64,000 nucleotides of DNA from Asparagopsis taxiformis (Eukaryota > Rhodophyta > Florideophyceae > Bonnemaisoniales > Bonnemaisoniaceae): the NCBI GenBank assembly GCA_030407315.1, contig JALQPE010001689.1:62001-126000 (forward strand). Direction: 5' to 3'. A model generated the notes under the pieces. That model had not been told where the DNA came from, did no database searches, and saw only the letters and a list, made by a program, of their open reading frames with translations. Of this stretch, positions 1 through 64,000 are shown piece after piece (position 1 is the stretch's first letter; each line of letters opens with the position of its first letter). A program made the position numbers and the translations under genes.

Positions 1-113
1 TAGACCAGGATGGATGCATCCACTGAAATGATATTTGCTACAACACTGCTGTACTAAGCGTGACATCCTTCAAAGCAATTCTCCTTTTAGCAAACTCCAA
101 TTGCAAGGTCAAG

Positions 114-1640
114 ATGAATCCCGAAACCTCCGTAAGCATCGCCGCATTTTCCGAAATAACGCGTGAGGGCTTTTCGAACATCACTGCAGAGTTGAAAGCC
201 CTGAGTGATAAAATGGATGCCGTCGAGAAGAGCACCATTCAATTACGCGAGACTCTCGGAAATGTCGCCAAGACTGTCTCCATGCTAAACACCGATATGC
301 AGGAGGTCAAGAGCATCGTCGATGGGCTTCTGAGCCAGGGACAAGGACATCCGAAGAAGATCGCCTCCGAGAAGGACAGGGAACGTCTCCGCATTGCGCA
401 GGATGCGGAGAAATCGTTCACGTTCGAAATGGTGTGTGCTGTGCTGTGTGCTGTTGTTCCAACGTACACGAAGGCAATGGTGGATAAGAGGGATAGGCAT
501 TTCAACGGATGCCAGCTAATCAATACGCTGATGTTCGCCAGGCAGAGCAATGAGCGAAAGGATGTGTTCAATAGGACGCTTGCCGGCCGGAACCACATTG
601 AATTGCGCTGCCAAGTTGTGACCTCTTTAATCAAGAATACGTGTCAAAACAATTCTTTCAGAGAGGGAGGAGACCGTTCCAGCTCCAATGGAACGTCGGA
701 AGGTATCGAACGGTGGAGGGCGCGGGGGTATGTGACTACCGGGACCATTGAGGAGACAATTCGCGGAACGGACTCTGCTCGCATGGATGGAATGCATGGG
801 ACGTCCGAGGGAAGTGATGGGGCCGCTCGAAAGCAGAAGCGAAGAAAGGTTGGAGACAATGGGCCGTTGCACAGAAAGGAGGTAGGCATCACTGTGACGA
901 AATCGGCACTCACAGCAGTGACCGGGTTTATGAACAAGTCCAGAGATCATGTGCGAAACCGGTTCATCCGAGATCTTGGATTCGTTCTATACAGTGGGTT
1001 TCAAGGTTCAGTCCGAATGGAGCATCATTTGCACGACGGTGGGCTGGACATTGAGTCAGTTCCAAGTCTGTACTCGGCGCAGAGGAAAATGAATGCAGCG
1101 GAGCGTGCAGCAATGGATGACAAGAATATGAAGATTCTTCGCGACTTCATTGCAGTGCGAAAAGAAATGCTATTCAAAGTCGAGTACGAAGTTCAAATAA
1201 TTGGAGAACCGGACAAGAGGTTTTTGACTAGGAGGATCAATTTAGTAGAGGTTGCACTGAACTTTGCAGTCGCCTACACGCAATGTTCTGATAAGAACAT
1301 GTTCCTGCGACGTTCAGAATACTCCTTGCAATTCATCTACATACTTGCATACGGGTTCCGAACGATTTTGAAATTTCAAAGTGGAACAGAGGTGGAAGGA
1401 GCGCAAATCCGGGAAATCAATGAAGCAGTGAAACTGCTTCTTCCCGGGGAGCGGGTGAGTAGTCGGTTCATGAATGAGGAGGTTTTGACTATATCGCGTG
1501 ATAGATATGAAGAACTGAACGTAGACGATGGGGGGGAATCAGTGCTGGAGGAGAGCTTCAGGTCTATGGAAGAGGACGGAGGAGATGCAGAATATGTGAA
1601 GGTATTCGTCGATGATGAAATCGAGAATGAAGGGGAGTAG
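114..1640 (+). CDS. Transposon companion protein, coiled-coil, TNPA-like role suspected (copy 1)
   Basis: The 508-residue protein starts at the ATG at 114, because the second copy (42959-44485) begins at the same codon and the upstream frame here has no other ATG. Residues about 20-90 form a heptad-rich coiled coil. A basic nuclear-localisation-like run (RKQKRRKV) sits near residue 240, followed by a conserved block with VTKSALTAV and a spaced R..R..LGF pattern shared with 39604-41127 and, more weakly, 54950-56812. The tail is acidic. I recognise no catalytic motif or named family. It lies next to the element's left terminus and converges with the Tudor-like gene. By analogy with TNPA of En/Spm, which binds subterminal repeats, it may bind the element ends; that is inference. 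Confidence 0.85.
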   Translation: MNPETSVSIAAFSEITREGFSNITAELKALSDKMDAVEKSTIQLRETLGNVAKTVSMLNTDMQEVKSIVDGLLSQGQGHPKKIASEKDRERLRIAQDAEKSFTFEMVCAVLCAVVPTYTKAMVDKRDRHFNGCQLINTLMFARQSNERKDVFNRTLAGRNHIELRCQVVTSLIKNTCQNNSFREGGDRSSSNGTSEGIERWRARGYVTTGTIEETIRGTDSARMDGMHGTSEGSDGAARKQKRRKVGDNGPLHRKEVGITVTKSALTAVTGFMNKSRDHVRNRFIRDLGFVLYSGFQGSVRMEHHLHDGGLDIESVPSLYSAQRKMNAAERAAMDDKNMKILRDFIAVRKEMLFKVEYEVQIIGEPDKRFLTRRINLVEVALNFAVAYTQCSDKNMFLRRSEYSLQFIYILAYGFRTILKFQSGTEVEGAQIREINEAVKLLLPGERVSSRFMNEEVLTISRDRYEELNVDDGGESVLEESFRSMEEDGGDAEYVKVFVDDEIENEGE

Positions 1641-1915
1641 TATCGGATGAAACCAGTTTCGGTGTAGTAGACGAAGAATGAAGAAATAAAATTTCTGTTG
1701 AGGTGAATTTTGTAATAGATGGAAGTAGATAGGTGCGAGACATCAGGAAACCAGTCAGACGATAGTGTCAAGTCGAAGGAACAGCGCAGAGACAGGTAGT
1801 GGAATAGTCGAAGTAGGAAGGGGCGAGGGTATCCGTCTTTACTAGAAATTGATGGCCACAGGAGCTCTAGAATGGAATACCCAGGAACAGGATAACTACG
1901 GATAGGTGTGCTTTA

Positions 1916-3277
1916 TCATTTTTGCTCCGGACTGCAGGTGGCAGGTGGAGGAGAGGGTGGGTGGGTAGTGTCTGAATCCGCATTGAAGCCAAGACGAGAG
2001 ATAGCCTCATAGCCAATGTCTTCAAGCTCCTGGCATATAGTAGTACCACTGAAAATACAGCAAGGTAAGCGTAGATGTAGTGTACCAAACGTCTCTGCGG
2101 TTGATAGAGGCTGGAAAGTGCTGTAACAAGCTCGGCGCTGAATACGTCTCCACAGTAACGAAAACGTTGCTCCATAAGTAACAGTAGCCTTATCACGTAG
2201 GTGGAAAGAGTCCACGATGCTAGACTGTGATAGTTGGCTAAGACATAGGGGATGTAAAAATGTATTGTTGACATGGTCAAACTCGTAGGAGTCTCTGCAA
2301 AGAACTGTCATACGTTGGTCTGGGCTGGACAGGACGTAAGCAGATGAGCCGACGAGAAATGCGGAAGAAGGAGCATCATGAGAGCAGTCAACGTCGACTA
2401 GATTTCCTAAAATTCGGACAATCGATGAGCTGCCTCCATCGCGTTCCGCCCTGCTCTTCACCAATATTTTCTGGAACCCGTGTTGCGAGGTACCTATGGA
2501 GTCACATAGTGCCTGAAAGGTGGGGAAAATGATGGAAAGATCCGACTCATTTCCAGAGGGAAAGGTGATGTCCTCAAAGGACGGCAGGAAGAGAACATCA
2601 CGATTCTCTTTCGCCTTGCATTGAATGGCAATAGTGCGGAATTGAGCAAGGGAGCAGTCAGCCTGTACTCTGATTTCTTCTTGCGATGTTTGTCGCATTC
2701 CCCTGGAGTGCTCGGATTTTGTCATCCGGAGGGAGAGGGGCTTGTCCGTGTACACACCAAGCTTCTGAAACAGAATGCTACATACAGTCAGAGCAGAGGA
2801 GGTCATGGAGCTGTTGGAATCGAATGGAGGGGGAAGAGGATGTTTGGCAGCTGACTCCAGCTTTTCCAATCTTGCCAGCATTTCTGCTATGGTCTTCTTC
2901 ATTTGATCCGCAGTGCAATCTTGAAGGATGCCGCGGTGGCGGTGGCGAGTGTGGTCAATGCCGTAGTCCGGGTCTCTCTCTGCTGGGGATGCAGGTGAGT
3001 CCATACTGCGAAGCTCACCACTTCGCCACGGGAGAACCCTTCCGGAATCCTTGTCGACGAGCTCGTTACGATCTGAAATCTTGACTTGAGAAAGGGTAGA
3101 GTCGAAACCATATTCAGCTTTGTATTCGAGCAATGCATGGAGGAATGGGTCTGTTTCGGTCTTGACCTGAGTAATTTCCTTGACGATTGCAGACCACCAC
3201 ACAATTTTTCGTTTCCTCCCAAACGGCCGAAGTTCCCATTGAACTTCTATAACGTCGTTTGGAGCGAGAGGAAGCAT
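1916..3277 (-). CDS. Tudor-like domain protein with coiled coil, transposon-borne
   Basis: A 453-residue ORF from the ATG at 3277. The first 75 residues resemble a Tudor/Agenet-type barrel: a V.V.W strand, then VWWSAIVKEI, then a long loop and a strand ending in QVKISDR. Such barrels commonly read methylated lysine or arginine, but I cannot assign the aromatic cage. A short coiled coil follows at about 128-142, and the rest is an unrecognised globular region that includes the block PCCIFSGTTICQEL. A decayed homologue lies at 38370-38991 (+) beside another companion gene, again convergent with it, so the pair is a conserved part of this transposon family. In the 42053 element only its last codons survive, cut by an insertion at 44856. 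The ATG is about 510 bp from the divergent methyltransferase gene, suggesting a shared promoter region. Confidence 0.75.
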   Translation of the reverse strand: MLPLAPNDVIEVQWELRPFGRKRKIVWWSAIVKEITQVKTETDPFLHALLEYKAEYGFDSTLSQVKISDRNELVDKDSGRVLPWRSGELRSMDSPASPAERDPDYGIDHTRHRHRGILQDCTADQMKKTIAEMLARLEKLESAAKHPLPPPFDSNSSMTSSALTVCSILFQKLGVYTDKPLSLRMTKSEHSRGMRQTSQEEIRVQADCSLAQFRTIAIQCKAKENRDVLFLPSFEDITFPSGNESDLSIIFPTFQALCDSIGTSQHGFQKILVKSRAERDGGSSSIVRILGNLVDVDCSHDAPSSAFLVGSSAYVLSSPDQRMTVLCRDSYEFDHVNNTFLHPLCLSQLSQSSIVDSFHLRDKATVTYGATFSLLWRRIQRRACYSTFQPLSTAETFGTLHLRLPCCIFSGTTICQELEDIGYEAISRLGFNADSDTTHPPSPPPATCSPEQK

Positions 3278-3790
3278 GTTGGGATAGCTATGGGATAGAA
3301 TTGTTGTATTAGTGAAAGCCTAACCGTTACCTTCTGCTAAAGAGTAGTATATACTAGGAGGATTGGAAAGGTCCAGAAGAGATGTTTAGGTGGTGTAGAA
3401 ATAGAATGGACAATTGACAAAATTGACACGTCAGTGTGGATGATGTCTGCCATGAACTGATTGCAGCATAAAATTTGATGTGAATAATCGTTCTAGAAGT
3501 GAATGTCGGATGCATACGATTGGACTACAAAGATACGCTTAGAGATGTTACGGGGCCCAATAAATTGCATGGAAAAATATTTTGAGTATTACTTTAGTAT
3601 TACATTGATTATTGAGCTAACAGTCGATGTAGTTATCTTGTAAAGGTTCGGACAGGGGTGGAAAGGAAACAGCCACCGAAGTGCTACCACTCGCTGACAC
3701 TTTGTTTTAAACAACCAACTTCTGCTTTGCGCCACCCTGGTCAAGCAGCAACCAACTATCCCTTTCTTAAAAACTCTACCTTTGTTCGCC
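3278..3790. promoter_or_regulatory. Divergent intergenic region, probable shared promoter
   Basis: This 513-bp gap separates two outward-facing starts, the Tudor-like gene (-) and the methyltransferase fusion (+). The + start sits in a strong GCCATGG context. No clear TATA box or palindrome array is visible. Promoter function is inferred from the head-to-head arrangement only. Confidence 0.4.
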
Positions 3791-6700
3791 ATGGAAGGAA
3801 CGTTCCACAATCACGGTGAAAAGCACGACGGATGGGTGTTCATCGACCCCAATCAAGTCAGCAAATTCGTATCGATTCGCGATGTTGATGCAAGTCATGT
3901 GGAAGCGCTCATGGAGAGCATTCGCAACAGCGGTTATGACACAGCTCATCCCGTGACTGGCAGGTTTCGAGAAGGCGTTCTGGAGATATTGGATGGAGCG
4001 CACCGCTGCATGGCAATTGTACGTGGAATGGAGAAGGGCGTCTTTCCTCCTGGCGTTACGATTCCTATGCGAGAAGAGTCTATCGTGGCGGACACCAACA
4101 GCAGTACTGCTGTTGTGCTGGACCGTGTGAGAGCGACGACATCCAACGACATTGCAGGCCTGCAAAGGCGCATGATGTTTGTTGAGTATCTGATGATCGC
4201 CGTTGATCTCAGAGACGAGTACTGGGTCCAAAAAGGAAAGGACAAGTACGCTCATATTTCGTCTGTGAGGATGGCCGATGTGTTGGGCTGGATCAAGTCC
4301 TGCGATCCAAGCGGCCAAATTGCTTCAAGCCTGAGTGGTAAACCGCAGTACAGCTCATGCATGTCTATCCTGGCTGTGCTTCGGCCGTATCACCGAGCAG
4401 AAGATTCGAGTGCGATTGATTTGCGTCTGTGGCAAATGTTTTGTCATGCATGGGGACTCAATGCAGAGATGGGTGATTCTCCGAGGATGGTTGAGTTTCC
4501 GAAACAGGTGGGGGTGACTAGTTCTCGTGCCGTCGAAATGTTTGGCAAGACACCCCGCGGAGAATTGTCCTCTCCACTGAACCGCGAACTGCTTTCGAGC
4601 AGGTACTTTCTAGACGGCGCTACATCCGACATGCAAGATTCTTTGCAGGCTAGCCAGAAGCGGTTCAGGAGGCTGATGGTTATGATGTGCCAGTGTATCT
4701 TGGCTATTCGCAGTAAGGAGATGGGCAGTGCGCCATCTAGGCGGGCCAGAGCCACATCCGGGGCCATTGGTGGTGGTGGAATGGTTGGAATTGCAACATC
4801 CAGTGCGCAAGCCAACCAGCTTGGATTTGTTGTCGACCGTGTGTTAGCTGCGTGGGATACCGGGGCAAGAGTGTTGGGGTATGAGGATGTTGAATCGATG
4901 TGCTGGCCGTTCATGGTATTCGATCCTGCGAGCCTTTGCTTCAGGTCACTCCCGAATCGGTCTGATGGCTGCGCGGTCGAGGAGCATCGGAAAAACCTGA
5001 CCATTGTCCCGAAAACTGTAGACAGTGAAAACGGGTTCTGTGCCGACCTTCCAGTGGCTGTGGATGCAAGGCTGCGATCATTGACAAGCGCCTTCCTGCT
5101 GTCGATACGCCAATGTGTCACTGAGGTGAATGTGTTCGCCGAGCGTGGTCAGCTGATGCAGAGACTTCGAGCCTTGCTTTTCGACACTCCTGACAAGTTC
5201 GGATTGAACTCGTTCATGCGAGCCAAGTTGAACACGTCTCATGCCCTGGATGGTCAGAGGAGGCTGAAGGCTTGGTTATTGCGAACCCGAGAGCAACGAA
5301 AGCTTCCTCTGACCATGGATGAGTTGCACAGTCTTGAGGATACGCCCGAGCCTGGCATCCTTGAAGGTGCACCTGCGCAGATGGAAATATCCGCAGCAGT
5401 GCCAAACAATGGCAGCGAGGATATAGAAGAGGATAGTCTGGAGCCACAGAGGAAGAAGGCTAGGCTGGAGCGCGGTGGTGGAGAGGACGATAATGCGGCG
5501 GTTGCTAGCGAAACAGCAACAAGAGAAGGTGCGGCCGAGGATGACGCTATGGAGGTTGACACTGTATCGCCTACAGAAGCACCGCTCGTTGACGTCGGAA
5601 AGGAATCCAAGCCGGAATATGTCACCAAGCTGGAAGCTGTGATGGGGCGTTACATTCACACTGTGAATTGTGACGCCACTGATGTAGCCAAAGAGGTGGA
5701 GGACAAAATTAGTTTCCTGGAAGATGGCGTGTTGGAGGACAGTGTTCAGCTTGTGCTCACTGATCCTCCATTCAACACGAGGCGGGAAGGCGGCAGAGAA
5801 AACTCGGAGTACGATATTCTGGAGCCGGAAGAGTTGGCGAGTGTTGCGTGTGAAATAGTTCGAGTTCTTCGGCCTGGCGGTCATGCTCTAATCTATTCCA
5901 GCGTGCGCCAACTCGTGGCATGGATGGATGCAATCAGAAATGCCGAGCCTGGCAAGATGATTGTGGACAGTGTTCCAGTCGTGCTATCTCGCCGACCACA
6001 CAGCTTTACGTCCAATCCATCGACGAAAACGTGCACACTGCATAATATGCACGATTTCGTTATCCATGCGTATAAGCGGGGGAAGGGTATGGCTGCATAC
6101 GATATGGTGGATTACAGGTTGCACAATCCGGACATATCGAGGCACCCTGGGTTCACCAACGCGATTGACAACGTTCCGAGGTTGTCGGCTGGTGAAGCTC
6201 AATACGATGGGCAGAACAACCGACTGCGCCATGAGCAGAAGGCGTTGACCACTCTTCGTGAGCTTCTGGAACGATTTTCGAAGCAGAACGATATCGTGAT
6301 GGATTTCTTCTCGGGAACATACAGCACAGCCATAGCGTGTATGACGTTGAGGGATGGTACGTATCGTCGGTTCATTGGGTGTGAGAAGGAAAAAAGGTGC
6401 CACGATGCATCGCAGGAGTGGATACTGCATGCTTTCGTCAGTGAGGTGAAAGCCGGGCGATATGGGGGGATCTTGCAGCGTGAGGTGGAGAGTATTCTTG
6501 GGGACGAGTCGGTACCGGTCACAGGAAAAGCTCCAAGGCTTCGTCAGAAGCACATCTCAGATGCACCAGAAGGTTTACCTGCTGTGACAGCATTGCCGAA
6601 CCATCTGCTTGTGTTCGTTGCGTCAATGAAGAAGGACGGTTCTATGCTTCACAGATTGAGCGGGGTGCCTATGGACCAGTGGCCGGCCGAGGACATGCAC

Positions 6701-7258
6701 TCGTTTTGGAGCATAGACCCGGACGCGATTCTGGCTGCTGATGCCGCATTCTACGGTGTCTATGTTTCGCAATCGGAGGTAAGAGGTGGTGGGTTTGGCG
6801 TATTCGCGGCGAAGAAACTGAAGAAGGGGACGGTCATTGGCTGGTACAACGGGACGATTTTCTATGCGAAGATTCGAGACTCGGAACCGCAGAGATCAGT
6901 GATGTACGGCCCGGAAGGATTTGGGTGCACAGGACAGAGGTTCCAGGACTACAACATGGAATTGGAAACCACGTACATAGGGAGGGGTGCACCTGTTCGG
7001 AAGGTCTGGCTCGTTCCAGCGGTCTATAATTGTACCAGCTACCTCAATGATTGTCGGGTCATTGACGGAACGGAGAAAGCGACCGAGGTGAGTCGAACAC
7101 AGTCAGCCGAGTTTCGACAAGGCGATGCCATAGACAAACCGGACTTTGCTTCGAATATCAAGAATCCCCATGCTGTCAAGGTCGTTCTGACCAGAGACGT
7201 TGAAGCTGATGAGGAGATATTTGCTGACTATGGTAGAAAATATTGGCCAGCTAACTGA
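3791..7258 (+). CDS. ParB-like domain / beta-class DNA amino-methyltransferase / SET domain fusion
   Basis: 1155 residues from the ATG at 3791 (GCCATGG). Residues about 20-95 form a ParB/Srx-like domain with DGAHR at 68-72. A helical region follows, then an acidic linker with a basic QRKKAR stretch near 550. The methyltransferase has motif IV DPPF at 658-661 before motif I (DFFSGTYSTA, from 838), preceded by a RHEQKALTTL block. The order IV then I is that of beta-class bacterial-type N6-adenine/N4-cytosine enzymes, not MT-A70. Residues about 990-1150 are a SET domain: GGGFGVFA at 999, WYNGTIFY, SYLNDC in place of the usual N-H-x-C, and EIFADYG near 1146. It may methylate element DNA and a chromatin lysine. 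Either activity could be lost, since the SET N-H-C site is atypical and motif I has DFF for the usual DPF. Modification type is not determinable from sequence. Confidence 0.88.
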   Translation: MEGTFHNHGEKHDGWVFIDPNQVSKFVSIRDVDASHVEALMESIRNSGYDTAHPVTGRFREGVLEILDGAHRCMAIVRGMEKGVFPPGVTIPMREESIVADTNSSTAVVLDRVRATTSNDIAGLQRRMMFVEYLMIAVDLRDEYWVQKGKDKYAHISSVRMADVLGWIKSCDPSGQIASSLSGKPQYSSCMSILAVLRPYHRAEDSSAIDLRLWQMFCHAWGLNAEMGDSPRMVEFPKQVGVTSSRAVEMFGKTPRGELSSPLNRELLSSRYFLDGATSDMQDSLQASQKRFRRLMVMMCQCILAIRSKEMGSAPSRRARATSGAIGGGGMVGIATSSAQANQLGFVVDRVLAAWDTGARVLGYEDVESMCWPFMVFDPASLCFRSLPNRSDGCAVEEHRKNLTIVPKTVDSENGFCADLPVAVDARLRSLTSAFLLSIRQCVTEVNVFAERGQLMQRLRALLFDTPDKFGLNSFMRAKLNTSHALDGQRRLKAWLLRTREQRKLPLTMDELHSLEDTPEPGILEGAPAQMEISAAVPNNGSEDIEEDSLEPQRKKARLERGGGEDDNAAVASETATREGAAEDDAMEVDTVSPTEAPLVDVGKESKPEYVTKLEAVMGRYIHTVNCDATDVAKEVEDKISFLEDGVLEDSVQLVLTDPPFNTRREGGRENSEYDILEPEELASVACEIVRVLRPGGHALIYSSVRQLVAWMDAIRNAEPGKMIVDSVPVVLSRRPHSFTSNPSTKTCTLHNMHDFVIHAYKRGKGMAAYDMVDYRLHNPDISRHPGFTNAIDNVPRLSAGEAQYDGQNNRLRHEQKALTTLRELLERFSKQNDIVMDFFSGTYSTAIACMTLRDGTYRRFIGCEKEKRCHDASQEWILHAFVSEVKAGRYGGILQREVESILGDESVPVTGKAPRLRQKHISDAPEGLPAVTALPNHLLVFVASMKKDGSMLHRLSGVPMDQWPAEDMHSFWSIDPDAILAADAAFYGVYVSQSEVRGGGFGVFAAKKLKKGTVIGWYNGTIFYAKIRDSEPQRSVMYGPEGFGCTGQRFQDYNMELETTYIGRGAPVRKVWLVPAVYNCTSYLNDCRVIDGTEKATEVSRTQSAEFRQGDAIDKPDFASNIKNPHAVKVVLTRDVEADEEIFADYGRKYWPAN

Positions 7259-7540
7259 GCTACTTTGATAGATTTGAGTAAACACGCATTGACAGAGACA
7301 ATAGACTGTGCATCATCTTCCAAGAGCGCTAGATATTATAGACTACACTACAACAATCGTGACATGACTGCAGGAAGGCATCTGCGGCCTGGAGTGCAAA
7401 CTATCCACTTTTCAACTGCTATACCTATGGATACGAAAGGGAGAGAAACTAGAAAGATGTGAGTGCGAAATTGTGTAGCAACGCAGCATGTAGAACACCA
7501 GTAACAGAGCGATGTAGGAGAAGCAGTCACCCCATTACAG
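7259..7540. other. 3' flank of methyltransferase gene, no gene seen
   Basis: About 280 bp between the stop codon and the first palindrome array. It holds short open frames only and no recognisable RNA gene. Confidence 0.5.
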
Positions 7541-7995
7541 TGCGGGCCGTTTACCGGGGATGCTGACAGCAAAGTCATCGTTACGATGACTTTGCTGTAA
7601 GAAAACAAATCATTACAGCAGCCATGATTTCTTTACCGGGTAAAAAAATTGTGGCCGCTGTAATGAAACGTTTTCTTACAGCAAAGTCATCGTAACGATG
7701 ACTTTGCTGTAAGAAAGCAAAACATTACAGCGGCCACAATTTTTTACCCGGTAAAATTTCTTGCTGATTTTTTACCCGGTAAAAAATTCTTTGGCCACTG
7801 CAAGGAAACGGTTCCTTACAGCAAAGTCATCGTTACGATGACTTTGCTGTAAGAAAACGTTTCATTACAGCGGCCACAATTTTTTTACCCGGTAAAGAAA
7901 TCGTGGCTGCTGTAATGATTTGTTTTCTTACAGCAAAGTCATCGTAACGATGACTTTGCTGTAAGGAACCCTGGTAAACGGCTTCAGCTGTAAGC
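7541..7995. repeat. Palindrome array 1 (four 31-bp palindromes)
   Basis: Four copies of a perfect 31-bp palindrome at 7567-7597, 7679-7709, 7819-7849 and 7931-7961. Each arm is CAGCAAAGTCATCGT around one central T or A, flanked by TTA/TAA. Between them lie a second palindrome, TTTACCCGGTAAA, and the motif CATTACAGCGGCCAC. The whole array is bounded by inverted copies of a TTTACC/GGTAAA block. Function unknown; candidate protein-binding or foldback site. Confidence 0.9.
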
Positions 7996-8073
7996 AGCAG
8001 GGAGTTTCGTCCTTCTCCCTTCTTGGTAAAGGTACCTTTACCAAGATGGGAGAAGGACGAAACTCCCTGCTGT
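7996..8073. repeat. 78-bp near-perfect foldback
   Basis: An inverted repeat with arms of about 38 bp, one mismatch, centred on GGTAAAGGTACCTTTACC. The related boundary at about 8880 has only one arm, so this looks like a local inverted duplication at the array edge. Confidence 0.85.
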
Positions 8074-8525
8074 CTCACATGAGAAGCGAAGTGTGAAGTA
8101 GGGAACATCACGGGAGGATGGTTTGGACGGCTGTTGGTCGCAAAATCTACTCCTTGTGCCGTGAGCCACAGCGACCATATGGTACCTGTGCCTCACGGCA
8201 TAAAATATATATTCAACCCGCCCGGGCGGGAACCGGCGCCGGTTCCGGTGCACTATAGTCGTCAATAAGTAGGACTCTAGCTACTCACTATACAACTATA
8301 ATCGTAAGGTAGGATAGCCTAAGATCGTAGTACGGAAGAGACGGATGGGAGGGTGTGTGTAGAGGAAAATTAAGGCGGCAGTACGAGTAGCCTATCGTGG
8401 TAATAGACGAGTATTTCATTGCGAGAGGGGGCGTGAGGGGGGAAACGAAAGGCGTCAGTCGTCACCAGAGAGGCTGGGATGCTGAAGGCGGAGTAGAGAA
8501 ATGGGGGAGAGGGTGAAGCCAGACT
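8074..8525. other. Inter-array spacer, no gene
   Basis: Spacer of about 450 bp between arrays 1 and 2. It contains CCCGCCCGGGCGGG-like and GGCGCC palindromes near 8220. Related spacers, partly inverted, occur at 13531-14069, 26186-26434 and 26651-27339. No coding potential is seen. Confidence 0.5.
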
Positions 8526-8875
8526 GCTTACAGCTTTGGCAGTTCCGGCGGGGTGCTGACAGCAAAGTCATCGTTACGATGACTTTGCTGTAAGAAAACA
8601 AATCATTACAGCAGCCATGATTTCTTTACCGGGTAAAAAAATTGTGGCCGCTGTAATGAAACGTTTTCTTACAGCAAAGTCATCGTAACGATGACTTTGC
8701 TGTAAGAAAGCAAAACATTACAGCGGCCACAATTTTTTACCCGGTAAAATTTCTTGCTGATTTTTTACCCGGTAAAAAATTCTTCGGCCACTGCAAGGAA
8801 ACGGTTCCTTACAGCAAAGTCATCGTTACGATGACTTTGCTGTAAGGAACCCTGGTAAACGGCTTCGGCTGTAAG
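8526..8875. repeat. Palindrome array 2 (three 31-bp palindromes)
   Basis: Copies at 8560-8590, 8672-8702 and 8812-8842 with intervening TTTACCCGGTAAA elements. It resembles array 1 lacking one unit. It lies downstream of the dioxygenase gene at 9351-12997. Confidence 0.9.
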
Positions 8876-9350
8876 CAGCAGGGAGTTTCGTCCTTCTCTC
8901 ATCCTGGTAAAGGTAAGAAGCGAAGTTTGAAGTCGGGTAAATTGCTCAGCAAAGGTCTGTACGGCTGTGAGCAGCTCTCAGGAGTATTTTACCTCACGTG
9001 GTCTCTGTTCAGGTTATACCCTGTATATATATAGGTAGCCTAGTGTAGGTGGGAAGATAGACGAAAATTCTACAAATAATTTATCACAGTGACGGCTCTC
9101 GTAGTCGAAATCTGCGCGTTGTCAAGGGTTGAAACTAGTCTCCCCCTACGGCCTAGCTAGTAAAATCATATAACGTTGTAGACTAATATTAAAAAGTAGC
9201 AAGCAATCTGCTGAGTAGCACTAAACTATGAGATGAAGGACAGATGTATAGATGAGAACTGAAAAATGGGCTAAGGTAACAATGTTGAGATGAGAAAGAC
9301 AGAACTTTATAGCAGGGAACAGTAGTATAGGTTTTAATACTTCTGATATG
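8876..9350. other. Intergenic, no gene seen
   Basis: About 475 bp containing a short TATATATA run near 9025 and AT-rich sequence 3' of the minus-strand dioxygenase gene. No repeat or RNA gene is recognised. Confidence 0.4.
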
Positions 9351-12300
9351 CTATCTATTGCTCCTATCGTACTTGTAATATTCGACGGTGTGGATGTGGT
9401 CCGTGAGGACGTCCTTCTCCGTCTTCAAGTAGATGTGGCCGCGCGTGGGCAGGCCATAGACTAACTTCTCGCCTGCAGGAAGATCTCCTCGGCTGAAGCC
9501 GACCCCGTAATGGTAAAGGTCACCGCGACCAACCAATACGGAATAGGGTGGCACCCAAAAGATGAGAGGGGGAACCTTCCACATATCGGCGCCCGGACTG
9601 GCCAGGCATACATGACTATAAGGGGCAACTACTATAGAGAACCCATCGGCTCCGCTCGACATCATGAAATATGATGGAGACGTGGTAGGACTTCCAACAC
9701 TATTCGTCGCTACCTTGAAGTCCGTGTGCCCATCCTGGTCCGCAGCCCCATCTGCTGTAAGAAGCAGCCGCAATCCTGTCTTCGGGAAGAAGACAGGATC
9801 CTCACCCTCCATTCCCAACTTCAAGAACTCCGCACAAACACCAAGAGCAAGCTCTGCCACCAACTTGTTCTTATACATCTCCAAATTCCCCTCCTCCAAC
9901 TTGTCGCACAACTCACGCCGCGGCAGAGAGAGGCGCCCACGACCACCATCGATGCGGTCCTTCGCATCACCCACGTTGTGGATGAACTGCCACGGCGAAG
10001 GATCGAAGCCGGGCTTTGCGAAAGCTGGCGGCTCGTCCTGTGGCTCCCTGTCGTCATCGTTAGAATCAGACTGCTGGGAGGGTTTTTCAACCTCCTCAAC
10101 CAGCGGGAACTGCCTAGCGAAGTGACCGAACAACTCATGCGTCGCATTACCAGCCGTGGACGATGCCAACAGGCCTTCCATAACAATAACCCCCAAGTTT
10201 TCCAACAATGCCTTCTTCACCGCAAAGTACCTGTCCACCACCGTATCCTCAGCACCCGGCGATGCAGCTGCCTGGAATGCTGCCGCCCTCATTTCCGCCC
10301 GAACCGTCTCCACCGTCGTACTTTCCATATAGTACTTCATCCGGCTGCCAGACGCAATTGCGCTGGGGAGAACGGCGGCCACATTCTCATCGACGATGCT
10401 GTCGGGAATGGGATTCTCCTGGGCGTCGTCGAACTGGAGAACCGGCTCCCGAGAGCGACCTCGGGAAGCCGACTTGGATTTCTTTGACGACGACTTTGAT
10501 GAAGTCTCACCGAGCCTTCTCTTTTTGGTAGAAGGCTCGGGCGTCGCAGAAGCGGCTTCCAAGTTACGCTTCCCGAGGATGGAGTTTTCACCCGCATCCT
10601 CGGGGGCGCTCTCCAGCTCGACGACCTCCACAGCACCACCCGCCGTTCCACCACGACCGGAACGACTCGCTTGCAGGCGGGTACTCCTTCTGGGCATCAC
10701 TTTCCTCCCAGAAGTTTCCACTCCGGGCGGTGCAGAATCACTGACTTCAATGACATCTTCGTCAGGATCTGCACCGCCCTTCGCACTGCTGCCCTCGACC
10801 ACATTCTCGGGAGTAGGGCCCTCCGTCGAAATCCTCGCAACCGTCTTCTGTCCAACCCCACCGGATGGTGAAGGGACGAAGCTGTCATCGCTGGAGCTTC
10901 CCGAACTGCTAGCAGATGCAGAACGGGAAGCTTCGACAGCGGGGGCCGGAGCAGCAGGGTGCTGCTCGGCAGCCGGAGTCGCAGGCTCAGGCTGCGAAGC
11001 CGGTGAGACCTGCTCCTGCGCGGCTTGGACAGGACGGTTGGGGGTACCAGTCCCGGCGTGGGAAACTGGACCAGAGCGTTCGCTGCCATCCTGGGGACCA
11101 CGCGCAGTCGGCTTGACCGGGGTCACCGCAGGGGAGGATGCAGACACGGCAGGGGTAGAGACAGGAACAGGGGCAACCTCGGAATTGCTGGAAGATTCCA
11201 GTTGAGGTGGTGGGGGCAAAGGAATGGAGGATGAAGGGATGGGCAAGGAATTGGAAGAGGAAGGGATGGGGGCATCATCACCACATGTGGCTGGGAGCGC
11301 AGCATGTGGGATGTCTGGGTACATCGCGTGAAAGCGTTTCCGCATTTGCATGTCGCGGTACCCAGTGACGCGCAGGAGCATTTTCCTGGCGTCCTTCCCG
11401 AAGACAGACTTCTTACGGGGAAAAATATTTTCGTAACTGTAACCATCGGGGGGGCCTTCCTTGGGACGGAAGTCTGCCCAGCACCCCTTCTTGGGGACCA
11501 TCTGAGCAAGAACTTCGACAACGCGCGAGCGAATGTCGAAGCTCTTGCTCGGGTCACCCCGCTGGGAATTGACCCATCCAGCATCCTCAACACATCCGAC
11601 ACGTTCCAGTACTCGGCCACCTCCTTCACGTACCCGAAGATTTCCAACAAACCAGCAATCCATTCCTGCCCAATGGTACCAACCGAGTACGGTTTCAGCC
11701 CGGCCGACCGACGGCTACAAGTGTAGCGCGCCGTCATCTCCAGGATGAAACACTTCTGCACATCCGGAGCACTCCTGAACGACCCATTGAACAACAAGTT
11801 CACCGTACACCCAGCCAGATCCTCGGTCGAAGAGAACTGCACGAACTCCGGCCTGTTCGGGATGCTCGACCAGTACTTGAAAGCAGGGCTTTCAATGGTC
11901 TTGAACCCTCGCGCGATCGAGACGTAGCGCATGAGCTGTCTCGGACGAATCCAGCTCAGCGCTTTCCGTTCTTTTATGTATTGAACGGTCGGCTCGATCT
12001 TCTTCTTTCCCAGGCGGTGGATATTGATGAACTCCATCACAGAGCACACATTGTCAGCAACTGTTACCTCGCTGACATTGTGGGTGTGGAAGTTCATCAG
12101 CCGTGAAAGCGGGAGTACTTCTTCGGAGCAGAAGACATCCCGGCCAAGCCGAGTCGGTGGGAGGAGAAAGTCGACTGGAATAGTTCCAAAGCGACGGTAG
12201 ATGTCAGACTTGACAAACTCCTCCCACTCTGGACTGTCCTTCGCAGGAGCAGGTCCAGCCGACTCGAGAATGGCCTTCAACGCGGTCACTCGGTGAGATC

Positions 12301-12997
12301 CATCGACATATTGCAGTCGTACTTTTGCATTGGAATCAATCACCTCGCAGACGGACACGCGTGAAGCAATCACGGAAAATCCCTGAGTGAGAAACGTTTT
12401 CTTCAACTCATCAACGCGATGCGGCCTGACCACCCTGGACACGACTGCCGGAGGAGAAACATCCAGGGGGGAAATGAAGACTGGAATGTTTCGGCAGCTC
12501 TCCGGACTTATGTCGTAGTCCACATCCACCGGGATGGGCACTGTGCCAGGGTAGGCCAGCCTGGTGCTGCGGAGAGGCTTGTTCGGTACGATGTCACGAG
12601 CGTTGTGATCATCGACCTTCTCCGCATCCTCTGCCAAGTCGCTGCCGGACGCGATGATCATGTCCGGAGCAGGCGAGCTGGGCAGAGGAGCACCAGATCC
12701 CTCGACGGCTGGCGCCGCTTCGGCAGATTGAGCCGGAAGCGGAGTTGCGGGAACGCCAGCGTCGATTGTCGGGACAACCGCGGGATCGGAAGCGGAAGGG
12801 GGGGAGGGGACGGGCTTAGGTGCTGGGCTGAGCTGGGTCAGCGCTGCAGCAGCTTCGCAAACGTCCATGGGGACAGGGGGGGCCAGAGAAGGAGAAGGAG
12901 AGGGAGAAGGAGAGGGAGAAGGAGTGGGAGAATCGTTGTCACGGCGGCTGGCAGAGCGCACCTGGCGGTCGAAAGCGTTGGGGGATTGTTGAGCCAT
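9351..12997 (-). pseudogene. ParB-like / 2OG-Fe(II) dioxygenase fusion, interrupted by one frameshift (paralogue 1)
   Basis: Two overlapping frames form one gene homologous to 14574-17834. The upstream frame, from ATG 12997, carries a Pro/Ala-rich leader, a ParB-like domain with YVDGSHRVTALKA, and a helical block (TVADNVCSVMEF, YWSSIPNRPEF). The downstream frame carries a long Ser/Pro/Glu linker and a double-stranded beta-helix dioxygenase: HTD at 646-648 of that frame, distal H at 718 (DLYHYG), R at 741. Comparison with the intact paralogue puts the break near the G4 run at 11557-11560 (minus-strand reading); one lost base or a -1 ribosomal slip would explain it. Both halves keep their key residues, so the lesion is recent, an assembly error, or programmed. 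The HxD...H...R pattern defines the superfamily; the substrate is unknown. Confidence 0.78.
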
Positions 12998-13204
12998 TGC
13001 TTTGGTGAGTGATTGACAAACGAAGAGTGAAAGATTGAGAAAGAGAGAAGAAGATCTGAACGACAAGCTGTTTTGCTGCGTAAGCTGAGTAAGATAGGCG
13101 AAACTTAGAGATCTGACATATTCCTATTAGTATACACCCTGGTAATGATATTCAGCGGTTGACCAATCCGAACCTTCCACATCACTTTTCGTTGTACGAC
13201 AATT
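12998..13204. promoter_or_regulatory. Upstream region of dioxygenase gene 1
   Basis: About 200 bp between the ATG and array 3. The palindrome array immediately upstream could act as an operator or silencer; this is inferred from position only. Confidence 0.25.
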
Positions 13205-13530
13205 ACAGCTCAGGCAGTTTACCAAGGATCCTTACAGCAAAGCCATCGTTACGATGACTTTGCTGTAAGGAAACGTTTCATTACAGAGGCCAGGAATTTT
13301 TTTACCGGGTAAAGAAATCATGGCCACTGTAATGTTTTGTTTCCTGACAGCAAAGTCATCGTTACGATGACTTTGCTGTAAGAAAACGTTTTCATTACAG
13401 CGGCCAGGAATTTTTTTACCGGGTAAAGAAATCATGGCCACTGTAATGAAACCTTTCCTTACAGCAAAGTCATCGTAACGATGACTTTGCTGTAAGCATC
13501 CCTGGTAAACTGCTCCATCTGTAAGCCGTT
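13205..13530. repeat. Palindrome array 3 (three 31-bp palindromes)
   Basis: Copies at 13235-13265 (one base variant), 13348-13378 and 13462-13492, with TTTACCGGGTAAA-type elements between them. It sits upstream of dioxygenase gene 1, so that gene has an array on each side. Confidence 0.9.
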
Positions 13531-14069
13531 GGTCTCAACCCTCGCTCTCGTTTCTGTTGTCCTCCTTCATCATCTCCACCTACCTTCCCCCTACACACCA
13601 CCTCTCTAATGTCACTCTACCCACCCTTTGGTGCATGAAATATTTTCTTACCACTGCCATAGTCTACACATACTGCTGCCTTCATACCTCTGCATGCCTA
13701 CCCTTCAATCTTTCTTCCATCTTTCTCTACCGTGCTAGGCTTAGACCATGCTCTGTGCACATCTGACTTACTTAATATCATTGTATAGCTAGAAACTAGA
13801 ATAATAATTACATCACTAGAGTACACTGCAAATGTTAGTAACTATGGTTGGTGTGGTACACAACACCCTAACTCCTTCATGAGTAAACTTTGCGCACAGA
13901 ACCGTTCAATACCAGGTAGTGCAGCCAGCGCAAACCAGGCTTGCACGACGCAGAGTGCTCCCCAGAGCCGTCAACAGTCGTCCAAACCATCGTTGTACGA
14001 TGTTCCCGGCTCCACACTTCCCTTCTCACCCTTCCCAGGGTGGGAGACGGACGAAACTCCCAACCGCTT
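13531..14069. other. Inter-array spacer, no gene
   Basis: Pyrimidine-rich spacer. Much of it recurs inverted at 26186-26460, and other parts recur in 26651-27339. Open frames here are repeat-derived. Confidence 0.5.
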
Positions 14070-14350
14070 ACAGCCGAAGCCGTTTACCCGGGATGCTTAC
14101 AGCAAAGTCATCGTTACGATGACTTTGCTGTAAGGAAAGGTTTGATTACAGTGGTGAGAAAATTTTACCGGGTAAAAAAATCAGCAAGAATTTTTTACCC
14201 GGTAAAAAATTGTGGCCGCTGTAATGATTTGATTTCTTACAGCAAAGTCATCGTTACGATGACTTTGCTGTAAGAAATCAAATCATTACAGCAAAGTCAT
14301 CGTAACGATGACTTTGCTGTCAGCACCCCAGCGAAACTGCATCATCTGTA
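14070..14350. repeat. Palindrome array 4 (three 31-bp palindromes)
   Basis: Copies at 14100-14130, 14240-14270 and 14289-14319; the last two are only 49 bp apart, the same period as array 8. It lies downstream of dioxygenase gene 2. Confidence 0.9.
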
Positions 14351-14573
14351 AGCCTTCCTCACCTCAATGTTGTAACCAAAGACGACTGCGATATTACCTT
14401 GTTCTATTCTAGTAGTGCCCACCATAGTTTCCTCCCCTTCTCATATTAAATTGAGTATTGTATATCTCTCGACCCGTCTACATACGCAAACGTCATGTAC
14501 TAGCCTAACTTTCATCGTTTACTTGAAGGCGGCCTTGATGCCTGCCATAGAATGCTATTAAGAACTAATTTCA

Positions 14574-17500
14574 TCAGATATCTAAACGCTCCCAGTAGTT
14601 GACATTGAAGGGAGGCTGTAGCAACTTCTCCCTGGAAGTTCGCAGTGATAGATGGGACCGGATAGGATGCTGGTACCTCACCGAAGAACGACCCTCCGCG
14701 AATCCCATTCCTCCGTGATACACGTCCGTTCGGCATACAAGCAGGGAATACGGTGGGATGCGCACGTTCGTCACTGGCACGCGGTACTTTTCTTTCGCTG
14801 GATGACTTAGGCACACATGGCTGAACTTGGCGATACGAATGATGAACCCATCCGCACCAGCAGCCATCATGAAATATGATGGCGAGTTGAGAGGACCAGT
14901 TCCAGTTCCCTCACGGACGGGAACATCGGTATGCATAAGTTGCTCCTGACTACCTTCTGCGGTCAAAATCAGACGAAGACCCGTTTCTGGAAAGACCACC
15001 GCTTCTTCTCTTCCAAACCCGAGCTTCAGGTTCTCCGCACAAATCGCCTTACCTAGCTCCAGAATCAGCTTGTTCCTGTACTGCCGCGCGCTTTCTTGCT
15101 CAAGGTCATCGCAGATGCTTTTCCGGTCCGTCTTGAATACACCAGTGCTGTCTTTCGGTCGAAGTGGTTTCCACGGGTTCTTCTGACTTGCACTTGAGCC
15201 ACTTGTAGTACCTTGGAATGTGCTGGCCATCTGTGTGAATAACTCGTGCGTAGCTGCTCCCACTGTAGTAGAAGAGAAAATGTCTTGCAACACCACGTAA
15301 CCAAGCTCGTCGATCATTCTTCTCTGGTAGCTGAAGTATTGTTGGCTTTCACAAGAACCGAGGGGACATACCAAAGTAGAGTAGCCTGCAGCTGCTTCCA
15401 TTATCTCCGTCCGGATTGTATCAATGTCTTCTTCTGTGATATAATACTTCATTCTCGAGTTGGAAGGAACGCATAAAGGCAGCTTCTCAGGTATGTCCTC
15501 TGCGAATGTGCGGTCTGGAAGGGAGTTTTCTTGCTCGTCAGTGAAGAGTGGTGCTTCTTCTCCAGTCGTTCGTTTTCTTGCATTGACTCTACTCTTCTTT
15601 TCCCGGGGAGGCCCAATCTCAATGTTGTCATCCGGCGTATTGGGCTCAGAAAACTTCGCGCTAGTATCTTCCCTTCTTCGCTTCTTATCCAACCTGGACT
15701 CGTTTTCATCGCCGCTTCCACCAGAACTCCTGCTTCTTCCCGAATTCTCCTTGTCCACTTCGGCCGGGCTAGTGCTGTAAGTTTCTGGTGTCCTGATTCG
15801 AAGTTTCAATATCACAGAGCGGTTCTGCGCATCTCCAGCTTGTTGTCCAGGCGTGTCTATGTCCATGCGACCACTATTGTCCAAGTTGATATCCAGACTT
15901 TGCGTATCGCCGCTTTGTTTCCTTCCCTGAGGAAGATCTTCTCTGACAATCCTTCCCGGCGAATTATCCCTGGCACGACTTTCCCGCTCTGCCCTTGAAG
16001 CTGAAAGACGTTCCTGTTCTTTTTGGAGAACAGCAAGACGTTCTGCTTCCCTCTTCTCAGCTGCTGCAAGACGCGTGGCAGGACGTTCCTGTCCTCCCTC
16101 TTTTGCTGCGGCAGGACGGTCTTCTGCTTCTTTCGGGGTGCTCAGAGGTGCCTCTTCTATTGCTTTCGTCGCGACAGCAGGAATCACTTCTTCAGCCACC
16201 ACATTTGGAGTAATTTCCTGTTCTTCCTCCACAACAGCAGAAACTTCCTGCTCTGCTTGGGCTTCGGCAGATACTCCTTCTTCTGCTTGAACAGGACCAG
16301 AAGTTTCCACAGTTTCCTTCTCTGTAGAATTATTTCCCTGTTCTGCGGCAGTAGGTGCTTCTTCGTCTTCTGCTTTGGCGCCATCAACAAGTGCTTTTTC
16401 TATTTCTCCGGGGGTCATGCGATTCCGTTCCCTCTCCTCCTCCGCTTTCGTCTCCTGCATTGCCTTTGTCCCGGTAGCATATTCCAGTTTGTCGTAAAAA
16501 CTGTTTGTAAACATCCCGTTCTTGGTTCTCAGACTGCTACTGTCTACCACGTCGTCATGAAAGTCGACAAGGACGAATACAATGCGCTCTCCAATGCGAT
16601 GATCATTATCCCCGACCTCCTTCGCGTTTTCTGCTGCCAAATCCGTTCGCACGAATTCCTCCATCGTTGCAGAGTTCAACCACTTGCGGACGACCTCTGC
16701 CATATCATAGATGGCCAACAGAGCCAGTAGCCAAGTGCGCATCGTGAACGGACTTCCGCTTCCGATATTTCTGACAAGTCCTCTCTTCCTCCTCATCCTT
16801 GTCCACGACGCTGTCATCTCGAGCACAAACCACTGGAACCACTCCTTATCGCGCGTCCCGCGTCCGTCCGTGCCATTGCGGAATATTGCGTTATTGACAA
16901 GATCGAGCACGCACCCGTACATATCGGCAGAGTCAATTCGAGAAAAGTCCGGATCTCTTCCCTCGGTTCTTGCATCCTCGATTTCTCTGTTCCTATCCAA
17001 AGCATTGTAAACGCTAGGGATAGAGCTCCAGTACACGAAAGCAACGCTGTCTGTGCGATTGAACCCCTTCGCAATGTTGATGTACTGCCTATACGAGTTC
17101 TCCGAACGGTTCCTGTCGGACGGCAGAATATAGCTCACTTCTTTCAGAATAGGAATAAGCCGGACAACAGGAAGATCCATCTGGTTGGAAAACCTGAGAA
17201 ACTCTATGACCGCACACACATTGTCGGCAATGCTCACAGAAGCGACATCGTGAGTTTGTATATTGGCTTCGAGAGACAGTTTCAGAACCTCCAGCGCATC
17301 GAAAATTAGACGCCCGTTCGGCGCAATCAACTGTTGTACCCAAACCAATTCCAAGGAATCCCTGTTCTTTCCTGAGTACTTCTCCAGGCATAGTTGCAGA
17401 GCAGCTATGCGATGAGAGCCATCGATGCAGTAAAACTCGTCTCCTTCGTTATCTTCCATTTTGCAGACTGTAATCATAGTTCCAGTGGTAGAGAAACCTC

Positions 17501-17834
17501 TATCCATGAAAATGCTGGCCAGTTCGTTTACACGACCCGGTCGCACCAAACGGGAGGTCACTGTCGGAAATTTCACTTTGCGAGGATCAACTTGCACTTT
17601 AGAAGAGCTGTACTGAGCAATAGTGATGCTTTTCTCTTCAGCAGAAGGAGAATTGCTCTTCTCCGCTGTAGTATTCATGATACTATTGTCTCCCATTGTA
17701 ATCCCTGCAATCTCAGTTCGTTCAATCGGTTCTCTGTTCAAATGTTGTGTAGACGATGAAATCCACAATTGTGGTACCTCCGAGTGCGCTTCCCGTCTCT
17801 CAGCTTCCTCTCTTATACTGTCCGGACAAGACAT
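14574..17834 (-). CDS. ParB-like / 2OG-Fe(II) dioxygenase fusion, intact (paralogue 2)
   Basis: 1086 residues from the ATG at 17834. A ParB/Srx-like domain spans about 85-200 with DGSHR at 138-142 and a helical extension (SIADNVCAVIEFL; YWSSIPS). A long, charged, low-complexity Glu/Ala/Arg-rich linker (about 440-800) contains basic KKRRR and KKSR patches. The C-terminal 250 residues are a double-stranded beta-helix dioxygenase: H968-x-D970, distal H1040 in DVYHGG, and R1059, which normally binds 2-oxoglutarate. Ahead of them is a helical cap with MKYY and CAENLKLGFG. Oxidation of a nucleic-acid base is the obvious hypothesis, given the ParB fusion and the known TET/JBP and AlkB members of this superfamily, but the substrate is not established and a protein or histone substrate is possible. 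Palindrome arrays lie on both sides of the gene. Confidence 0.85.
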   Translation of the reverse strand: MSCPDSIREEAERREAHSEVPQLWISSSTQHLNREPIERTEIAGITMGDNSIMNTTAEKSNSPSAEEKSITIAQYSSSKVQVDPRKVKFPTVTSRLVRPGRVNELASIFMDRGFSTTGTMITVCKMEDNEGDEFYCIDGSHRIAALQLCLEKYSGKNRDSLELVWVQQLIAPNGRLIFDALEVLKLSLEANIQTHDVASVSIADNVCAVIEFLRFSNQMDLPVVRLIPILKEVSYILPSDRNRSENSYRQYINIAKGFNRTDSVAFVYWSSIPSVYNALDRNREIEDARTEGRDPDFSRIDSADMYGCVLDLVNNAIFRNGTDGRGTRDKEWFQWFVLEMTASWTRMRRKRGLVRNIGSGSPFTMRTWLLALLAIYDMAEVVRKWLNSATMEEFVRTDLAAENAKEVGDNDHRIGERIVFVLVDFHDDVVDSSSLRTKNGMFTNSFYDKLEYATGTKAMQETKAEEERERNRMTPGEIEKALVDGAKAEDEEAPTAAEQGNNSTEKETVETSGPVQAEEGVSAEAQAEQEVSAVVEEEQEITPNVVAEEVIPAVATKAIEEAPLSTPKEAEDRPAAAKEGGQERPATRLAAAEKREAERLAVLQKEQERLSASRAERESRARDNSPGRIVREDLPQGRKQSGDTQSLDINLDNSGRMDIDTPGQQAGDAQNRSVILKLRIRTPETYSTSPAEVDKENSGRSRSSGGSGDENESRLDKKRRREDTSAKFSEPNTPDDNIEIGPPREKKSRVNARKRTTGEEAPLFTDEQENSLPDRTFAEDIPEKLPLCVPSNSRMKYYITEEDIDTIRTEIMEAAAGYSTLVCPLGSCESQQYFSYQRRMIDELGYVVLQDIFSSTTVGAATHELFTQMASTFQGTTSGSSASQKNPWKPLRPKDSTGVFKTDRKSICDDLEQESARQYRNKLILELGKAICAENLKLGFGREEAVVFPETGLRLILTAEGSQEQLMHTDVPVREGTGTGPLNSPSYFMMAAGADGFIIRIAKFSHVCLSHPAKEKYRVPVTNVRIPPYSLLVCRTDVYHGGMGFAEGRSSVRYQHPIRSHLSLRTSREKLLQPPFNVNYWERLDI

Positions 17835-18509
17835 TCCCTACCTACGTTCAGTCCTGATGAACCTTACGCTGCACCCGCTCAGCACCTCTGACTCTACCTG
17901 ATCCTGATACCTCCACAAAGCGTTTAGCCCTTTCCATCAATCTACACCTAATAGTATGTACCTCTAGCGCATATAATGCAATCGAACCCGTTTACCTCAC
18001 CACGTCAATTATCATTCATATTCCAACAACCTATTTCATCCACACTCTCCACCTCGCTTCTTCTTCCGTACCATTGATTCCTATCAATCGATTCTACGTG
18101 AGTTTTATACATTTACTACGATCCACCTCTCCTACAAGTCTGAAAAATTCATTTCTACACTAACTTTTGCTACTCACAAATGAACGGTTCCCGTGCAGGC
18201 CACTGCTTGAATTTCTTCCTATTGGCGTACTCGGCTGCAAAGGATTCATAGACTATTTAAACGGTGATCATATAAATGGTTTTCAATGTGCTCCAATGGA
18301 CAATACACCAAAGAACATCAATATGAATTCATTTCAACTACCTATTCACTACTGCGATTCAGTTTTCTTGCATACCAAATCTCATTGCGTTCCTACCCTA
18401 GTCGATTCAAAATGCTTCCTCTTCGTCAGTTGATCAATATTCCTTATTCCTTACAACGAGCAGGTCCTCTGGACATCCTAAAGTTGGTTACTTAACCTTA
18501 ACTATCGAT
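17835..18509. other. Upstream region of dioxygenase gene 2, no gene
   Basis: 675 bp of AT-rich sequence between the ATG at 17834 and array 5. Short open frames only; presumably contains the promoter of the minus-strand gene. Confidence 0.4.
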
Positions 18510-19050
18510 GAATTTGCTGTAATGAAACGTTTTCTTACAGCAAAGTCATCGTTACGATGACTTTGCTGTAAGAAAAGAAAACATTACAGCAGCCATGATT
18601 TCTTTACCGGGTAAAAAAATTGTGGCCGCTGTAATGAAACGTTTTCTTACAGCAAAGTCATCGTTACGATGACTTTGCTGTAAGAAAAGAAAACATTACA
18701 GTAGCCATGATTTCTTTACCGGGTAAAAAATTGTGGCCGCTGTAATGAAACGTTTTCTTACAGCAAAGTCATCGTAACGATGACTTTGCTGTAAGAAAGC
18801 AAATCATTACAGCGGCCACAATTTTTTTACCCGGTAAAATTTCTTGCTGATTTTTTACCCGGTAAAAAATTCTTCGGCCACTGCAAGGAAACGGTTCCTT
18901 ACAGCAAAGTCATCGTTACGATGACTTTGCTGTAAGAAAGCAAATCATTACAGCTGCCACGATTTTTTTACCCGGTAAAACATTCTTGGCCACTGTAATG
19001 GAAACGTTTTCTTACAGCAAAGTCATCGTAACGATGACTTTGCTGTAAGC
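18510..19050. repeat. Palindrome array 5 (five 31-bp palindromes)
   Basis: Copies at 18538-18568, 18650-18680, 18761-18791, 18902-18932 and 19015-19045, spaced 111-141 bp, with TTTACCCGGTAAA elements in between. It separates dioxygenase gene 2 from the 3' end of the transposase gene. Confidence 0.9.
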
Positions 19051-19169
19051 ATACCTCCCTCCATCCTCTCAGATCCTCTCCCCACTACTTTGCACCAATC
19101 CACCACCGCCCTAGAGTGTACAATTCATATGTGATGCATCTGGTTATTCATTTTATTCTTCCCTAAAAA

Positions 19170-22100
19170 TCATGCAGCCCTCGGTGGAAATCCGTCTCGC
19201 CTACATAGTGCATATATCTCTCCACCCTCCAGCAGTCCGGGTCCGTGCCTTACCTCCCTCATGTTCTCATCATATTCGCATACACTCCCATTGCAATAGT
19301 GCATACCAAACACCTCAGTGACTCCCTCACTCATCTCCACAATTACTGTTCGTCGCCTCTCTTCGACCTTGAACACTCCTTCATCAGTTTTTTGCAAACC
19401 CAGGCAAACTCCATAAGCTGTACCTTGCTCATCTCTCGCACTCTCGTTCCTCAGGATAAAGAACGCTAGAACAATAAAAAACCGCGGTTCATAATTAATT
19501 CTTCCCCGCATTATCTCTGATGTGAGACGAGACGCCGGGTACAGAATCGCTTGTGAAGTTGCACCATCCTCACATTTCATCTGTTCAGGGCAAACAGCAT
19601 GGATGATAGCTCCTGATTCTAGAGAGCCAGACCTCTGCACTGTTTTCCTTCCCCACTCTGTCGTAGTGCTTCTAGAAACTCTTCTCACCCATTCGGCATA
19701 CTTTCCACACCCGCTTGTTCCGCTTCCGTACCTTTCGGTAAAGAACCGTTTGAAAACACCTACAGCACCCTCTGCCATATCACATTTTCCATTCATGTAC
19801 TCCTTGACCTCGTCAATAGATATACCTCCATGCCCTCTCCACGTCACAATTTCACCATCCGCCGACAATATCTTTCCTCGACGCTGGGAGAGAAGCTGGA
19901 GAACCGGTTCCTGGAAGCAGTTTTTCACTACCTCGTCTTCCACATCTATTTCTCTCCCTAGCTCCTGTGAAAGAACGTTGACCATTTGAGAGCATTCGGA
20001 CGAGGACCAATGTTGTGGCTCCATGCCGATTTCGCGCAAAACAATGGCCACTCTCGTCTGCCAGTCATCCGCAAGAACTAATTCCAGCGCTGAAAGCTGT
20101 TCGCTTTGGTGATTGGACATTCTCACACCTTTCTTCAGCGGCTGATGCATCCGTTCGAATATAAGCTCCTGCACGTGCTTCACAGAGCCGTAGGCAGGAA
20201 GCGTATGAACACAAAACTCGACAAGACGATGAACATTAGGCTTGTCCAAATGTGCTCCTGCTCCCTTCACTTTCCGACAATACTCATTCAACGTCTCCAC
20301 GTAGTCTACAGTTCTTCCCAGAATGTATTCATTCCTGCCACCTTCTCCGTCAGCCGTCTCTACTTCATGGGGACCGTCTTTCCACCATACGGGCATGAAA
20401 CTAATACACGAAACCAGCTTCTGAAACATCACTACTAGTTTGACGGCCCCATCAAATTTTTCACGATGACCTTCCCCTTTCCCATCCATCATTCGAGCTG
20501 CGTTTTCGAATGCCATAGGTGCTATCAGAAGCACACTGAATATGTCACTCATGTTCATGGAAAGCAGATTGTTGGTTCCAAATAAACGGTTCTGCCTTCC
20601 CATCCTGAACTTCTTCAGAGCGCCCAGAATTTGCAATTCAGCTACCTCTCGAATTCGTGGGCTGGCAGCTGAAATACAAGCGTTCAGTACATCTTGTGCC
20701 AGTCCAGACAATAGATGGTCAGGTGCTATCACTGCGGAACGGTACGGGTCAAAAATTGCTGGGACAACTGAAACTCCGTTTTCCGTCTTCGGTACTTCTT
20801 CCTGCACTGCTTCCAAGGAAGTGCTCAGGACATGAAATGGTAAATCTTCCCCTTCTTCTGCAGCCAGTCCGAGAGTGCGAAGCTGGGTTTCTGTGGCATC
20901 CTTACGTGTCGATGCATTCCGATACTTGCTCCTGGCATGCGTCGATGTTTGCCCGTTCACTACCGAAGTGTATGCATTCTTCGTGCCACCAGTACTGCTC
21001 AGGTCATATTTGCGGAAACTGCAGATGTGGCACGGAGAGTTTGATGTGTGTCCAAGAACATCCAGGGTATGTGAAACTGCAGGATAGTCTCCAATGCTCC
21101 CCACTGGGTCTAGAAATACCACAATATCTTCTCCCTCTGCATTTTTCGTTGGGAAACCCTCTGTGCTTCCTCGCACTATATCTTGAACGATATATCGCAA
21201 TACACAATTTGTGGACACTCCCGGAGGTGGCAAACCAATCACTCGAACCGCTTGGTAGCTTCCCCTTTTCCGAGGCGGTAGATTGAGAGGTAACATATAG
21301 CATCCACCAAAACTTCCCTTCCTGCTTGTGAATGGTTCAAAGTCATCCGTGTAAAGGAGAAATCGGTAAACAAAGTAGTTTCGACCATCCTCCAGCTTTC
21401 CCCAACATGGTGCATCTTCTCGCGGAGACGCTGGGTGCCATTGCGACCTGTGGTCTCCGAAACCATCCGAGAACACCCCTGAAACACGAATTTCTTCATA
21501 GTTGGGGCTTCCTAGTCTATCGGGCGGGTTTCTGGCTTCAGCAAAGCTCGCGCCCGGTGAAAAGCAAAGTAACATGGTGGATGCTTCTCCGACCTGCTCT
21601 TTCAAATACCTGTTCACCAATACGACGTGTGGAACAATATCACCCTCTTCCATTCCAATTGGTAATAGAACGGTTATCACGTCCCCAGCTCGTGTTCCTT
21701 TTCCCTTGGCTCCTGCTCCGATTACACATTGCGATATCGCTCGCAGAGCATGCTGCCTCTCCCATTCCAATAGATGTGACATTCGCGGCTGCAGATATTT
21801 TTCGACATGCACATCATGCTCACCGTCGTGTCGAGCCTCATAGGTAACTATGGTCCTAGCATGAAGTTCCCACAACGACGTAACCGCCACTCTTCTCCTC
21901 TTCGGTTTCCCACCATCTCTGTCATTCTTCCTGAACCCTTTTGCTCTTTCGATGACGGCAACCTGACGAGCTCCTGGATGACATCGGATTCGAATTGCTG
22001 TTCCATCAGGTACATAAATGTGCTTCAAACCCTTTTTCCCATCGCTGTCAATGGGAACAACTGCTGTGCGAACGAATGGGTCGCTCAAAACACCCCTCCT

Positions 22101-22973
22101 GCACTTTGCAATGAACGAATCTTCAATGCTGCACTCTGCGGTTGATTTTTCTCCTTCCGAGCTTCGATTGTTCGCATCACTGCGGAATGCTTTAAAGATT
22201 GGTCGAGTCTGGACATCTTTCAGAGCCCATGTGCTTGGGAGTACAATACGAACTTTCGCCATTCCTCCACAATTGTCTCTGTCATCTGTTGTTCCACGGG
22301 TTCCTACTGCACCTCGATGCTGTGCAGCTCTTGCTCCGCTCTTTCGAAGGTCTATCGGAAACTCGATGTCACAGCTCTTTGCATAGCAGTGTTTCCTCAA
22401 GAATGGTAGTATCTTCTGTCGCATCACAGAGTCCGACGGGACGTGCTCACTTGGATCTCTGCGGAAATTCATTCCGAACAGGGTACCTTCATAGTGGGCT
22501 CTTGTCATTCTTTGAGTTCCACTCAGCTGAAGAGCCCCATACATCGCAGGCCATTGTAGTAATGCCTTGAAATCACCACATGCTTCATCCCCAGCATTTC
22601 GGTCTATCGGGCCTCCAGTTGAAATGGAATCAGAACCTCGTCCGGTTGCTTCTTCCGATTCCATTAGCGTGCTCGATGCTACGTAGATGTCACTTCCAGC
22701 TTCATCGTTGTTGCTGTACACATCAATACAACCTTCTATTGTGTCACCCATAGGGATTGGGGACTCCAATAGGTCATCTGTGGTACACTCACGTCGTAGC
22801 TCATTACCTCTCGGGATTTCTTTGTTCATGCAGGCTGCATCACTGCTGCGGATTTCTCCCTGCAGTTTCCCAGGAAGCTGTTTACTGGGACTGGCCACAT
22901 TGAGTGAATCGAATCTCGCCTTTGTCCTACGACTTGTGGTTTTCTTTCGAATAGGAGTCCGTCTCGGAGCCAT
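19170..22973 (-). CDS. CACTA-like DDE transposase
   Basis: 1267 residues from the ATG at 22973 (A at -3, G at +4). The core matches the CACTA/Plavaka/KDZ group. A first-Asp region LYTDDFEPF followed by GSFGGCY and LPLNLPP lies near 548. GDYPAVSHT then a CHIC zinc-knuckle-like pair lie near 629-650. PDHLLSGLAQDVL lies near 750, in the place of the usual D.LH..LG block. H.LVEF...G....V.ELIFERMHQPLKK, near 930-945, would supply the catalytic Glu. Assignment rests on motif order, not on a search. The N-terminal 200 residues and a C-terminal SAD-like tail are unassigned. It would cut at the CACTA termini. It reads inward from the right end of the element. The frame is open with no lesion seen, so this copy could be active. 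Confidence 0.8.
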   Translation of the reverse strand: MAPRRTPIRKKTTSRRTKARFDSLNVASPSKQLPGKLQGEIRSSDAACMNKEIPRGNELRRECTTDDLLESPIPMGDTIEGCIDVYSNNDEAGSDIYVASSTLMESEEATGRGSDSISTGGPIDRNAGDEACGDFKALLQWPAMYGALQLSGTQRMTRAHYEGTLFGMNFRRDPSEHVPSDSVMRQKILPFLRKHCYAKSCDIEFPIDLRKSGARAAQHRGAVGTRGTTDDRDNCGGMAKVRIVLPSTWALKDVQTRPIFKAFRSDANNRSSEGEKSTAECSIEDSFIAKCRRGVLSDPFVRTAVVPIDSDGKKGLKHIYVPDGTAIRIRCHPGARQVAVIERAKGFRKNDRDGGKPKRRRVAVTSLWELHARTIVTYEARHDGEHDVHVEKYLQPRMSHLLEWERQHALRAISQCVIGAGAKGKGTRAGDVITVLLPIGMEEGDIVPHVVLVNRYLKEQVGEASTMLLCFSPGASFAEARNPPDRLGSPNYEEIRVSGVFSDGFGDHRSQWHPASPREDAPCWGKLEDGRNYFVYRFLLYTDDFEPFTSRKGSFGGCYMLPLNLPPRKRGSYQAVRVIGLPPPGVSTNCVLRYIVQDIVRGSTEGFPTKNAEGEDIVVFLDPVGSIGDYPAVSHTLDVLGHTSNSPCHICSFRKYDLSSTGGTKNAYTSVVNGQTSTHARSKYRNASTRKDATETQLRTLGLAAEEGEDLPFHVLSTSLEAVQEEVPKTENGVSVVPAIFDPYRSAVIAPDHLLSGLAQDVLNACISAASPRIREVAELQILGALKKFRMGRQNRLFGTNNLLSMNMSDIFSVLLIAPMAFENAARMMDGKGEGHREKFDGAVKLVVMFQKLVSCISFMPVWWKDGPHEVETADGEGGRNEYILGRTVDYVETLNEYCRKVKGAGAHLDKPNVHRLVEFCVHTLPAYGSVKHVQELIFERMHQPLKKGVRMSNHQSEQLSALELVLADDWQTRVAIVLREIGMEPQHWSSSECSQMVNVLSQELGREIDVEDEVVKNCFQEPVLQLLSQRRGKILSADGEIVTWRGHGGISIDEVKEYMNGKCDMAEGAVGVFKRFFTERYGSGTSGCGKYAEWVRRVSRSTTTEWGRKTVQRSGSLESGAIIHAVCPEQMKCEDGATSQAILYPASRLTSEIMRGRINYEPRFFIVLAFFILRNESARDEQGTAYGVCLGLQKTDEGVFKVEERRRTVIVEMSEGVTEVFGMHYCNGSVCEYDENMREVRHGPGLLEGGEIYALCRRDGFPPRAA

Positions 22974-23932
22974 CTTGATGTTTTTGTTCTTTTCTTCTTC
23001 GCTCAGTTTTGTTGCATAGAATACAACTCTAAACTTCTATGACATGACTACTATCTCAATACAGTACTACTACTTTTAACCGTTACGAAACCTTTCCAGG
23101 CTTTCATTCGATCCAATGAACTGGTTCACCACAATGCTTTGCCCTATGCTCATTGCTTTATGCACATTGATTGCTATTTCATCCGGACTCAACATCGTTT
23201 TGCTATCTTGTATCGCATCCCCTAACCACAAACCCAGCCAAGATGTATCCATTTCCGGAAAACGGCCGTTTATTTCGCAGTGATGCTCTAGGCACTAATA
23301 CTGAATCTGATTTTCTCATACACGTACTTCCTACTCGTATACTCTACCATTTTCGGCCCTATTTACAAGTTGAAAGCACAATCTCTCGTTGAATCGTACT
23401 CGGTGTGATATCTTAAATTAGCATAAATTTATATATTGCAATGCAGATTCACTGCTCGCTTGCAACATGAAAATTATAAAATTTCTCCCACACTGCTGTT
23501 TCCTAGCCGCCCACATCCACGTGGCCCGCTTTGACTGCCTGCCAAGTGTGCTCAGAGCATGCAATGACGTCATCGATATATACCGTCCAAATCATCACTG
23601 GAAGCGCGGACTCCTCGTCCAGGAAAGTGCGCCATTTTTCCTACTCCTCGCCTCCCCCTTTCCAGTAGGCCCGATATGCTAGTGTTTTTCCTATATTTCT
23701 GTAGTGATGACGTCATTATAGACTAGAGAAGGCGGTAGAAGATACAATAATTTTGCGCCTGTTCTGCCAGGTCATGTGCTTCAAAGCGTAATTCGCACCC
23801 TAGGTATCGTTTTTCTGGGCCTCCCATCGCACCGCTCCGTTTCAAATTCATCCCTCTATTGTTAGAGTACACGTCATTTCCGCCCGCAGAGTGCTACTTA
23901 AACAACAGATTCTGGAGATCCCTGTTTCCATC
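22974..23932. promoter_or_regulatory. Upstream region of transposase, no gene seen
   Basis: About 960 bp, AT-rich, divergent between the transposase (-) and the hairpin/spliced locus (+). A CTTAAA box at about 23897 could serve the rightward transcript. No repeat array is present. Confidence 0.35.
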
Positions 23933-24074
23933 TTCATATCCGTCGGAAGCAAAGCAACAACCCTGGCCGTGGAAGCCGTATAGATCATCTAAACTGCTTC
24001 CAAAGCGTAAGTTTTAGATCATCAATACGGCTCCCAAGGCCAAAGTTGTTGCTTTGTCTCCGACGGATATGAAC
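23933..24074 (+). ncRNA. Long hairpin (about 62-nt arms), possible small-RNA precursor
   Basis: Left arm 23933-23995 and right arm 24012-24074 pair over about 62 nt with roughly seven or eight mismatches and a 16-nt loop. Imperfect pairing of this length resembles a miRNA- or siRNA-type foldback. The right arm runs into the first exon of the spliced transcript candidate at 24069-24404, so the hairpin could be its 5' leader. Its expression and processing are unknown; it may simply be a foldback remnant. Confidence 0.5.
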
Positions 24075-24404
24075 CATGATGGTACGTTTCCACAACTCAC
24101 GCCACTAACCCAGTTTTCTATTCGTTTTCTCTTTCTCAGGTTTCCAGTCGGTGAGTGTTCCAATTCTACTTTCATTTATCTTTCTCTCTTACCACTTCTC
24201 CACTAATTTTCTTTTCTGCCTGTGAGTACATATCTCAATTTGGGATGCAATGGTATTTGTTAAGGTACGTTAGTCTCCTAATCACCATCAATTTCCCTCT
24301 CCAATTCAACGTCACTAACTTGTTTCCTTTCTCTACATCATTTTTTCTTCTTCTCTTCATTTCCTAGCTTATTCATGCAGCTCAATCAGTTGATAGATTT
24401 CTAG
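24069..24404 (+). CDS. Small four-exon gene candidate (32 residues), exons 24069-24081, 24140-24150, 24227-24264, 24368-24404
   Basis: Three consecutive intron-like segments are visible. They run 24082-24139 (GTACGT...CAG), 24151-24226 (GTGAGT...GAG) and 24265-24367 (GTACGT...TAG). Each has a CACTAAC or CACTAAT branch-like site and a pyrimidine tract before the acceptor. Removing them joins one open frame from the ATG at 24069 to the TAG ending at 24404. Four exons fitting one frame by chance is unlikely, but the peptide is tiny and has no recognised domain, so the RNA itself may be the product. It is the only locus in the window where I see clear introns. An AATAAA-like signal occurs near 24500. 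Confidence 0.5.
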
Positions 24405-24780
24405 ACTTTTCTAGTAGTTTTAGTTTTACTCGTCGGAATAGTGTTAGTTGTAGTAGCATTTTTAACATAGGGATTGTTTATTCTCAATGTAGCCTGCGCA
24501 AATAAACAAATCCAGAGTGAAGCTTCCCATATCGCACCCTCTTAGATTGCTACCTATCCTACCGCGTATACCTCTCGCTAGCTCATAGTCACTACGAAAT
24601 AAAAATTCCTAGCCGTACTATTCTGTCCATTCCCATATGAATACCGTCCATGCCCCATCCTCATAGCGCTAGAACTGCCTTCCTCTACCCCAGAAAGATG
24701 CCCACGACAGCGTGACGCTCCATCTCATCCACCACTCCCAGACACCGAATTTTACTATATCAGGACACTACTTTTACTGT
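24405..24780. other. Intergenic before subterminal repeats
   Basis: About 375 bp with a CAAATAAACAAA stretch near 24500 that could serve as the polyadenylation region of the spliced candidate. No gene is seen. Confidence 0.35.
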
Positions 24781-25400
24781 CTCCAGGTGCTGCCCAGGGC
24801 AGCACGAAATACTGTCTCCAGGTGCTGCCCAGGGCAGCACGAAATACTGTCTCCAGGTGCTGCCCAGGGCAGCACGAAATACTGTCTCCAGGTGCTGCCC
24901 AGGGCAGCACGAAATACTGTCTACAGGTGCTGCCCAGGGCAGCACAAAGTACTGTCTACAGGTGCTGCCCAGGGCAGCACGAAATACTGTCTACAGGTGC
25001 TGCCCAGGGCAGCACAAAGTACTGTCTACAGGTGCTGCCCAGGGCAGCACAAAGTACTGTCTACAGGTGCTGCCCAGGGCAGCACAAAGTACTGTCTACA
25101 GGTACTGCCCAGGGCAGCACAAAGTACTGTCTACAGGTACTGCCCAGGGCAGCACAAAGTACTGTCTACAGGTACTGCCCAGGACAGTGAAAATCACTGT
25201 CTCCAGGTACTGCCCAGGACAGTGAAAATCACTGTCTCCAGGTACTGCCCAGGACAGTGAAAATCACTGTCTCCAGGTACTGCCCAGGACAGTGAAAATC
25301 ACTGTCTCCAGGTACTGCCCAGGACAGTGAAAATCACTGTCTCCAGGTACTGCCCAGGACAGTGAAAATCACTGTCTCCAGGTACTGCCCAGGACAGTGC
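24781..25400. repeat. 35-bp subterminal tandem repeat, about 18 units
   Basis: A 35-bp unit containing the palindrome GTGCTGCCCAGGGCAGCAC and then ATACTGTCTCCAG. The units drift in order: GTGCTGCC...GGCAGCAC first, then TACTGCCCAGG, then ACTGCCCAGGACAGT towards the end. They sit 350-950 bp inside the right terminus, as expected of CACTA subterminal binding sites. Confidence 0.95.
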
Positions 25401-25549
25401 ACCGTGTTGGTTCCATCTATTGTCCCAGGCAGCGTATTTCACTATCCGGCCATGTTGCCTTGGCCAATACAAAACACTATCCGCCAACACTGCCCAGTAC
25501 AGTAAATTACATCATATCCAACTATTGAATAAATCATTAATTTTTACTG

Positions 25550-25757
25550 TCTCCATTCACTGCCTCAGACAGTACTGTGAGACAGTGTTTTTTACTGTCT
25601 GCAGACAGTGTTCCGTACTGTCTGCCAGACAGTGCAAATCACTGTCTCCAAGTGTGGCATTAATTTTCATTTGCCGCATAGTGATTTTTACTGTCTCAGA
25701 CAGTAAAAATCACTGTCTCGCAGTACTGTCTGAGGCCCCCTTTTCAACACCGTAGTG
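25550..25757. repeat. Right terminus of the CACTA-like element with subterminal ACTGTCTGAGACAGT motifs
   Basis: Several direct and inverted GACAGT/ACTGTC motifs lead to the sequence ending CAACACCGTAGTG at 25757, the inverted form of CACTACGGTGTTG. The base after the end is T of TAG. No matching target duplication can be tested because the left tip is outside the window. Confidence 0.85.
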
Positions 25758-26134
25758 TAGGATTTCAGCTGTCCAAGTAAAGAATGGGCCATATAAATGT
25801 TTCATTTCAACACAAGCATTGTGCAATTCAACCTCTTCCAGGTCCAAAAACTTGTCCAGAGTACACTTCCAGGCCATCGCCTGGGAGCGTACTCTGGACA
25901 ATTTTTTGGACTAAGTGCACTTTCAAGTGCATGCACTTGGAGGCATCCAGTCCAAATCTACGTCGTTCCGACAAAGTTGAATTTTGGCCATGGCCGAAAT
26001 TCATCATATCTGCAGTTGTGAGAATCTGATGACCAAAAATCGATGCATTCTGCCAGCCCTAATGCGCAAGCCAGAAGCTTTACGGACAGATAAAACACCT
26101 TTCTGTACTCCCCAGAGCCACTCCAGCCCTTATA
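25758..26134. repeat. 377-bp recurring segment between two facing transposon ends
   Basis: It carries internal foldbacks (25856-25902; around TGCATGCA near 25930). Much of it recurs at 28460-28770, with partial tandem copies to about 29115. It has no ORF of note. It may be the target of the two flanking insertions or a short non-coding element. Confidence 0.6.
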
Positions 26135-26185
26135 CACTACGGTGTTGAAAAGGGGGCCTCAGACAGTACGGTGAGACAGTGCTTT

Positions 26186-26434
26186 TTACTGCCTCACTGT
26201 ACAATGATCTCCAGGAAGTAGGATATTCTCTAAGCCTAGCACGGGACAGAAAGATTGAAGCGTAGGCATGCAGAAGTATAGAGGCAATAGTATGTGTAGA
26301 CTATGGCAGTGGTAGAAAAGTATTTCATGCACGAAAAGGACTGGTAGAGTGGCACTAGAGAAGTGATGCTTAGCAGGAAGGGATGTGGAGATGATGAAGG
26401 AGGACAACAGACATGAGATCGAGGGTTGAGACCA
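26186..26434. repeat. Spacer repeat, inverted copy of 13531-13780
   Basis: Non-coding. Reverse-strand reading matches the spacer beside arrays 3 and 4, including a shared but degenerate short open frame that is not a gene. Confidence 0.6.
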
Positions 26435-26650
26435 ACGGCTTACAGACGGAGCAGTTTACCAGGGATGTTTACAGCAAAGTCATCGTTACGATGACTTTGC
26501 TGTAAGAAAACAATTCATTACAGTAGCCATGATTTTTTTACCGGGTAAAAAATTCCTGGCCACTGTAATGAAAACGTTTTCTTACAGCAAAGTCATCGTA
26601 ACGATGACTTTGCTGTAAGCATCCCTGGTAAACTGCCTCAGCTGTAAGCG
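26435..26650. repeat. Palindrome array 6 (two 31-bp palindromes)
   Basis: Copies at 26472-26502 and 26585-26615 around one TTTACCGGGTAAA element, bounded by inverted GCAGTTTACCAGGGATG blocks. This is the minimal form of the array and shows its palindromic overall plan most clearly. Confidence 0.9.
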
Positions 26651-27339
26651 GCTGGGAGCTTGGTCCCTCCCTCACCTTGGGAAGGGTGAGCAAGGAATTG
26701 TGAAGCCGTAAAACATGGCAGAGGGATGGTTTGGACGGCTGTTAGCGGTGTTGGGGAGCACTCTGCGTCGTGCTAACCCAGTCTGGGCTGGGTGCCCTGC
26801 CTGGTACGGCGGGAGGAGTGCACAAAATTTCAAACACAATTTCCTCAAGAGTGAAATTCTGATTGTCGAAACTCAACCTCCCTAAAATGAACTAGAGCTG
26901 GCATGAGCACCTCCAGGACGTCTGGAAAGGTACTGACAGCACATTTTCGGAGCATTGGCGCAGCTGTTCTCTCTGAGATCAAGCATAGAGTATCCGTGGC
27001 CAGATTCTATTCCTGGTGCCGTGTGGCACAGTGACCACACCAAATCGCCCTTTTTAGCAGACTGTAGATTTGAGTTACTAGGAATCTAGCTGCCTTCAAT
27101 ACGAACATAGTTGGTAAGTAGGCTAGCCTAGGATTGTAGGAAAATCAGGAAGGATGGGAGGGTAGGTATGCAGCAACATGAAGGGGATAGTATGAGTAGA
27201 TTATGGCGGTGGTAGAGAAGGATTGCACTCACTGAAGGGTCGGCTGGAGTGACACCGGAGTCGACATAGAAGGGAGGTTGGGATAGGCTGGGATGAAGGA
27301 AGACAAGAGACATGAGAGAGAGGGTGAAGCCAGACCGCT
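26651..27339. other. Inter-array spacer, no gene
   Basis: About 690 bp that partly matches the spacers at 8074-8525 and 13531-14069. No coding potential is seen. Confidence 0.45.
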
Positions 27340-27715
27340 TACAGCTGAGGCAGTTTACCGCGGGTGCTGACAGCAAAGTCATCGTTACGATGACTTTGCT
27401 GTAAGAAAAGAAAACATTACAGCAGGCACGTTTTTTTACCCGGTAAAAAAATTCTTGGTGATTTTTTACCCGGTAAAAATTCTTCGCCTACTGTAATGTT
27501 TCCTTTTCTTACAGCAAAGTCATCGTTACGATGACTTTGCTGTAAGAAAACGTTTCATTACAGTAGCCACAATTTTTTACCCGGTAAAAAAATTCTTGGT
27601 GATTTTTTCACCCGGTAAAATCCTTCGCCCACTGTAATGTTTTCTTTTCTTACAGCAAAGTCATCGTAACGATGACTTTGCTGTAAGCATCCCTGGTAAA
27701 CTGCCTCAGCTGTAA
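27340..27715. repeat. Palindrome array 7 (three 31-bp palindromes)
   Basis: Copies at 27371-27401, 27512-27542 and 27653-27683, exactly 141 bp apart, with paired TTTACCCGGTAAA elements between them. Confidence 0.9.
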
Positions 27716-28440
27716 GCGTCTGGTACCTTGGTCCCTCTCTCACTTTGGGAAGGGTGAGATAGGAATTTTGAAGTCGGGAACATTGTGGAAGGATGGTTTC
27801 GACGGCTTCGGGCGGCTTTGAAGAGCAATCTGTGTCTTGTTCACCCGGGCTGAACTACCTAAAAAGTTCAGTATTGGGAGATCAGCACGGTAAATTTCGA
27901 CCACCATTTTCTCACGACAGAGATTCTGGCGGTCGAAATTCAAACTCGTTAAAATGGACTAGAGTTGGTGTGAACACCTCCAGGACCTCTGGAAAGGTAC
28001 TACCTGCACATTTTCCGAGGCTACAAGAAGCCGGTCTCTCCAATATCAAGCATAGATTATCGGTGCGCAAAATCTACTCCTGGTGCTGTGTAGCACATTG
28101 ACTATACAAAACCGTCCGTTTTCCGTTATAATAAACTATACTCTCAAGTAGGTAGGAATCTAGATATTCACCTTACATCGATGGTTATGAAGTAGGTTAG
28201 CCTAGGACTGAAGGACAGAAGGTAAAGGATAGGATGGTAGGCATGGGGTAAAATGAATGTGGTGGTATGAGTAGAATACGGAAGTGGTAGACAGGTATTT
28301 AATGCACAGGAGGGGCGTGTGAAGTGACACCAGAGGCGCGGTGCGTCACAGGAAGGAAGACTGGAATGATGAAGGAGAACTAGAGGCATGAGAGATAGGT
28401 TGTTGAGGCATGCTTCTAGCTCTATTATATAACTACATTG
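27716..28440. other. Spacer, no gene
   Basis: About 725 bp related to the other array spacers (for example the AGGGTGAG and GGATGGTTT blocks). Open frames on the minus strand are repeat-derived. Confidence 0.45.
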
Positions 28441-29115
28441 CTCCTCTATAGGCTACGCAATCCATTCCAGCAGTTCTAGTTAAAAATGGACTATATGAAT
28501 GTTTCATTTCAATATCAGCATTGTGCAGTTGAGCCTCTTCAAGGTCCGAAAACTTGTCCAGAGTACGCTTCCAGGCCACTTGAAGGCATCCAGAACACTT
28601 GCACTTCGTTCTTGCAAAGTTCAATTTTGGCTATCACATCTCCAGTTGTGGGAGTCTGGTGACCAAAAGTCGATGCATTCTGGAATCCCTACCACGCAAT
28701 TCAACAGCTTTACGGACACATAAAACACTTTTCCGTACTCCCTAGAGCCACTCCAGCCCTTACGGATCACTTACACTTCGTTCCGACAAAGTTCAATTTT
28801 GGCCATCACATCTTCAGTTGTGGGAATCTGGTGACCAAAACTCGATGCATTCTGTCAGCCCTAATGCGCAAGCCAGCAGCTTTACGAACTCATAGAACAC
28901 TTTTCCGTACTCCCTAGACCCACTCCAACCCTTACAGACCACTTGCACATCATTCGGACAAAGTTCCATTTTGACCATCACATCTCCAGTTGTGAGAATC
29001 TGATGACCAAAAATCGATGAATTATACCAACCCTTCCACGCAAGCGAGAAAGCTTGAGTGCAATTAAAACAAGTTTTAGTACTCCCTAGAACCACCCCAA
29101 CCGTTTCAGACCACT
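28441..29115. repeat. Recurring segment and imperfect tandem repeat of about 175 bp
   Basis: The first part is a copy of the 25758-26134 segment. From about 28590 on, three diverged units repeat the same block (ATCACATCTTCAGTTGTG, CGATGCATTCTG, CCGTACTCCCTAGA). Non-coding. Confidence 0.75.
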
Positions 29116-29209
29116 TTGCAGCCTTTTTCGCGAGGTCCGAAATCGTCTCCTTCTTCTTCCCGAGTGAGAAACATCAGTCCCTCTCATATGCTTACAGAGA
29201 AGTTGGTTT

Positions 29210-29540
29210 ACCATGGTTTCTTACAGCAAAGTCATCGTAACGATGACTTTGCTGTAATGTTTTGTTTTCTTACAGCAAAGTCATCGTTACGATGACTTTG
29301 CTGTAATGTTTTGTTTTCTTACAGCAAAGTCATCGTTACGATGACTTTGCTGTAATGTTTTGTTTTCTTACAGCAAAGTCATCGTTACGATGACTTTGCT
29401 GTAATGTTTTGTTTTCTTACAGCAAAGTCATCGTTACGATGACTTTGCTGTAATGTTTTGTTTTCTTACAGCAAAGTCATCGTTACGATGACTTTGCTGT
29501 AAGCAACCGGGGTAAACTGCCTTTGCTGTAAGAAAACTGA
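29210..29540. repeat. Palindrome array 8: six 31-bp palindromes at a 49-bp period
   Basis: Copies at 29224, 29273, 29322, 29371, 29420 and 29469 (31 bp each), separated by an 18-bp TGTTTTG-containing linker. The first has the A centre, the rest the T centre. It lacks the TTTACCCGGTAAA elements, so the tandem growth involved the palindrome alone. A half copy lies near 29590. Confidence 0.95.
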
Positions 29541-32500
29541 ATAGCAGTTCCGACAGCTTGTCCTGAGAAAGCAAATCCGCCTTAACGATGACTTTGCTGT
29601 AAGAAAACACAGTAATTACAGTTCCGACAGCTTGTCCTGAAAACCCGTCCTCCCACATAAGTTTATATTCTGTTACCTACCCTAGAGCTCTAATGACGTG
29701 CCCAGTCCCAAGTTTCGTACCTGGTGCTGGGCAGAATGGCTAATTAGCGTACTTCATTCTAAGGATGAAGTCGACATTCTGTCGCGTCTGCAGCCATAAC
29801 ATGCTGTTGGCGCCGATTACAGCGGTGATTACACCGTTTGTGACGTAGCCATCGGCGCCGATGATTTATGCGCCGTAACACTTCAACGCGCCTACCACAC
29901 ACGCAATGTACTGTCATATTAGGTTTTCTCAAATCCTCGTCCGCCCACACGCTCAATTCATGCATGCATTCCCTCACCGCCTTCCACTCGCGTCACACGC
30001 ACCCTTTCGCCCGTCTAAATGCCCCCTTGCCTTGACATCCCTCATATATCAACTGGTTCGACTCGCACGGCGTTGGTCCACTTAGCATGACCATAGTCGC
30101 CGCGCCCATTCTTCGACCACATTCGCCGTCCAGTCGCGCCCAATCCCAACTGCCGCACACATACATAAACGAGCTTCCCATGATCACTTCCGCCCGGGCT
30201 GTCCCAACGGGCATACGATGCCATCCATACTCTGTCCGCAGATGAGCTCAACTCCCTTGTGCCAATCACTTGACGCCATTCGCACCTTCCACACACCCAC
30301 CTCGCTGTTTCTTACTATCCTTCACACACACCTCGCTCCTGCCCAATCACATCTTCCAGTCTGTCACACTCGGTGATGCCAATCCGTCCCAGTAACGAGG
30401 TCGCAATATCGTCGACCTCGCTATTGAGACAATGTAAACAAAGAGGTTTTTCACCACACCCTGTGATCCATGACTTGACCAACTGAGACCGTGAGCCGGA
30501 TAACGTTGAAATTTTTATTCTTGAACTGCATCTTGAGATGTATTGAACACTTGCGCAGCAGTCCCCCATCCCTGGACAGCGAGCCAGTCGTTGCACTCGG
30601 GTGTCAATCAAGTGAATGCAGTGTGTCAACGTGCCTTGTACAAAAACTTGGACCGGCTCTTGCGCCCCTGCCACTGCTCAAGCGTATCCAGATACTTGAG
30701 TGTGCCAGTCCAGAGTCTTAATATTCAGGTTGATGCATGTGAGCTGCCAAAATAGTCCAAATGGAACATATGACGATTTACGCCGAACAAACATGTTGTC
30801 CTGCACAGCGTTGTTCTCTAGTGTTGCGCACTACACCATCTATCCCTTACTATCTAAACGAACAGCTTAAAATGCTACATCTACAAGCACCAGTGGTGGA
30901 CTGGGCTCGTCTGTCTTCCAAGAGTTTCCAGAATGGGATGTGGATATGGTTATGACTTCAACGACAACAGCGTGTGGTGAATGATGAGCGAAAAGTTTGT
31001 TTACTCGTTGCTTTCACTCGCAGTCTGCCCTGCGTCATGGTGCAATGCGATACAAATTGCTACTGGGAAAGAAGCTTTACAGAGTGAGGCAATGGTAAGG
31101 TGTCGGATACATACCGACGCTTCTCATACAAAGCTATATTTGTAAAAGTCAGTAGTATACAGTGTACGTGAGCATTGCATTGCATCGCATCTAGTAAGCG
31201 CGCACACGAACGCACAAATACAGATGCACGCACTGGCGATTGATTCACAACGAGCGCAACTAGTCCACAACAACCATTTGATTGAAGCTCTCCGGGTGAT
31301 TCTAGCAGCAACGCATCTGCAATGGTTACGACACTAAGCTGTTGGAAAGGACCTGCAAGCAAGTTTCAAACACAAGGCCACACCAGCAGCAGAAAGAAAA
31401 AGTACATTTGTAATGAAATGCCACCGATATATTGCCTCCATCTTGGTTTCAGTGTTAGTTTGTGTAGAGCTGCCGCTGTGGTGAATAAGAGCGTTCCGTG
31501 TTTCAACAAGCGTATTAAGAAATACATATGTGACTGTGAGCGACATGCGGTGGCATGTTGTTGCGTTACAGACGGTTAGATGATGATGTGAGGGAAGCAG
31601 CGATGCAAGAACTAGGCGCACATGTAACGCCAACAAAGATGCACACTGTGTTGCATTGAGAGTGCTGCGCGATGTTGGGGCGAGAGAGGAGGTCGACGTG
31701 GTGCAGACATCACACATCATTCCATTCAATTATATTCCACCAATACCCGTCAGGTGTATAGAAACTGTATGATTTCTCCCCAGACTCATCTCCCATCACT
31801 CCAGTAATCCCACTATCACCATTCCCACTCACGTTTCCATGGTACTCATGTACGTCACACATAGCGTAACCCGTCATCTTCTTAGGACCAGGATTGGACA
31901 AAGCAGTGGCGTCTTGGAGTCACCGGGACACCATCTGAGAGGTAGGAGTCTCCCCGACTGGTACTGTGACGAATGTGAACCACATCGGGGGTCATCGTAG
32001 TTGACTGTGTAGAGCTCATCGCCATCCCCTCGCTTAGTATCGAGCATAGCTTGTGAAATTCTAGGAAGCTTACTTGAATTAGATACATTTTTCAGTCCTA
32101 ATGTTTGTCCATAAAGCTAGGCTCCTCTTCGGCAGTAGGCACGAGACCGAAATGGGTGAATTGACTCGTGAGAAAGCGAGCAGACGTATCAATCTTTCCG
32201 TAACTAGTGACATCGTAATCATATCGTTGAAATAACACGTGTGAGATTAATGGTGTGACCAGTAAAGATGCATGTACAAACGGATTGCAATGACAGTTGG
32301 AAGAACTGCCGGGTCGCTCGAATAGGCCTTCCAGGCTTGCAAAAAAGTGAGAACGGCACGCGCATTACGCAACGCCGCACGGTTGAGACAGGCGGGAAGA
32401 TTGACATGCAAAATGGCCAGCATAAACAGGGAGGTCTGCAGAACAACGTGGACATTTTGTGCACAAAAGCGGTGCAAAAGCTGTGTCTCGGCGTGTCGAA

Positions 32501-33700
32501 ACTCGAGCACGACCGCCGACATGACGTGAAAAATGTGCACGTGTTCCTCAGAGAAGACGCGACGGAGGTCGAGCCACCTAGAGTCGCGCAGTGACGATCA
32601 CACATTTGCCATCGCAAAGTGGCACGCGTGCGCGAAGAAAAAGAGCCCGGAGGTGGTGAAGGGGGAGCGCGAGCGCGAGAAGCGGGATTCAAAAGGCGTC
32701 AATGCGCTGTGCGTCATCGGTGAACATCAACCAATCGGTTTGGAAGCGACGATGCAGCGTGGTAGCGACGAACAGAAGCGCGTGTGGCGTCGCATTGGTG
32801 TCAATCAATTGCGTGCGTATGGACTGTGCGGATTGCCAACTACGCAAGGCGATGAGATAACGATCCGCTTGCGATACTTGTTTGCCACGGTCGAGTGTGG
32901 TCAATTGACCACACTAGCATTAATGCTACTTGCACATTGGCGAGAGTGAACTGATGATTGGTTGTCATGAATTGTGGTTGGCGGCTTGATCCATGAAATT
33001 TTTTGTTGGATATATTGTTGAAAGCGTGTGTTTTGTGGCGTGAGGCGTTTGGAAAATCTTGCAATCAGCCTTTCTGTGCGCCAGAAAAACCCATTTCCGA
33101 ACAGCTGTCTCAACACACGTTCTGCTCGACAATTGGCTGTTTCGCATACTGGCGATGTTCACATTGTCAGCATCTCTCACACATGTACAAGTCGCAGGAT
33201 TCAACATGGAGACGGCACCAGAGGAGATAACAGCTGTTTACGCTTTGGTTCACTCGGCGCATCGCGACTATGATCGCAAATAGCTCTCGAATTGAGAAAG
33301 TAATCAACTATGGAACACTCTTCCGTATCTGTTTCAGTTCCTTCACGGAAGCCTCAGTGATTAGCTCGAAAAGCTCTTTCTGCACCAATTTTGTGCATCG
33401 CTGCTCCCATTCGTGAACTCCTATTTATTCCCAACTTCCGTTCGGAAATTGAGGAATATGACGTCACATTCCTCAGCGATTGCAGGCCCTTCAGCACGAT
33501 TCTAATTGTCATCGCACTAAAATCGATAGTGTCATCTCCTATCCCAACTGACATAAACATGATTCTATTCTCTATTGGCAGAATAGGCTTCACTGAGACT
33601 AGAAACCTCAATCCCATTCTAGGTCGGTCGATCTGCTATCCTCTTTCATTTATCCTCCCTCGTACTAACTTCGCTACCTACAAATATCTGTAAAGCTCGA
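29541..33700. other. Interior of the gene-poor element, no gene recognised
   Basis: About 4.2 kb with scattered frames up to 157 codons on both strands, none with a recognisable domain, coding-like composition or a strong start. It could be captured host DNA or a decayed cargo gene. Confidence 0.4.
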
Positions 33701-33769
33701 CCACAATTACTATCTTCGTATACCACACACCATTACACCATTCCAATATTTACCTTCACACCAACACTA

Positions 33770-34171
33770 TGCTCCATATTTCCTCTCAAGTCCACTCCAC
33801 GAGACAGTGTTGTGAACCAATACACGGTACTACCCGCAGACAATACAATTTGCTATCTACACTACTGTCTACAGATTTACCCAGACAGTGCAGTAATACA
33901 ATACAATGCACTGCCTCAGACAGTAAAATGTACTGTCTGCACATACTGTCTGGCGGCAACACTTCCGGACAGTAAAATTTACTGTTCTGGACAGTAAATT
34001 TTACTGTTTTTGGTACTGCCCAGATTTCGTGCCAGTTTATTGCTGCAGCAGTATTCTGAAATTTCCAGACAGTAAATTTTACTGTCTCCGCGCACTGTCT
34101 TGGCCAGACAGTAATTTTTACTGTCTCAGACAGTAAATTTACTGTCTTTTTTCATTCCCAACACCGTAGTG
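33770..34171. repeat. Left-type terminal and subterminal repeat, inverted copy of 42053-42455
   Basis: Multiple ACTGTC/GACAGT motifs, many arranged as GACAGTAAAATTTACTGTC palindromes, end in CAACACCGTAGTG. The match to 42053-42455 in inverted orientation extends over about 400 bp and then fades. Confidence 0.9.
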
Positions 34172-34563
34172 ACGCGTGCGGCGGAGGCCTACTCGAACGC
34201 GCTGTCCAGACCGCCAACGAGCTGCGCTCCGCAGTCGACTGCGTTAACGGCTATCGCCGTTAACCACAATTTTGGCCTGTGCGACGTATCGTACGCGACG
34301 TCGCGTACGCTGTTGAGTTTTGAAGATCATATGATCTTACATAATATTATGTGGCGCCTCTTCGGGATCCGAAGATGGAAGGTCTGGACACATCTGAGGA
34401 AGGGGAGTGATGTACAGCGACTCATTTTTGGGATGCTCCCTTGTGAACCGTGTAGATATCAAAGGATTATATTTCTGTACTTTGTACCTATTGAAACGCC
34501 CTCCCGCGTCAGATTGTCGGTTAAAATGCGCAAAACGCGATGAGACTCAGGATCGAGCCATCG

Positions 34564-36198
34564 TCATACTCTTAATGTACTCTGCGTTCGCAGTATGAAT
34601 GGCGTCACAGGTGACTGTACGACGTAACACGTGTATAAGTAGATGTGATGTGCTATGTTATCCTCAACAACATCATCCGACGTATGTACCTTCTTTCCAT
34701 TCACTCTCATATAGTTGTACCATTTCACTTGTGCCATTTGTGCATCATTACGTAGATTGCTTTCAAACGGCCATCCCTCACCAGGCTCGAAGCTGTCACT
34801 CACCACAAATTCATCATTACTTACAAACAACTCTGTAAACTTGCAGTTCAAATGCTGATCTAGCACCCAGATCAGAACCAAAACTCGATCTGTTCGCCTG
34901 GCAAACGCCATCGCAGATCCCAGAGCACGCAATCGGTTGCCGAGTCCGTACTGAGCGTGAATGAAAACAATTTTGGGATTACGTATTCCGGTCTTCCGCT
35001 TTCTGATCAACTTGAGTAGCAACAGCTTTCTTGCGATTGGCGACATACCGCGAAGTAACATTTTGGGGGTGTGGAAATCAGAATAGAGGACGCTATCTGT
35101 AACTTCCACCTTCTGCGTTTCTGGGTGGCGCCCTATCACAGAAGCCTTTGCAATGATATGCCTTTTTGAAGGGGGTGCCCTCTCAACAAAATGGGACTAG
35201 ATTTGCTCCTGCATCATACGAGGAACATACCTGGACCAAATCACTCCGGTCAACGACATTGAAACATGCACATCAATGGCAGCCAAGTTGTCCAGCGAAG
35301 CTACTTTGTCTGTGTTTTGAATGACGCGAATATTGGTGCTGTCTTCTTTGGTGCTTGCAGTGGGAAAATGCATTGAGTTTGCCGCTGTGAATGTACTTTC
35401 GGTATTTTGCGATGAAGAAACCACATCAGATGGTAAGGCAGCGTCTACAACAGAAAATTCAGCCCAATCGGTGATGGTCGAATGATTATCCGAAGAGAAA
35501 CGTTCAAACTTTTCGGAGACCGGTATGATGATAACATGGTTCACTAAATCGCCCCCAGTATTGTGGTCGGCGATGAGAAATTCCGATAAATGGTGTTCAG
35601 CGATAGGCTGTGCGAAAATGACGGCCACTCGAGCTGTTGTTTGAGCGTAAACGACAGCACTCGCGACAGCTCGAATACAAGAATACAAGTGACATTGCGA
35701 AATATGAGCGAAAACAGCACGTCTTGTCGGATACGCGAGGGAAGAGTTGGAAGCTCGAGTTGAGAGCAGGTGTTTGAGACGTTCTTTTTGGTCCATACCA
35801 ATTTCGTTCAAGTATCGAAATGGAACTTCATGCATATCATGCAACTGGAGGTTGAGCGGAGAAAGAATGGGATCATGATGAAGTGAGTTGTTGGATTGCA
35901 CAGTTTGGTGGGTTGTGAATGACAAATCAGGGAGGATTGTAAGGTGAAGAGAAGATTGGGCACCAAGCAAGAACACAAGAACTAGAACGACAGTGATGAC
36001 AGCGGCGGCGTGAGTGACGGCAGTGCTGAATTCGCGCTTGATAAAGGCAAGAAATCTGCGAGATAATCGCGAGTAAGGATTGGGAGTATCAAGCTTTCGT
36101 TGATGGGGCGGGAGGGGTAGCGGAACAGTTGCACACGACTCCCACGGCAAAGAAGCTACGAAGGAGCGACATTTGCCAAGCCAGCTCCAGGTGAGCAT
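34564..36198 (-). pseudogene. Membrane-anchored glycosyltransferase-like gene with in-frame TAG
   Basis: From the ATG at 36198 the frame runs 333 codons to a TAG at 35199-35197, then continues open in the same frame for about 210 codons to 34564. Residues about 40-62 are a hydrophobic signal anchor (type II, Golgi-like). The part after the stop holds AQYGLGNRLRALGSAMAFA, then LVLIWVLDQHLNCKFTELF, a pattern typical of fucosyltransferase-like nucleotide-sugar binding regions. The part before it has a weaker version (CIRAVASAVVYAQ), suggesting two related domains. The C-terminus looks short for a complete second domain. Possible readings are nonsense mutation, sequencing error, or stop-codon readthrough. 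It lies outside the transposon ends and is probably host DNA. Confidence 0.55.
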
Positions 36199-36874
36199 GA
36201 TAACAATATGTGAAAGCGAAGAGGATGAATGTCTTAACAGGCAACGGTGATGTGTCGAAAGGGTTGCCTCGAGAGGAAAGTGGCAAGCCAAGTAGCTGCG
36301 GTAAGCAGGGAAAATAGGTGACGGGATGACAGTGTTTGCGGGCAAAATGAAGGCTGGCTGTATTCAGATGGTTCCTTCACCCAGATCACAAGAAGAGGAA
36401 GACATAGACGCTTTGATCACGCCTTTTCTCGTCCTTCAGGACGAGAAAATGCGTATGAGGAAACTGGATTAGCTTCGACGTACAATCTACACGTTTATCT
36501 GTATACAGTCCAATAAACAAGTATCATAGTACAACACCTATTCGCACAATTGCCTTCAGCAAACAAAATTCCATTAGCAATGTTCCAAAACCACTCACAC
36601 CCTTCCGTTTAGAAACCGCCTCAACCAATGCAACGCCTTGCTGTGCCTCAATTGTGACGTCATATATCTCCTCACCAAGGCCGCCATTCATCTCCTGTGA
36701 AAAGAAAGGCTCGCACGAAGCGATATATACTGCAACGTCCTGGCACACAGTCGCAATACAAAGATTGGTAGACCCACCCTAAAGCCACTTGACAAACATC
36801 AAACCTCATCCTTTCCATCTTAACGATCTATGCACCCTCAATCGCTAAGTGTTGGCGTTCCTCGTTCGGCCAAT
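36199..36874. other. Upstream region of the glycosyltransferase-like gene
   Basis: No gene is recognised. A small perfect hairpin with 12-bp arms (TTTTCTCGTCCT) lies at about 36424-36449. Confidence 0.35.
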
Positions 36875-37820
36875 GGCAGTGCTGCACCTGGACCTGGTAC
36901 ACCCAAAATAATACCGGGTATTATTTTGCCATACCAAAAGCCAGGTGCAGCAGTGTCATTGGCTCCCGGTCGGCTGGCCGCCTCTGGCCAATGACAGTAC
37001 TGCACCTGGACTTTGCAGACCCAAAATAATACCGGGTATTATTTTGCCATACCAAGACCCAGGTGCAGCAGTGTCATTGGCTCCCGGTCGGCTAGCCGCC
37101 TCTGGCCAATGACAGTACTGCACCTGGGCTTTGCATACCCAAAATAATACCGGGTATTATTTTGCCATACCAAAAGCCAGGTGCAGCAGTGTCATTGGCT
37201 CCCGGTCGGCTGGCCGCCTCTGGCCAATGACAGTACTGCACCTGGACTTTGCAGACCCAAAATAATACCGGGTATTATTTTGCCATACCAAAAGCCAGGT
37301 GCAGCAGTGTCATTGGCTCCCGGTCGGCTGGCCGCCTCTGGCCAATGACAGTACTGCACCTGGACTTTGCAGACCCAAAATAATACCGGGTATTATTTTG
37401 CCATACCAAGACCCAGGTGCAGCAGTGTCATTGGCTCCCGGTCGGCTAGCCGCCTCTGGCCAATGACAGTACTGCACCTGGACTTTGCAGACCCAAAATA
37501 ATACCGGGTATTATTTTGCCATACCAAAAGCCAGGTGCAGCAGTGTCATTGGCTCCCGGTCGGCTGGCCGCCTCTGGCCAATGACAGTACTGCACCTGGA
37601 CTTTGCAGACCCAAAATAATACCGGGTATTATTTTGCCATACCAAAAGCCAGGTGCAGCAGTGTCATTGGCTCCCGGTCGGCTAGCCGCCTCTGGCCAAT
37701 GACAGTACTGCACCTGGGCTTTGCAGACCCAAAATAATACCGGGTATTATTTTGCCATACCAAAAGCCAGGTGCAGCAGTGTCATTGGCTCCCGGTCGGC
37801 TGGCCGTCTCTGGCCAATGG
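36875..37820. repeat. 118-bp hairpin tandem repeat, eight units
   Basis: Eight units at an exact 118-bp period, seen from the AAAATAATACC centres at 36905, 37023, 37141, 37259 and onward. Each unit is itself a long imperfect palindrome centred on AATAATACCGGGTATTATT with arms reaching CCAATGACAG/CTGTCATTGG, followed by a GC-rich linker. Units are nearly identical, so amplification is recent. Diverged single copies of the centre lie near 39190 and 39285. Confidence 0.95.
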
Positions 37821-38369
37821 CCGAGTTCGAGGTTAACTTAAGTGCAGTCTAGTATTCGAGAAAAGTCGAAACTATCCAGCTTGGGTGCATGACGGTCATT
37901 GGTTGTAGTATCCTGTTCATCTTCATGTAAGATGAAGGTTCGAAGAGAGTCATGTTTTCCTGCTTGGATACTATTTCATTTGGGATTGAAACTTTGACAG
38001 TATCGAGAAGGAAAGATGCATTTGTAGTTGGAAACATGGCGAACTCCAACTAAATCATAGGAACTGTATAGTCCTCCGGAAGCCCATCATCTACTATGAG
38101 TATGATTACAGTTCTGGGAGGGTGTTAACTATTCATATGAATATGAATATGACATAATATTATCTCTATCTCTCCCTCAATGATCCAACCCGTATTAGGG
38201 TTGATTTCGGAATAGCTGTAGGCTAGAATACTCTCGTTAATGACGTCGACGAGCCTGTAGTCGATTTCGCGAATCTCAACATATCTTTCGATCCTGAATG
38301 GATCGATATGTAATGGGCCATTGCATGCCCCTAATGAACTCAAAATCCTCTTAATATACTTTCAATCGG
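37821..38369. other. Probable 5' part of the decayed Tudor-like gene, unresolved
   Basis: No intact frame. It lies where the N-terminal half of the 38370-38991 pseudogene would be expected, but I could not align it by eye. Confidence 0.3.
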
Positions 38370-38991
38370 GAGAGGAAAGAGCTATCAATCCGCTTTGGAA
38401 AATACTACGACCTATGCATTACTGAAGCCCCTCCCATGTCTACATTCACTAAATATACTATTTCCAAGTTGAAGAAAACACGACAAGATTCTGGGTCCTC
38501 TGTCATAATAATTTTGGGGACTCTACCAGACGGTGCTCACTAAGAGTCAGTTTCATCTGCAAAGGCTGTTCTCGTGGGGTCCTCTGTATACAGGTAATCT
38601 GGAGAAATGAGTAACAACATCGTTCTGATTCGAGAATCTGAAGAGTAAGACTATGTCAATTATAGATATTCTTACTCCTGGACGCTCGCGTACTTCAAAG
38701 TAGAACAATGATGGAGAACTTTGAGCTGCCGGACAAAAACAATTTCAACTATTCGGACTCGTTCACATTGACATGGAAACCTGTTCAGGGCCCTCTTTCA
38801 TATAGAACTTTCGAGCGAGTTCCCAGGAACATTTTTTGGGAACCGCATACTTGAACCTCCCAGCCTGCATCTTCAGCGGACACACCATCTGCAGCGAGCT
38901 AGACAGAATTGAGCATGATGTTATTGTTGGACAGAGTAGTTCTCCTGTAGACGTACCCCATCCTACCGTACACGATGTCGCCTCTGAGTAA
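38370..38991 (+). pseudogene. Decayed Tudor-like protein gene (C-terminal half)
   Basis: Plus-strand frames match the C-terminal half of the 1916-3277 product in order. Blocks matched are ELSIRFGKYYDLC (against DLSIIFPTFQALC), SGSSVIIILG (SSSIVRILG), LVGSSVY (LVGSSAY), SFTLTWKPVQ (TFSLLWRRIQ) and LPACIFSGHTICSEL (LPCCIFSGTTICQEL). At least three in-frame stops and one frame change interrupt it. It converges with the companion gene at 39604-41127, the same layout as 114-3277 in inverted orientation. Confidence 0.75.
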
Positions 38992-39603
38992 AACGTTTTA
39001 CTCAACGTACGTTGTTCTATCTTTTCTAAATGATTCTACACGACTGTTCAGAATTAGTCAACCTCGACTACGTCGATGGTATCGATCGATACATGCTCCA
39101 TATCTTTCTTGCCTGTTTCTTCGTCCAGGGACTGTCTACATTCTGTAACAACGATTGACCTCCACTTGGCAAAATATCCCTGAAAATAATACCGGGTATT
39201 GTTCTTAGGTTTCTTCCAGGGATCGCCTGTAGTCGGTACCAATGATTGCCCGCCACTTGGCAAAATATCCCTCGAAATAATACCCGGTATTATTTTCCGC
39301 ACTACTCTGCCAGGTGGAGCTACGGCATTGGATGGGACTGCACAGGCCCCGAAGCTACTAGAGGCGTGCTCAATGACAGGGTAAAACTCTTAACCGTCGT
39401 AGACATGACGCTTTCTAGTCGCAGTGTGAGCGGAAAAATAAGAACGATAGCTTTGTTTCCAGTACACCAGGTATTTACGTAGCAATTCTTCCCCTCATGC
39501 CCTAGACAGGTTCATATCGAAAGGTTTCTATTTCTCCTCAGTCTGCCTCGTCGTAATTATTTTACTTCAGAGGTTATGAAACTTTACTTATCCGCTTCCA
39601 TAA
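38992..39603. other. Intergenic between convergent genes
   Basis: Contains two diverged hairpin motifs of the ATAATACCGGGTATTAT type (39184 and 39278) flanked by TTGGCAAAATATCCCT repeats. No gene. Confidence 0.4.
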
Positions 39604-41127
39604 TCAATCCTCCTCATCAAGGAAAACTTCAACGTAGCTTTCACTCCCATCTTCTTCATTTCCATGTCCGCTATCCTCCTCAAACGCGGTACTACGCTGT
39701 TCCAAGTGTTGTTCTTCGAATTTTTCGTTAGTAATTGTCAGTACATCTTCGCAGAGATGCCTCTTACAGATTCGCTCACTCGGCAACATCGCCTTTCCTA
39801 ATTGTTTGAGCTCGTCTTGTACACTTTCTTCGAAGGTCTGACCTGATTGCACCTTGAAAATTCCTAGAATCCCAGAAGCGATTGCATAGACAAATCTGAG
39901 TGAATTGCAGGAACGTCGCAGGAAAACCGTTCTACTCGTGCATTGAAGGAAAGCAATTGCAGTGTTCAGGGCTACCTCCAGGATATTGATTCTCCTTCGA
40001 ATCATCCTTTTGGCCATACATCCCGATATCTCGACTTCGTACTGAATGATGACCACCATTTCTTTCCGCTCAGTGATGAATTGTACCATGATCTCGGAAT
40101 TCTTGTCATCCACAACTTTCCGTTCCTCAGGCCTTAGATTTCCGTTGGTCACACGGGTATCGGGGATAATGTCCATATCTGGAATGATATCGTGAGTTGG
40201 AAACTCGAAAGTGATAGATGCGTCATTTTCCAACACTAGAGCGAACCCCAGTTCGACAAGGAATCGATGGCGCACCTGCTCTCTAGACTTGTTCAGGAAA
40301 CCGAGCACCTTTGTCAGCGCAACTTTCGTAACAGCCAAAGATATTTCACGCTTGCTCAATTGTCCACCATCTGCATCTGTTTTCCTCCGCTTCCTAGCTC
40401 CTCCGTCAATGCTTCCTGCAGGCTGGTTTCGGCCATCGCCAGTGGCACCATAAACAACTTCTTCGATTATTTTGTCCGGAATGTACTTGTTCTCCTTCCA
40501 GACGTTGAACGCATTCGAATCGCGTCCAGAGCTCGAGCCTTCCATTGTACGGCCTGTACCCGACTTTTCCTTCTGAATGTTCCGCAGGAGAGACATTACC
40601 ACTTGGAAACGAAGCTCGATGTTGTTCTTCCCGGAGTTGGATTGGAACACATCTCTCTTGTCATTGCTCTGCTTTGCAAACATCATTGCAGAGAGCAGCC
40701 TGCAACCACGGAGGTCATAGATTCCTTGGTTGGTGTAAATTGTCGCTCCAGCACCAATCTTGTTGACCAGCAAAGGTACAACAGTTCCAAATACTGCACA
40801 CAGAAAATTGTAAGAAAACGATAGTTCTGCTGACTGCGAGATGCGCAACCGGTCCCTGTCCTTGTCGGTCATCCCCTTCTTCGAAGTGCCCTGACTCTGC
40901 TGTAATAAACCATCACAGATGTCTTTCACACCCTGCAGTTCCGTTACTATAAACTCGACGAGACTCATCAGCTTTTCGATTTGCTGGCGTTGGGACGTTC
41001 GATCATCGTCGATCTCATCCATCCTCTCCCCAATACGACGAACTTCCCCAGTCACTGTCCTGAATCCCTCTCGAATAATCCCTGCTAGGCAGTCATTTGG
41101 ATTTTCCTCACGACGCTGAGATTCCAT
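39604..41127 (-). CDS. Transposon companion protein, diverged homologue
   Basis: 507 residues from the ATG at 41127. It matches the 114-1640 product along its length: IIREGF near the start, a coiled coil, SEL/AMMFAKQSN..RDVF, a basic RKRRK segment, VTKVALTKVLGFLNKS then R..R..LGF, RRINILEVALN, and an acidic tail. Its frame is intact although its Tudor-like neighbour is dead, which suggests continuing selection or a more recent origin. It reads inward from the CACTACTGAG terminus at 41829. That terminus carries a different subterminal motif (ACTGCCTGAGGCAGT), which fits a role in recognising element ends. Confidence 0.8.
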   Translation of the reverse strand: MESQRREENPNDCLAGIIREGFRTVTGEVRRIGERMDEIDDDRTSQRQQIEKLMSLVEFIVTELQGVKDICDGLLQQSQGTSKKGMTDKDRDRLRISQSAELSFSYNFLCAVFGTVVPLLVNKIGAGATIYTNQGIYDLRGCRLLSAMMFAKQSNDKRDVFQSNSGKNNIELRFQVVMSLLRNIQKEKSGTGRTMEGSSSGRDSNAFNVWKENKYIPDKIIEEVVYGATGDGRNQPAGSIDGGARKRRKTDADGGQLSKREISLAVTKVALTKVLGFLNKSREQVRHRFLVELGFALVLENDASITFEFPTHDIIPDMDIIPDTRVTNGNLRPEERKVVDDKNSEIMVQFITERKEMVVIIQYEVEISGCMAKRMIRRRINILEVALNTAIAFLQCTSRTVFLRRSCNSLRFVYAIASGILGIFKVQSGQTFEESVQDELKQLGKAMLPSERICKRHLCEDVLTITNEKFEEQHLEQRSTAFEEDSGHGNEEDGSESYVEVFLDEED

Positions 41128-41454
41128 CTTCTGTCAAACTTCGCCTCTCGTTCCAATCACAGTGTGTCCCTCTCAACGCTTTCCGTACAACGAGAATGCT
41201 AATTGCTAACAATAGTAACAAATAATGCCACCTACTCTATTCATATCCTCTTAAAACGACCGATTTTCTCCTACCTTTTTTGTAACGGTCATTTCCATGT
41301 GACCATGCATCCTCTACACTTCTCACTACTAGTAGCTTCAGAATAGTTTCCTCTCTTCTCTACTTGAACTCACATGCGAACACATTGCACAACGACCCTA
41401 TCCTGGACAACTATTGCAATATTGAATCTCAGAAAATACCAATCACCAATTACT

Positions 41455-41829
41455 ATCAAGGCAGTACTTGCAGGCAGTACAATTCACTGCCGGAGCCAGT
41501 ATATTTTACTGCCTGATTCTAATGCCAGGTCATTTGCCAGGGCAGTACTGTACGGCAGTACATTCCATTGCAGAAATCATCAAAAATCACTGCATTGCAC
41601 TACTGCCCTGTGGTACCAGCAAAAATTACTAGAATTTGCTATCGTACAGTACTGAATTCTGCTACATAGCGTACTGCCAGGAAATTTTGTATTTTACTGC
41701 CTACGGCACTAGAACTGAAAAAATTAAAATAGTAATTTTACTGCCTCAGGCACTACATTGCTCAGGCAGTGATTTTTACTGCCTCAGGCAGTAAATTTAC
41801 TACATTTTTTGATCTCAAACTCAGTAGTG
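41455..41829. repeat. Terminus of the diverged CACTA-like element with ACTGCCTGAGGCAGT motifs
   Basis: GGCAGT/ACTGCC motifs in direct and inverted order end with the inverted form of CACTACTGAGTTTGAG at 41829. The first six terminal bases agree with the CACTACGGTGTTG family. The other end of this element is not identified. Confidence 0.8.
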
Positions 41830-42052
41830 TAACGCTTCCATCCTTGATGGATCCATCTTAACACCGTTGATACTGATAATTCGTCCACACCAGCGTACTT
41901 TTGTCATGTATAGATGACACTTTGCGGCATGCAACTTCAGATTGAATTGCTTACACAAAGCAAAAAATCGTTCCATGACATCCAACAGCTCACTTGCTGT
42001 TGTGGCATGAATCAGTATATCATCCAACCAAAGAAGCAGATTCTCCATGATT
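41830..42052 (-). pseudogene. Ty3/gypsy reverse-transcriptase fragment
   Basis: The minus-strand frame reads LLLWLDDILIHA, then LKLHAAKCHLY, then VRWCGRIISINGVKMDPSR. This is the YxDD active-site region and the following KC-F and G-IS-GI blocks typical of Ty3/gypsy RT. Only about 74 residues remain. It is cut on both sides by transposon termini, so the two elements landed within 223 bp of each other in an older retroelement. Confidence 0.8.
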
Positions 42053-42455
42053 CACTACGGTGTTGGGAATGAAAAAGACAGTAAATTTACTGTCTGAGAC
42101 AGTAAAAATTACTGTCTGGCCAAGACAGTGCGCGGAGACAGTAAAATTTACTGTCTGGAAATTTCAGAATACTGCTGCAGCAGTAAACTGGCACGAAATC
42201 TGGACAGTACCAAAAACAGTAAAATTTACTGTCCAGAACAGTAAATTTTACTGTCTGGAAGTGTTGCCGCCAGACAGTATGTGCAGACAGTACATTTTAC
42301 TGTCTGAGGCAGTACATTGTATTGTATTACTGCACTGTCTGGGGAAATCTGTAGACAGTAGTGTAGATAGCAAATTGTATTGTCTGCGGGTAGTACCGTG
42401 CATTGGTTGACAGCACTGTCTGGTGGAGTGGACTTAGAGGAAATATGGAGCATAG

Positions 42456-42958
42456 TGTTAGTGTGAAGGTAAATATTGGAATGGTGTGTGGAATACGACT
42501 ATAGTAATTGTGATGGTGCTTTACAGATAGTTGGGTGCGGGGAAGCTAGATGCTGAATAGGACGTTGTAGAAAGAAAGATAGGGAAGATTGAACATATCT
42601 CGTTTGTCTCACCGTAAGGAGAGAAAGTACAGAGTAGACTATATTATGTTGAGTTTAGCATTTCAAATTATACCTATCTATCTTTGCATTGAAAGTGTCG
42701 AGTAGGAGACGTCAGTCTGGTAGCGAGGTGTGGTATTCACAGGACGTGGGTGGTAGCAAAGGAAAGAATACGCGCCATCCACCACTAAATTATGAAAAAT
42801 AACCGTTACGGAGCACCGAGAAGCATTATTATTATGTAGAGTAGAACAGGATGGATGCATCCACTGGAATGATATTTGCTACAACACTGCTGTACTAAGC
42901 GTGACACCCTTCCTTCAAAGCACTTCTCCTTTTAGCAAACTCCAATTGCAAGTTCAAC
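42456..42958. promoter_or_regulatory. Leader between subterminal repeats and companion gene
   Basis: About 500 bp, presumed promoter of the companion gene. The final 117 bp match window bases 1-113 except for a few changes and a 4-bp difference near 42906. No TATA box is obvious. Confidence 0.35.
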
Positions 42959-44485
42959 ATGAATCCCGAAACCTCCGTGAGCATCGCTGCATTTTCCGAA
43001 ATAACGCGTGAGGGCTTTTCGAACATCACTGCAGAGCTGAAAGTCCTGAGTGATAAAATGGATGCCGTCGAGAAGAGCACCATTCAATTACGCGAGACTC
43101 TCGGAAATGTCGCCAAGACTGTCTCCATGCTAAACACCGATATGCAGGAGGTCAAGAGCATCGTCGATGGGCTTCTGAGCCAGGGACAAGGACATCCGAA
43201 GAAGATCGCCTCCGAGAAGGACAGGGAACGTCTCCGCATTGCGCAGGATGCGGAGAAATCGTTCACGTTCGAAATGGTGTGTGCTGTGCTGTGTGCTGTT
43301 GTTCCAACGTACACGAAGGCAATGGTGGATAAGAGGGATAGGCATTTCAACGGATGCGAGCTAATCAATACGCTGATGTTCGCCAGGCAGAGCAATGAGC
43401 GAAAGGATGTGTTCAATAGGACGCTTGCCGGCCGGAACCACATTGAATTGCGCTGCCAAGTTGTGACCTCTTTAATCAAGAATACGTGTCAAAACAATTC
43501 TTTCAGAGAGGGAGGAGACCGTTCCAGCTCCAATGGAACGTCGGAAGGTATCGAACGGTGGAGGGCGCGGGGGTATGTGACTACCGGGACCATTGAGGAG
43601 ACAATTCGCGGAACGGACTCTGCTCGCATGGATGGAATGCATGGGACGTCCGAGGCAAGTGATGGGGCCGCTCGAAAGCAGAAGCGAAGAAAGGTTGGTG
43701 ACAATGGGCCGTTGCACAGAAAGGAGGTAGGCATCACTGTGACGAAATCGGCACTGACGGCAGTGACCGGGTTTATGAACAAGTCCAGAGATCATGTGCG
43801 AAACCGGTTCATCCGAGATCTTGGATTCGTTCTATACAGTGGGTTTCAAGGTTCAGTCCGCATGGAGCATCATTTGCACGACGGTGGGCTGGACATTGAG
43901 TCAGTTCCAAGTCTGTACTCGGCGCAGAGGAAAATGAATGCAGCGGAGCGCGCAGCAATGGATGACAAGAATATGAAGATTCTTCGCGACTTCATTGCTG
44001 TGCGAAAAGAAATGGTATTCAAAGTCGAGTACGAAGTTCAAATAATTGGAGAACCGGACAAGAGGTTTGTGACTAGGAGGATCAATTTAGTAGAGGTTGC
44101 ACTGAACTTTGCAGTCGCCTACACGCAATGTTCTGATAGGAACATGTTCCTGCGACGTTCAGAATACTCCTTGCAATTCATCTACATACTTGCATACGGG
44201 TTCCGAACGATTTTGAAATTTCAAAGTGGAGCAGAGGTGGGAGGAGCGCAAATCCGGGAAATCAATGAAGCAGTGAAACTGCTTCTTCCCGGGGAGCGGG
44301 TGAGTAGTCGTTTCATGAATGAGGAGGTTTTGACTATATCGCGTGATAGATATGAAGAACTGAATGTAGACGATGGAGGGGACTCAGTGCTGGAGGAGAG
44401 CTTCAGGTCTATGGAAGAGGACGGAGGAGATGAAGAATATGTGAAGGTATTTGTCGATGATGAAATCGAGAATGAAGGGGAGTAG
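42959..44485 (+). CDS. Transposon companion protein (copy 2)
   Basis: 508 residues from the ATG at 42959, about 97-98% identical to the product of 114-1640, with no frame lesion. Substitutions are scattered (for example Q to E and L to V) and leave the coiled coil, basic patch and acidic tail unchanged. Near identity of two full genes in one window indicates recent transposition or ongoing use of the protein. Confidence 0.85.
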   Translation: MNPETSVSIAAFSEITREGFSNITAELKVLSDKMDAVEKSTIQLRETLGNVAKTVSMLNTDMQEVKSIVDGLLSQGQGHPKKIASEKDRERLRIAQDAEKSFTFEMVCAVLCAVVPTYTKAMVDKRDRHFNGCELINTLMFARQSNERKDVFNRTLAGRNHIELRCQVVTSLIKNTCQNNSFREGGDRSSSNGTSEGIERWRARGYVTTGTIEETIRGTDSARMDGMHGTSEASDGAARKQKRRKVGDNGPLHRKEVGITVTKSALTAVTGFMNKSRDHVRNRFIRDLGFVLYSGFQGSVRMEHHLHDGGLDIESVPSLYSAQRKMNAAERAAMDDKNMKILRDFIAVRKEMVFKVEYEVQIIGEPDKRFVTRRINLVEVALNFAVAYTQCSDRNMFLRRSEYSLQFIYILAYGFRTILKFQSGAEVGGAQIREINEAVKLLLPGERVSSRFMNEEVLTISRDRYEELNVDDGGDSVLEESFRSMEEDGGDEEYVKVFVDDEIENEGE

Positions 44486-47400
44486 TATCGGATGAAACCG
44501 GTTTCGGTATAGTAGACGAAGAATGAAGAAATAAAATTTCTGTTGAGTTGAATTTTGCAATAGATGGAAGTAGATAGATACGAGACATCAGGAAACCAGT
44601 CAGACGATAGTGTCAAGTCGAAGGAATAGCGCAGAGACAGGTAGTGGAATAGTCGAAGTAGGAAGGGGCGAGGGTATCCGTCTTTACTATAAATTGATGG
44701 CCACAGGAGCTCTAGAATGAAATACCCAGGAACAGGATAACTACGGATAGATGTACTTTATTATTTTTGCTCAGGACTGCAGTTGGCAGGTGGAGGAGAG
44801 GGAGGGTGGGTATTGTCTGAATCCGCATTGAAGCCAAGACGAGAGATAGCCTCATTGTAGCAGGTAGAAAATCCGCTAGAGCGGCAAACCACCCGACAGG
44901 TGTCCCGAGCCTCGGTAGAGGAAGTGGTAGAGCAGATGAACCTTATAGGTACCCGGCGGGTAGTCTCGTGAGAGAGAAGGGATCGCTACCCGGAGGGGGT
45001 TGTGCGATTATAGCGCTCACGCGAGATGCGTATTAATGGAGCAAGATGACGTAATCCGTCGAGCTGTTGGCTAACCCTAAGGTTTTCCCGGAGAGGGGTT
45101 GAACAATAGGTATGCGAACACTGTTCCTGTGGGTCGTAATTCCACTTGAGTTTACGTTACTCTAGAAACCGTGCCTACTGGCTATTCCAGTGGCCGTTTT
45201 ATACTAAGTCTACTGTAAGCTAGGGTTAGTGGTTAGGAATAAATATCCAGTTAGTGACCAATCAGAACCCAATTACTGGCGCTCGCCTACCCGCGAGGTC
45301 ATTGCCAATAGGCTTACATTGTAATGTATGGCTGATCAGCCTAAGTTAAAATTTGCCCCCTTGTGGGGTCTTGGCCGGGGCCGATTGGCCCGGGTGGGGT
45401 TATTTGTCAGCCATAGCTGGTCCTAAGTATAGGAAACACGCCAGTTGGCTGGTGCCTTCTGATTGGCACATCCCGTAAGTGGGTACCCAATAGGGAGGCG
45501 ACACGGCTCGATCAGCGAGGACCGCCAGGCGGTACGACACGGCCCCCTCCTGAGAGATTTGTCGTCCCGACAAAATTTGATCAAATAAAATTACAATTTT
45601 TGGCTGTGGCCGTTGCATTGTGCAATTCAAAATTTTCCCGCGCGCGGCGCGTGCACACTAAATGTGTTGTCCATCCGACTCTTCCCGAGTTCCGCCCGAC
45701 CGTTTCCTATTGGAATCAATACCTGTTTCAGGTCCATCATCGCCCTAACGCAACACAGCGTATTCACCCCTTCGGTGTCCAACTGCGTCCACGCATTCGC
45801 GTCCTTTCCATTATCCCTCAAAGGGTTTTTGCGTCCATCTGCTAAATAATTAGCCGCGTGATCGCACGAGCGGTGCCAATTCGAGGCTTGCATTCGCCGT
45901 TTCGGCCCATTGCCTCGCGATCCCCCTTCCTGGGTTGAATAGCGCAGCTCCCTCCCGGAGACTTAAGCCAATAGGCCACTTGTTCGTCCCGCTTCAGGGT
46001 TTTTATCAACGTCCGTCATCGCCTCTACTGGCTTTTAGGATGACCCCTCGTGCTCCGATTCAATTCGAATCCTCTGAAGAGGAAGGGGACAATATGGGTT
46101 CGCCCAACCGTCCTACCACACGCTCCAGCGTTCGCCGTCCCACGACGCGCCACCAGGCTTCCTCCTCCCGCACCGGGGTTCCGCCTACACCGGCTAAGTC
46201 TTCGTCGACTTCAGCGCCACGCGTGCCGTCAGCCACCGCGGCTCAATCGCAAACGCGAACGCGTTCGTCTGCCGCCAAAGGCACCGCTGATCCAGCGTCG
46301 CCTGCTGGCAAGGTTGTGAGTGCGCAAGCGCGTTCCGAAGAGACGGTCCCCCCTACCAGGGCAAGCGCACAAGAGCGCGACTCTGTTCCGGCTGAATCGC
46401 CTGCTTCCCCGAAGCCTTCCACCCCAGTGGCAAGTGTCAAACCGTCATCGGTTAATCCGCCATCACGCGAAGGTGAGTCATCGAAGGCCGCCGGCCCGTC
46501 CCCAAGGGGAGCCATGCCGGCCGACACCGAGGAGGTGATTGAAGTCGTCGCCGAGGGAGGCGCTACGCCCAGGCCAACAAGGCAGCCGAACGTCAGGCCT
46601 TCGCCAAGTTCGCGTCCGATTACTTCTCGTCCTTCCGCCCCGGCGGCTCGTACCTCTTCTGGTCATGACGCTTCAGCGAATCCCTATGAGGACTATGGCC
46701 GCCGCAACCAACAGATACTGGCGGACGCTCGAAAGCGTAGGGAAGAAGAATTGCGCCGCGAGGCTGCTCGAGCAGAAGCCGAGAAGGCTGCAGCCGAAAA
46801 GGCTAATGCTCAACCTGTCGAGAAGGTCATAGACCCATATGCCTCTACTGGCAGAGTTACCCGAAGTGGGTCTGGTGCGGCTGCCGCCGATGCCTCTGTA
46901 GGCGTAAGACCATCGGGCACCGCCTTGTTGACCCTTACGCGGTTGCGTCTGCTCCAGCACCAGCTGTTCCGTCACACGACACTCCCCCTCGGGCACCTAA
47001 GCCGACTGCCAATTGGCGCTCCATGGGAGAATTTTACCCAGCCAATGCTGATGAACTGGTGGTATTCGATTCGCAAGCCTTGCCTTTCAGGCGTGAGCTC
47101 GCCGCTCCTTGGGAACACTACCCGTTTGCGCGACTCCCTCGTAGGGACTTTACGGATCGCCCGAGAAGCGAGTTACGTCGCGATATGCTTCTCATGAGCT
47201 CCCTCCGGGGTCAAAACCATCAGGTTCAAAACGAATGTTGGTCGGCTTACTCCCGTCTCCCTTCGAGTCGCCCTATGCGTCACTTCCGTGTCCCCCATAC
47301 GCTATGCAGCGACAGGACTTTCCTGCTCCATCCCGGAGATGCGCTGTACGTCGAACGTATGAATCGTCGCTTGTTCCAGGAAGGATCGTACCAAGGCTCC

Positions 47401-47520
47401 GTAGCGGATCTACCGATGGTTCGGTCACGCTGGTTTGCGTACCCTCCACGTCCCGATACGGGTAGCTACGAGCATCATATGCGTTTGCACGCTAGGGTTA
47501 CTTCCCGAAGGATGCCATCC

Positions 47521-47565
47521 TTCGCCGTCACCTGACGCCCCAGTGGGGCGTCAGGTGACGGCGAA
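47521..47565. repeat. Perfect 45-bp palindrome at a frame break
   Basis: Arms of 22 bp (TTCGCCGTCACCTGACGCCC and two more bases) around a single G. The reading frame changes here. Confidence 0.95.
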
Positions 47566-48642
47566 TGATTATCGCGTGTTCGCGCACCGTCATGGTAGCT
47601 CTGCTGAGCCGGTCACTAGACCCATGAAGGTAGCTAGGGAAGCTTTGGACCCGCTATGGGATGATCCCACTTGGGAAGGCAAGTCATCTCCACCGATGTG
47701 TTTGCCCGTTGCCGACCCTCCGTCGCTGGTGTATTTCCACAATTCCGCTCTTCGCGACGCGCCCGAATGGCGAATGGACAGGTTCCGATCGTACCTCGAG
47801 TTGGAGAGGGATATCCTTATAGGGATCGAGTTGGCTCGTACCGCCGAGACGCGGGGCTTTGTGCCGGTGATGGCGGAGGAACTCCTCAATAGGGTGAGCA
47901 GTACTTGGTACGATATCCCGAAGGTTCCGGTGTCGGACGTGGTCCCCTATAGTCGGGAGTTACCTGGTTCGGTAGTGCGTCGGTTGCTGAAGGTGGCCCT
48001 TGGGGGTGATGATTATCCGCAGGAATTGGTCAGTACCAACATCACGGGAGTGGCACCGGAGAAGGTGGTTATCTACAGGACTGTTGACTTGCCGGTGAGG
48101 GCGTTACGTATTAACGTGTTAAACCATCGAGATGGTACAGTCGCCGAGCTGCCGCCTTATCGCAGAGATGGTGAGTTCACCGAAGATGGGTATTACGGCG
48201 TGGAGCCTGACAATTATTCCGACGGTCACCCCGACTCTTACAAATATCAGCCTGTTGGCGAGGCATTTGTGCCGCGTCCGTGGTGGACGGCCGCCGAGGC
48301 GGGAGGCCCAGCTGGGCGTTCGCCTTACGCAGGACGGAGCTTCGCTCCTGTTGCTTCCTTACCACCCAGTGGTGCTGATGACTTGTACGAAAGTCAGGTC
48401 CCGATGACCGTCGCGCCTACCGCGCCAACCCCTCAGCCTACAGCTGCCCCTTCATCCCAAGTGGGTCCCGCCATGGAGGCGCTTCTGACATCCGACCAAG
48501 GCTCTGAGCCATCCGTGAACGGTGATGATGTAGTCACGCGTCAGCCTCCTGCTGTTGATATCCTATGTGGGGAATTGTCGAGTCGCGAATTGCTATCGAT
48601 TCCGCATGTGCGGCGGTTGGCCGATGATCTCGGGGATGGTAC

Positions 48643-48697
48643 GGTGGCTTCCGTTTTTGCCTCTGCCAACTTGGCAGAGGCAAAAACGGAAGCCACC
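48643..48697. repeat. Perfect 55-bp palindrome at a frame break
   Basis: Arms of 27 bp, beginning GGTGGCTTCCG, around a single C at 48670. The gag-like frame stops just after it and resumes in another frame. Confidence 0.95.
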
Positions 48698-49009
48698 CAT
48701 TGAATGGGCGTTACATCGTAAGATCCGCGTTGGATGGACTTGCATTGTCGTGCATCACGTTAGCTGCTCGCTATAAGCAAGGACGCGAACAGCGTAACAT
48801 CGCCTGAGAGCGTCGCCGCACAGCGGATAGGGAGGTTGAGGCCGCACGCCTGGAGGCAGCAGAATTGCGAACCCGGGTTGGGGAATTAGAAGGTGAGTTG
48901 GAGGACGCTAGGCGTCTACTGCAGCAAGCAGTTATTCCCGAAGAGGGTGGCGAGGAGGCCGTTTCAGCCTGGTTACTCGCGTCGTCGCGCTAGCGTCTGT
49001 GTTTTCGGA

Positions 49010-49560
49010 AGTGGACGCGGACGTCCAGTCTCTCTAGTACGGGTCCTAGTCGGCCCCGAGATTTACTAGAACAAATGAACGTCCGCGTCCAAAAAAAATA
49101 AAAATTTTTTGGATGCGGACGTCCACTTTCTCTAGTACATATGGCGGAATACTAGGGCCCGACATCCACTTTCTCTAGTACATATGGCGGAATACTAGGA
49201 CCCGACATCCACTTTCTCTAGTACGTTTGGCGGAATACTAGGACCCGACATCCACTTTCTCTAGTACATATGGCGGAATACTAGGACCCGACATCCACTT
49301 TCTCTAGTACGTTGGCGGAATACTAGGACCCGACATCCACTTTCTCTAGTACATATGGCGGAATACTAGGACCCGACATCCACTTTCTCTAGTACATATG
49401 GCGGAATACTAGGACCCGACATCCACTTTCTCTAGTACATATGGCGGAATACTAGGACCCGACATCCACTTTCTCTAGTACATATGGCGGAATACTAGGA
49501 CCCGACATCCACTTTCTCTAGTACATATGGCGGAATACTAGGACCCGACATCCAGTATAC
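49010..49560. repeat. 43-bp tandem repeat, about ten units
   Basis: Unit GACATCCACTTTCTCTAGTA, then CATATGGCGGAATACTAGGACCC, period 43 bp (starts at 49161, 49204, 49247 and onward). Related sequence including inverted CTCTAGTAC/GTACTAGAG-like blocks precedes it from 49010. Non-coding. Confidence 0.9.
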
Positions 49561-51198
49561 AATATATCAGCGAAAACCGGGAGGGAAGAAATTACAGCGG
49601 ATGGTAAATTCAGGGCCCATATCGGACCGTATTTTATTCTCTCATTTAGGAAACTGCTCGTATACAATACGTCTCTCTAGAATAGGGAATACATATCTGG
49701 TCAGAATAGGAAATAAATACCCGGTTAGAATAGGAAATAAATACCCGGTTAGAATAGGAAATACGTATCCAGCCAGAATACAAAATACCTGTCAGCATAT
49801 CGTCGATCACCCATCTCCCTCACTATCGCGTTCTCCCTACCATCCGAACGCCATGCACCACCATCCGCACATACTGCAAGAACCCTCACGACCTAGATTA
49901 CAAAAAATACGCTCCTTCCCAATACCATCCCCGCTTTCCTCGACACCACCCCAGCCCATTAAATCATCAAGACATCAAACACGAACATGGTCAGCAAAAT
50001 CTTACACCACTTGAAACGCACTCTCACTTCTATCGTATGCCCCAAAATATACACATACCAGAAACACCTCACAGCTTCATTCCCCATCTTCCTACATCCC
50101 TTCTTCACTCTCCTTCAGTCCTGCCGTTCCTGCTTCACCACTCCTGCATCACATACACAACATCAGAATCAACCACAACAGTCAGACTCAAAAGCAACGC
50201 TTACCACGACAGATATCCTAGAAACTCCCTTACTTACCTCTCCGAGAGGATGACTGAATCATCCATCCTACACAAAATACAAACCATGATCCAAAAACCT
50301 TGCAATGAATAATCAAAGTCAGCAGTCCATATCTTCGCAAAACAAGTCTTGGTGCTCAGTAAAACTTACCTTCTGTCATCAACATTCCTGCATCATCTAC
50401 ACAACATCGGAATCAACCACAACAGTCAGACTCAAAACCAACCTTCCATCACAGCATACTTTCAAAACTCGCACACTTACCTTCGCTCCACACAATACAC
50501 ACCATGACTCAATAGGCTTCCAATGAAAAATATCGCATCAACGGAAATAGTCAGACTCAAAACCAACCTTCCCTCGCTGCTTACTTTCAAAACTCGCACA
50601 CTTACTTTACCTGTTCCATCCTGCACACAATAAAAACCATAAATCACGTAATCGTGTAGCCAAGAAAAGTAGTCAGCATTCCGCATCTTCGCACAACCGG
50701 TCTGGGCGCCCAATGTGACTTACCTTCCGTCATCACTATTCCTCCATCACCTACGCAACATCGGATTCAATCGCAACAGTCAGATTGAAAACCAACGTTT
50801 CCCTCGCTACATACCCTGAGAACTCGCAAATGTACCTCTCATCCATCCTACACACAATACAAACCATGATCCAAAAACCTTGCAATTAACAATAATCATA
50901 GTCAGCAGTCCATATCTTCGCAAAGCACATCTTGGCACTCAATGAAACTTACCTTCCGTCATCAACATTCCTGCATCATCTACACAACATCGGAATCAAC
51001 CACAACAGTCAGACTCAAAATCAACCTTCCCTCACAGCATACTTTCAAAACTTCACGTACCTCTCTTCCATCCTCCGCTCAATACACACCATCAGTCAAC
51101 AGGCTTCCCATGAAAAATATCGCATCAACGGAAATAGTCAGACTCAAAACCCACGCTTCCCTCAACGCATACCCTCGAGGGTAGAGGATGGAACGAAG
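49561..51198. repeat. Diverged repeat region upstream of the Plavaka-like transposase
   Basis: Four short AGGAAATAAATACCCGG-type units lie near 49680-49760. From 50100 to 51180 an irregular repeat carries the block CATACACAACATCGGAATCA then CAACAGTCAGACTCAAAA, four or five times. Frames here are repeat artefacts. It may be the subterminal region of the element to the right; no terminus was recognised. Confidence 0.6.
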
Positions 51199-51236
51199 GT
51201 ACGTGCGCGAATCTTGATCAAGATTCGCGCACGTAC
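51199..51236. repeat. Perfect 38-bp palindrome
   Basis: Arm GTACGTGCGCGAATCTTGA followed directly by its reverse complement, no spacer. It lies at the boundary between the repeat region and unique sequence. Confidence 0.95.
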
Positions 51237-51833
51237 AAAGCAAAGTCGGTCAAAGAAGATCAGTCGGTGATGAGGGCGGAGTGGAGCCTGCGGCGTCGAC
51301 CGGACAGCTTTCTGCGTCCGCTTAAGTCTTGCTGTGCATACTCGAAATCATCGCCGGCAGTGAGATTGAGTATGGCCCAAGCCATGGTCTCTGATTCCCC
51401 GAACAAAGAGATCCGGATCGAGAACAACGAATATAAACATATAATCATATATATGAGAATCCATTTGCTTTCCTTACATGATCTGTGGCATATCCGCTGT
51501 AAAGCACATTCAGATTCCACGAAGTTTGGAAATAAAAAAGTTTATTATTACAAATGAATTAATTGAAAATTCATCTCCCAGGGCAGTCGTTCGTCCTTCC
51601 ATGCACACGTTGCCAGCACGCAATGTGATGTAACAGTTGGAAATGATTGAACTCTCGGTTAAATTCCACCGTTGGGATGTCAGCTGGAGTGAGCACAAAA
51701 CTACTACCCAAAAAACTACGAACACGTTACATTCCAAGTCTCGAAAGCACCACAAAAATAAAATTGGTCGCATCTGGACGGCACAGTCTCCCCTGTTCAG
51801 CTCGCAATCCTCCCTTTTGCGTCAAAACTCGAC
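51237..51833. other. Transposase upstream region with possible LTR-like remnant
   Basis: 51260-51550 holds an AT-rich segment with a minus-strand frame of 86 codons and no recognised domain; it could be a solo LTR remnant. The rest is presumed promoter and leader of the transposase. Confidence 0.3.
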
Positions 51834-54800
51834 ATGGAATGCAAGTATGAAGGGTGCTTCTACTACTGCGTAGATGCTTATGCGCTCGCGCTGCATGAGC
51901 GAACGTGTCGCTACCGTTTCAACCCCTCTCCCCAACATTTCAACAACGCTCGTGTCCCTGCCGTCACCCATGAGCCTGCTCGAAACGGCGACCATGATTC
52001 CCCGCAACCCAGCTCCCCAGACCCAGAATCTGGTCGTGCTTCCTCCAGCGACTCACCCTGTGACGCTTCACTGCCACCAACCTCAACCCCCTCCCGCGCA
52101 GACCTCCTCGTGCAATCCCTCGCCGCCAGTCTCACAACCCTCGAGTACAAGGCCGGCGCTGGCCGCGTGAGCGAAGTCATCACCATCCTACAAGACCCCG
52201 CATTCTCCCTAGAAAAGTTCAACAGCGCCGTTCGCACCGTAGAAGAATGTCGCCACGTTACCGCTTCCATGGTCGAAACACATTTCCGCACCGAAGGTTA
52301 CAAGAGCCACATCATTCCAGACAAAACTGGTAAGTACTCGGCACAGCTGTACCTCCGCGACCCAGTCGACATGCTCCGCAGGCAGTTAGCACTGGCTAAC
52401 GACCAAAATACTCTCTTCCACCCCTCCCCACAGACCGCCCCAGACGGCACCGCAATATTTTCTCATCCCCTACACACAGAATTCGCGAAAACGCTGCACC
52501 AGGTTACTAGACAGCGCGTGCAGCTCTCGGAAGATCCACAGGTCGTATGGGCAGAGGAAAATGATCCCACCGCTTCCTCCTTTGCCGGCCTCCTCCAAGT
52601 GTACTCCGACAAGAGCAGCACAAGCCTCAAGAGCTCCGCAATCGTCGCATACCCCATACACGTCACACTGCTCAACTTCTCCGCCCCCCTCCGTCGCCAC
52701 TGCATCCGTACCGGCCTCACCATCGTCGGGTATCTTCCGTACATTGTTAACCCTTCGTCCAACGCCTTGTTCGGTGATGAAATGCCGACAACCTCTAGTT
52801 CTGCTAGTCGCGCTCGCAAAATTGATATTCTTCATAAAGCACTCGAAAAAGTGTTTTCGTCCCTATCCACCGCGTTCTCTTCCGGGTTCCCCTGCACAGA
52901 CTCCACTGCAACTGCCCGCCAATGCTTTCCCATCCTAGCCAATTATTGCTGCGACTTTCCAGAGGCCAAAGAGCTCTCATGCACTCGCAACAGCACTACC
53001 ACCACACATCCCTGCCACCGCTGCTACATCCCCGCCACTCAACTTGAATCCAGCGCGCCACACCAGCCCCGCTCCCTCGATGATACACGCTCTGCACGCC
53101 AAGAGAGCGCTCAGGAGCATACAACTGCTCCGCTCGAAGCTCTCTCCCTCCTCGAACAACACTCTGTCCTCGAATCGACCGCTCTTTTACCCACCAACAG
53201 TCCCCTAGACCCCTACAACATTTTCTCCTTCGAGCCTCTGCACAATCTCCACCTCGGCATCTCAAAGCTCATCAAACAGTGCATTGTCCACCGCCTCAGC
53301 TCCCCAGACCTCACCACCACTGCCTCCCATTCCGGGACACCTCGCACCTTCAAGAAGGTGAAAAAATCCATCCTCGCCGGCTCAAACAGCATTCTGTCCG
53401 CTATCGAACGCGACTACTACATCACCGGTCTTCATGTCGACTTCTCCAAGGGTGAGAAGGGCACCAATTTGAACGGCCTCTTCACGGAGGACGGCATACG
53501 CGGCATGCTCGCAGCCAAAGACTATCACCATGTCGACATGGTGTTCCCTTTCATCGCAGCATTCATTGACACATGCTGTGACGAAGTAGATACAGCCCCC
53601 CTCACTTCCATCTGCACGCAATACTCTGACCTCGTCGCATGGGTCATGAAACGCGGTCGCATCAAGCACTGGACTGCCGCCGAACTAGAAAGCCTCCAGA
53701 ACTCCATTTCCTATTTCAAACAATCAATGCTCTCCACCCTCGGCCCATTCCACACCACAGGTCTCAAAACTTTCAAGTTCCATCTTCTAGACCATCTTCC
53801 CGGTGACTTGCAGAGATATGGCGCCCTGGAACACATTGATGCAGGCCCCTACGAACACTCGCATCTTCTGTTCAAACAGAGTTATAGGAAAACCTCTCGA
53901 AGGCGCTCCACAGCCATGGAAGAGACTATTCGCCACATGGAATTCTCCTTGGCCACTCCAACTGGTCATACCCCATCGAACACATTGGGAAACGCACGCA
54001 TGATATCGCCCACAGACGGTGCAGTACTCGTTCGCGACGGATTCACCGTTGCACTGCACGACTTTGCCTCCCTGCTGCCCGATGCAACCCTCCTCGTTGC
54101 AGATATCGACGGACAGCCCGATCCTGCCACTCTTTTGCCGCTGCACAACTCCTCGTTCCCGTCTGGCACCATAACGCTATTCCAGCAACTCGGTGACACA
54201 GCTGCACAAGCGTTCCTCACCCTCGCTAGACTGCGCGCCACGGCAGAAGGCCCTCCAATACATGACATGGACATTTCCGTCACCGTGGTAAAGTCCGCCT
54301 ACGTCATGGGAGGGTACGTCCCAGATGCCGACGACTTTGACCCGCACAGTGGCATGCTTCGCCCCACAAACGTGTCGAGGCACAAGCAGCAGCGCGTCTT
54401 TGCAACTTCATCGTTCGGCCCCGCAAAGAGATCGCAGTACTCCTTTGTCGTCATCTCCGGAACTGCCGATGACTACAGAACCATATGGGTAGGGCGCGTC
54501 CTGGCACTGGTACGCCTGCAGTCTCCAAACCTGTTTCAACCTGTAGAACTCGCTTTCGTTCAGTATATGACCTGCTTTGCCCCAAAAACCGCTGTGGAAA
54601 AATCACTTGGGTGCATTTGTTTAAAGTGGTCCACATGGGACCCGGACAACGGATCCGTTGACAGCAATGACACTGCATCCCACAGTGCAGGTGGTCCTTG
54701 GTTTGACCTCATTCCTGCATCTACTATATCTGGCACCGTGCACATCGTACGAAGTAACTTTCCAGTCAAGCCATTTACGAAACAAATGCACTGGTCGGAC

Positions 54801-54872
54801 CACCGTTTCTATCTCAACCGCTTCTACACCAACACTGATTACCAATTCACAGATGATAATGAAGAAGAATAA
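51834..54872 (+). CDS. Plavaka-like DDE transposase with N-terminal zinc finger
   Basis: 1012 residues from the ATG at 51834 (GACATGG). Residues 3-25 are a C2HC finger (C3, C8, H21, C25). The core follows the Plavaka/CACTA order: a first-strand region SDKSSTSL...YPIHVTLLNFSAPLRR near 260-290; CDFPEAKEL then PCHRCY near 395, with a C-rich pair; FSFEPLHNLHLGISKLI near 465-480; FKFHLLDHLPGDLQRYG near 647; and a PYEHSHLLFKQSYRKTSRR block near 672, which would include the catalytic Glu. The alignment is from memory of the family. The frame is intact. It converges with the companion gene, with 77 bp between the stop codons, so the two make a two-gene element distinct from the 19170-22973 type. Confidence 0.8.
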   Translation: MECKYEGCFYYCVDAYALALHERTCRYRFNPSPQHFNNARVPAVTHEPARNGDHDSPQPSSPDPESGRASSSDSPCDASLPPTSTPSRADLLVQSLAASLTTLEYKAGAGRVSEVITILQDPAFSLEKFNSAVRTVEECRHVTASMVETHFRTEGYKSHIIPDKTGKYSAQLYLRDPVDMLRRQLALANDQNTLFHPSPQTAPDGTAIFSHPLHTEFAKTLHQVTRQRVQLSEDPQVVWAEENDPTASSFAGLLQVYSDKSSTSLKSSAIVAYPIHVTLLNFSAPLRRHCIRTGLTIVGYLPYIVNPSSNALFGDEMPTTSSSASRARKIDILHKALEKVFSSLSTAFSSGFPCTDSTATARQCFPILANYCCDFPEAKELSCTRNSTTTTHPCHRCYIPATQLESSAPHQPRSLDDTRSARQESAQEHTTAPLEALSLLEQHSVLESTALLPTNSPLDPYNIFSFEPLHNLHLGISKLIKQCIVHRLSSPDLTTTASHSGTPRTFKKVKKSILAGSNSILSAIERDYYITGLHVDFSKGEKGTNLNGLFTEDGIRGMLAAKDYHHVDMVFPFIAAFIDTCCDEVDTAPLTSICTQYSDLVAWVMKRGRIKHWTAAELESLQNSISYFKQSMLSTLGPFHTTGLKTFKFHLLDHLPGDLQRYGALEHIDAGPYEHSHLLFKQSYRKTSRRRSTAMEETIRHMEFSLATPTGHTPSNTLGNARMISPTDGAVLVRDGFTVALHDFASLLPDATLLVADIDGQPDPATLLPLHNSSFPSGTITLFQQLGDTAAQAFLTLARLRATAEGPPIHDMDISVTVVKSAYVMGGYVPDADDFDPHSGMLRPTNVSRHKQQRVFATSSFGPAKRSQYSFVVISGTADDYRTIWVGRVLALVRLQSPNLFQPVELAFVQYMTCFAPKTAVEKSLGCICLKWSTWDPDNGSVDSNDTASHSAGGPWFDLIPASTISGTVHIVRSNFPVKPFTKQMHWSDHRFYLNRFYTNTDYQFTDDNEEE

Positions 54873-54949
54873 ATCTAAATCGCAGCACTCTATTGATAAT
54901 GTACTACATGATAAACCTTCTAGTCAACGTCACATTTACTGCACTAATT

Positions 54950-56812
54950 TCAACCATCCTCCATTACGCCAAAACCGTTATCAGCAGTGGCTGCATGGCG
55001 CCGCTCCATGCCCCCATACTGTGGGGCATTGATTTCGACATTCAGGTTTGCAGTCAGGTGTCCAGCATATGGGTCAACGACGAAAAGTTCTGCGCCAATT
55101 AGTCCTTGCGCAATCACACAATCCATTACAGCACCGAGGTTTGACGTAATATGCGATTGAATCCAATCCTCGGACACTAGAACAAGTGATGAGCAGCGGT
55201 TTACATCATCAACGACATGAACAATTCCAGACCCCTCTCCGCTTTGCCACACTTCAACAGCCTCTCTCGTCACAGTACGGCTTGCAAACACATGCCGTGA
55301 CTGTGCACTAGTCCGCTGTTCGCTCTCGACAACGTCCGTTTCTTCCCTTGCTTGCGAGCCTTGGAGACAAGACATGCAGTACACCACCATACCAACTAAT
55401 TGCTGAAAAGCTACCCCCACATATTGACTGTACCGCCTTGTAAACTCCTTCTGCCGTGCACCTCCTTTCCCCTTCGGTTCATCCAAACACTCCACAGTAG
55501 TCACTAGCCAAGCATCCAGGCGCGCCAGCGTTAGTATGCTCGTCTCTATGTCCATTACTTGTTCTGGTCGTATCGAATAACCCCTGAAGATGTCCAGCAC
55601 ATTCACAGCTACTCGGTTGTTAAACCATGCATCACCATTCACTTCCATTTCGAAGCTGTCAGGAACCAAGCCTTTGCTGTATCGCAGCTCTGAGAACGGT
55701 GCCGTTCGCCACCTCCCCATATCCAAATCACCGTTACTTTCCCGTTTCAAAAGCTTCTCAGACGCTTCGCGCTTTTGTTCCTCTCGCTCGTCCATCTCAG
55801 CTCGCGTCGTCAGCATCGTGCATCTAGACATTAATTTCGTGTACCCCAGCGAACCGAACAATCTGTCCCTCGCATTACGCTTCCGTGCACTCATCACGTC
55901 GGACAGTTTCTGCGTCACCTTCACTTTCAATTCCTTGCTCCCCGCCACAGCCTCTTGACAGCACACACGCTGCTCCTCATCGGAAAACACATCACACCAC
56001 GGACTTTGACGCAGTACGTGTCGCACCAAGTCATTCAGCAGATCACTCTCGTCCCTGTACGAAGGTGTATACCACTGCAGATTCTTGATGATATAGCCCG
56101 GAGGGGTAGCAATATATCCTACACCGTTTTCGCTCCAAAGTGCCCCTTCTACCGGCTCTACCTCGATGGTACGTCCAGTCCAACGTCTCTGCGTTTGTTC
56201 CGCTATAGGGTCCAGCTCCATAGTCTCGTTCTTGCACCACTTTGTCAGGTTTTCCTCAACCGCCCTAAGAACTCCAAGGTATTTCACAGGAATGGCTTTC
56301 TGTATTTTCGACTTACCGCCACCGTGATCACTGATTCTACCTGTTCTCGCAATTGCAGTAAGGCTGGCATTTTCCGCCTGCAGAGTCTTCACCTTAGCCT
56401 CCAACGCAACAATCTCCGTGGTGAGCGCCTTGTTTGCTATGTCCTGGCTAAACACTTTTTTTTCCAGCTCCGCGATCTTCTTCTTCTGCGCATTGATGCG
56501 ACTCGCCATTAAATCGATGGATTCCGGCGGATGCAACCTCTCTGCCCTCACCGTCCCCCCATCTCCCACGCTATCGGGAATATGATGTCCTCCATCGCCA
56601 ATAGCCTGACGTCGCGGGGGCGTTACGCGCATATTTGGCACCAATGACACTCTGTTGTGACGAGGCCCGCACTCCGGCTGCTCTCTCCCCTCAGTACCAC
56701 CTGACCGCCGATGATAGTTGGCATCCTGTGAACGTTGCTCAGAAACAACATCCCTTGCCGCTATCCTCGGGTCCCTGACTGCATTACCTGCTGGGGCTGA
56801 TGTACTCGGCAT
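54950..56812 (-). CDS. Companion protein of the Plavaka-like element, possible extra N-terminus to 57234
   Basis: From the ATG at 56812 the protein is 620 residues: a disordered leader, a strong coiled coil (INAQKKKIAELEKKV and following heptads), then a region matching the other companions in pattern (KVTQKLSDVMSARKRN, R..LFGSLGY against VTKSALTAV, R..FIRDLGF). Upstream on the same strand a 134-codon frame (57234-56830) starts with a basic, Pro-rich, nuclear-signal-like sequence and stops just inside this frame. It is probably the true N-terminus, displaced by a frameshift or a missed intron near 56840-56900. No catalytic motif is seen. DNA binding at element ends is inferred. Confidence 0.7.
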   Translation of the reverse strand: MPSTSAPAGNAVRDPRIAARDVVSEQRSQDANYHRRSGGTEGREQPECGPRHNRVSLVPNMRVTPPRRQAIGDGGHHIPDSVGDGGTVRAERLHPPESIDLMASRINAQKKKIAELEKKVFSQDIANKALTTEIVALEAKVKTLQAENASLTAIARTGRISDHGGGKSKIQKAIPVKYLGVLRAVEENLTKWCKNETMELDPIAEQTQRRWTGRTIEVEPVEGALWSENGVGYIATPPGYIIKNLQWYTPSYRDESDLLNDLVRHVLRQSPWCDVFSDEEQRVCCQEAVAGSKELKVKVTQKLSDVMSARKRNARDRLFGSLGYTKLMSRCTMLTTRAEMDEREEQKREASEKLLKRESNGDLDMGRWRTAPFSELRYSKGLVPDSFEMEVNGDAWFNNRVAVNVLDIFRGYSIRPEQVMDIETSILTLARLDAWLVTTVECLDEPKGKGGARQKEFTRRYSQYVGVAFQQLVGMVVYCMSCLQGSQAREETDVVESEQRTSAQSRHVFASRTVTREAVEVWQSGEGSGIVHVVDDVNRCSSLVLVSEDWIQSHITSNLGAVMDCVIAQGLIGAELFVVDPYAGHLTANLNVEINAPQYGGMERRHAATADNGFGVMEDG

Positions 56813-56829
56813 AGTTGGCGCAGTGGGGG

Positions 56830-57234
56830 TCACAGCCTCCAGTGTGTCGGAAGCCCCGGCTGGGACTCCGTCTGCAGCACCTCCGCATCTGCCAACCCGG
56901 GAGGAACTACCTTTGCCATAGCACTCTGCCGCAATTCCAACATGTTTTGAGCCACTATCATGTCATCATCATGATGTTCACTGTCCCTGCGAGCACGCTT
57001 GCCTCGGTCAAGCCCCATCTCTCTCCGCGCCGTTCCTCCTTCCTCACTTTCTCGCTGCGGATCCCCAGTTCTGCGCCGGTCCGTCTTGCGACTACCGGAC
57101 CGCGGTTCAATGCTGCCGGTAGGCCCAGACCGCTTCTTCGCACGGGATTGTCGGGCACTCGATACAGCAGCTGCTGACCGGGTTTTCTGGAGGCCCGGAG
57201 GCTTTGGAGCTTTCTTCGCAATACGCGGCGGCAT
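56830..57234 (-). CDS. Basic N-terminal exon or frameshifted start of the companion protein
   Basis: 134 codons from the ATG at 57234: MPPRIAKKAPKPPG, then KKRSG and KRARRD patches, then LELRQSAMAKV. It overlaps the start of the 620-residue frame in another frame. A short GTAGTT donor-like site exists in the overlap, but no convincing acceptor, so frameshift seems likelier than splicing. Confidence 0.45.
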   Translation of the reverse strand: MPPRIAKKAPKPPGLQKTRSAAAVSSARQSRAKKRSGPTGSIEPRSGSRKTDRRRTGDPQRESEEGGTARREMGLDRGKRARRDSEHHDDDMIVAQNMLELRQSAMAKVVPPGLADAEVLQTESQPGLPTHWRL

Positions 57235-57467
57235 AATGAAGCTTTCCCGGAAGCGATGGAACGATTGAGTTGCACGAGATACAAAAAAGATTGCTGTATA
57301 GTGTCGGTAACCACAACGGTCTGCGATGAACGTTCAGGTCAGGTCAAGTACCGGATAATACGCCAACAGCCCAGATTGTATACGGTAGGCAGTCATCAAC
57401 AGTATTTAATGAGGTACAATTACAGCTGTCGAGCTAGGCCGCGAGCACCCCTATGTCCGGAAGACGT

Positions 57468-58020
57468 CCTGATTTGAATTAAAATTTGGGCTATTCTCAA
57501 AAACATGCACATGTGAACATGTTTTTGAGATGGGGGTGTGCCGTACGGCACAATCGACCGCCCAAATCGATGTTTTTTGCAATATTTTTTTGTGCCCGAA
57601 ATTTTAGAATTTCTGGGCTGGCCAGCAATGCAATCGAGCTGGACATCCACCGGACGTCCATTTCAGGTTGGTCGTGAGAGAGCGGGGCGGGACCATGATG
57701 GAACAAGGACCAAGACCTGTCCCTGGCGTATTGAGCCTGAAATTGACCCTTCGTCAGACGCCATTTAGCCTTACAGTTGGTGCTTACAGAAGCCAGTGAT
57801 GACCCCGCTCGGGGCGGCGGTCGGTTCCTGGGGCCGTTGTGGCCAAATTAGACACCCTGATTTGAATTAAAATTTGGGCTATTCTCAAAAACATGCACAT
57901 GTGAACATGTTTTTGAAATGGGGGTGTGCCGTACGGCACAATCGGCCGCCCAAATCAAGGTTTTTTACAATATTTTTGCTGCCCGAAATTCTACAATTTC
58001 TGGGCTGGCCAGTAATGCAT
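57468..58020. repeat. Palindrome-rich repeat family 3, left units
   Basis: Two direct units (from 57468 and 57857) with the blocks AATTAAAATTTGGGC, the hairpin CAAAAACATG...CATGTTTTTG, the palindrome GTGCCGTACGGCAC, CCCGAAATT...AATTTCTGGG and a GGACGTCC site. Units share a GGGGCCGTTGTGGCCAAATT linker. Inverted copies lie at 63060-64000. Confidence 0.9.
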
Positions 58021-59114
58021 TAGCTATGTGCTCTAAACCGATTCTAACAAGCAGAAAGAATCCTCTCCTTCATGACGATGCTCTCGAATTGAGTGCAATG
58101 CAACGGACTCCCTCCAGGAGAACGACAAAGCATCGTCTTTTGCAAGACATTTTCGTACGAAAAATAATCGAAACACATATTTGACTTTAACCTAACAGCT
58201 ATCGCGAGCACCGTACTCAGCTAAATTTCCTCTGTAATTTCCTTCCTCCAACCAATCAATAGCCGCTTGGTCACAGGCTTAAAAGCCTTCCACTATTTGT
58301 CCTATCCATCGAAGAGGGTTCGATCCAGGCCTTGATGGGTGTGGAACCCGAGAACTTGAAAATGGAACATATTGCGACAGAGATGAGATGTCATTCTCTT
58401 TCGTTTACTTTTTTCTAACAAGATTCTAAACGTCTACGCAGCGGAACGAACCCAATGTCGTCCGTCCGTTTTCAGCCCGGTGAGATGTTTTTGCCATTAA
58501 CGGAGGTGGAGGCGGCTATGGAGGAAGCCTGCGGTTCGGGTATTCTTTCCATTAACGGAGGTGGAGGTGGCGGCTTTGGAGGAAGCCTGGAGAACATGTG
58601 AGATGTCAGTACCCATGGATCACAAGAAAAACATGTAGAGGTCCAGTTTGGATATTGTTGCCATTAACGGAGGCGGAGGAGGCGGCTACGGTGGAAGCCT
58701 GGAGAGCATGTGAGATGTCAGTACCCATGGATCACATGAAGAACATGTTGAGGTGCGGTTCGGATATTCTTTCCATTAACGGAGGCGGAGGAGGCGGCTA
58801 CGGTGGAAGCCTGGAGAAGAATAGAATAGTCCTATACCCATGGATCACAAGTAGACGTAGTTGGGCTCCTTTTCGAAGCCCATTCGTCTCTTGAATAAAT
58901 TTAGCACCCAAATCATATACGATTGCCGAGTTGACACCCCGTATGTCTCGTTGGTAGAAATAGCAGGGGTTCCACCACTCAGCTGGCGGGAAGTAGTTAC
59001 TGATTATATGAGATATGGCTTAGCTCCCGCCAAAACCGATAGCTCTGGGCTCAGGTTCTCCAAATGTGGTTATACGAATGTGTTCTGACAATGGTAGAAG
59101 ACGAATATCTGCAT
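58021..59114. repeat. Non-coding region with a Gly-codon-like tandem repeat
   Basis: 58021-58490 shows nothing recognisable. From 58494 to about 58860 a block with CCATTAACGGAGG and GGAGGCGGCTACGG recurs four times (58494, 58549, 58662, 58773). One frame reads Gly-rich, but stops and unequal periods argue against a gene. Confidence 0.55.
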
Positions 59115-59310
59115 CCTGCTTTGAATTAAAATTTGGGCTATTCTCAAAAACATGCACATGTGAACATGTTTTTGAGATGGGGGTGTGCCGTACGGCACAA
59201 TCGACCGCCGAAATCGATGTTTTTTGCAATATTTTTTCTGCCCGAAATTGTAGAATTTCTGGGCTGGCCAGCAATGCATCTGAGTCGGACATCCCCACGT
59301 CCAGTGGCCG
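59115..59310. repeat. Family 3 unit immediately left of the methyltransferase-SET gene
   Basis: About 190 bp closely matching 63060-63255 in inverted orientation, so the gene between them is bracketed by a long terminal-inverted-repeat-like pair. Confidence 0.85.
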
Positions 59311-59629
59311 TCCGGATGTCGCTCACCTGGTAAGCGTGAGGCACCTGTGTCAACCTATGTGACTGGCGGCCTTGCAGTACAACACTCAAAGGCAGGGAAT
59401 CACAATCTTTTTAAAATTTTTTCTCTACCACGTATCCGTCACAACTTATTACCTACACCGGTTACGGGTTTCAAGACCTTTCCAGTGCTGTGTACCCGTA
59501 TACTCTGTTCCGTTCGATATCAACCAGTGTTCCTCACGAAAGAGTGCAAACGTCACGAGATACGTCGTCAAATTTGACTGTCTCGCCGAGCGGTCGCCAT
59601 CCTGTACCGAATTTTCCACTCATTCCATT

Positions 59630-62600
59630 ATGACGAATAAGCGCAGGCGCAACAGCAATCCGATCGTTGACGACGCAACCGTGCCAATTCTGCGCGAACC
59701 CGCTAGCCCTTGGGAGGATTCTAGTGACATGGGTACACGTCGAAACGTAGGTCGCGCCGCCCGCGAAACTACTCTCGCTGGCAAAGACTTCCTCCGCCTC
59801 TTGCTGGATTTATTCGCCCACTCAAGTTTCGCAGACTTGACGGACAAGCCGGGAGGTTTCACATACGCGGACCTTGGCGCTTGGGTTGCGCAGGGCACGG
59901 AAGAACAATTTGTGGCGCTGCAAGGTCGACTCAGCATGTCCTTCAGCGGTCGTTCGAAGAATGCTGGAGTCGAGGCGGATGTTGCCGAAATCGTCATGGC
60001 AGAGATGAACGTTGAGCGAGCCAAGCAGATTGTTCGTCTGGCATTACCCATTGCCGAGTTTTCAAGACAGGATGAGCGTATCGGGCAATGGGTTGAGCAC
60101 TGCATCCTTTCTGGGATCGTGCCGCAGACCTTCCTTATTGGATGTAACATGCTTCCTTCGCCACTACAGGCGCCGCAGCGCGGGGAACCAAGCGCCTTCG
60201 TTCTTGCTCCACCGGAAACGTTCGAGGTATTGATGTATTTCCAAGCGTTGTCTATCATCCGAAATCACAACAAGAACCTGCCGCGTCGCCGAATAGGAGA
60301 TGCGGCCGAAGAGGGGAACGAAGCCGCACGCGTCCCAGCCCATCGGAAAAGCACTAATCGAGCTTGTTACGTGGTTCAAGTTTTATACCATGCTTGGACC
60401 GATGTGGCCTACGCCGCAAAGTTTTCCAGCTTCGAAGAGTTGATGGCGCCGTACATCATTTTCGACAGCAGTGAGCATTGGTTTGACGTGCTCGATGAAG
60501 GTCTATTCGCACCGATGGAGCAGAAGCTAGATCTCTACCACAACAAAGCTCCCCTATCTCATCCTGATGGATATGGTGGAAAAGTAGAGACAAGAACCAG
60601 TGCGCAGCACAGTGCATTTAGGGACCTTGTGAGGAAGTTCTTCGACCGGTTGCAGTTTCTTATCGTCAACCCGGACCTGTACACCTGGCCGGAGTCCGAC
60701 CGCTGGGGGGCACTGGAAATATACTTCTCAAGCGGAAATCCGGACAAGCTGCCAGCGTATTTTGACACCCTCGACGAAGACGTTATGGCTGTCCTCCGCC
60801 CGGCACCACAAGCCGCGGACGCAGAAAAGGTCCCCAAGCCGGTTGATGACACTCCCACTCGTCGCAACACAGGAGGGAGAGGTTTGGTTCCGTCGACAAG
60901 ACACACAACCAGGCTTCAACTTGGACCTGGGAGGACCAGTCTTACTGCCCAAGGGCCGTCTCCCCCGTCACCGTCACCCCATGCGACAGAAGAGCAGGAA
61001 AGTGAAGGGCAGGCTCTCGCAAAGGACTTTCTTTCGAAAATGAGTCAGTATTGCCGGGTGTACGACGTCCCTTTCGAAGATTTGGTCAGTGCCGACGAGA
61101 GCCGAGAACACGTGCCCATCACGGGCAACGTTCAGCTCATTCTGACTGATCCGCCCTACAATGTTCGTCGTAAGAGGAACGATTCCAACTCTTCGTACGA
61201 CAGGCTAACTGCAGAAGATATGCAGGCTAGCATCGAAGTGTTTGACGAGCTGTTGCGCCCCGGTGGCCACGGCATCGTGTTCTGCTCGGTTTTGCAGTTC
61301 TACGAATGGTTCCATTACTTGGAAACGTACAAAGGACCGCAGTCAGAAGGCCCAACCGATACTGCTGCCAGTGATGACGGGTCGGATGAAGAAGAGGTTA
61401 CGTCCATGAATTCGGACTCCGAAGCATCGCAGCACAGTGGCGAAGAAAGTGCGGATGAGGAGGAGGACGAGGAGGAGGAGGACGTCGTTCGGAATTCAGT
61501 TTTCTTCGTTGACGAGGTACCTCTGTTGTTTGTCCGACTACCTGGGCACCTCTATCAAATGCCGGGGCGGAAGAGGTACCAACGCATGAACATGGCAGAG
61601 GTCGCTATCCACTTCTGGAAGCGAGGTGTTCCGTTCAAGACCGGAAGCGAGATGGTGGCCTATAGGAACCACGGATACATGGACGGCACGTACCCGGCGT
61701 GGTGCAACGTCACCATCAATATGCCCGCCATCGATTCGAATGAGATGGTGTGGCGAACAAGGAGCACAACCGGTGCTACGGTCAGAGTTCGTGCAGAGCA
61801 GAAGAGCGTCGCTCTCATGATGGAGTTGATCAGCCAGCATTCACAGCCTGGTGATATTGTTGTCGATCCATTCTCTGGCACTTTCGCAACGGGAAAAGCA
61901 GCTATGAGCTTGCCTGAGCACCGTGTTTTCGTCGGCAGTGACATGGACAAATTGTGTGTGGTACGATCGCTTCCAAAGCTGTGTGCAGTCATGTCACGTG
62001 TAATTCTTTCAAACAACACTGACATGAGGGTCACGACAGAAGCGAAACAGAGTGCTGAGAAGTTCTTGGCGTCCCCCTCTGTCACGATGCGTACGCAGAG
62101 GGAACGCAGGATCATCGAACCCCCACCTGGCCTTCCCCTGTACCAGAGGTTCCCGAAATATATTCGGCAGTACCTCTGGCAGCTGTGCCCAGAGTCGATT
62201 GCGTCGCGCGAGCACATGGAGAAACCGGTACATTATTGGCCACCTTCCCTGCGCCGCTGGTTGCAAACTGAAAACCCTCGCGTGATGCGGGCACACGATT
62301 GTGTTGCGAAAAAATTGAGCGTTCGACCATCGCTGATTAAGCATCCAAATGCAGGAAGAGGGCTCTTCGCTGAACAGACATTTAATGTTGGTGACGAAGT
62401 ATGTGCATACTACGGAACTGTTGTGTACTCTGATATGAGCAAGGAGTCGATGAGGTTCGCGTACGGAGAGGGTCACATGGCGATAACGAAGGAAACATTC
62501 TTGATGTATGCTATCAAGCTGTATGCAACAGCGGAGGACGACGAAAACATCGAGCATCCAATTTGGATTGTTCCGGCTCCGTTCTGTTCGGCGCAGTTCA

Positions 62601-62827
62601 TCAACGACCCGCGGTATTTGCGAGGTGAGGACACTCCGGCGGAAGACACCAGGCGGATGGCCAACGTCGAGTTTGTCGAGAACTACAGCAGCGGTTCGAC
62701 GGGGAAGAAGCTCAAGGCGAAGGACCTAGAAAATCCGAAGATCATTGTAGTACGTGCAATCCGCGATATCCGTCCGGGGCAGGAGCTCTACGTTCATTAT
62801 GGGACAGCGTTTAGAGCATGGAATTAG
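59630..62827 (+). CDS. Beta-class DNA amino-methyltransferase / SET domain fusion, no ParB
   Basis: 1065 residues from the first ATG at 59630; the frame is open 86 codons further up but lacks an ATG. The first 420 residues are helical, unrecognised, and have no DGxHR motif. Motif IV DPPY is at 507-510, an acidic insertion (DDGSDEEE, EEEDEEEED) at about 575-620, a motif-X-like VRAEQKSVALMMELI ahead of motif I DPFSGTFATG at 746. The IV-then-I order is the beta class, and both motifs are more canonical than in 3791-7258. A SET domain follows at about 900-1060: AGRGLFAEQ at 908, YYGTVVY, FINDPR in place of N-H-x-C, and QELYVHYG. It probably adds N6-methyladenine or N4-methylcytosine and perhaps a lysine mark; which one cannot be told from sequence. 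Inverted family 3 repeats flank it. Confidence 0.88.
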   Translation: MTNKRRRNSNPIVDDATVPILREPASPWEDSSDMGTRRNVGRAARETTLAGKDFLRLLLDLFAHSSFADLTDKPGGFTYADLGAWVAQGTEEQFVALQGRLSMSFSGRSKNAGVEADVAEIVMAEMNVERAKQIVRLALPIAEFSRQDERIGQWVEHCILSGIVPQTFLIGCNMLPSPLQAPQRGEPSAFVLAPPETFEVLMYFQALSIIRNHNKNLPRRRIGDAAEEGNEAARVPAHRKSTNRACYVVQVLYHAWTDVAYAAKFSSFEELMAPYIIFDSSEHWFDVLDEGLFAPMEQKLDLYHNKAPLSHPDGYGGKVETRTSAQHSAFRDLVRKFFDRLQFLIVNPDLYTWPESDRWGALEIYFSSGNPDKLPAYFDTLDEDVMAVLRPAPQAADAEKVPKPVDDTPTRRNTGGRGLVPSTRHTTRLQLGPGRTSLTAQGPSPPSPSPHATEEQESEGQALAKDFLSKMSQYCRVYDVPFEDLVSADESREHVPITGNVQLILTDPPYNVRRKRNDSNSSYDRLTAEDMQASIEVFDELLRPGGHGIVFCSVLQFYEWFHYLETYKGPQSEGPTDTAASDDGSDEEEVTSMNSDSEASQHSGEESADEEEDEEEEDVVRNSVFFVDEVPLLFVRLPGHLYQMPGRKRYQRMNMAEVAIHFWKRGVPFKTGSEMVAYRNHGYMDGTYPAWCNVTINMPAIDSNEMVWRTRSTTGATVRVRAEQKSVALMMELISQHSQPGDIVVDPFSGTFATGKAAMSLPEHRVFVGSDMDKLCVVRSLPKLCAVMSRVILSNNTDMRVTTEAKQSAEKFLASPSVTMRTQRERRIIEPPPGLPLYQRFPKYIRQYLWQLCPESIASREHMEKPVHYWPPSLRRWLQTENPRVMRAHDCVAKKLSVRPSLIKHPNAGRGLFAEQTFNVGDEVCAYYGTVVYSDMSKESMRFAYGEGHMAITKETFLMYAIKLYATAEDDENIEHPIWIVPAPFCSAQFINDPRYLRGEDTPAEDTRRMANVEFVENYSSGSTGKKLKAKDLENPKIIVVRAIRDIRPGQELYVHYGTAFRAWN

Positions 62828-63059
62828 GGTCACGAAAGATGTTTTCATTTCGACTACAAATAAAGCTACGTTCCAGAGTTGAAGTATATCATATAATGCA
62901 GAATGTCCAGCCACCATTAGTCCAGGGTGAAACCTATTCGGCAGTACTCGCCTGTCAAAAACCAATCGTTCACACTCTAGGTGCACTTCGTCCGAGCAGT
63001 GAACCTGACTGCTTGGTTGCTGTTATGCGTGCAGATGCAAAATACAAGACCAAGTTGAA
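62828..63059. other. 3' flank of the methyltransferase-SET gene
   Basis: About 230 bp with an AAATAAAG signal at about 62860 suitable for polyadenylation. No gene. Confidence 0.4.
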
Positions 63060-64000
63060 ATGGACGCCCGGTGGATGTCCAGCTCAGTTGCATTGCTGTC
63101 CAGCCCAGAAATTCTACAATTCAGGGCAGAAAAAATATTGCAAAAAACATCGATTTCAGCGGGTCGATTGTGCCGTACGGCACACCCCCATCTCAAAAAC
63201 ATGTTCACATGTGCATGTTTTTGAGAATAGCCCAAATTTTAATTCAAATCAGGGTGTCTAATTTGGCCACAACGGCCCCAGGAACCGACCGCCGCCCCGA
63301 GTGGGGTTGTCACTGGCTTCTGTAAGCACTAACTGTAAGGCTAAATGGCGTCTGACAAAGGGTCAATTTCAGGCTCAATACGCCAGGGACAGGTCTTGGT
63401 CCTTGTTCCATCATGGTCCCACCCCACTCTCTCACGACCAACCTGAAATGCACGTCCGGTGGATGTCCAGCTCGATTGCACTGCTGGCCAGCCCGGAAAT
63501 TCTAAAATTTCGGGCACAAAAAAATTGTAAAAAATCAACGATTTCAGCGGGTCGTTTGTGCCGTACGGCACACCCCCATTTCAAAAACATGTTCACATGT
63601 GCATGTTTTTGAGAATAGCCCAAATTTTAATTCAAATCAGGGTGTCTAATTTGGCCACAACGGCCCCAGGAACCGGCCGCCGCCCCGAGCGGGGTCATCA
63701 CTGGCTTCTGTAAGCACTAACTGTGAGGCTAAATGGCGCCGGAAGATGGGTCGATTGCAGGCTTCAAGCCTAAGTTATGCTAGGGAGAAATCTTCTTCCG
63801 TGTTTTACTCCCTCAACAGAAACACTACTCACCCATCACGTTACTCATATTCCGTGCACTTTATATTAGTAGTGAACCCGCCTGCTTAGTTGCTGCAATG
63901 CGTGGATGTAGGCAGCACACGACCAACCTGAAATGGACGTCCGGTGGATGTCCATCTCAGATGCACTGCTGGCCAGCCCAGAAATTCTAAAATTTCGGGC
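63060..64000. repeat. Palindrome-rich repeat family 3, right units (inverted)
   Basis: Two full units and one cut by the window end (about 63060, 63450 and 63930 onward), period about 390 bp, inverted relative to the left units at 57468-58020 and 59115-59310. Frames here are repeat-derived and not genes. Confidence 0.9.

Follow-up and report, generated by a model that had tools for sequence, protein, structure and literature searches.

Do the genes for modification proteins at this locus of the red alga Asparagopsis taxiformis form a single mobile element, and what could such genes do for a transposon? The window, i.e. the whole stretch of 64,000 nucleotides that was analysed, had been described in an earlier note as opening with a giant CACTA-like transposon that encodes its own writer, eraser and reader. 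We examined the ends, the copies and the proteins of this transposon, hereafter element A, and compared it with known systems.

Extent, copies and superfamily of element A

Element A is a 26.5-kb CACTA-tipped DNA transposon, one mobile unit with all six genes: a coiled-coil protein, a 'Tudor-like' protein, a methylase-SET fusion, two dioxygenase-like proteins and a divergent transposase. The open reading frames lie at the places and in the order given before. Positions 1..25757 (+ strand) had been taken as bounded by CACTA-type tips. These bounds hold, with the correction that the element starts outside the window and is 26,546 bp long. Its left tip, CACTACGGTGTTG, predicted about 0.8 kb upstream, was found as an exact match 789 bp before base 1 (contig C1569:61212; L009:9212), and the right terminus is, as described, within the stretch, where a 13-bp terminal inverted repeat (25745..25757, - strand) is the inverted copy of the left tip. 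Allowing one mismatch, the window contains four tips of this type, against 0.08 expected.

We then searched the genome for other copies. The ends of the family were found 680 times on the left (degenerate 30-base pattern) and 887 times on the right (24 bases), with 0 matches for the reversed-pattern controls; except for these two, the copy counts for the genome are lower bounds. Tip-to-tip spans were 26,511 bp in C632, 26,406 bp in C337 and 26,148 bp in C168, for which the tips alone were read. The C632 copy is 99.95% identical to element A of the window over 26.2 kb, and identities of 97-100% were observed among the 40, 110 and 122 best-scored copies over the stretches compared. The family thus appears numerous and young, and many of the scored copies have unbroken frames.

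The same gene arrangement recurs in these copies, as the earlier note would have it. The methylase gene is present in 28 of 40 left-end copies, at 5,741-5,748 bp from the left end in 26 of them and at 5,590 or 5,663 bp in the other 2; for the remaining 12, none was found among the matches listed (this tally took in the contigs common to both match lists). Similarly, dioxygenase 2 was scored 4.8-5.1 kb from dioxygenase 1, on the same strand, for 60 of the 110 scored copies of dioxygenase 1. Because these offsets are near-constant, gene-by-gene nesting was rejected as the origin of the cassette. In the copies read, a non-systematic look revealed no separate termini for the modification genes.

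Target-site duplications, proposed earlier as a check, were found in part of the copies. A 2-bp duplication flanks 6 of 10 shorter copies and 7 of 14 end pairs overall (about 1 expected); the other 7 pairs, including the full-length C632 and C168, show none, and no pair out of 14 shows a 3-bp duplication. The ten short copies were picked by eye, on strand and spacing, among the first 100 places listed for each end pattern, and at least five other eligible-looking pairs (C174, C228 twice, C121, C221, C44) were left out. For the window copy, the exact junction pattern expected of an unoccupied site had no match in the genome, and C2127 was discarded as an empty site for C632, since the corresponding position is occupied there by an A-type insertion. 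The left neighbour of the window copy is another A copy, inverted and truncated at the tip of A, and its remainder was not found on the right. Together with the missing duplications of C632 and C168 and with the C337 contig, which ends at the element tip, this is what might be seen if the 26.5-kb unit were an assembly chimaera of smaller repeats. Such an artefact is nevertheless extremely improbable, the order and spacing of the genes being the same in many contigs; the flanks of some copies are likely wrongly paired, but not the interior.

The description as CACTA-like stands for the termini and the subterminal repeats. The 13-bp repeat at both ends has the CACTA...TAGTG form with short terminal inverted repeats of CACTA/EnSpm (CMC) elements, and the ACTGTC motif occurs 16 times in the first 500 bp, 37 times in the last ~1,050 bp and 10 times in the rest, a 35-bp tandem array (24635..25579, + strand) being part of the right subterminal repeats. 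A 3-bp duplication, a Pfam match of the transposase and the H(3-4)H part of the transposase hallmark were not found. Classic CACTA elements have 3-bp target-site duplications, while 2-5 bp are reported for the wider CMCT group (PMC12730594), so that the 2-bp duplication of element A fits this wider group and not classic CACTA. The 1,268-aa protein encoded at 19170..22976 (- strand) is likely the transposase, predicted to be of DDE type from its GDYP...CHIC...FERMH motifs (residues 649, 669 and 960). The CMC hallmark consists of C(2)C and H(3-4)H between the second D and the last E (PMC12730594); a simple pattern found no H(3-4)H in the GDYP-FERMH interval. This transposase has no match in Pfam, and no match to the Plavaka domain PF18759 was found in element A.

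Proteins encoded by element A

The methyltransferase-SET fusion named in the earlier note as the writer was confirmed. This protein of 1,155 aa from its ATG (3791..7258, + strand) lies in a single frame of 1,186 aa (3698-7258), in which the N6_N4_Mtase domain (5744-6415; E 2.4e-16) and the SET domain (6791-7234; E 4.4e-6) both exceed the Pfam cut-offs, as they do in families A, B and C. PHROG matches were a DNA methyltransferase (4e-23) and a ParB-like partition protein (0.003). The canonical SET motif is of the NHS type; at this position, the SET domain of element A reads ND.

A ParB-like module, absent from the earlier note, heads this fusion (3860..4060, + strand; motif DGAHR), and the same motif is common to the starts of all three modification proteins, i.e. 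the fusion and both dioxygenase-like proteins. Its R, L, G and DGxHR residues are invariant across five proteins. Compared with the dioxygenase N-termini by hhalign, the module of the fusion gave an E-value of 0.041 at a probability of only 1.3%. No Pfam ParB match was obtained for the ParB-like modules, and the structure model (pLDDT 36.6) was too low for a fold search. The genome also contains two other families of ParB-methylases that have no SET domain, and the methylase alone may therefore suffice for the role of the cargo.

Two further genes had been read as dioxygenase fusions, the eraser of the kit. In 2OG-Fe(II) dioxygenases, a double-stranded beta-helix carries an HxD...H metal triad and an R that binds 2OG. 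Their HxD...H...R motif is present, and from this motif alone we predict that they are 2OG-Fe(II) dioxygenases; support from Pfam, NCBIfam and the PDB was not obtained. Dioxygenase 1 (9351..13123, - strand) is one gene, broken in the window by a 1-base deletion near 11559. This deletion occurs in 0 of 5 other copies compared, two of which (the upstream copy and C44) carry different breaks; the L037 copy has two stops. As 33 of the 110 scored copies contain the full 1,257-aa frame (the other 77 do not show it) and the deletion was in none of the five, we ruled out the frameshift as the normal state of the gene. Dioxygenase 2 (14574..17702, - strand) lies in a frame of 1,087 aa from 17837, and its HTD...YH...RxH motif (14574-15560, - strand) is C-terminal.

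This motif is invariant across three dioxygenase domains that are 39-48% identical. The domains matched no model in Pfam (even at E 10, for two domains), NCBIfam or PHROGs, a PDB sequence search with the domain gave no significant match, and an AlphaFold model (pLDDT 31.5) was too low for a fold search. Given the lack of support from Pfam, NCBIfam and the PDB, assignment to a named family (TET/JBP) was rejected, AlkB being a thought based on the motif only. Protein database searches returned one cluster each, 99-100% identical, among the matches listed. No viral or bacterial relatives were found, a weak negative as the search patterns did not span the catalytic motif.

The coiled-coil protein (117..1640, + strand) has 507 aa from its ATG, in a frame of 537 aa from 27; its Pfam matches are weak and all below cut-off. 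The 'Tudor-like' protein (1916..3277, - strand), proposed as the reader, does have an SH3/Tudor-like look at its N-terminus; no Tudor, Agenet or PWWP model matched it in Pfam or NCBIfam, and a PDB sequence search gave insignificant, unrelated matches only.

Related elements and the conservation of the cassette

Several other elements were found in the window, and nesting is common in this genome region. An 8-kb element with A-type ends (26135..34171, inverted, - strand) is likely an internally deleted derivative. The left end and coiled-coil gene of another A-type copy lie at 42053..44855 (+ strand); the identity to the left end of element A reported for this segment was recovered, at 97.3% over 2,807 bp (42050-44855). 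Between them, a decayed copy of family B (36869..41829, - strand), with its own CACTAC tip at 41829, has kept an unbroken coiled-coil protein (39604-41133) and remnants of the Tudor-like (38693-38925) and ParB-methylase (37939-38322) genes. Element C (51762..62827, + strand) encodes a Plavaka transposase (51762-54872, + strand; PF18759, E 1.7e-24), a coiled-coil protein (54950-56962, - strand) and a methylase-SET protein (59363-62827, + strand); its own tips were looked for and not found.

Overall, family B is 31-47% identical to A, as judged from the first half of one copy. The coiled-coil protein has a 39% identical counterpart and the 'Tudor-like' protein an unbroken homologue (33-35%) in this family. 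In the copy read, the Tudor-like (33%), ParB-methylase-SET (43%) and ParB-dioxygenase (31% N-terminal, 46% C-terminal) genes are unbroken and arranged as in A, with regard to both order and orientation. We also counted codon changes, using the frame of the window, which for dioxygenase 1 is incorrect in the part upstream of the frameshift. Overall, 26 of 49 changes were synonymous against the upstream copy (transposase compared over part of its length) and 40 of 98 against L037, for 23% expected if neutral; against the upstream copy, dioxygenase 1 (4 of 15) and dioxygenase 2 (3 of 11) showed no such excess.

These data bear on whether the modification genes are nested transposons or passengers without any role in mobility. 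The frequency of nesting here, the wide occurrence of methylase-domain genes in the genome (2,605 first-look candidates) and the absence of a synonymous excess in both dioxygenases are compatible with this reading. We nevertheless consider it very doubtful in view of the near-fixed methylase offsets in 28 of 40 copies, the three unbroken genes in unchanged order at 31-47% identity and the overall excess of synonymous change.

Among known systems, the giant DNA transposon Sola1-1_Ec32 of Ectocarpus encodes, on the strand opposite to its transposase, a 1,104-aa ParB-like and N4/N6 methylase protein proposed by the authors to bind and modify its own transposon (PMC12477816). Element A likewise encodes, opposite to its transposase, one protein with an N-terminal ParB-like part (PHROG match at 0.003, shared motif, hhalign) and an N4/N6 methylase. 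Unlike Sola1-1_Ec32 as described there, it adds the SET fusion and ParB-like modules on two predicted dioxygenases, and has a different transposase. For the red alga Bostrychia, giant EnSpm elements have been reported to carry accessory genes (Petroll et al. 2025, cited in PMC12477816). They are probably the nearest relatives of element A, also a giant EnSpm/CACTA-type element with several accessory genes, by the citing description and not gene by gene. Reports thus exist both of ParB-methylases in transposons of algae and of giant EnSpm elements that carry accessory genes in red algae, and the earlier statement that no element of this combination had been described was too strong in the light of these accounts (PMC12477816).

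Fungal transposons, including EnSpm and Plavaka, encode TET/JBP dioxygenases, for which escape from methylation-based silencing is proposed (Kojima 2025, PMC12730594). Element A resembles them in its transposon-borne, here predicted, 2OG dioxygenase beside a putatively CMC-type transposase, and differs in that this protein matches no Pfam dioxygenase model and comes with a ParB-like module and a methylase-SET writer. HarbingerS and MuDR elements of Phytophthora also are DNA transposons with a SET gene (Kojima and Jurka 2014, cited in PMC12730594). These belong to other superfamilies, and the citing account mentions no SET-DNA methylase fusion such as that of element A. Spm encodes the anti-silencing protein TNPA, and that of VANDAL is named VANC; to our knowledge, neither is an enzyme and neither has homology to the proteins of element A. 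The likeness would be one of working, i.e. that an element encodes what controls its silencing, in a sequence-directed manner, as reported for the anti-silencing proteins of VANDAL elements (PMC12730594).

Possible functions of the modification genes

With about an even chance of being right, we propose that, acting together, the proteins of this kit determine the chromatin state of the DNA of the element that encodes them, and likely prevent its silencing. The ParB-like modules would serve as a common address that brings the writer and the oxygenases to the element, perhaps by recognising the ACTGTC-rich subterminal repeats. The methylase of the fusion would add N6-methyladenine or N4-methylcytosine and the SET domain would methylate histones, while the oxygenases may remove or change marks, either the element's own or those laid by the host. 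The coiled-coil and 'Tudor-like' proteins may bind DNA or chromatin, and the transposase would move open copies by cut and paste.

Dam methylation gates Tn10, and the ParB-methylase could likewise mark the element's own ends, so that the transposase would act on DNA only when it bears the right mark or has just been replicated, with the oxygenases resetting the mark and host silencing not being the target. This self-marking is a rather less probable possibility. It is consistent with the ParB-like start common to the writer and the oxygenases, with the abundance at the ends of short repeats that could be bound, and with the presence of a ParB-methylase in a quite different superfamily, Sola1 of Ectocarpus (PMC12477816). 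However, it leaves unexplained the SET domain and the 'Tudor-like' protein, both of which point to chromatin.

SET proteins can be repressive, and the methylase-SET protein might instead silence the element's own copies as a control of copy number, with the oxygenases lifting the repression at the appropriate stage of life. Such restraint would be in line with the situation in the red alga C. merolae, whose transposons are covered by H3K27me3 and silenced by it (PMC13062707). We judge it unlikely: the element is numerous and young, with its best-scored copies 97-100% identical, and escape is therefore suggested over restraint.

Beyond the control of silencing itself, we tentatively suggest, as a possibility short of likely, a self-contained, self-addressed epigenetic system, in which one type of ParB-like address would head two dioxygenases as well as a methyltransferase of both DNA and histones. 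Writing and erasing would thus both be aimed at the element's own DNA, and the chromatin state would be inherited with the element instead of being set by the host. Such a system would be old, being retained in families that are 31-47% identical, and methylase-SET genes recur beside a different transposase, of the Plavaka type. The ParB-like/dioxygenase fusions would then represent a new class of candidate base-modifying enzymes. If so, a selfish element would pass on, as a single set aimed at itself, one writer for DNA bases, another for histones and candidate erasers, and it would become testable whether transposons use chromatin enzymes to escape silencing by the host or to time their own movement.

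Termini, copies and insertion sites of element A

The earlier note had forecast that element A, a CACTA-tipped element with six genes, begins about 0.8 kb upstream of the window. The left tip CACTACGGTGTTG was found there, at L009:9212 (a stretch of the same contig), 789 bp ahead of the first window base. With the right tip ending at window base 25757, the total length is 26,546 bp, and dense ACTGTC repeats are present at both ends. The window spans C1569:62001-126000 in a genome of 141 Mb and 3,156 contigs. The organism is photosynthetic and likely a red alga: PsbO lies in one unbroken frame, and its closest relative of solved structure is 7y5e, from Porphyridium. We searched this genome for other copies of the element. 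The tip-to-tip distance was 26,511 bp on contig C632, 26,148 bp on C168 and 26,406 bp on C337, and the C632 copy shares 99.95% identity with the window element across 26.2 kb. Using a degenerate left pattern of 30 bases and a right pattern of 24 bases, 680 left and 887 right A-type ends were identified genome-wide, while the reversed-pattern controls detected 0. Part of these ends belongs to shorter derivatives, among them the ten copies of 8.4-15.1 kb used below for the duplication test and the derivative at window 26135-34171. A left-to-right spacing of ~14.5 kb recurs on C4, C19, C101, C104, C116, C117, C192 and C215. At C20:85041-85215 and C214:6108-6282, a left tip is followed by an inverted right tip 151 bp inward, a recurrent nested structure.

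Classic CACTA elements generate a 3-bp target duplication. No such duplication was found in the 14 A-type end pairs, whereas 7 of the 14 display a 2-bp duplication, against a chance expectation of about 1/14: GA on C104, AG on C19 and C192, AA on C215, TA on C212, TT on C117 and TA at the window copy. The flanks of the seven other pairs (C101, C10, C59, C21, C632, C168 and the derivative at 26135-34171) do not match over 2 bp. The TA at the window copy may itself be a chance match, because an inverted A copy, truncated exactly at the left tip of the window element, adjoins this element on the left, the remainder of that copy is absent on the right side, and the expected junction had no genome match in an exact-pattern search. 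Pairing the flanks of full-length, near-identical copies is therefore unsafe in this assembly. This long inverted copy (C1569:42001-61211, stretches L010/L009) and the window copy stand head to head and are 98-100% identical in pieces. In addition, L041 (C2127:24300-27300) and C632:61072 have a common flank (98.7% identical), each with an A-type insertion, and the two insertions belong to two subfamilies that are 97% identical. This arrangement suggests a duplication with the element being replaced.

Linkage and state of the modification genes

We then compared the positions of the cargo genes with those of the A ends. Scored against the best 150 methylase matches, 28 of the 40 left-end copies listed have a methylase on the same strand, at an offset of 5,741-5,748 bp in 26 copies and of 5,590 and 5,663 bp in the other two; for the remaining 12, there was no methylase among the 150 scored matches. 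Similarly, with 110 scored copies of dioxygenase 1 and 122 of dioxygenase 2, a same-strand dioxygenase 2 lies within 15 kb of dioxygenase 1 in 61 of the 110 cases, 60 of them at 4.8-5.1 kb. The modification cargo moves together with the A ends, and element A is a genuine mobile element, present in many copies, whose modification cassette is conserved.

The methylase-SET frame (window 3698-7258; 1,186 aa) matches N6_N4_Mtase (E 2.4e-16) and SET (E 4.4e-6), both over the Pfam cut-off, and its N-terminus weakly matches a ParB-like phage family (E 0.003). This putative module is called ParB-like by motif, since none of the ParB families in Pfam matched and its structure model was poor. Five N-termini of this kind, including two from the further methylase families described below, have the residues R, L, G, D, G, H and R in invariant positions. 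The N-termini of the dioxygenase-like proteins align with the methylase start with an hhalign E-value of 0.041, at a probability of only 1.3%.

Dioxygenase-like proteins 1 and 2 are paralogues, and HTD...YH...RxH is kept in three dioxygenase-domain sequences. Searches of Pfam, NCBIfam and PHROGs gave no family for these domains, a PDB sequence search gave no significant match, and the structure model failed. In the window, one missing base breaks the dioxygenase 1 frame. This base is present in C632, C337, C44, C116 and the inverted upstream copy, of which C44 and the upstream copy are broken at other places. The full 1,257 aa are open in 33 of the 110 scored copies and the 787-aa version of the window occurs in 19. 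The 'Tudor-like' protein appears SH3-like from its sequence, with no Pfam, NCBIfam or significant PDB sequence match. The predicted transposase contains GDYP, CHIC and FERMH motifs in that order; it has no Pfam match, and a simple pattern search found no H(3-4)H in the expected interval.

Of the 49 coding changes that separate the window element from the upstream copy, 26 are synonymous (23% expected). The comparison with the stretch L037, covering the Tudor-like gene, methylase-SET and part of dioxygenase 1 (with two stops in L037), gave 40 of 98 (23% expected). All nine changes in the ParB half of dioxygenase 1 are synonymous (9/9), whereas this excess is absent in the rest of dioxygenase 1 (4/15) and in dioxygenase 2 (3/11).

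Related families and possible role of the cassette

The coiled-coil protein of the diverged family B is 39% identical to that of A, and its 509-aa frame is open in 84 of 84 scored copies (84 of 1,367 candidates). The window's own family B copy (36869-41829) is decayed. On C1778, a copy encodes unbroken Tudor-like (33%), ParB-methylase-SET (43%) and ParB-dioxygenase (31% and 46%) proteins, in the same gene order and orientation as element A, with methylase and SET both over the cut-off. This concerns one copy, read over 13 kb beside the coiled-coil gene; the stretch stops short of the other half, in which a second dioxygenase or a transposase would lie.

In element C (window 51762-62827), a Plavaka transposase is accompanied by a coiled-coil protein and by a methylase-SET protein that is 22-25% identical to that of A and has no visible ParB-like motif. 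The transposase of element C shows a collinear but not significant likeness to the predicted transposase of A. A first look for the methylase domain gave 2,605 candidates genome-wide. Three further methylase families were read: L038:1993-5313 and L039:2112-4943, which have a ParB-like N-terminus and, instead of SET, a Cys-rich tail, and L040:4525-6630, open only over the later part of the frame, where no SET was seen. Apart from these elements, frames at window 34564-36363 weakly resemble a fucosyltransferase (E 0.0057, under the cut-off) and are perhaps a host gene, and a 1,403-aa frame with no Pfam match lies immediately right of the window (L011:196-4407).

Red algae are reported to have giant EnSpm elements that carry several accessory genes (Petroll 2025, as cited in PMC12477816), and the citing paper describes accessory proteins of algal transposons, such as Sola1-1_Ec32 of Ectocarpus, in which a ParB-like domain is combined with an N4C/N6A DNA methyltransferase. 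PMC12730594 deals with TET/JBP in fungal EnSpm and Plavaka elements and cites SET in oomycete transposons. No publication combining methylase-SET and ParB-dioxygenase in one transposon was found, a weak negative drawn from titles and abstract openings with few subscription papers covered. Our best reading, to which we give about an even chance, is that element A would direct anti-silencing to itself.
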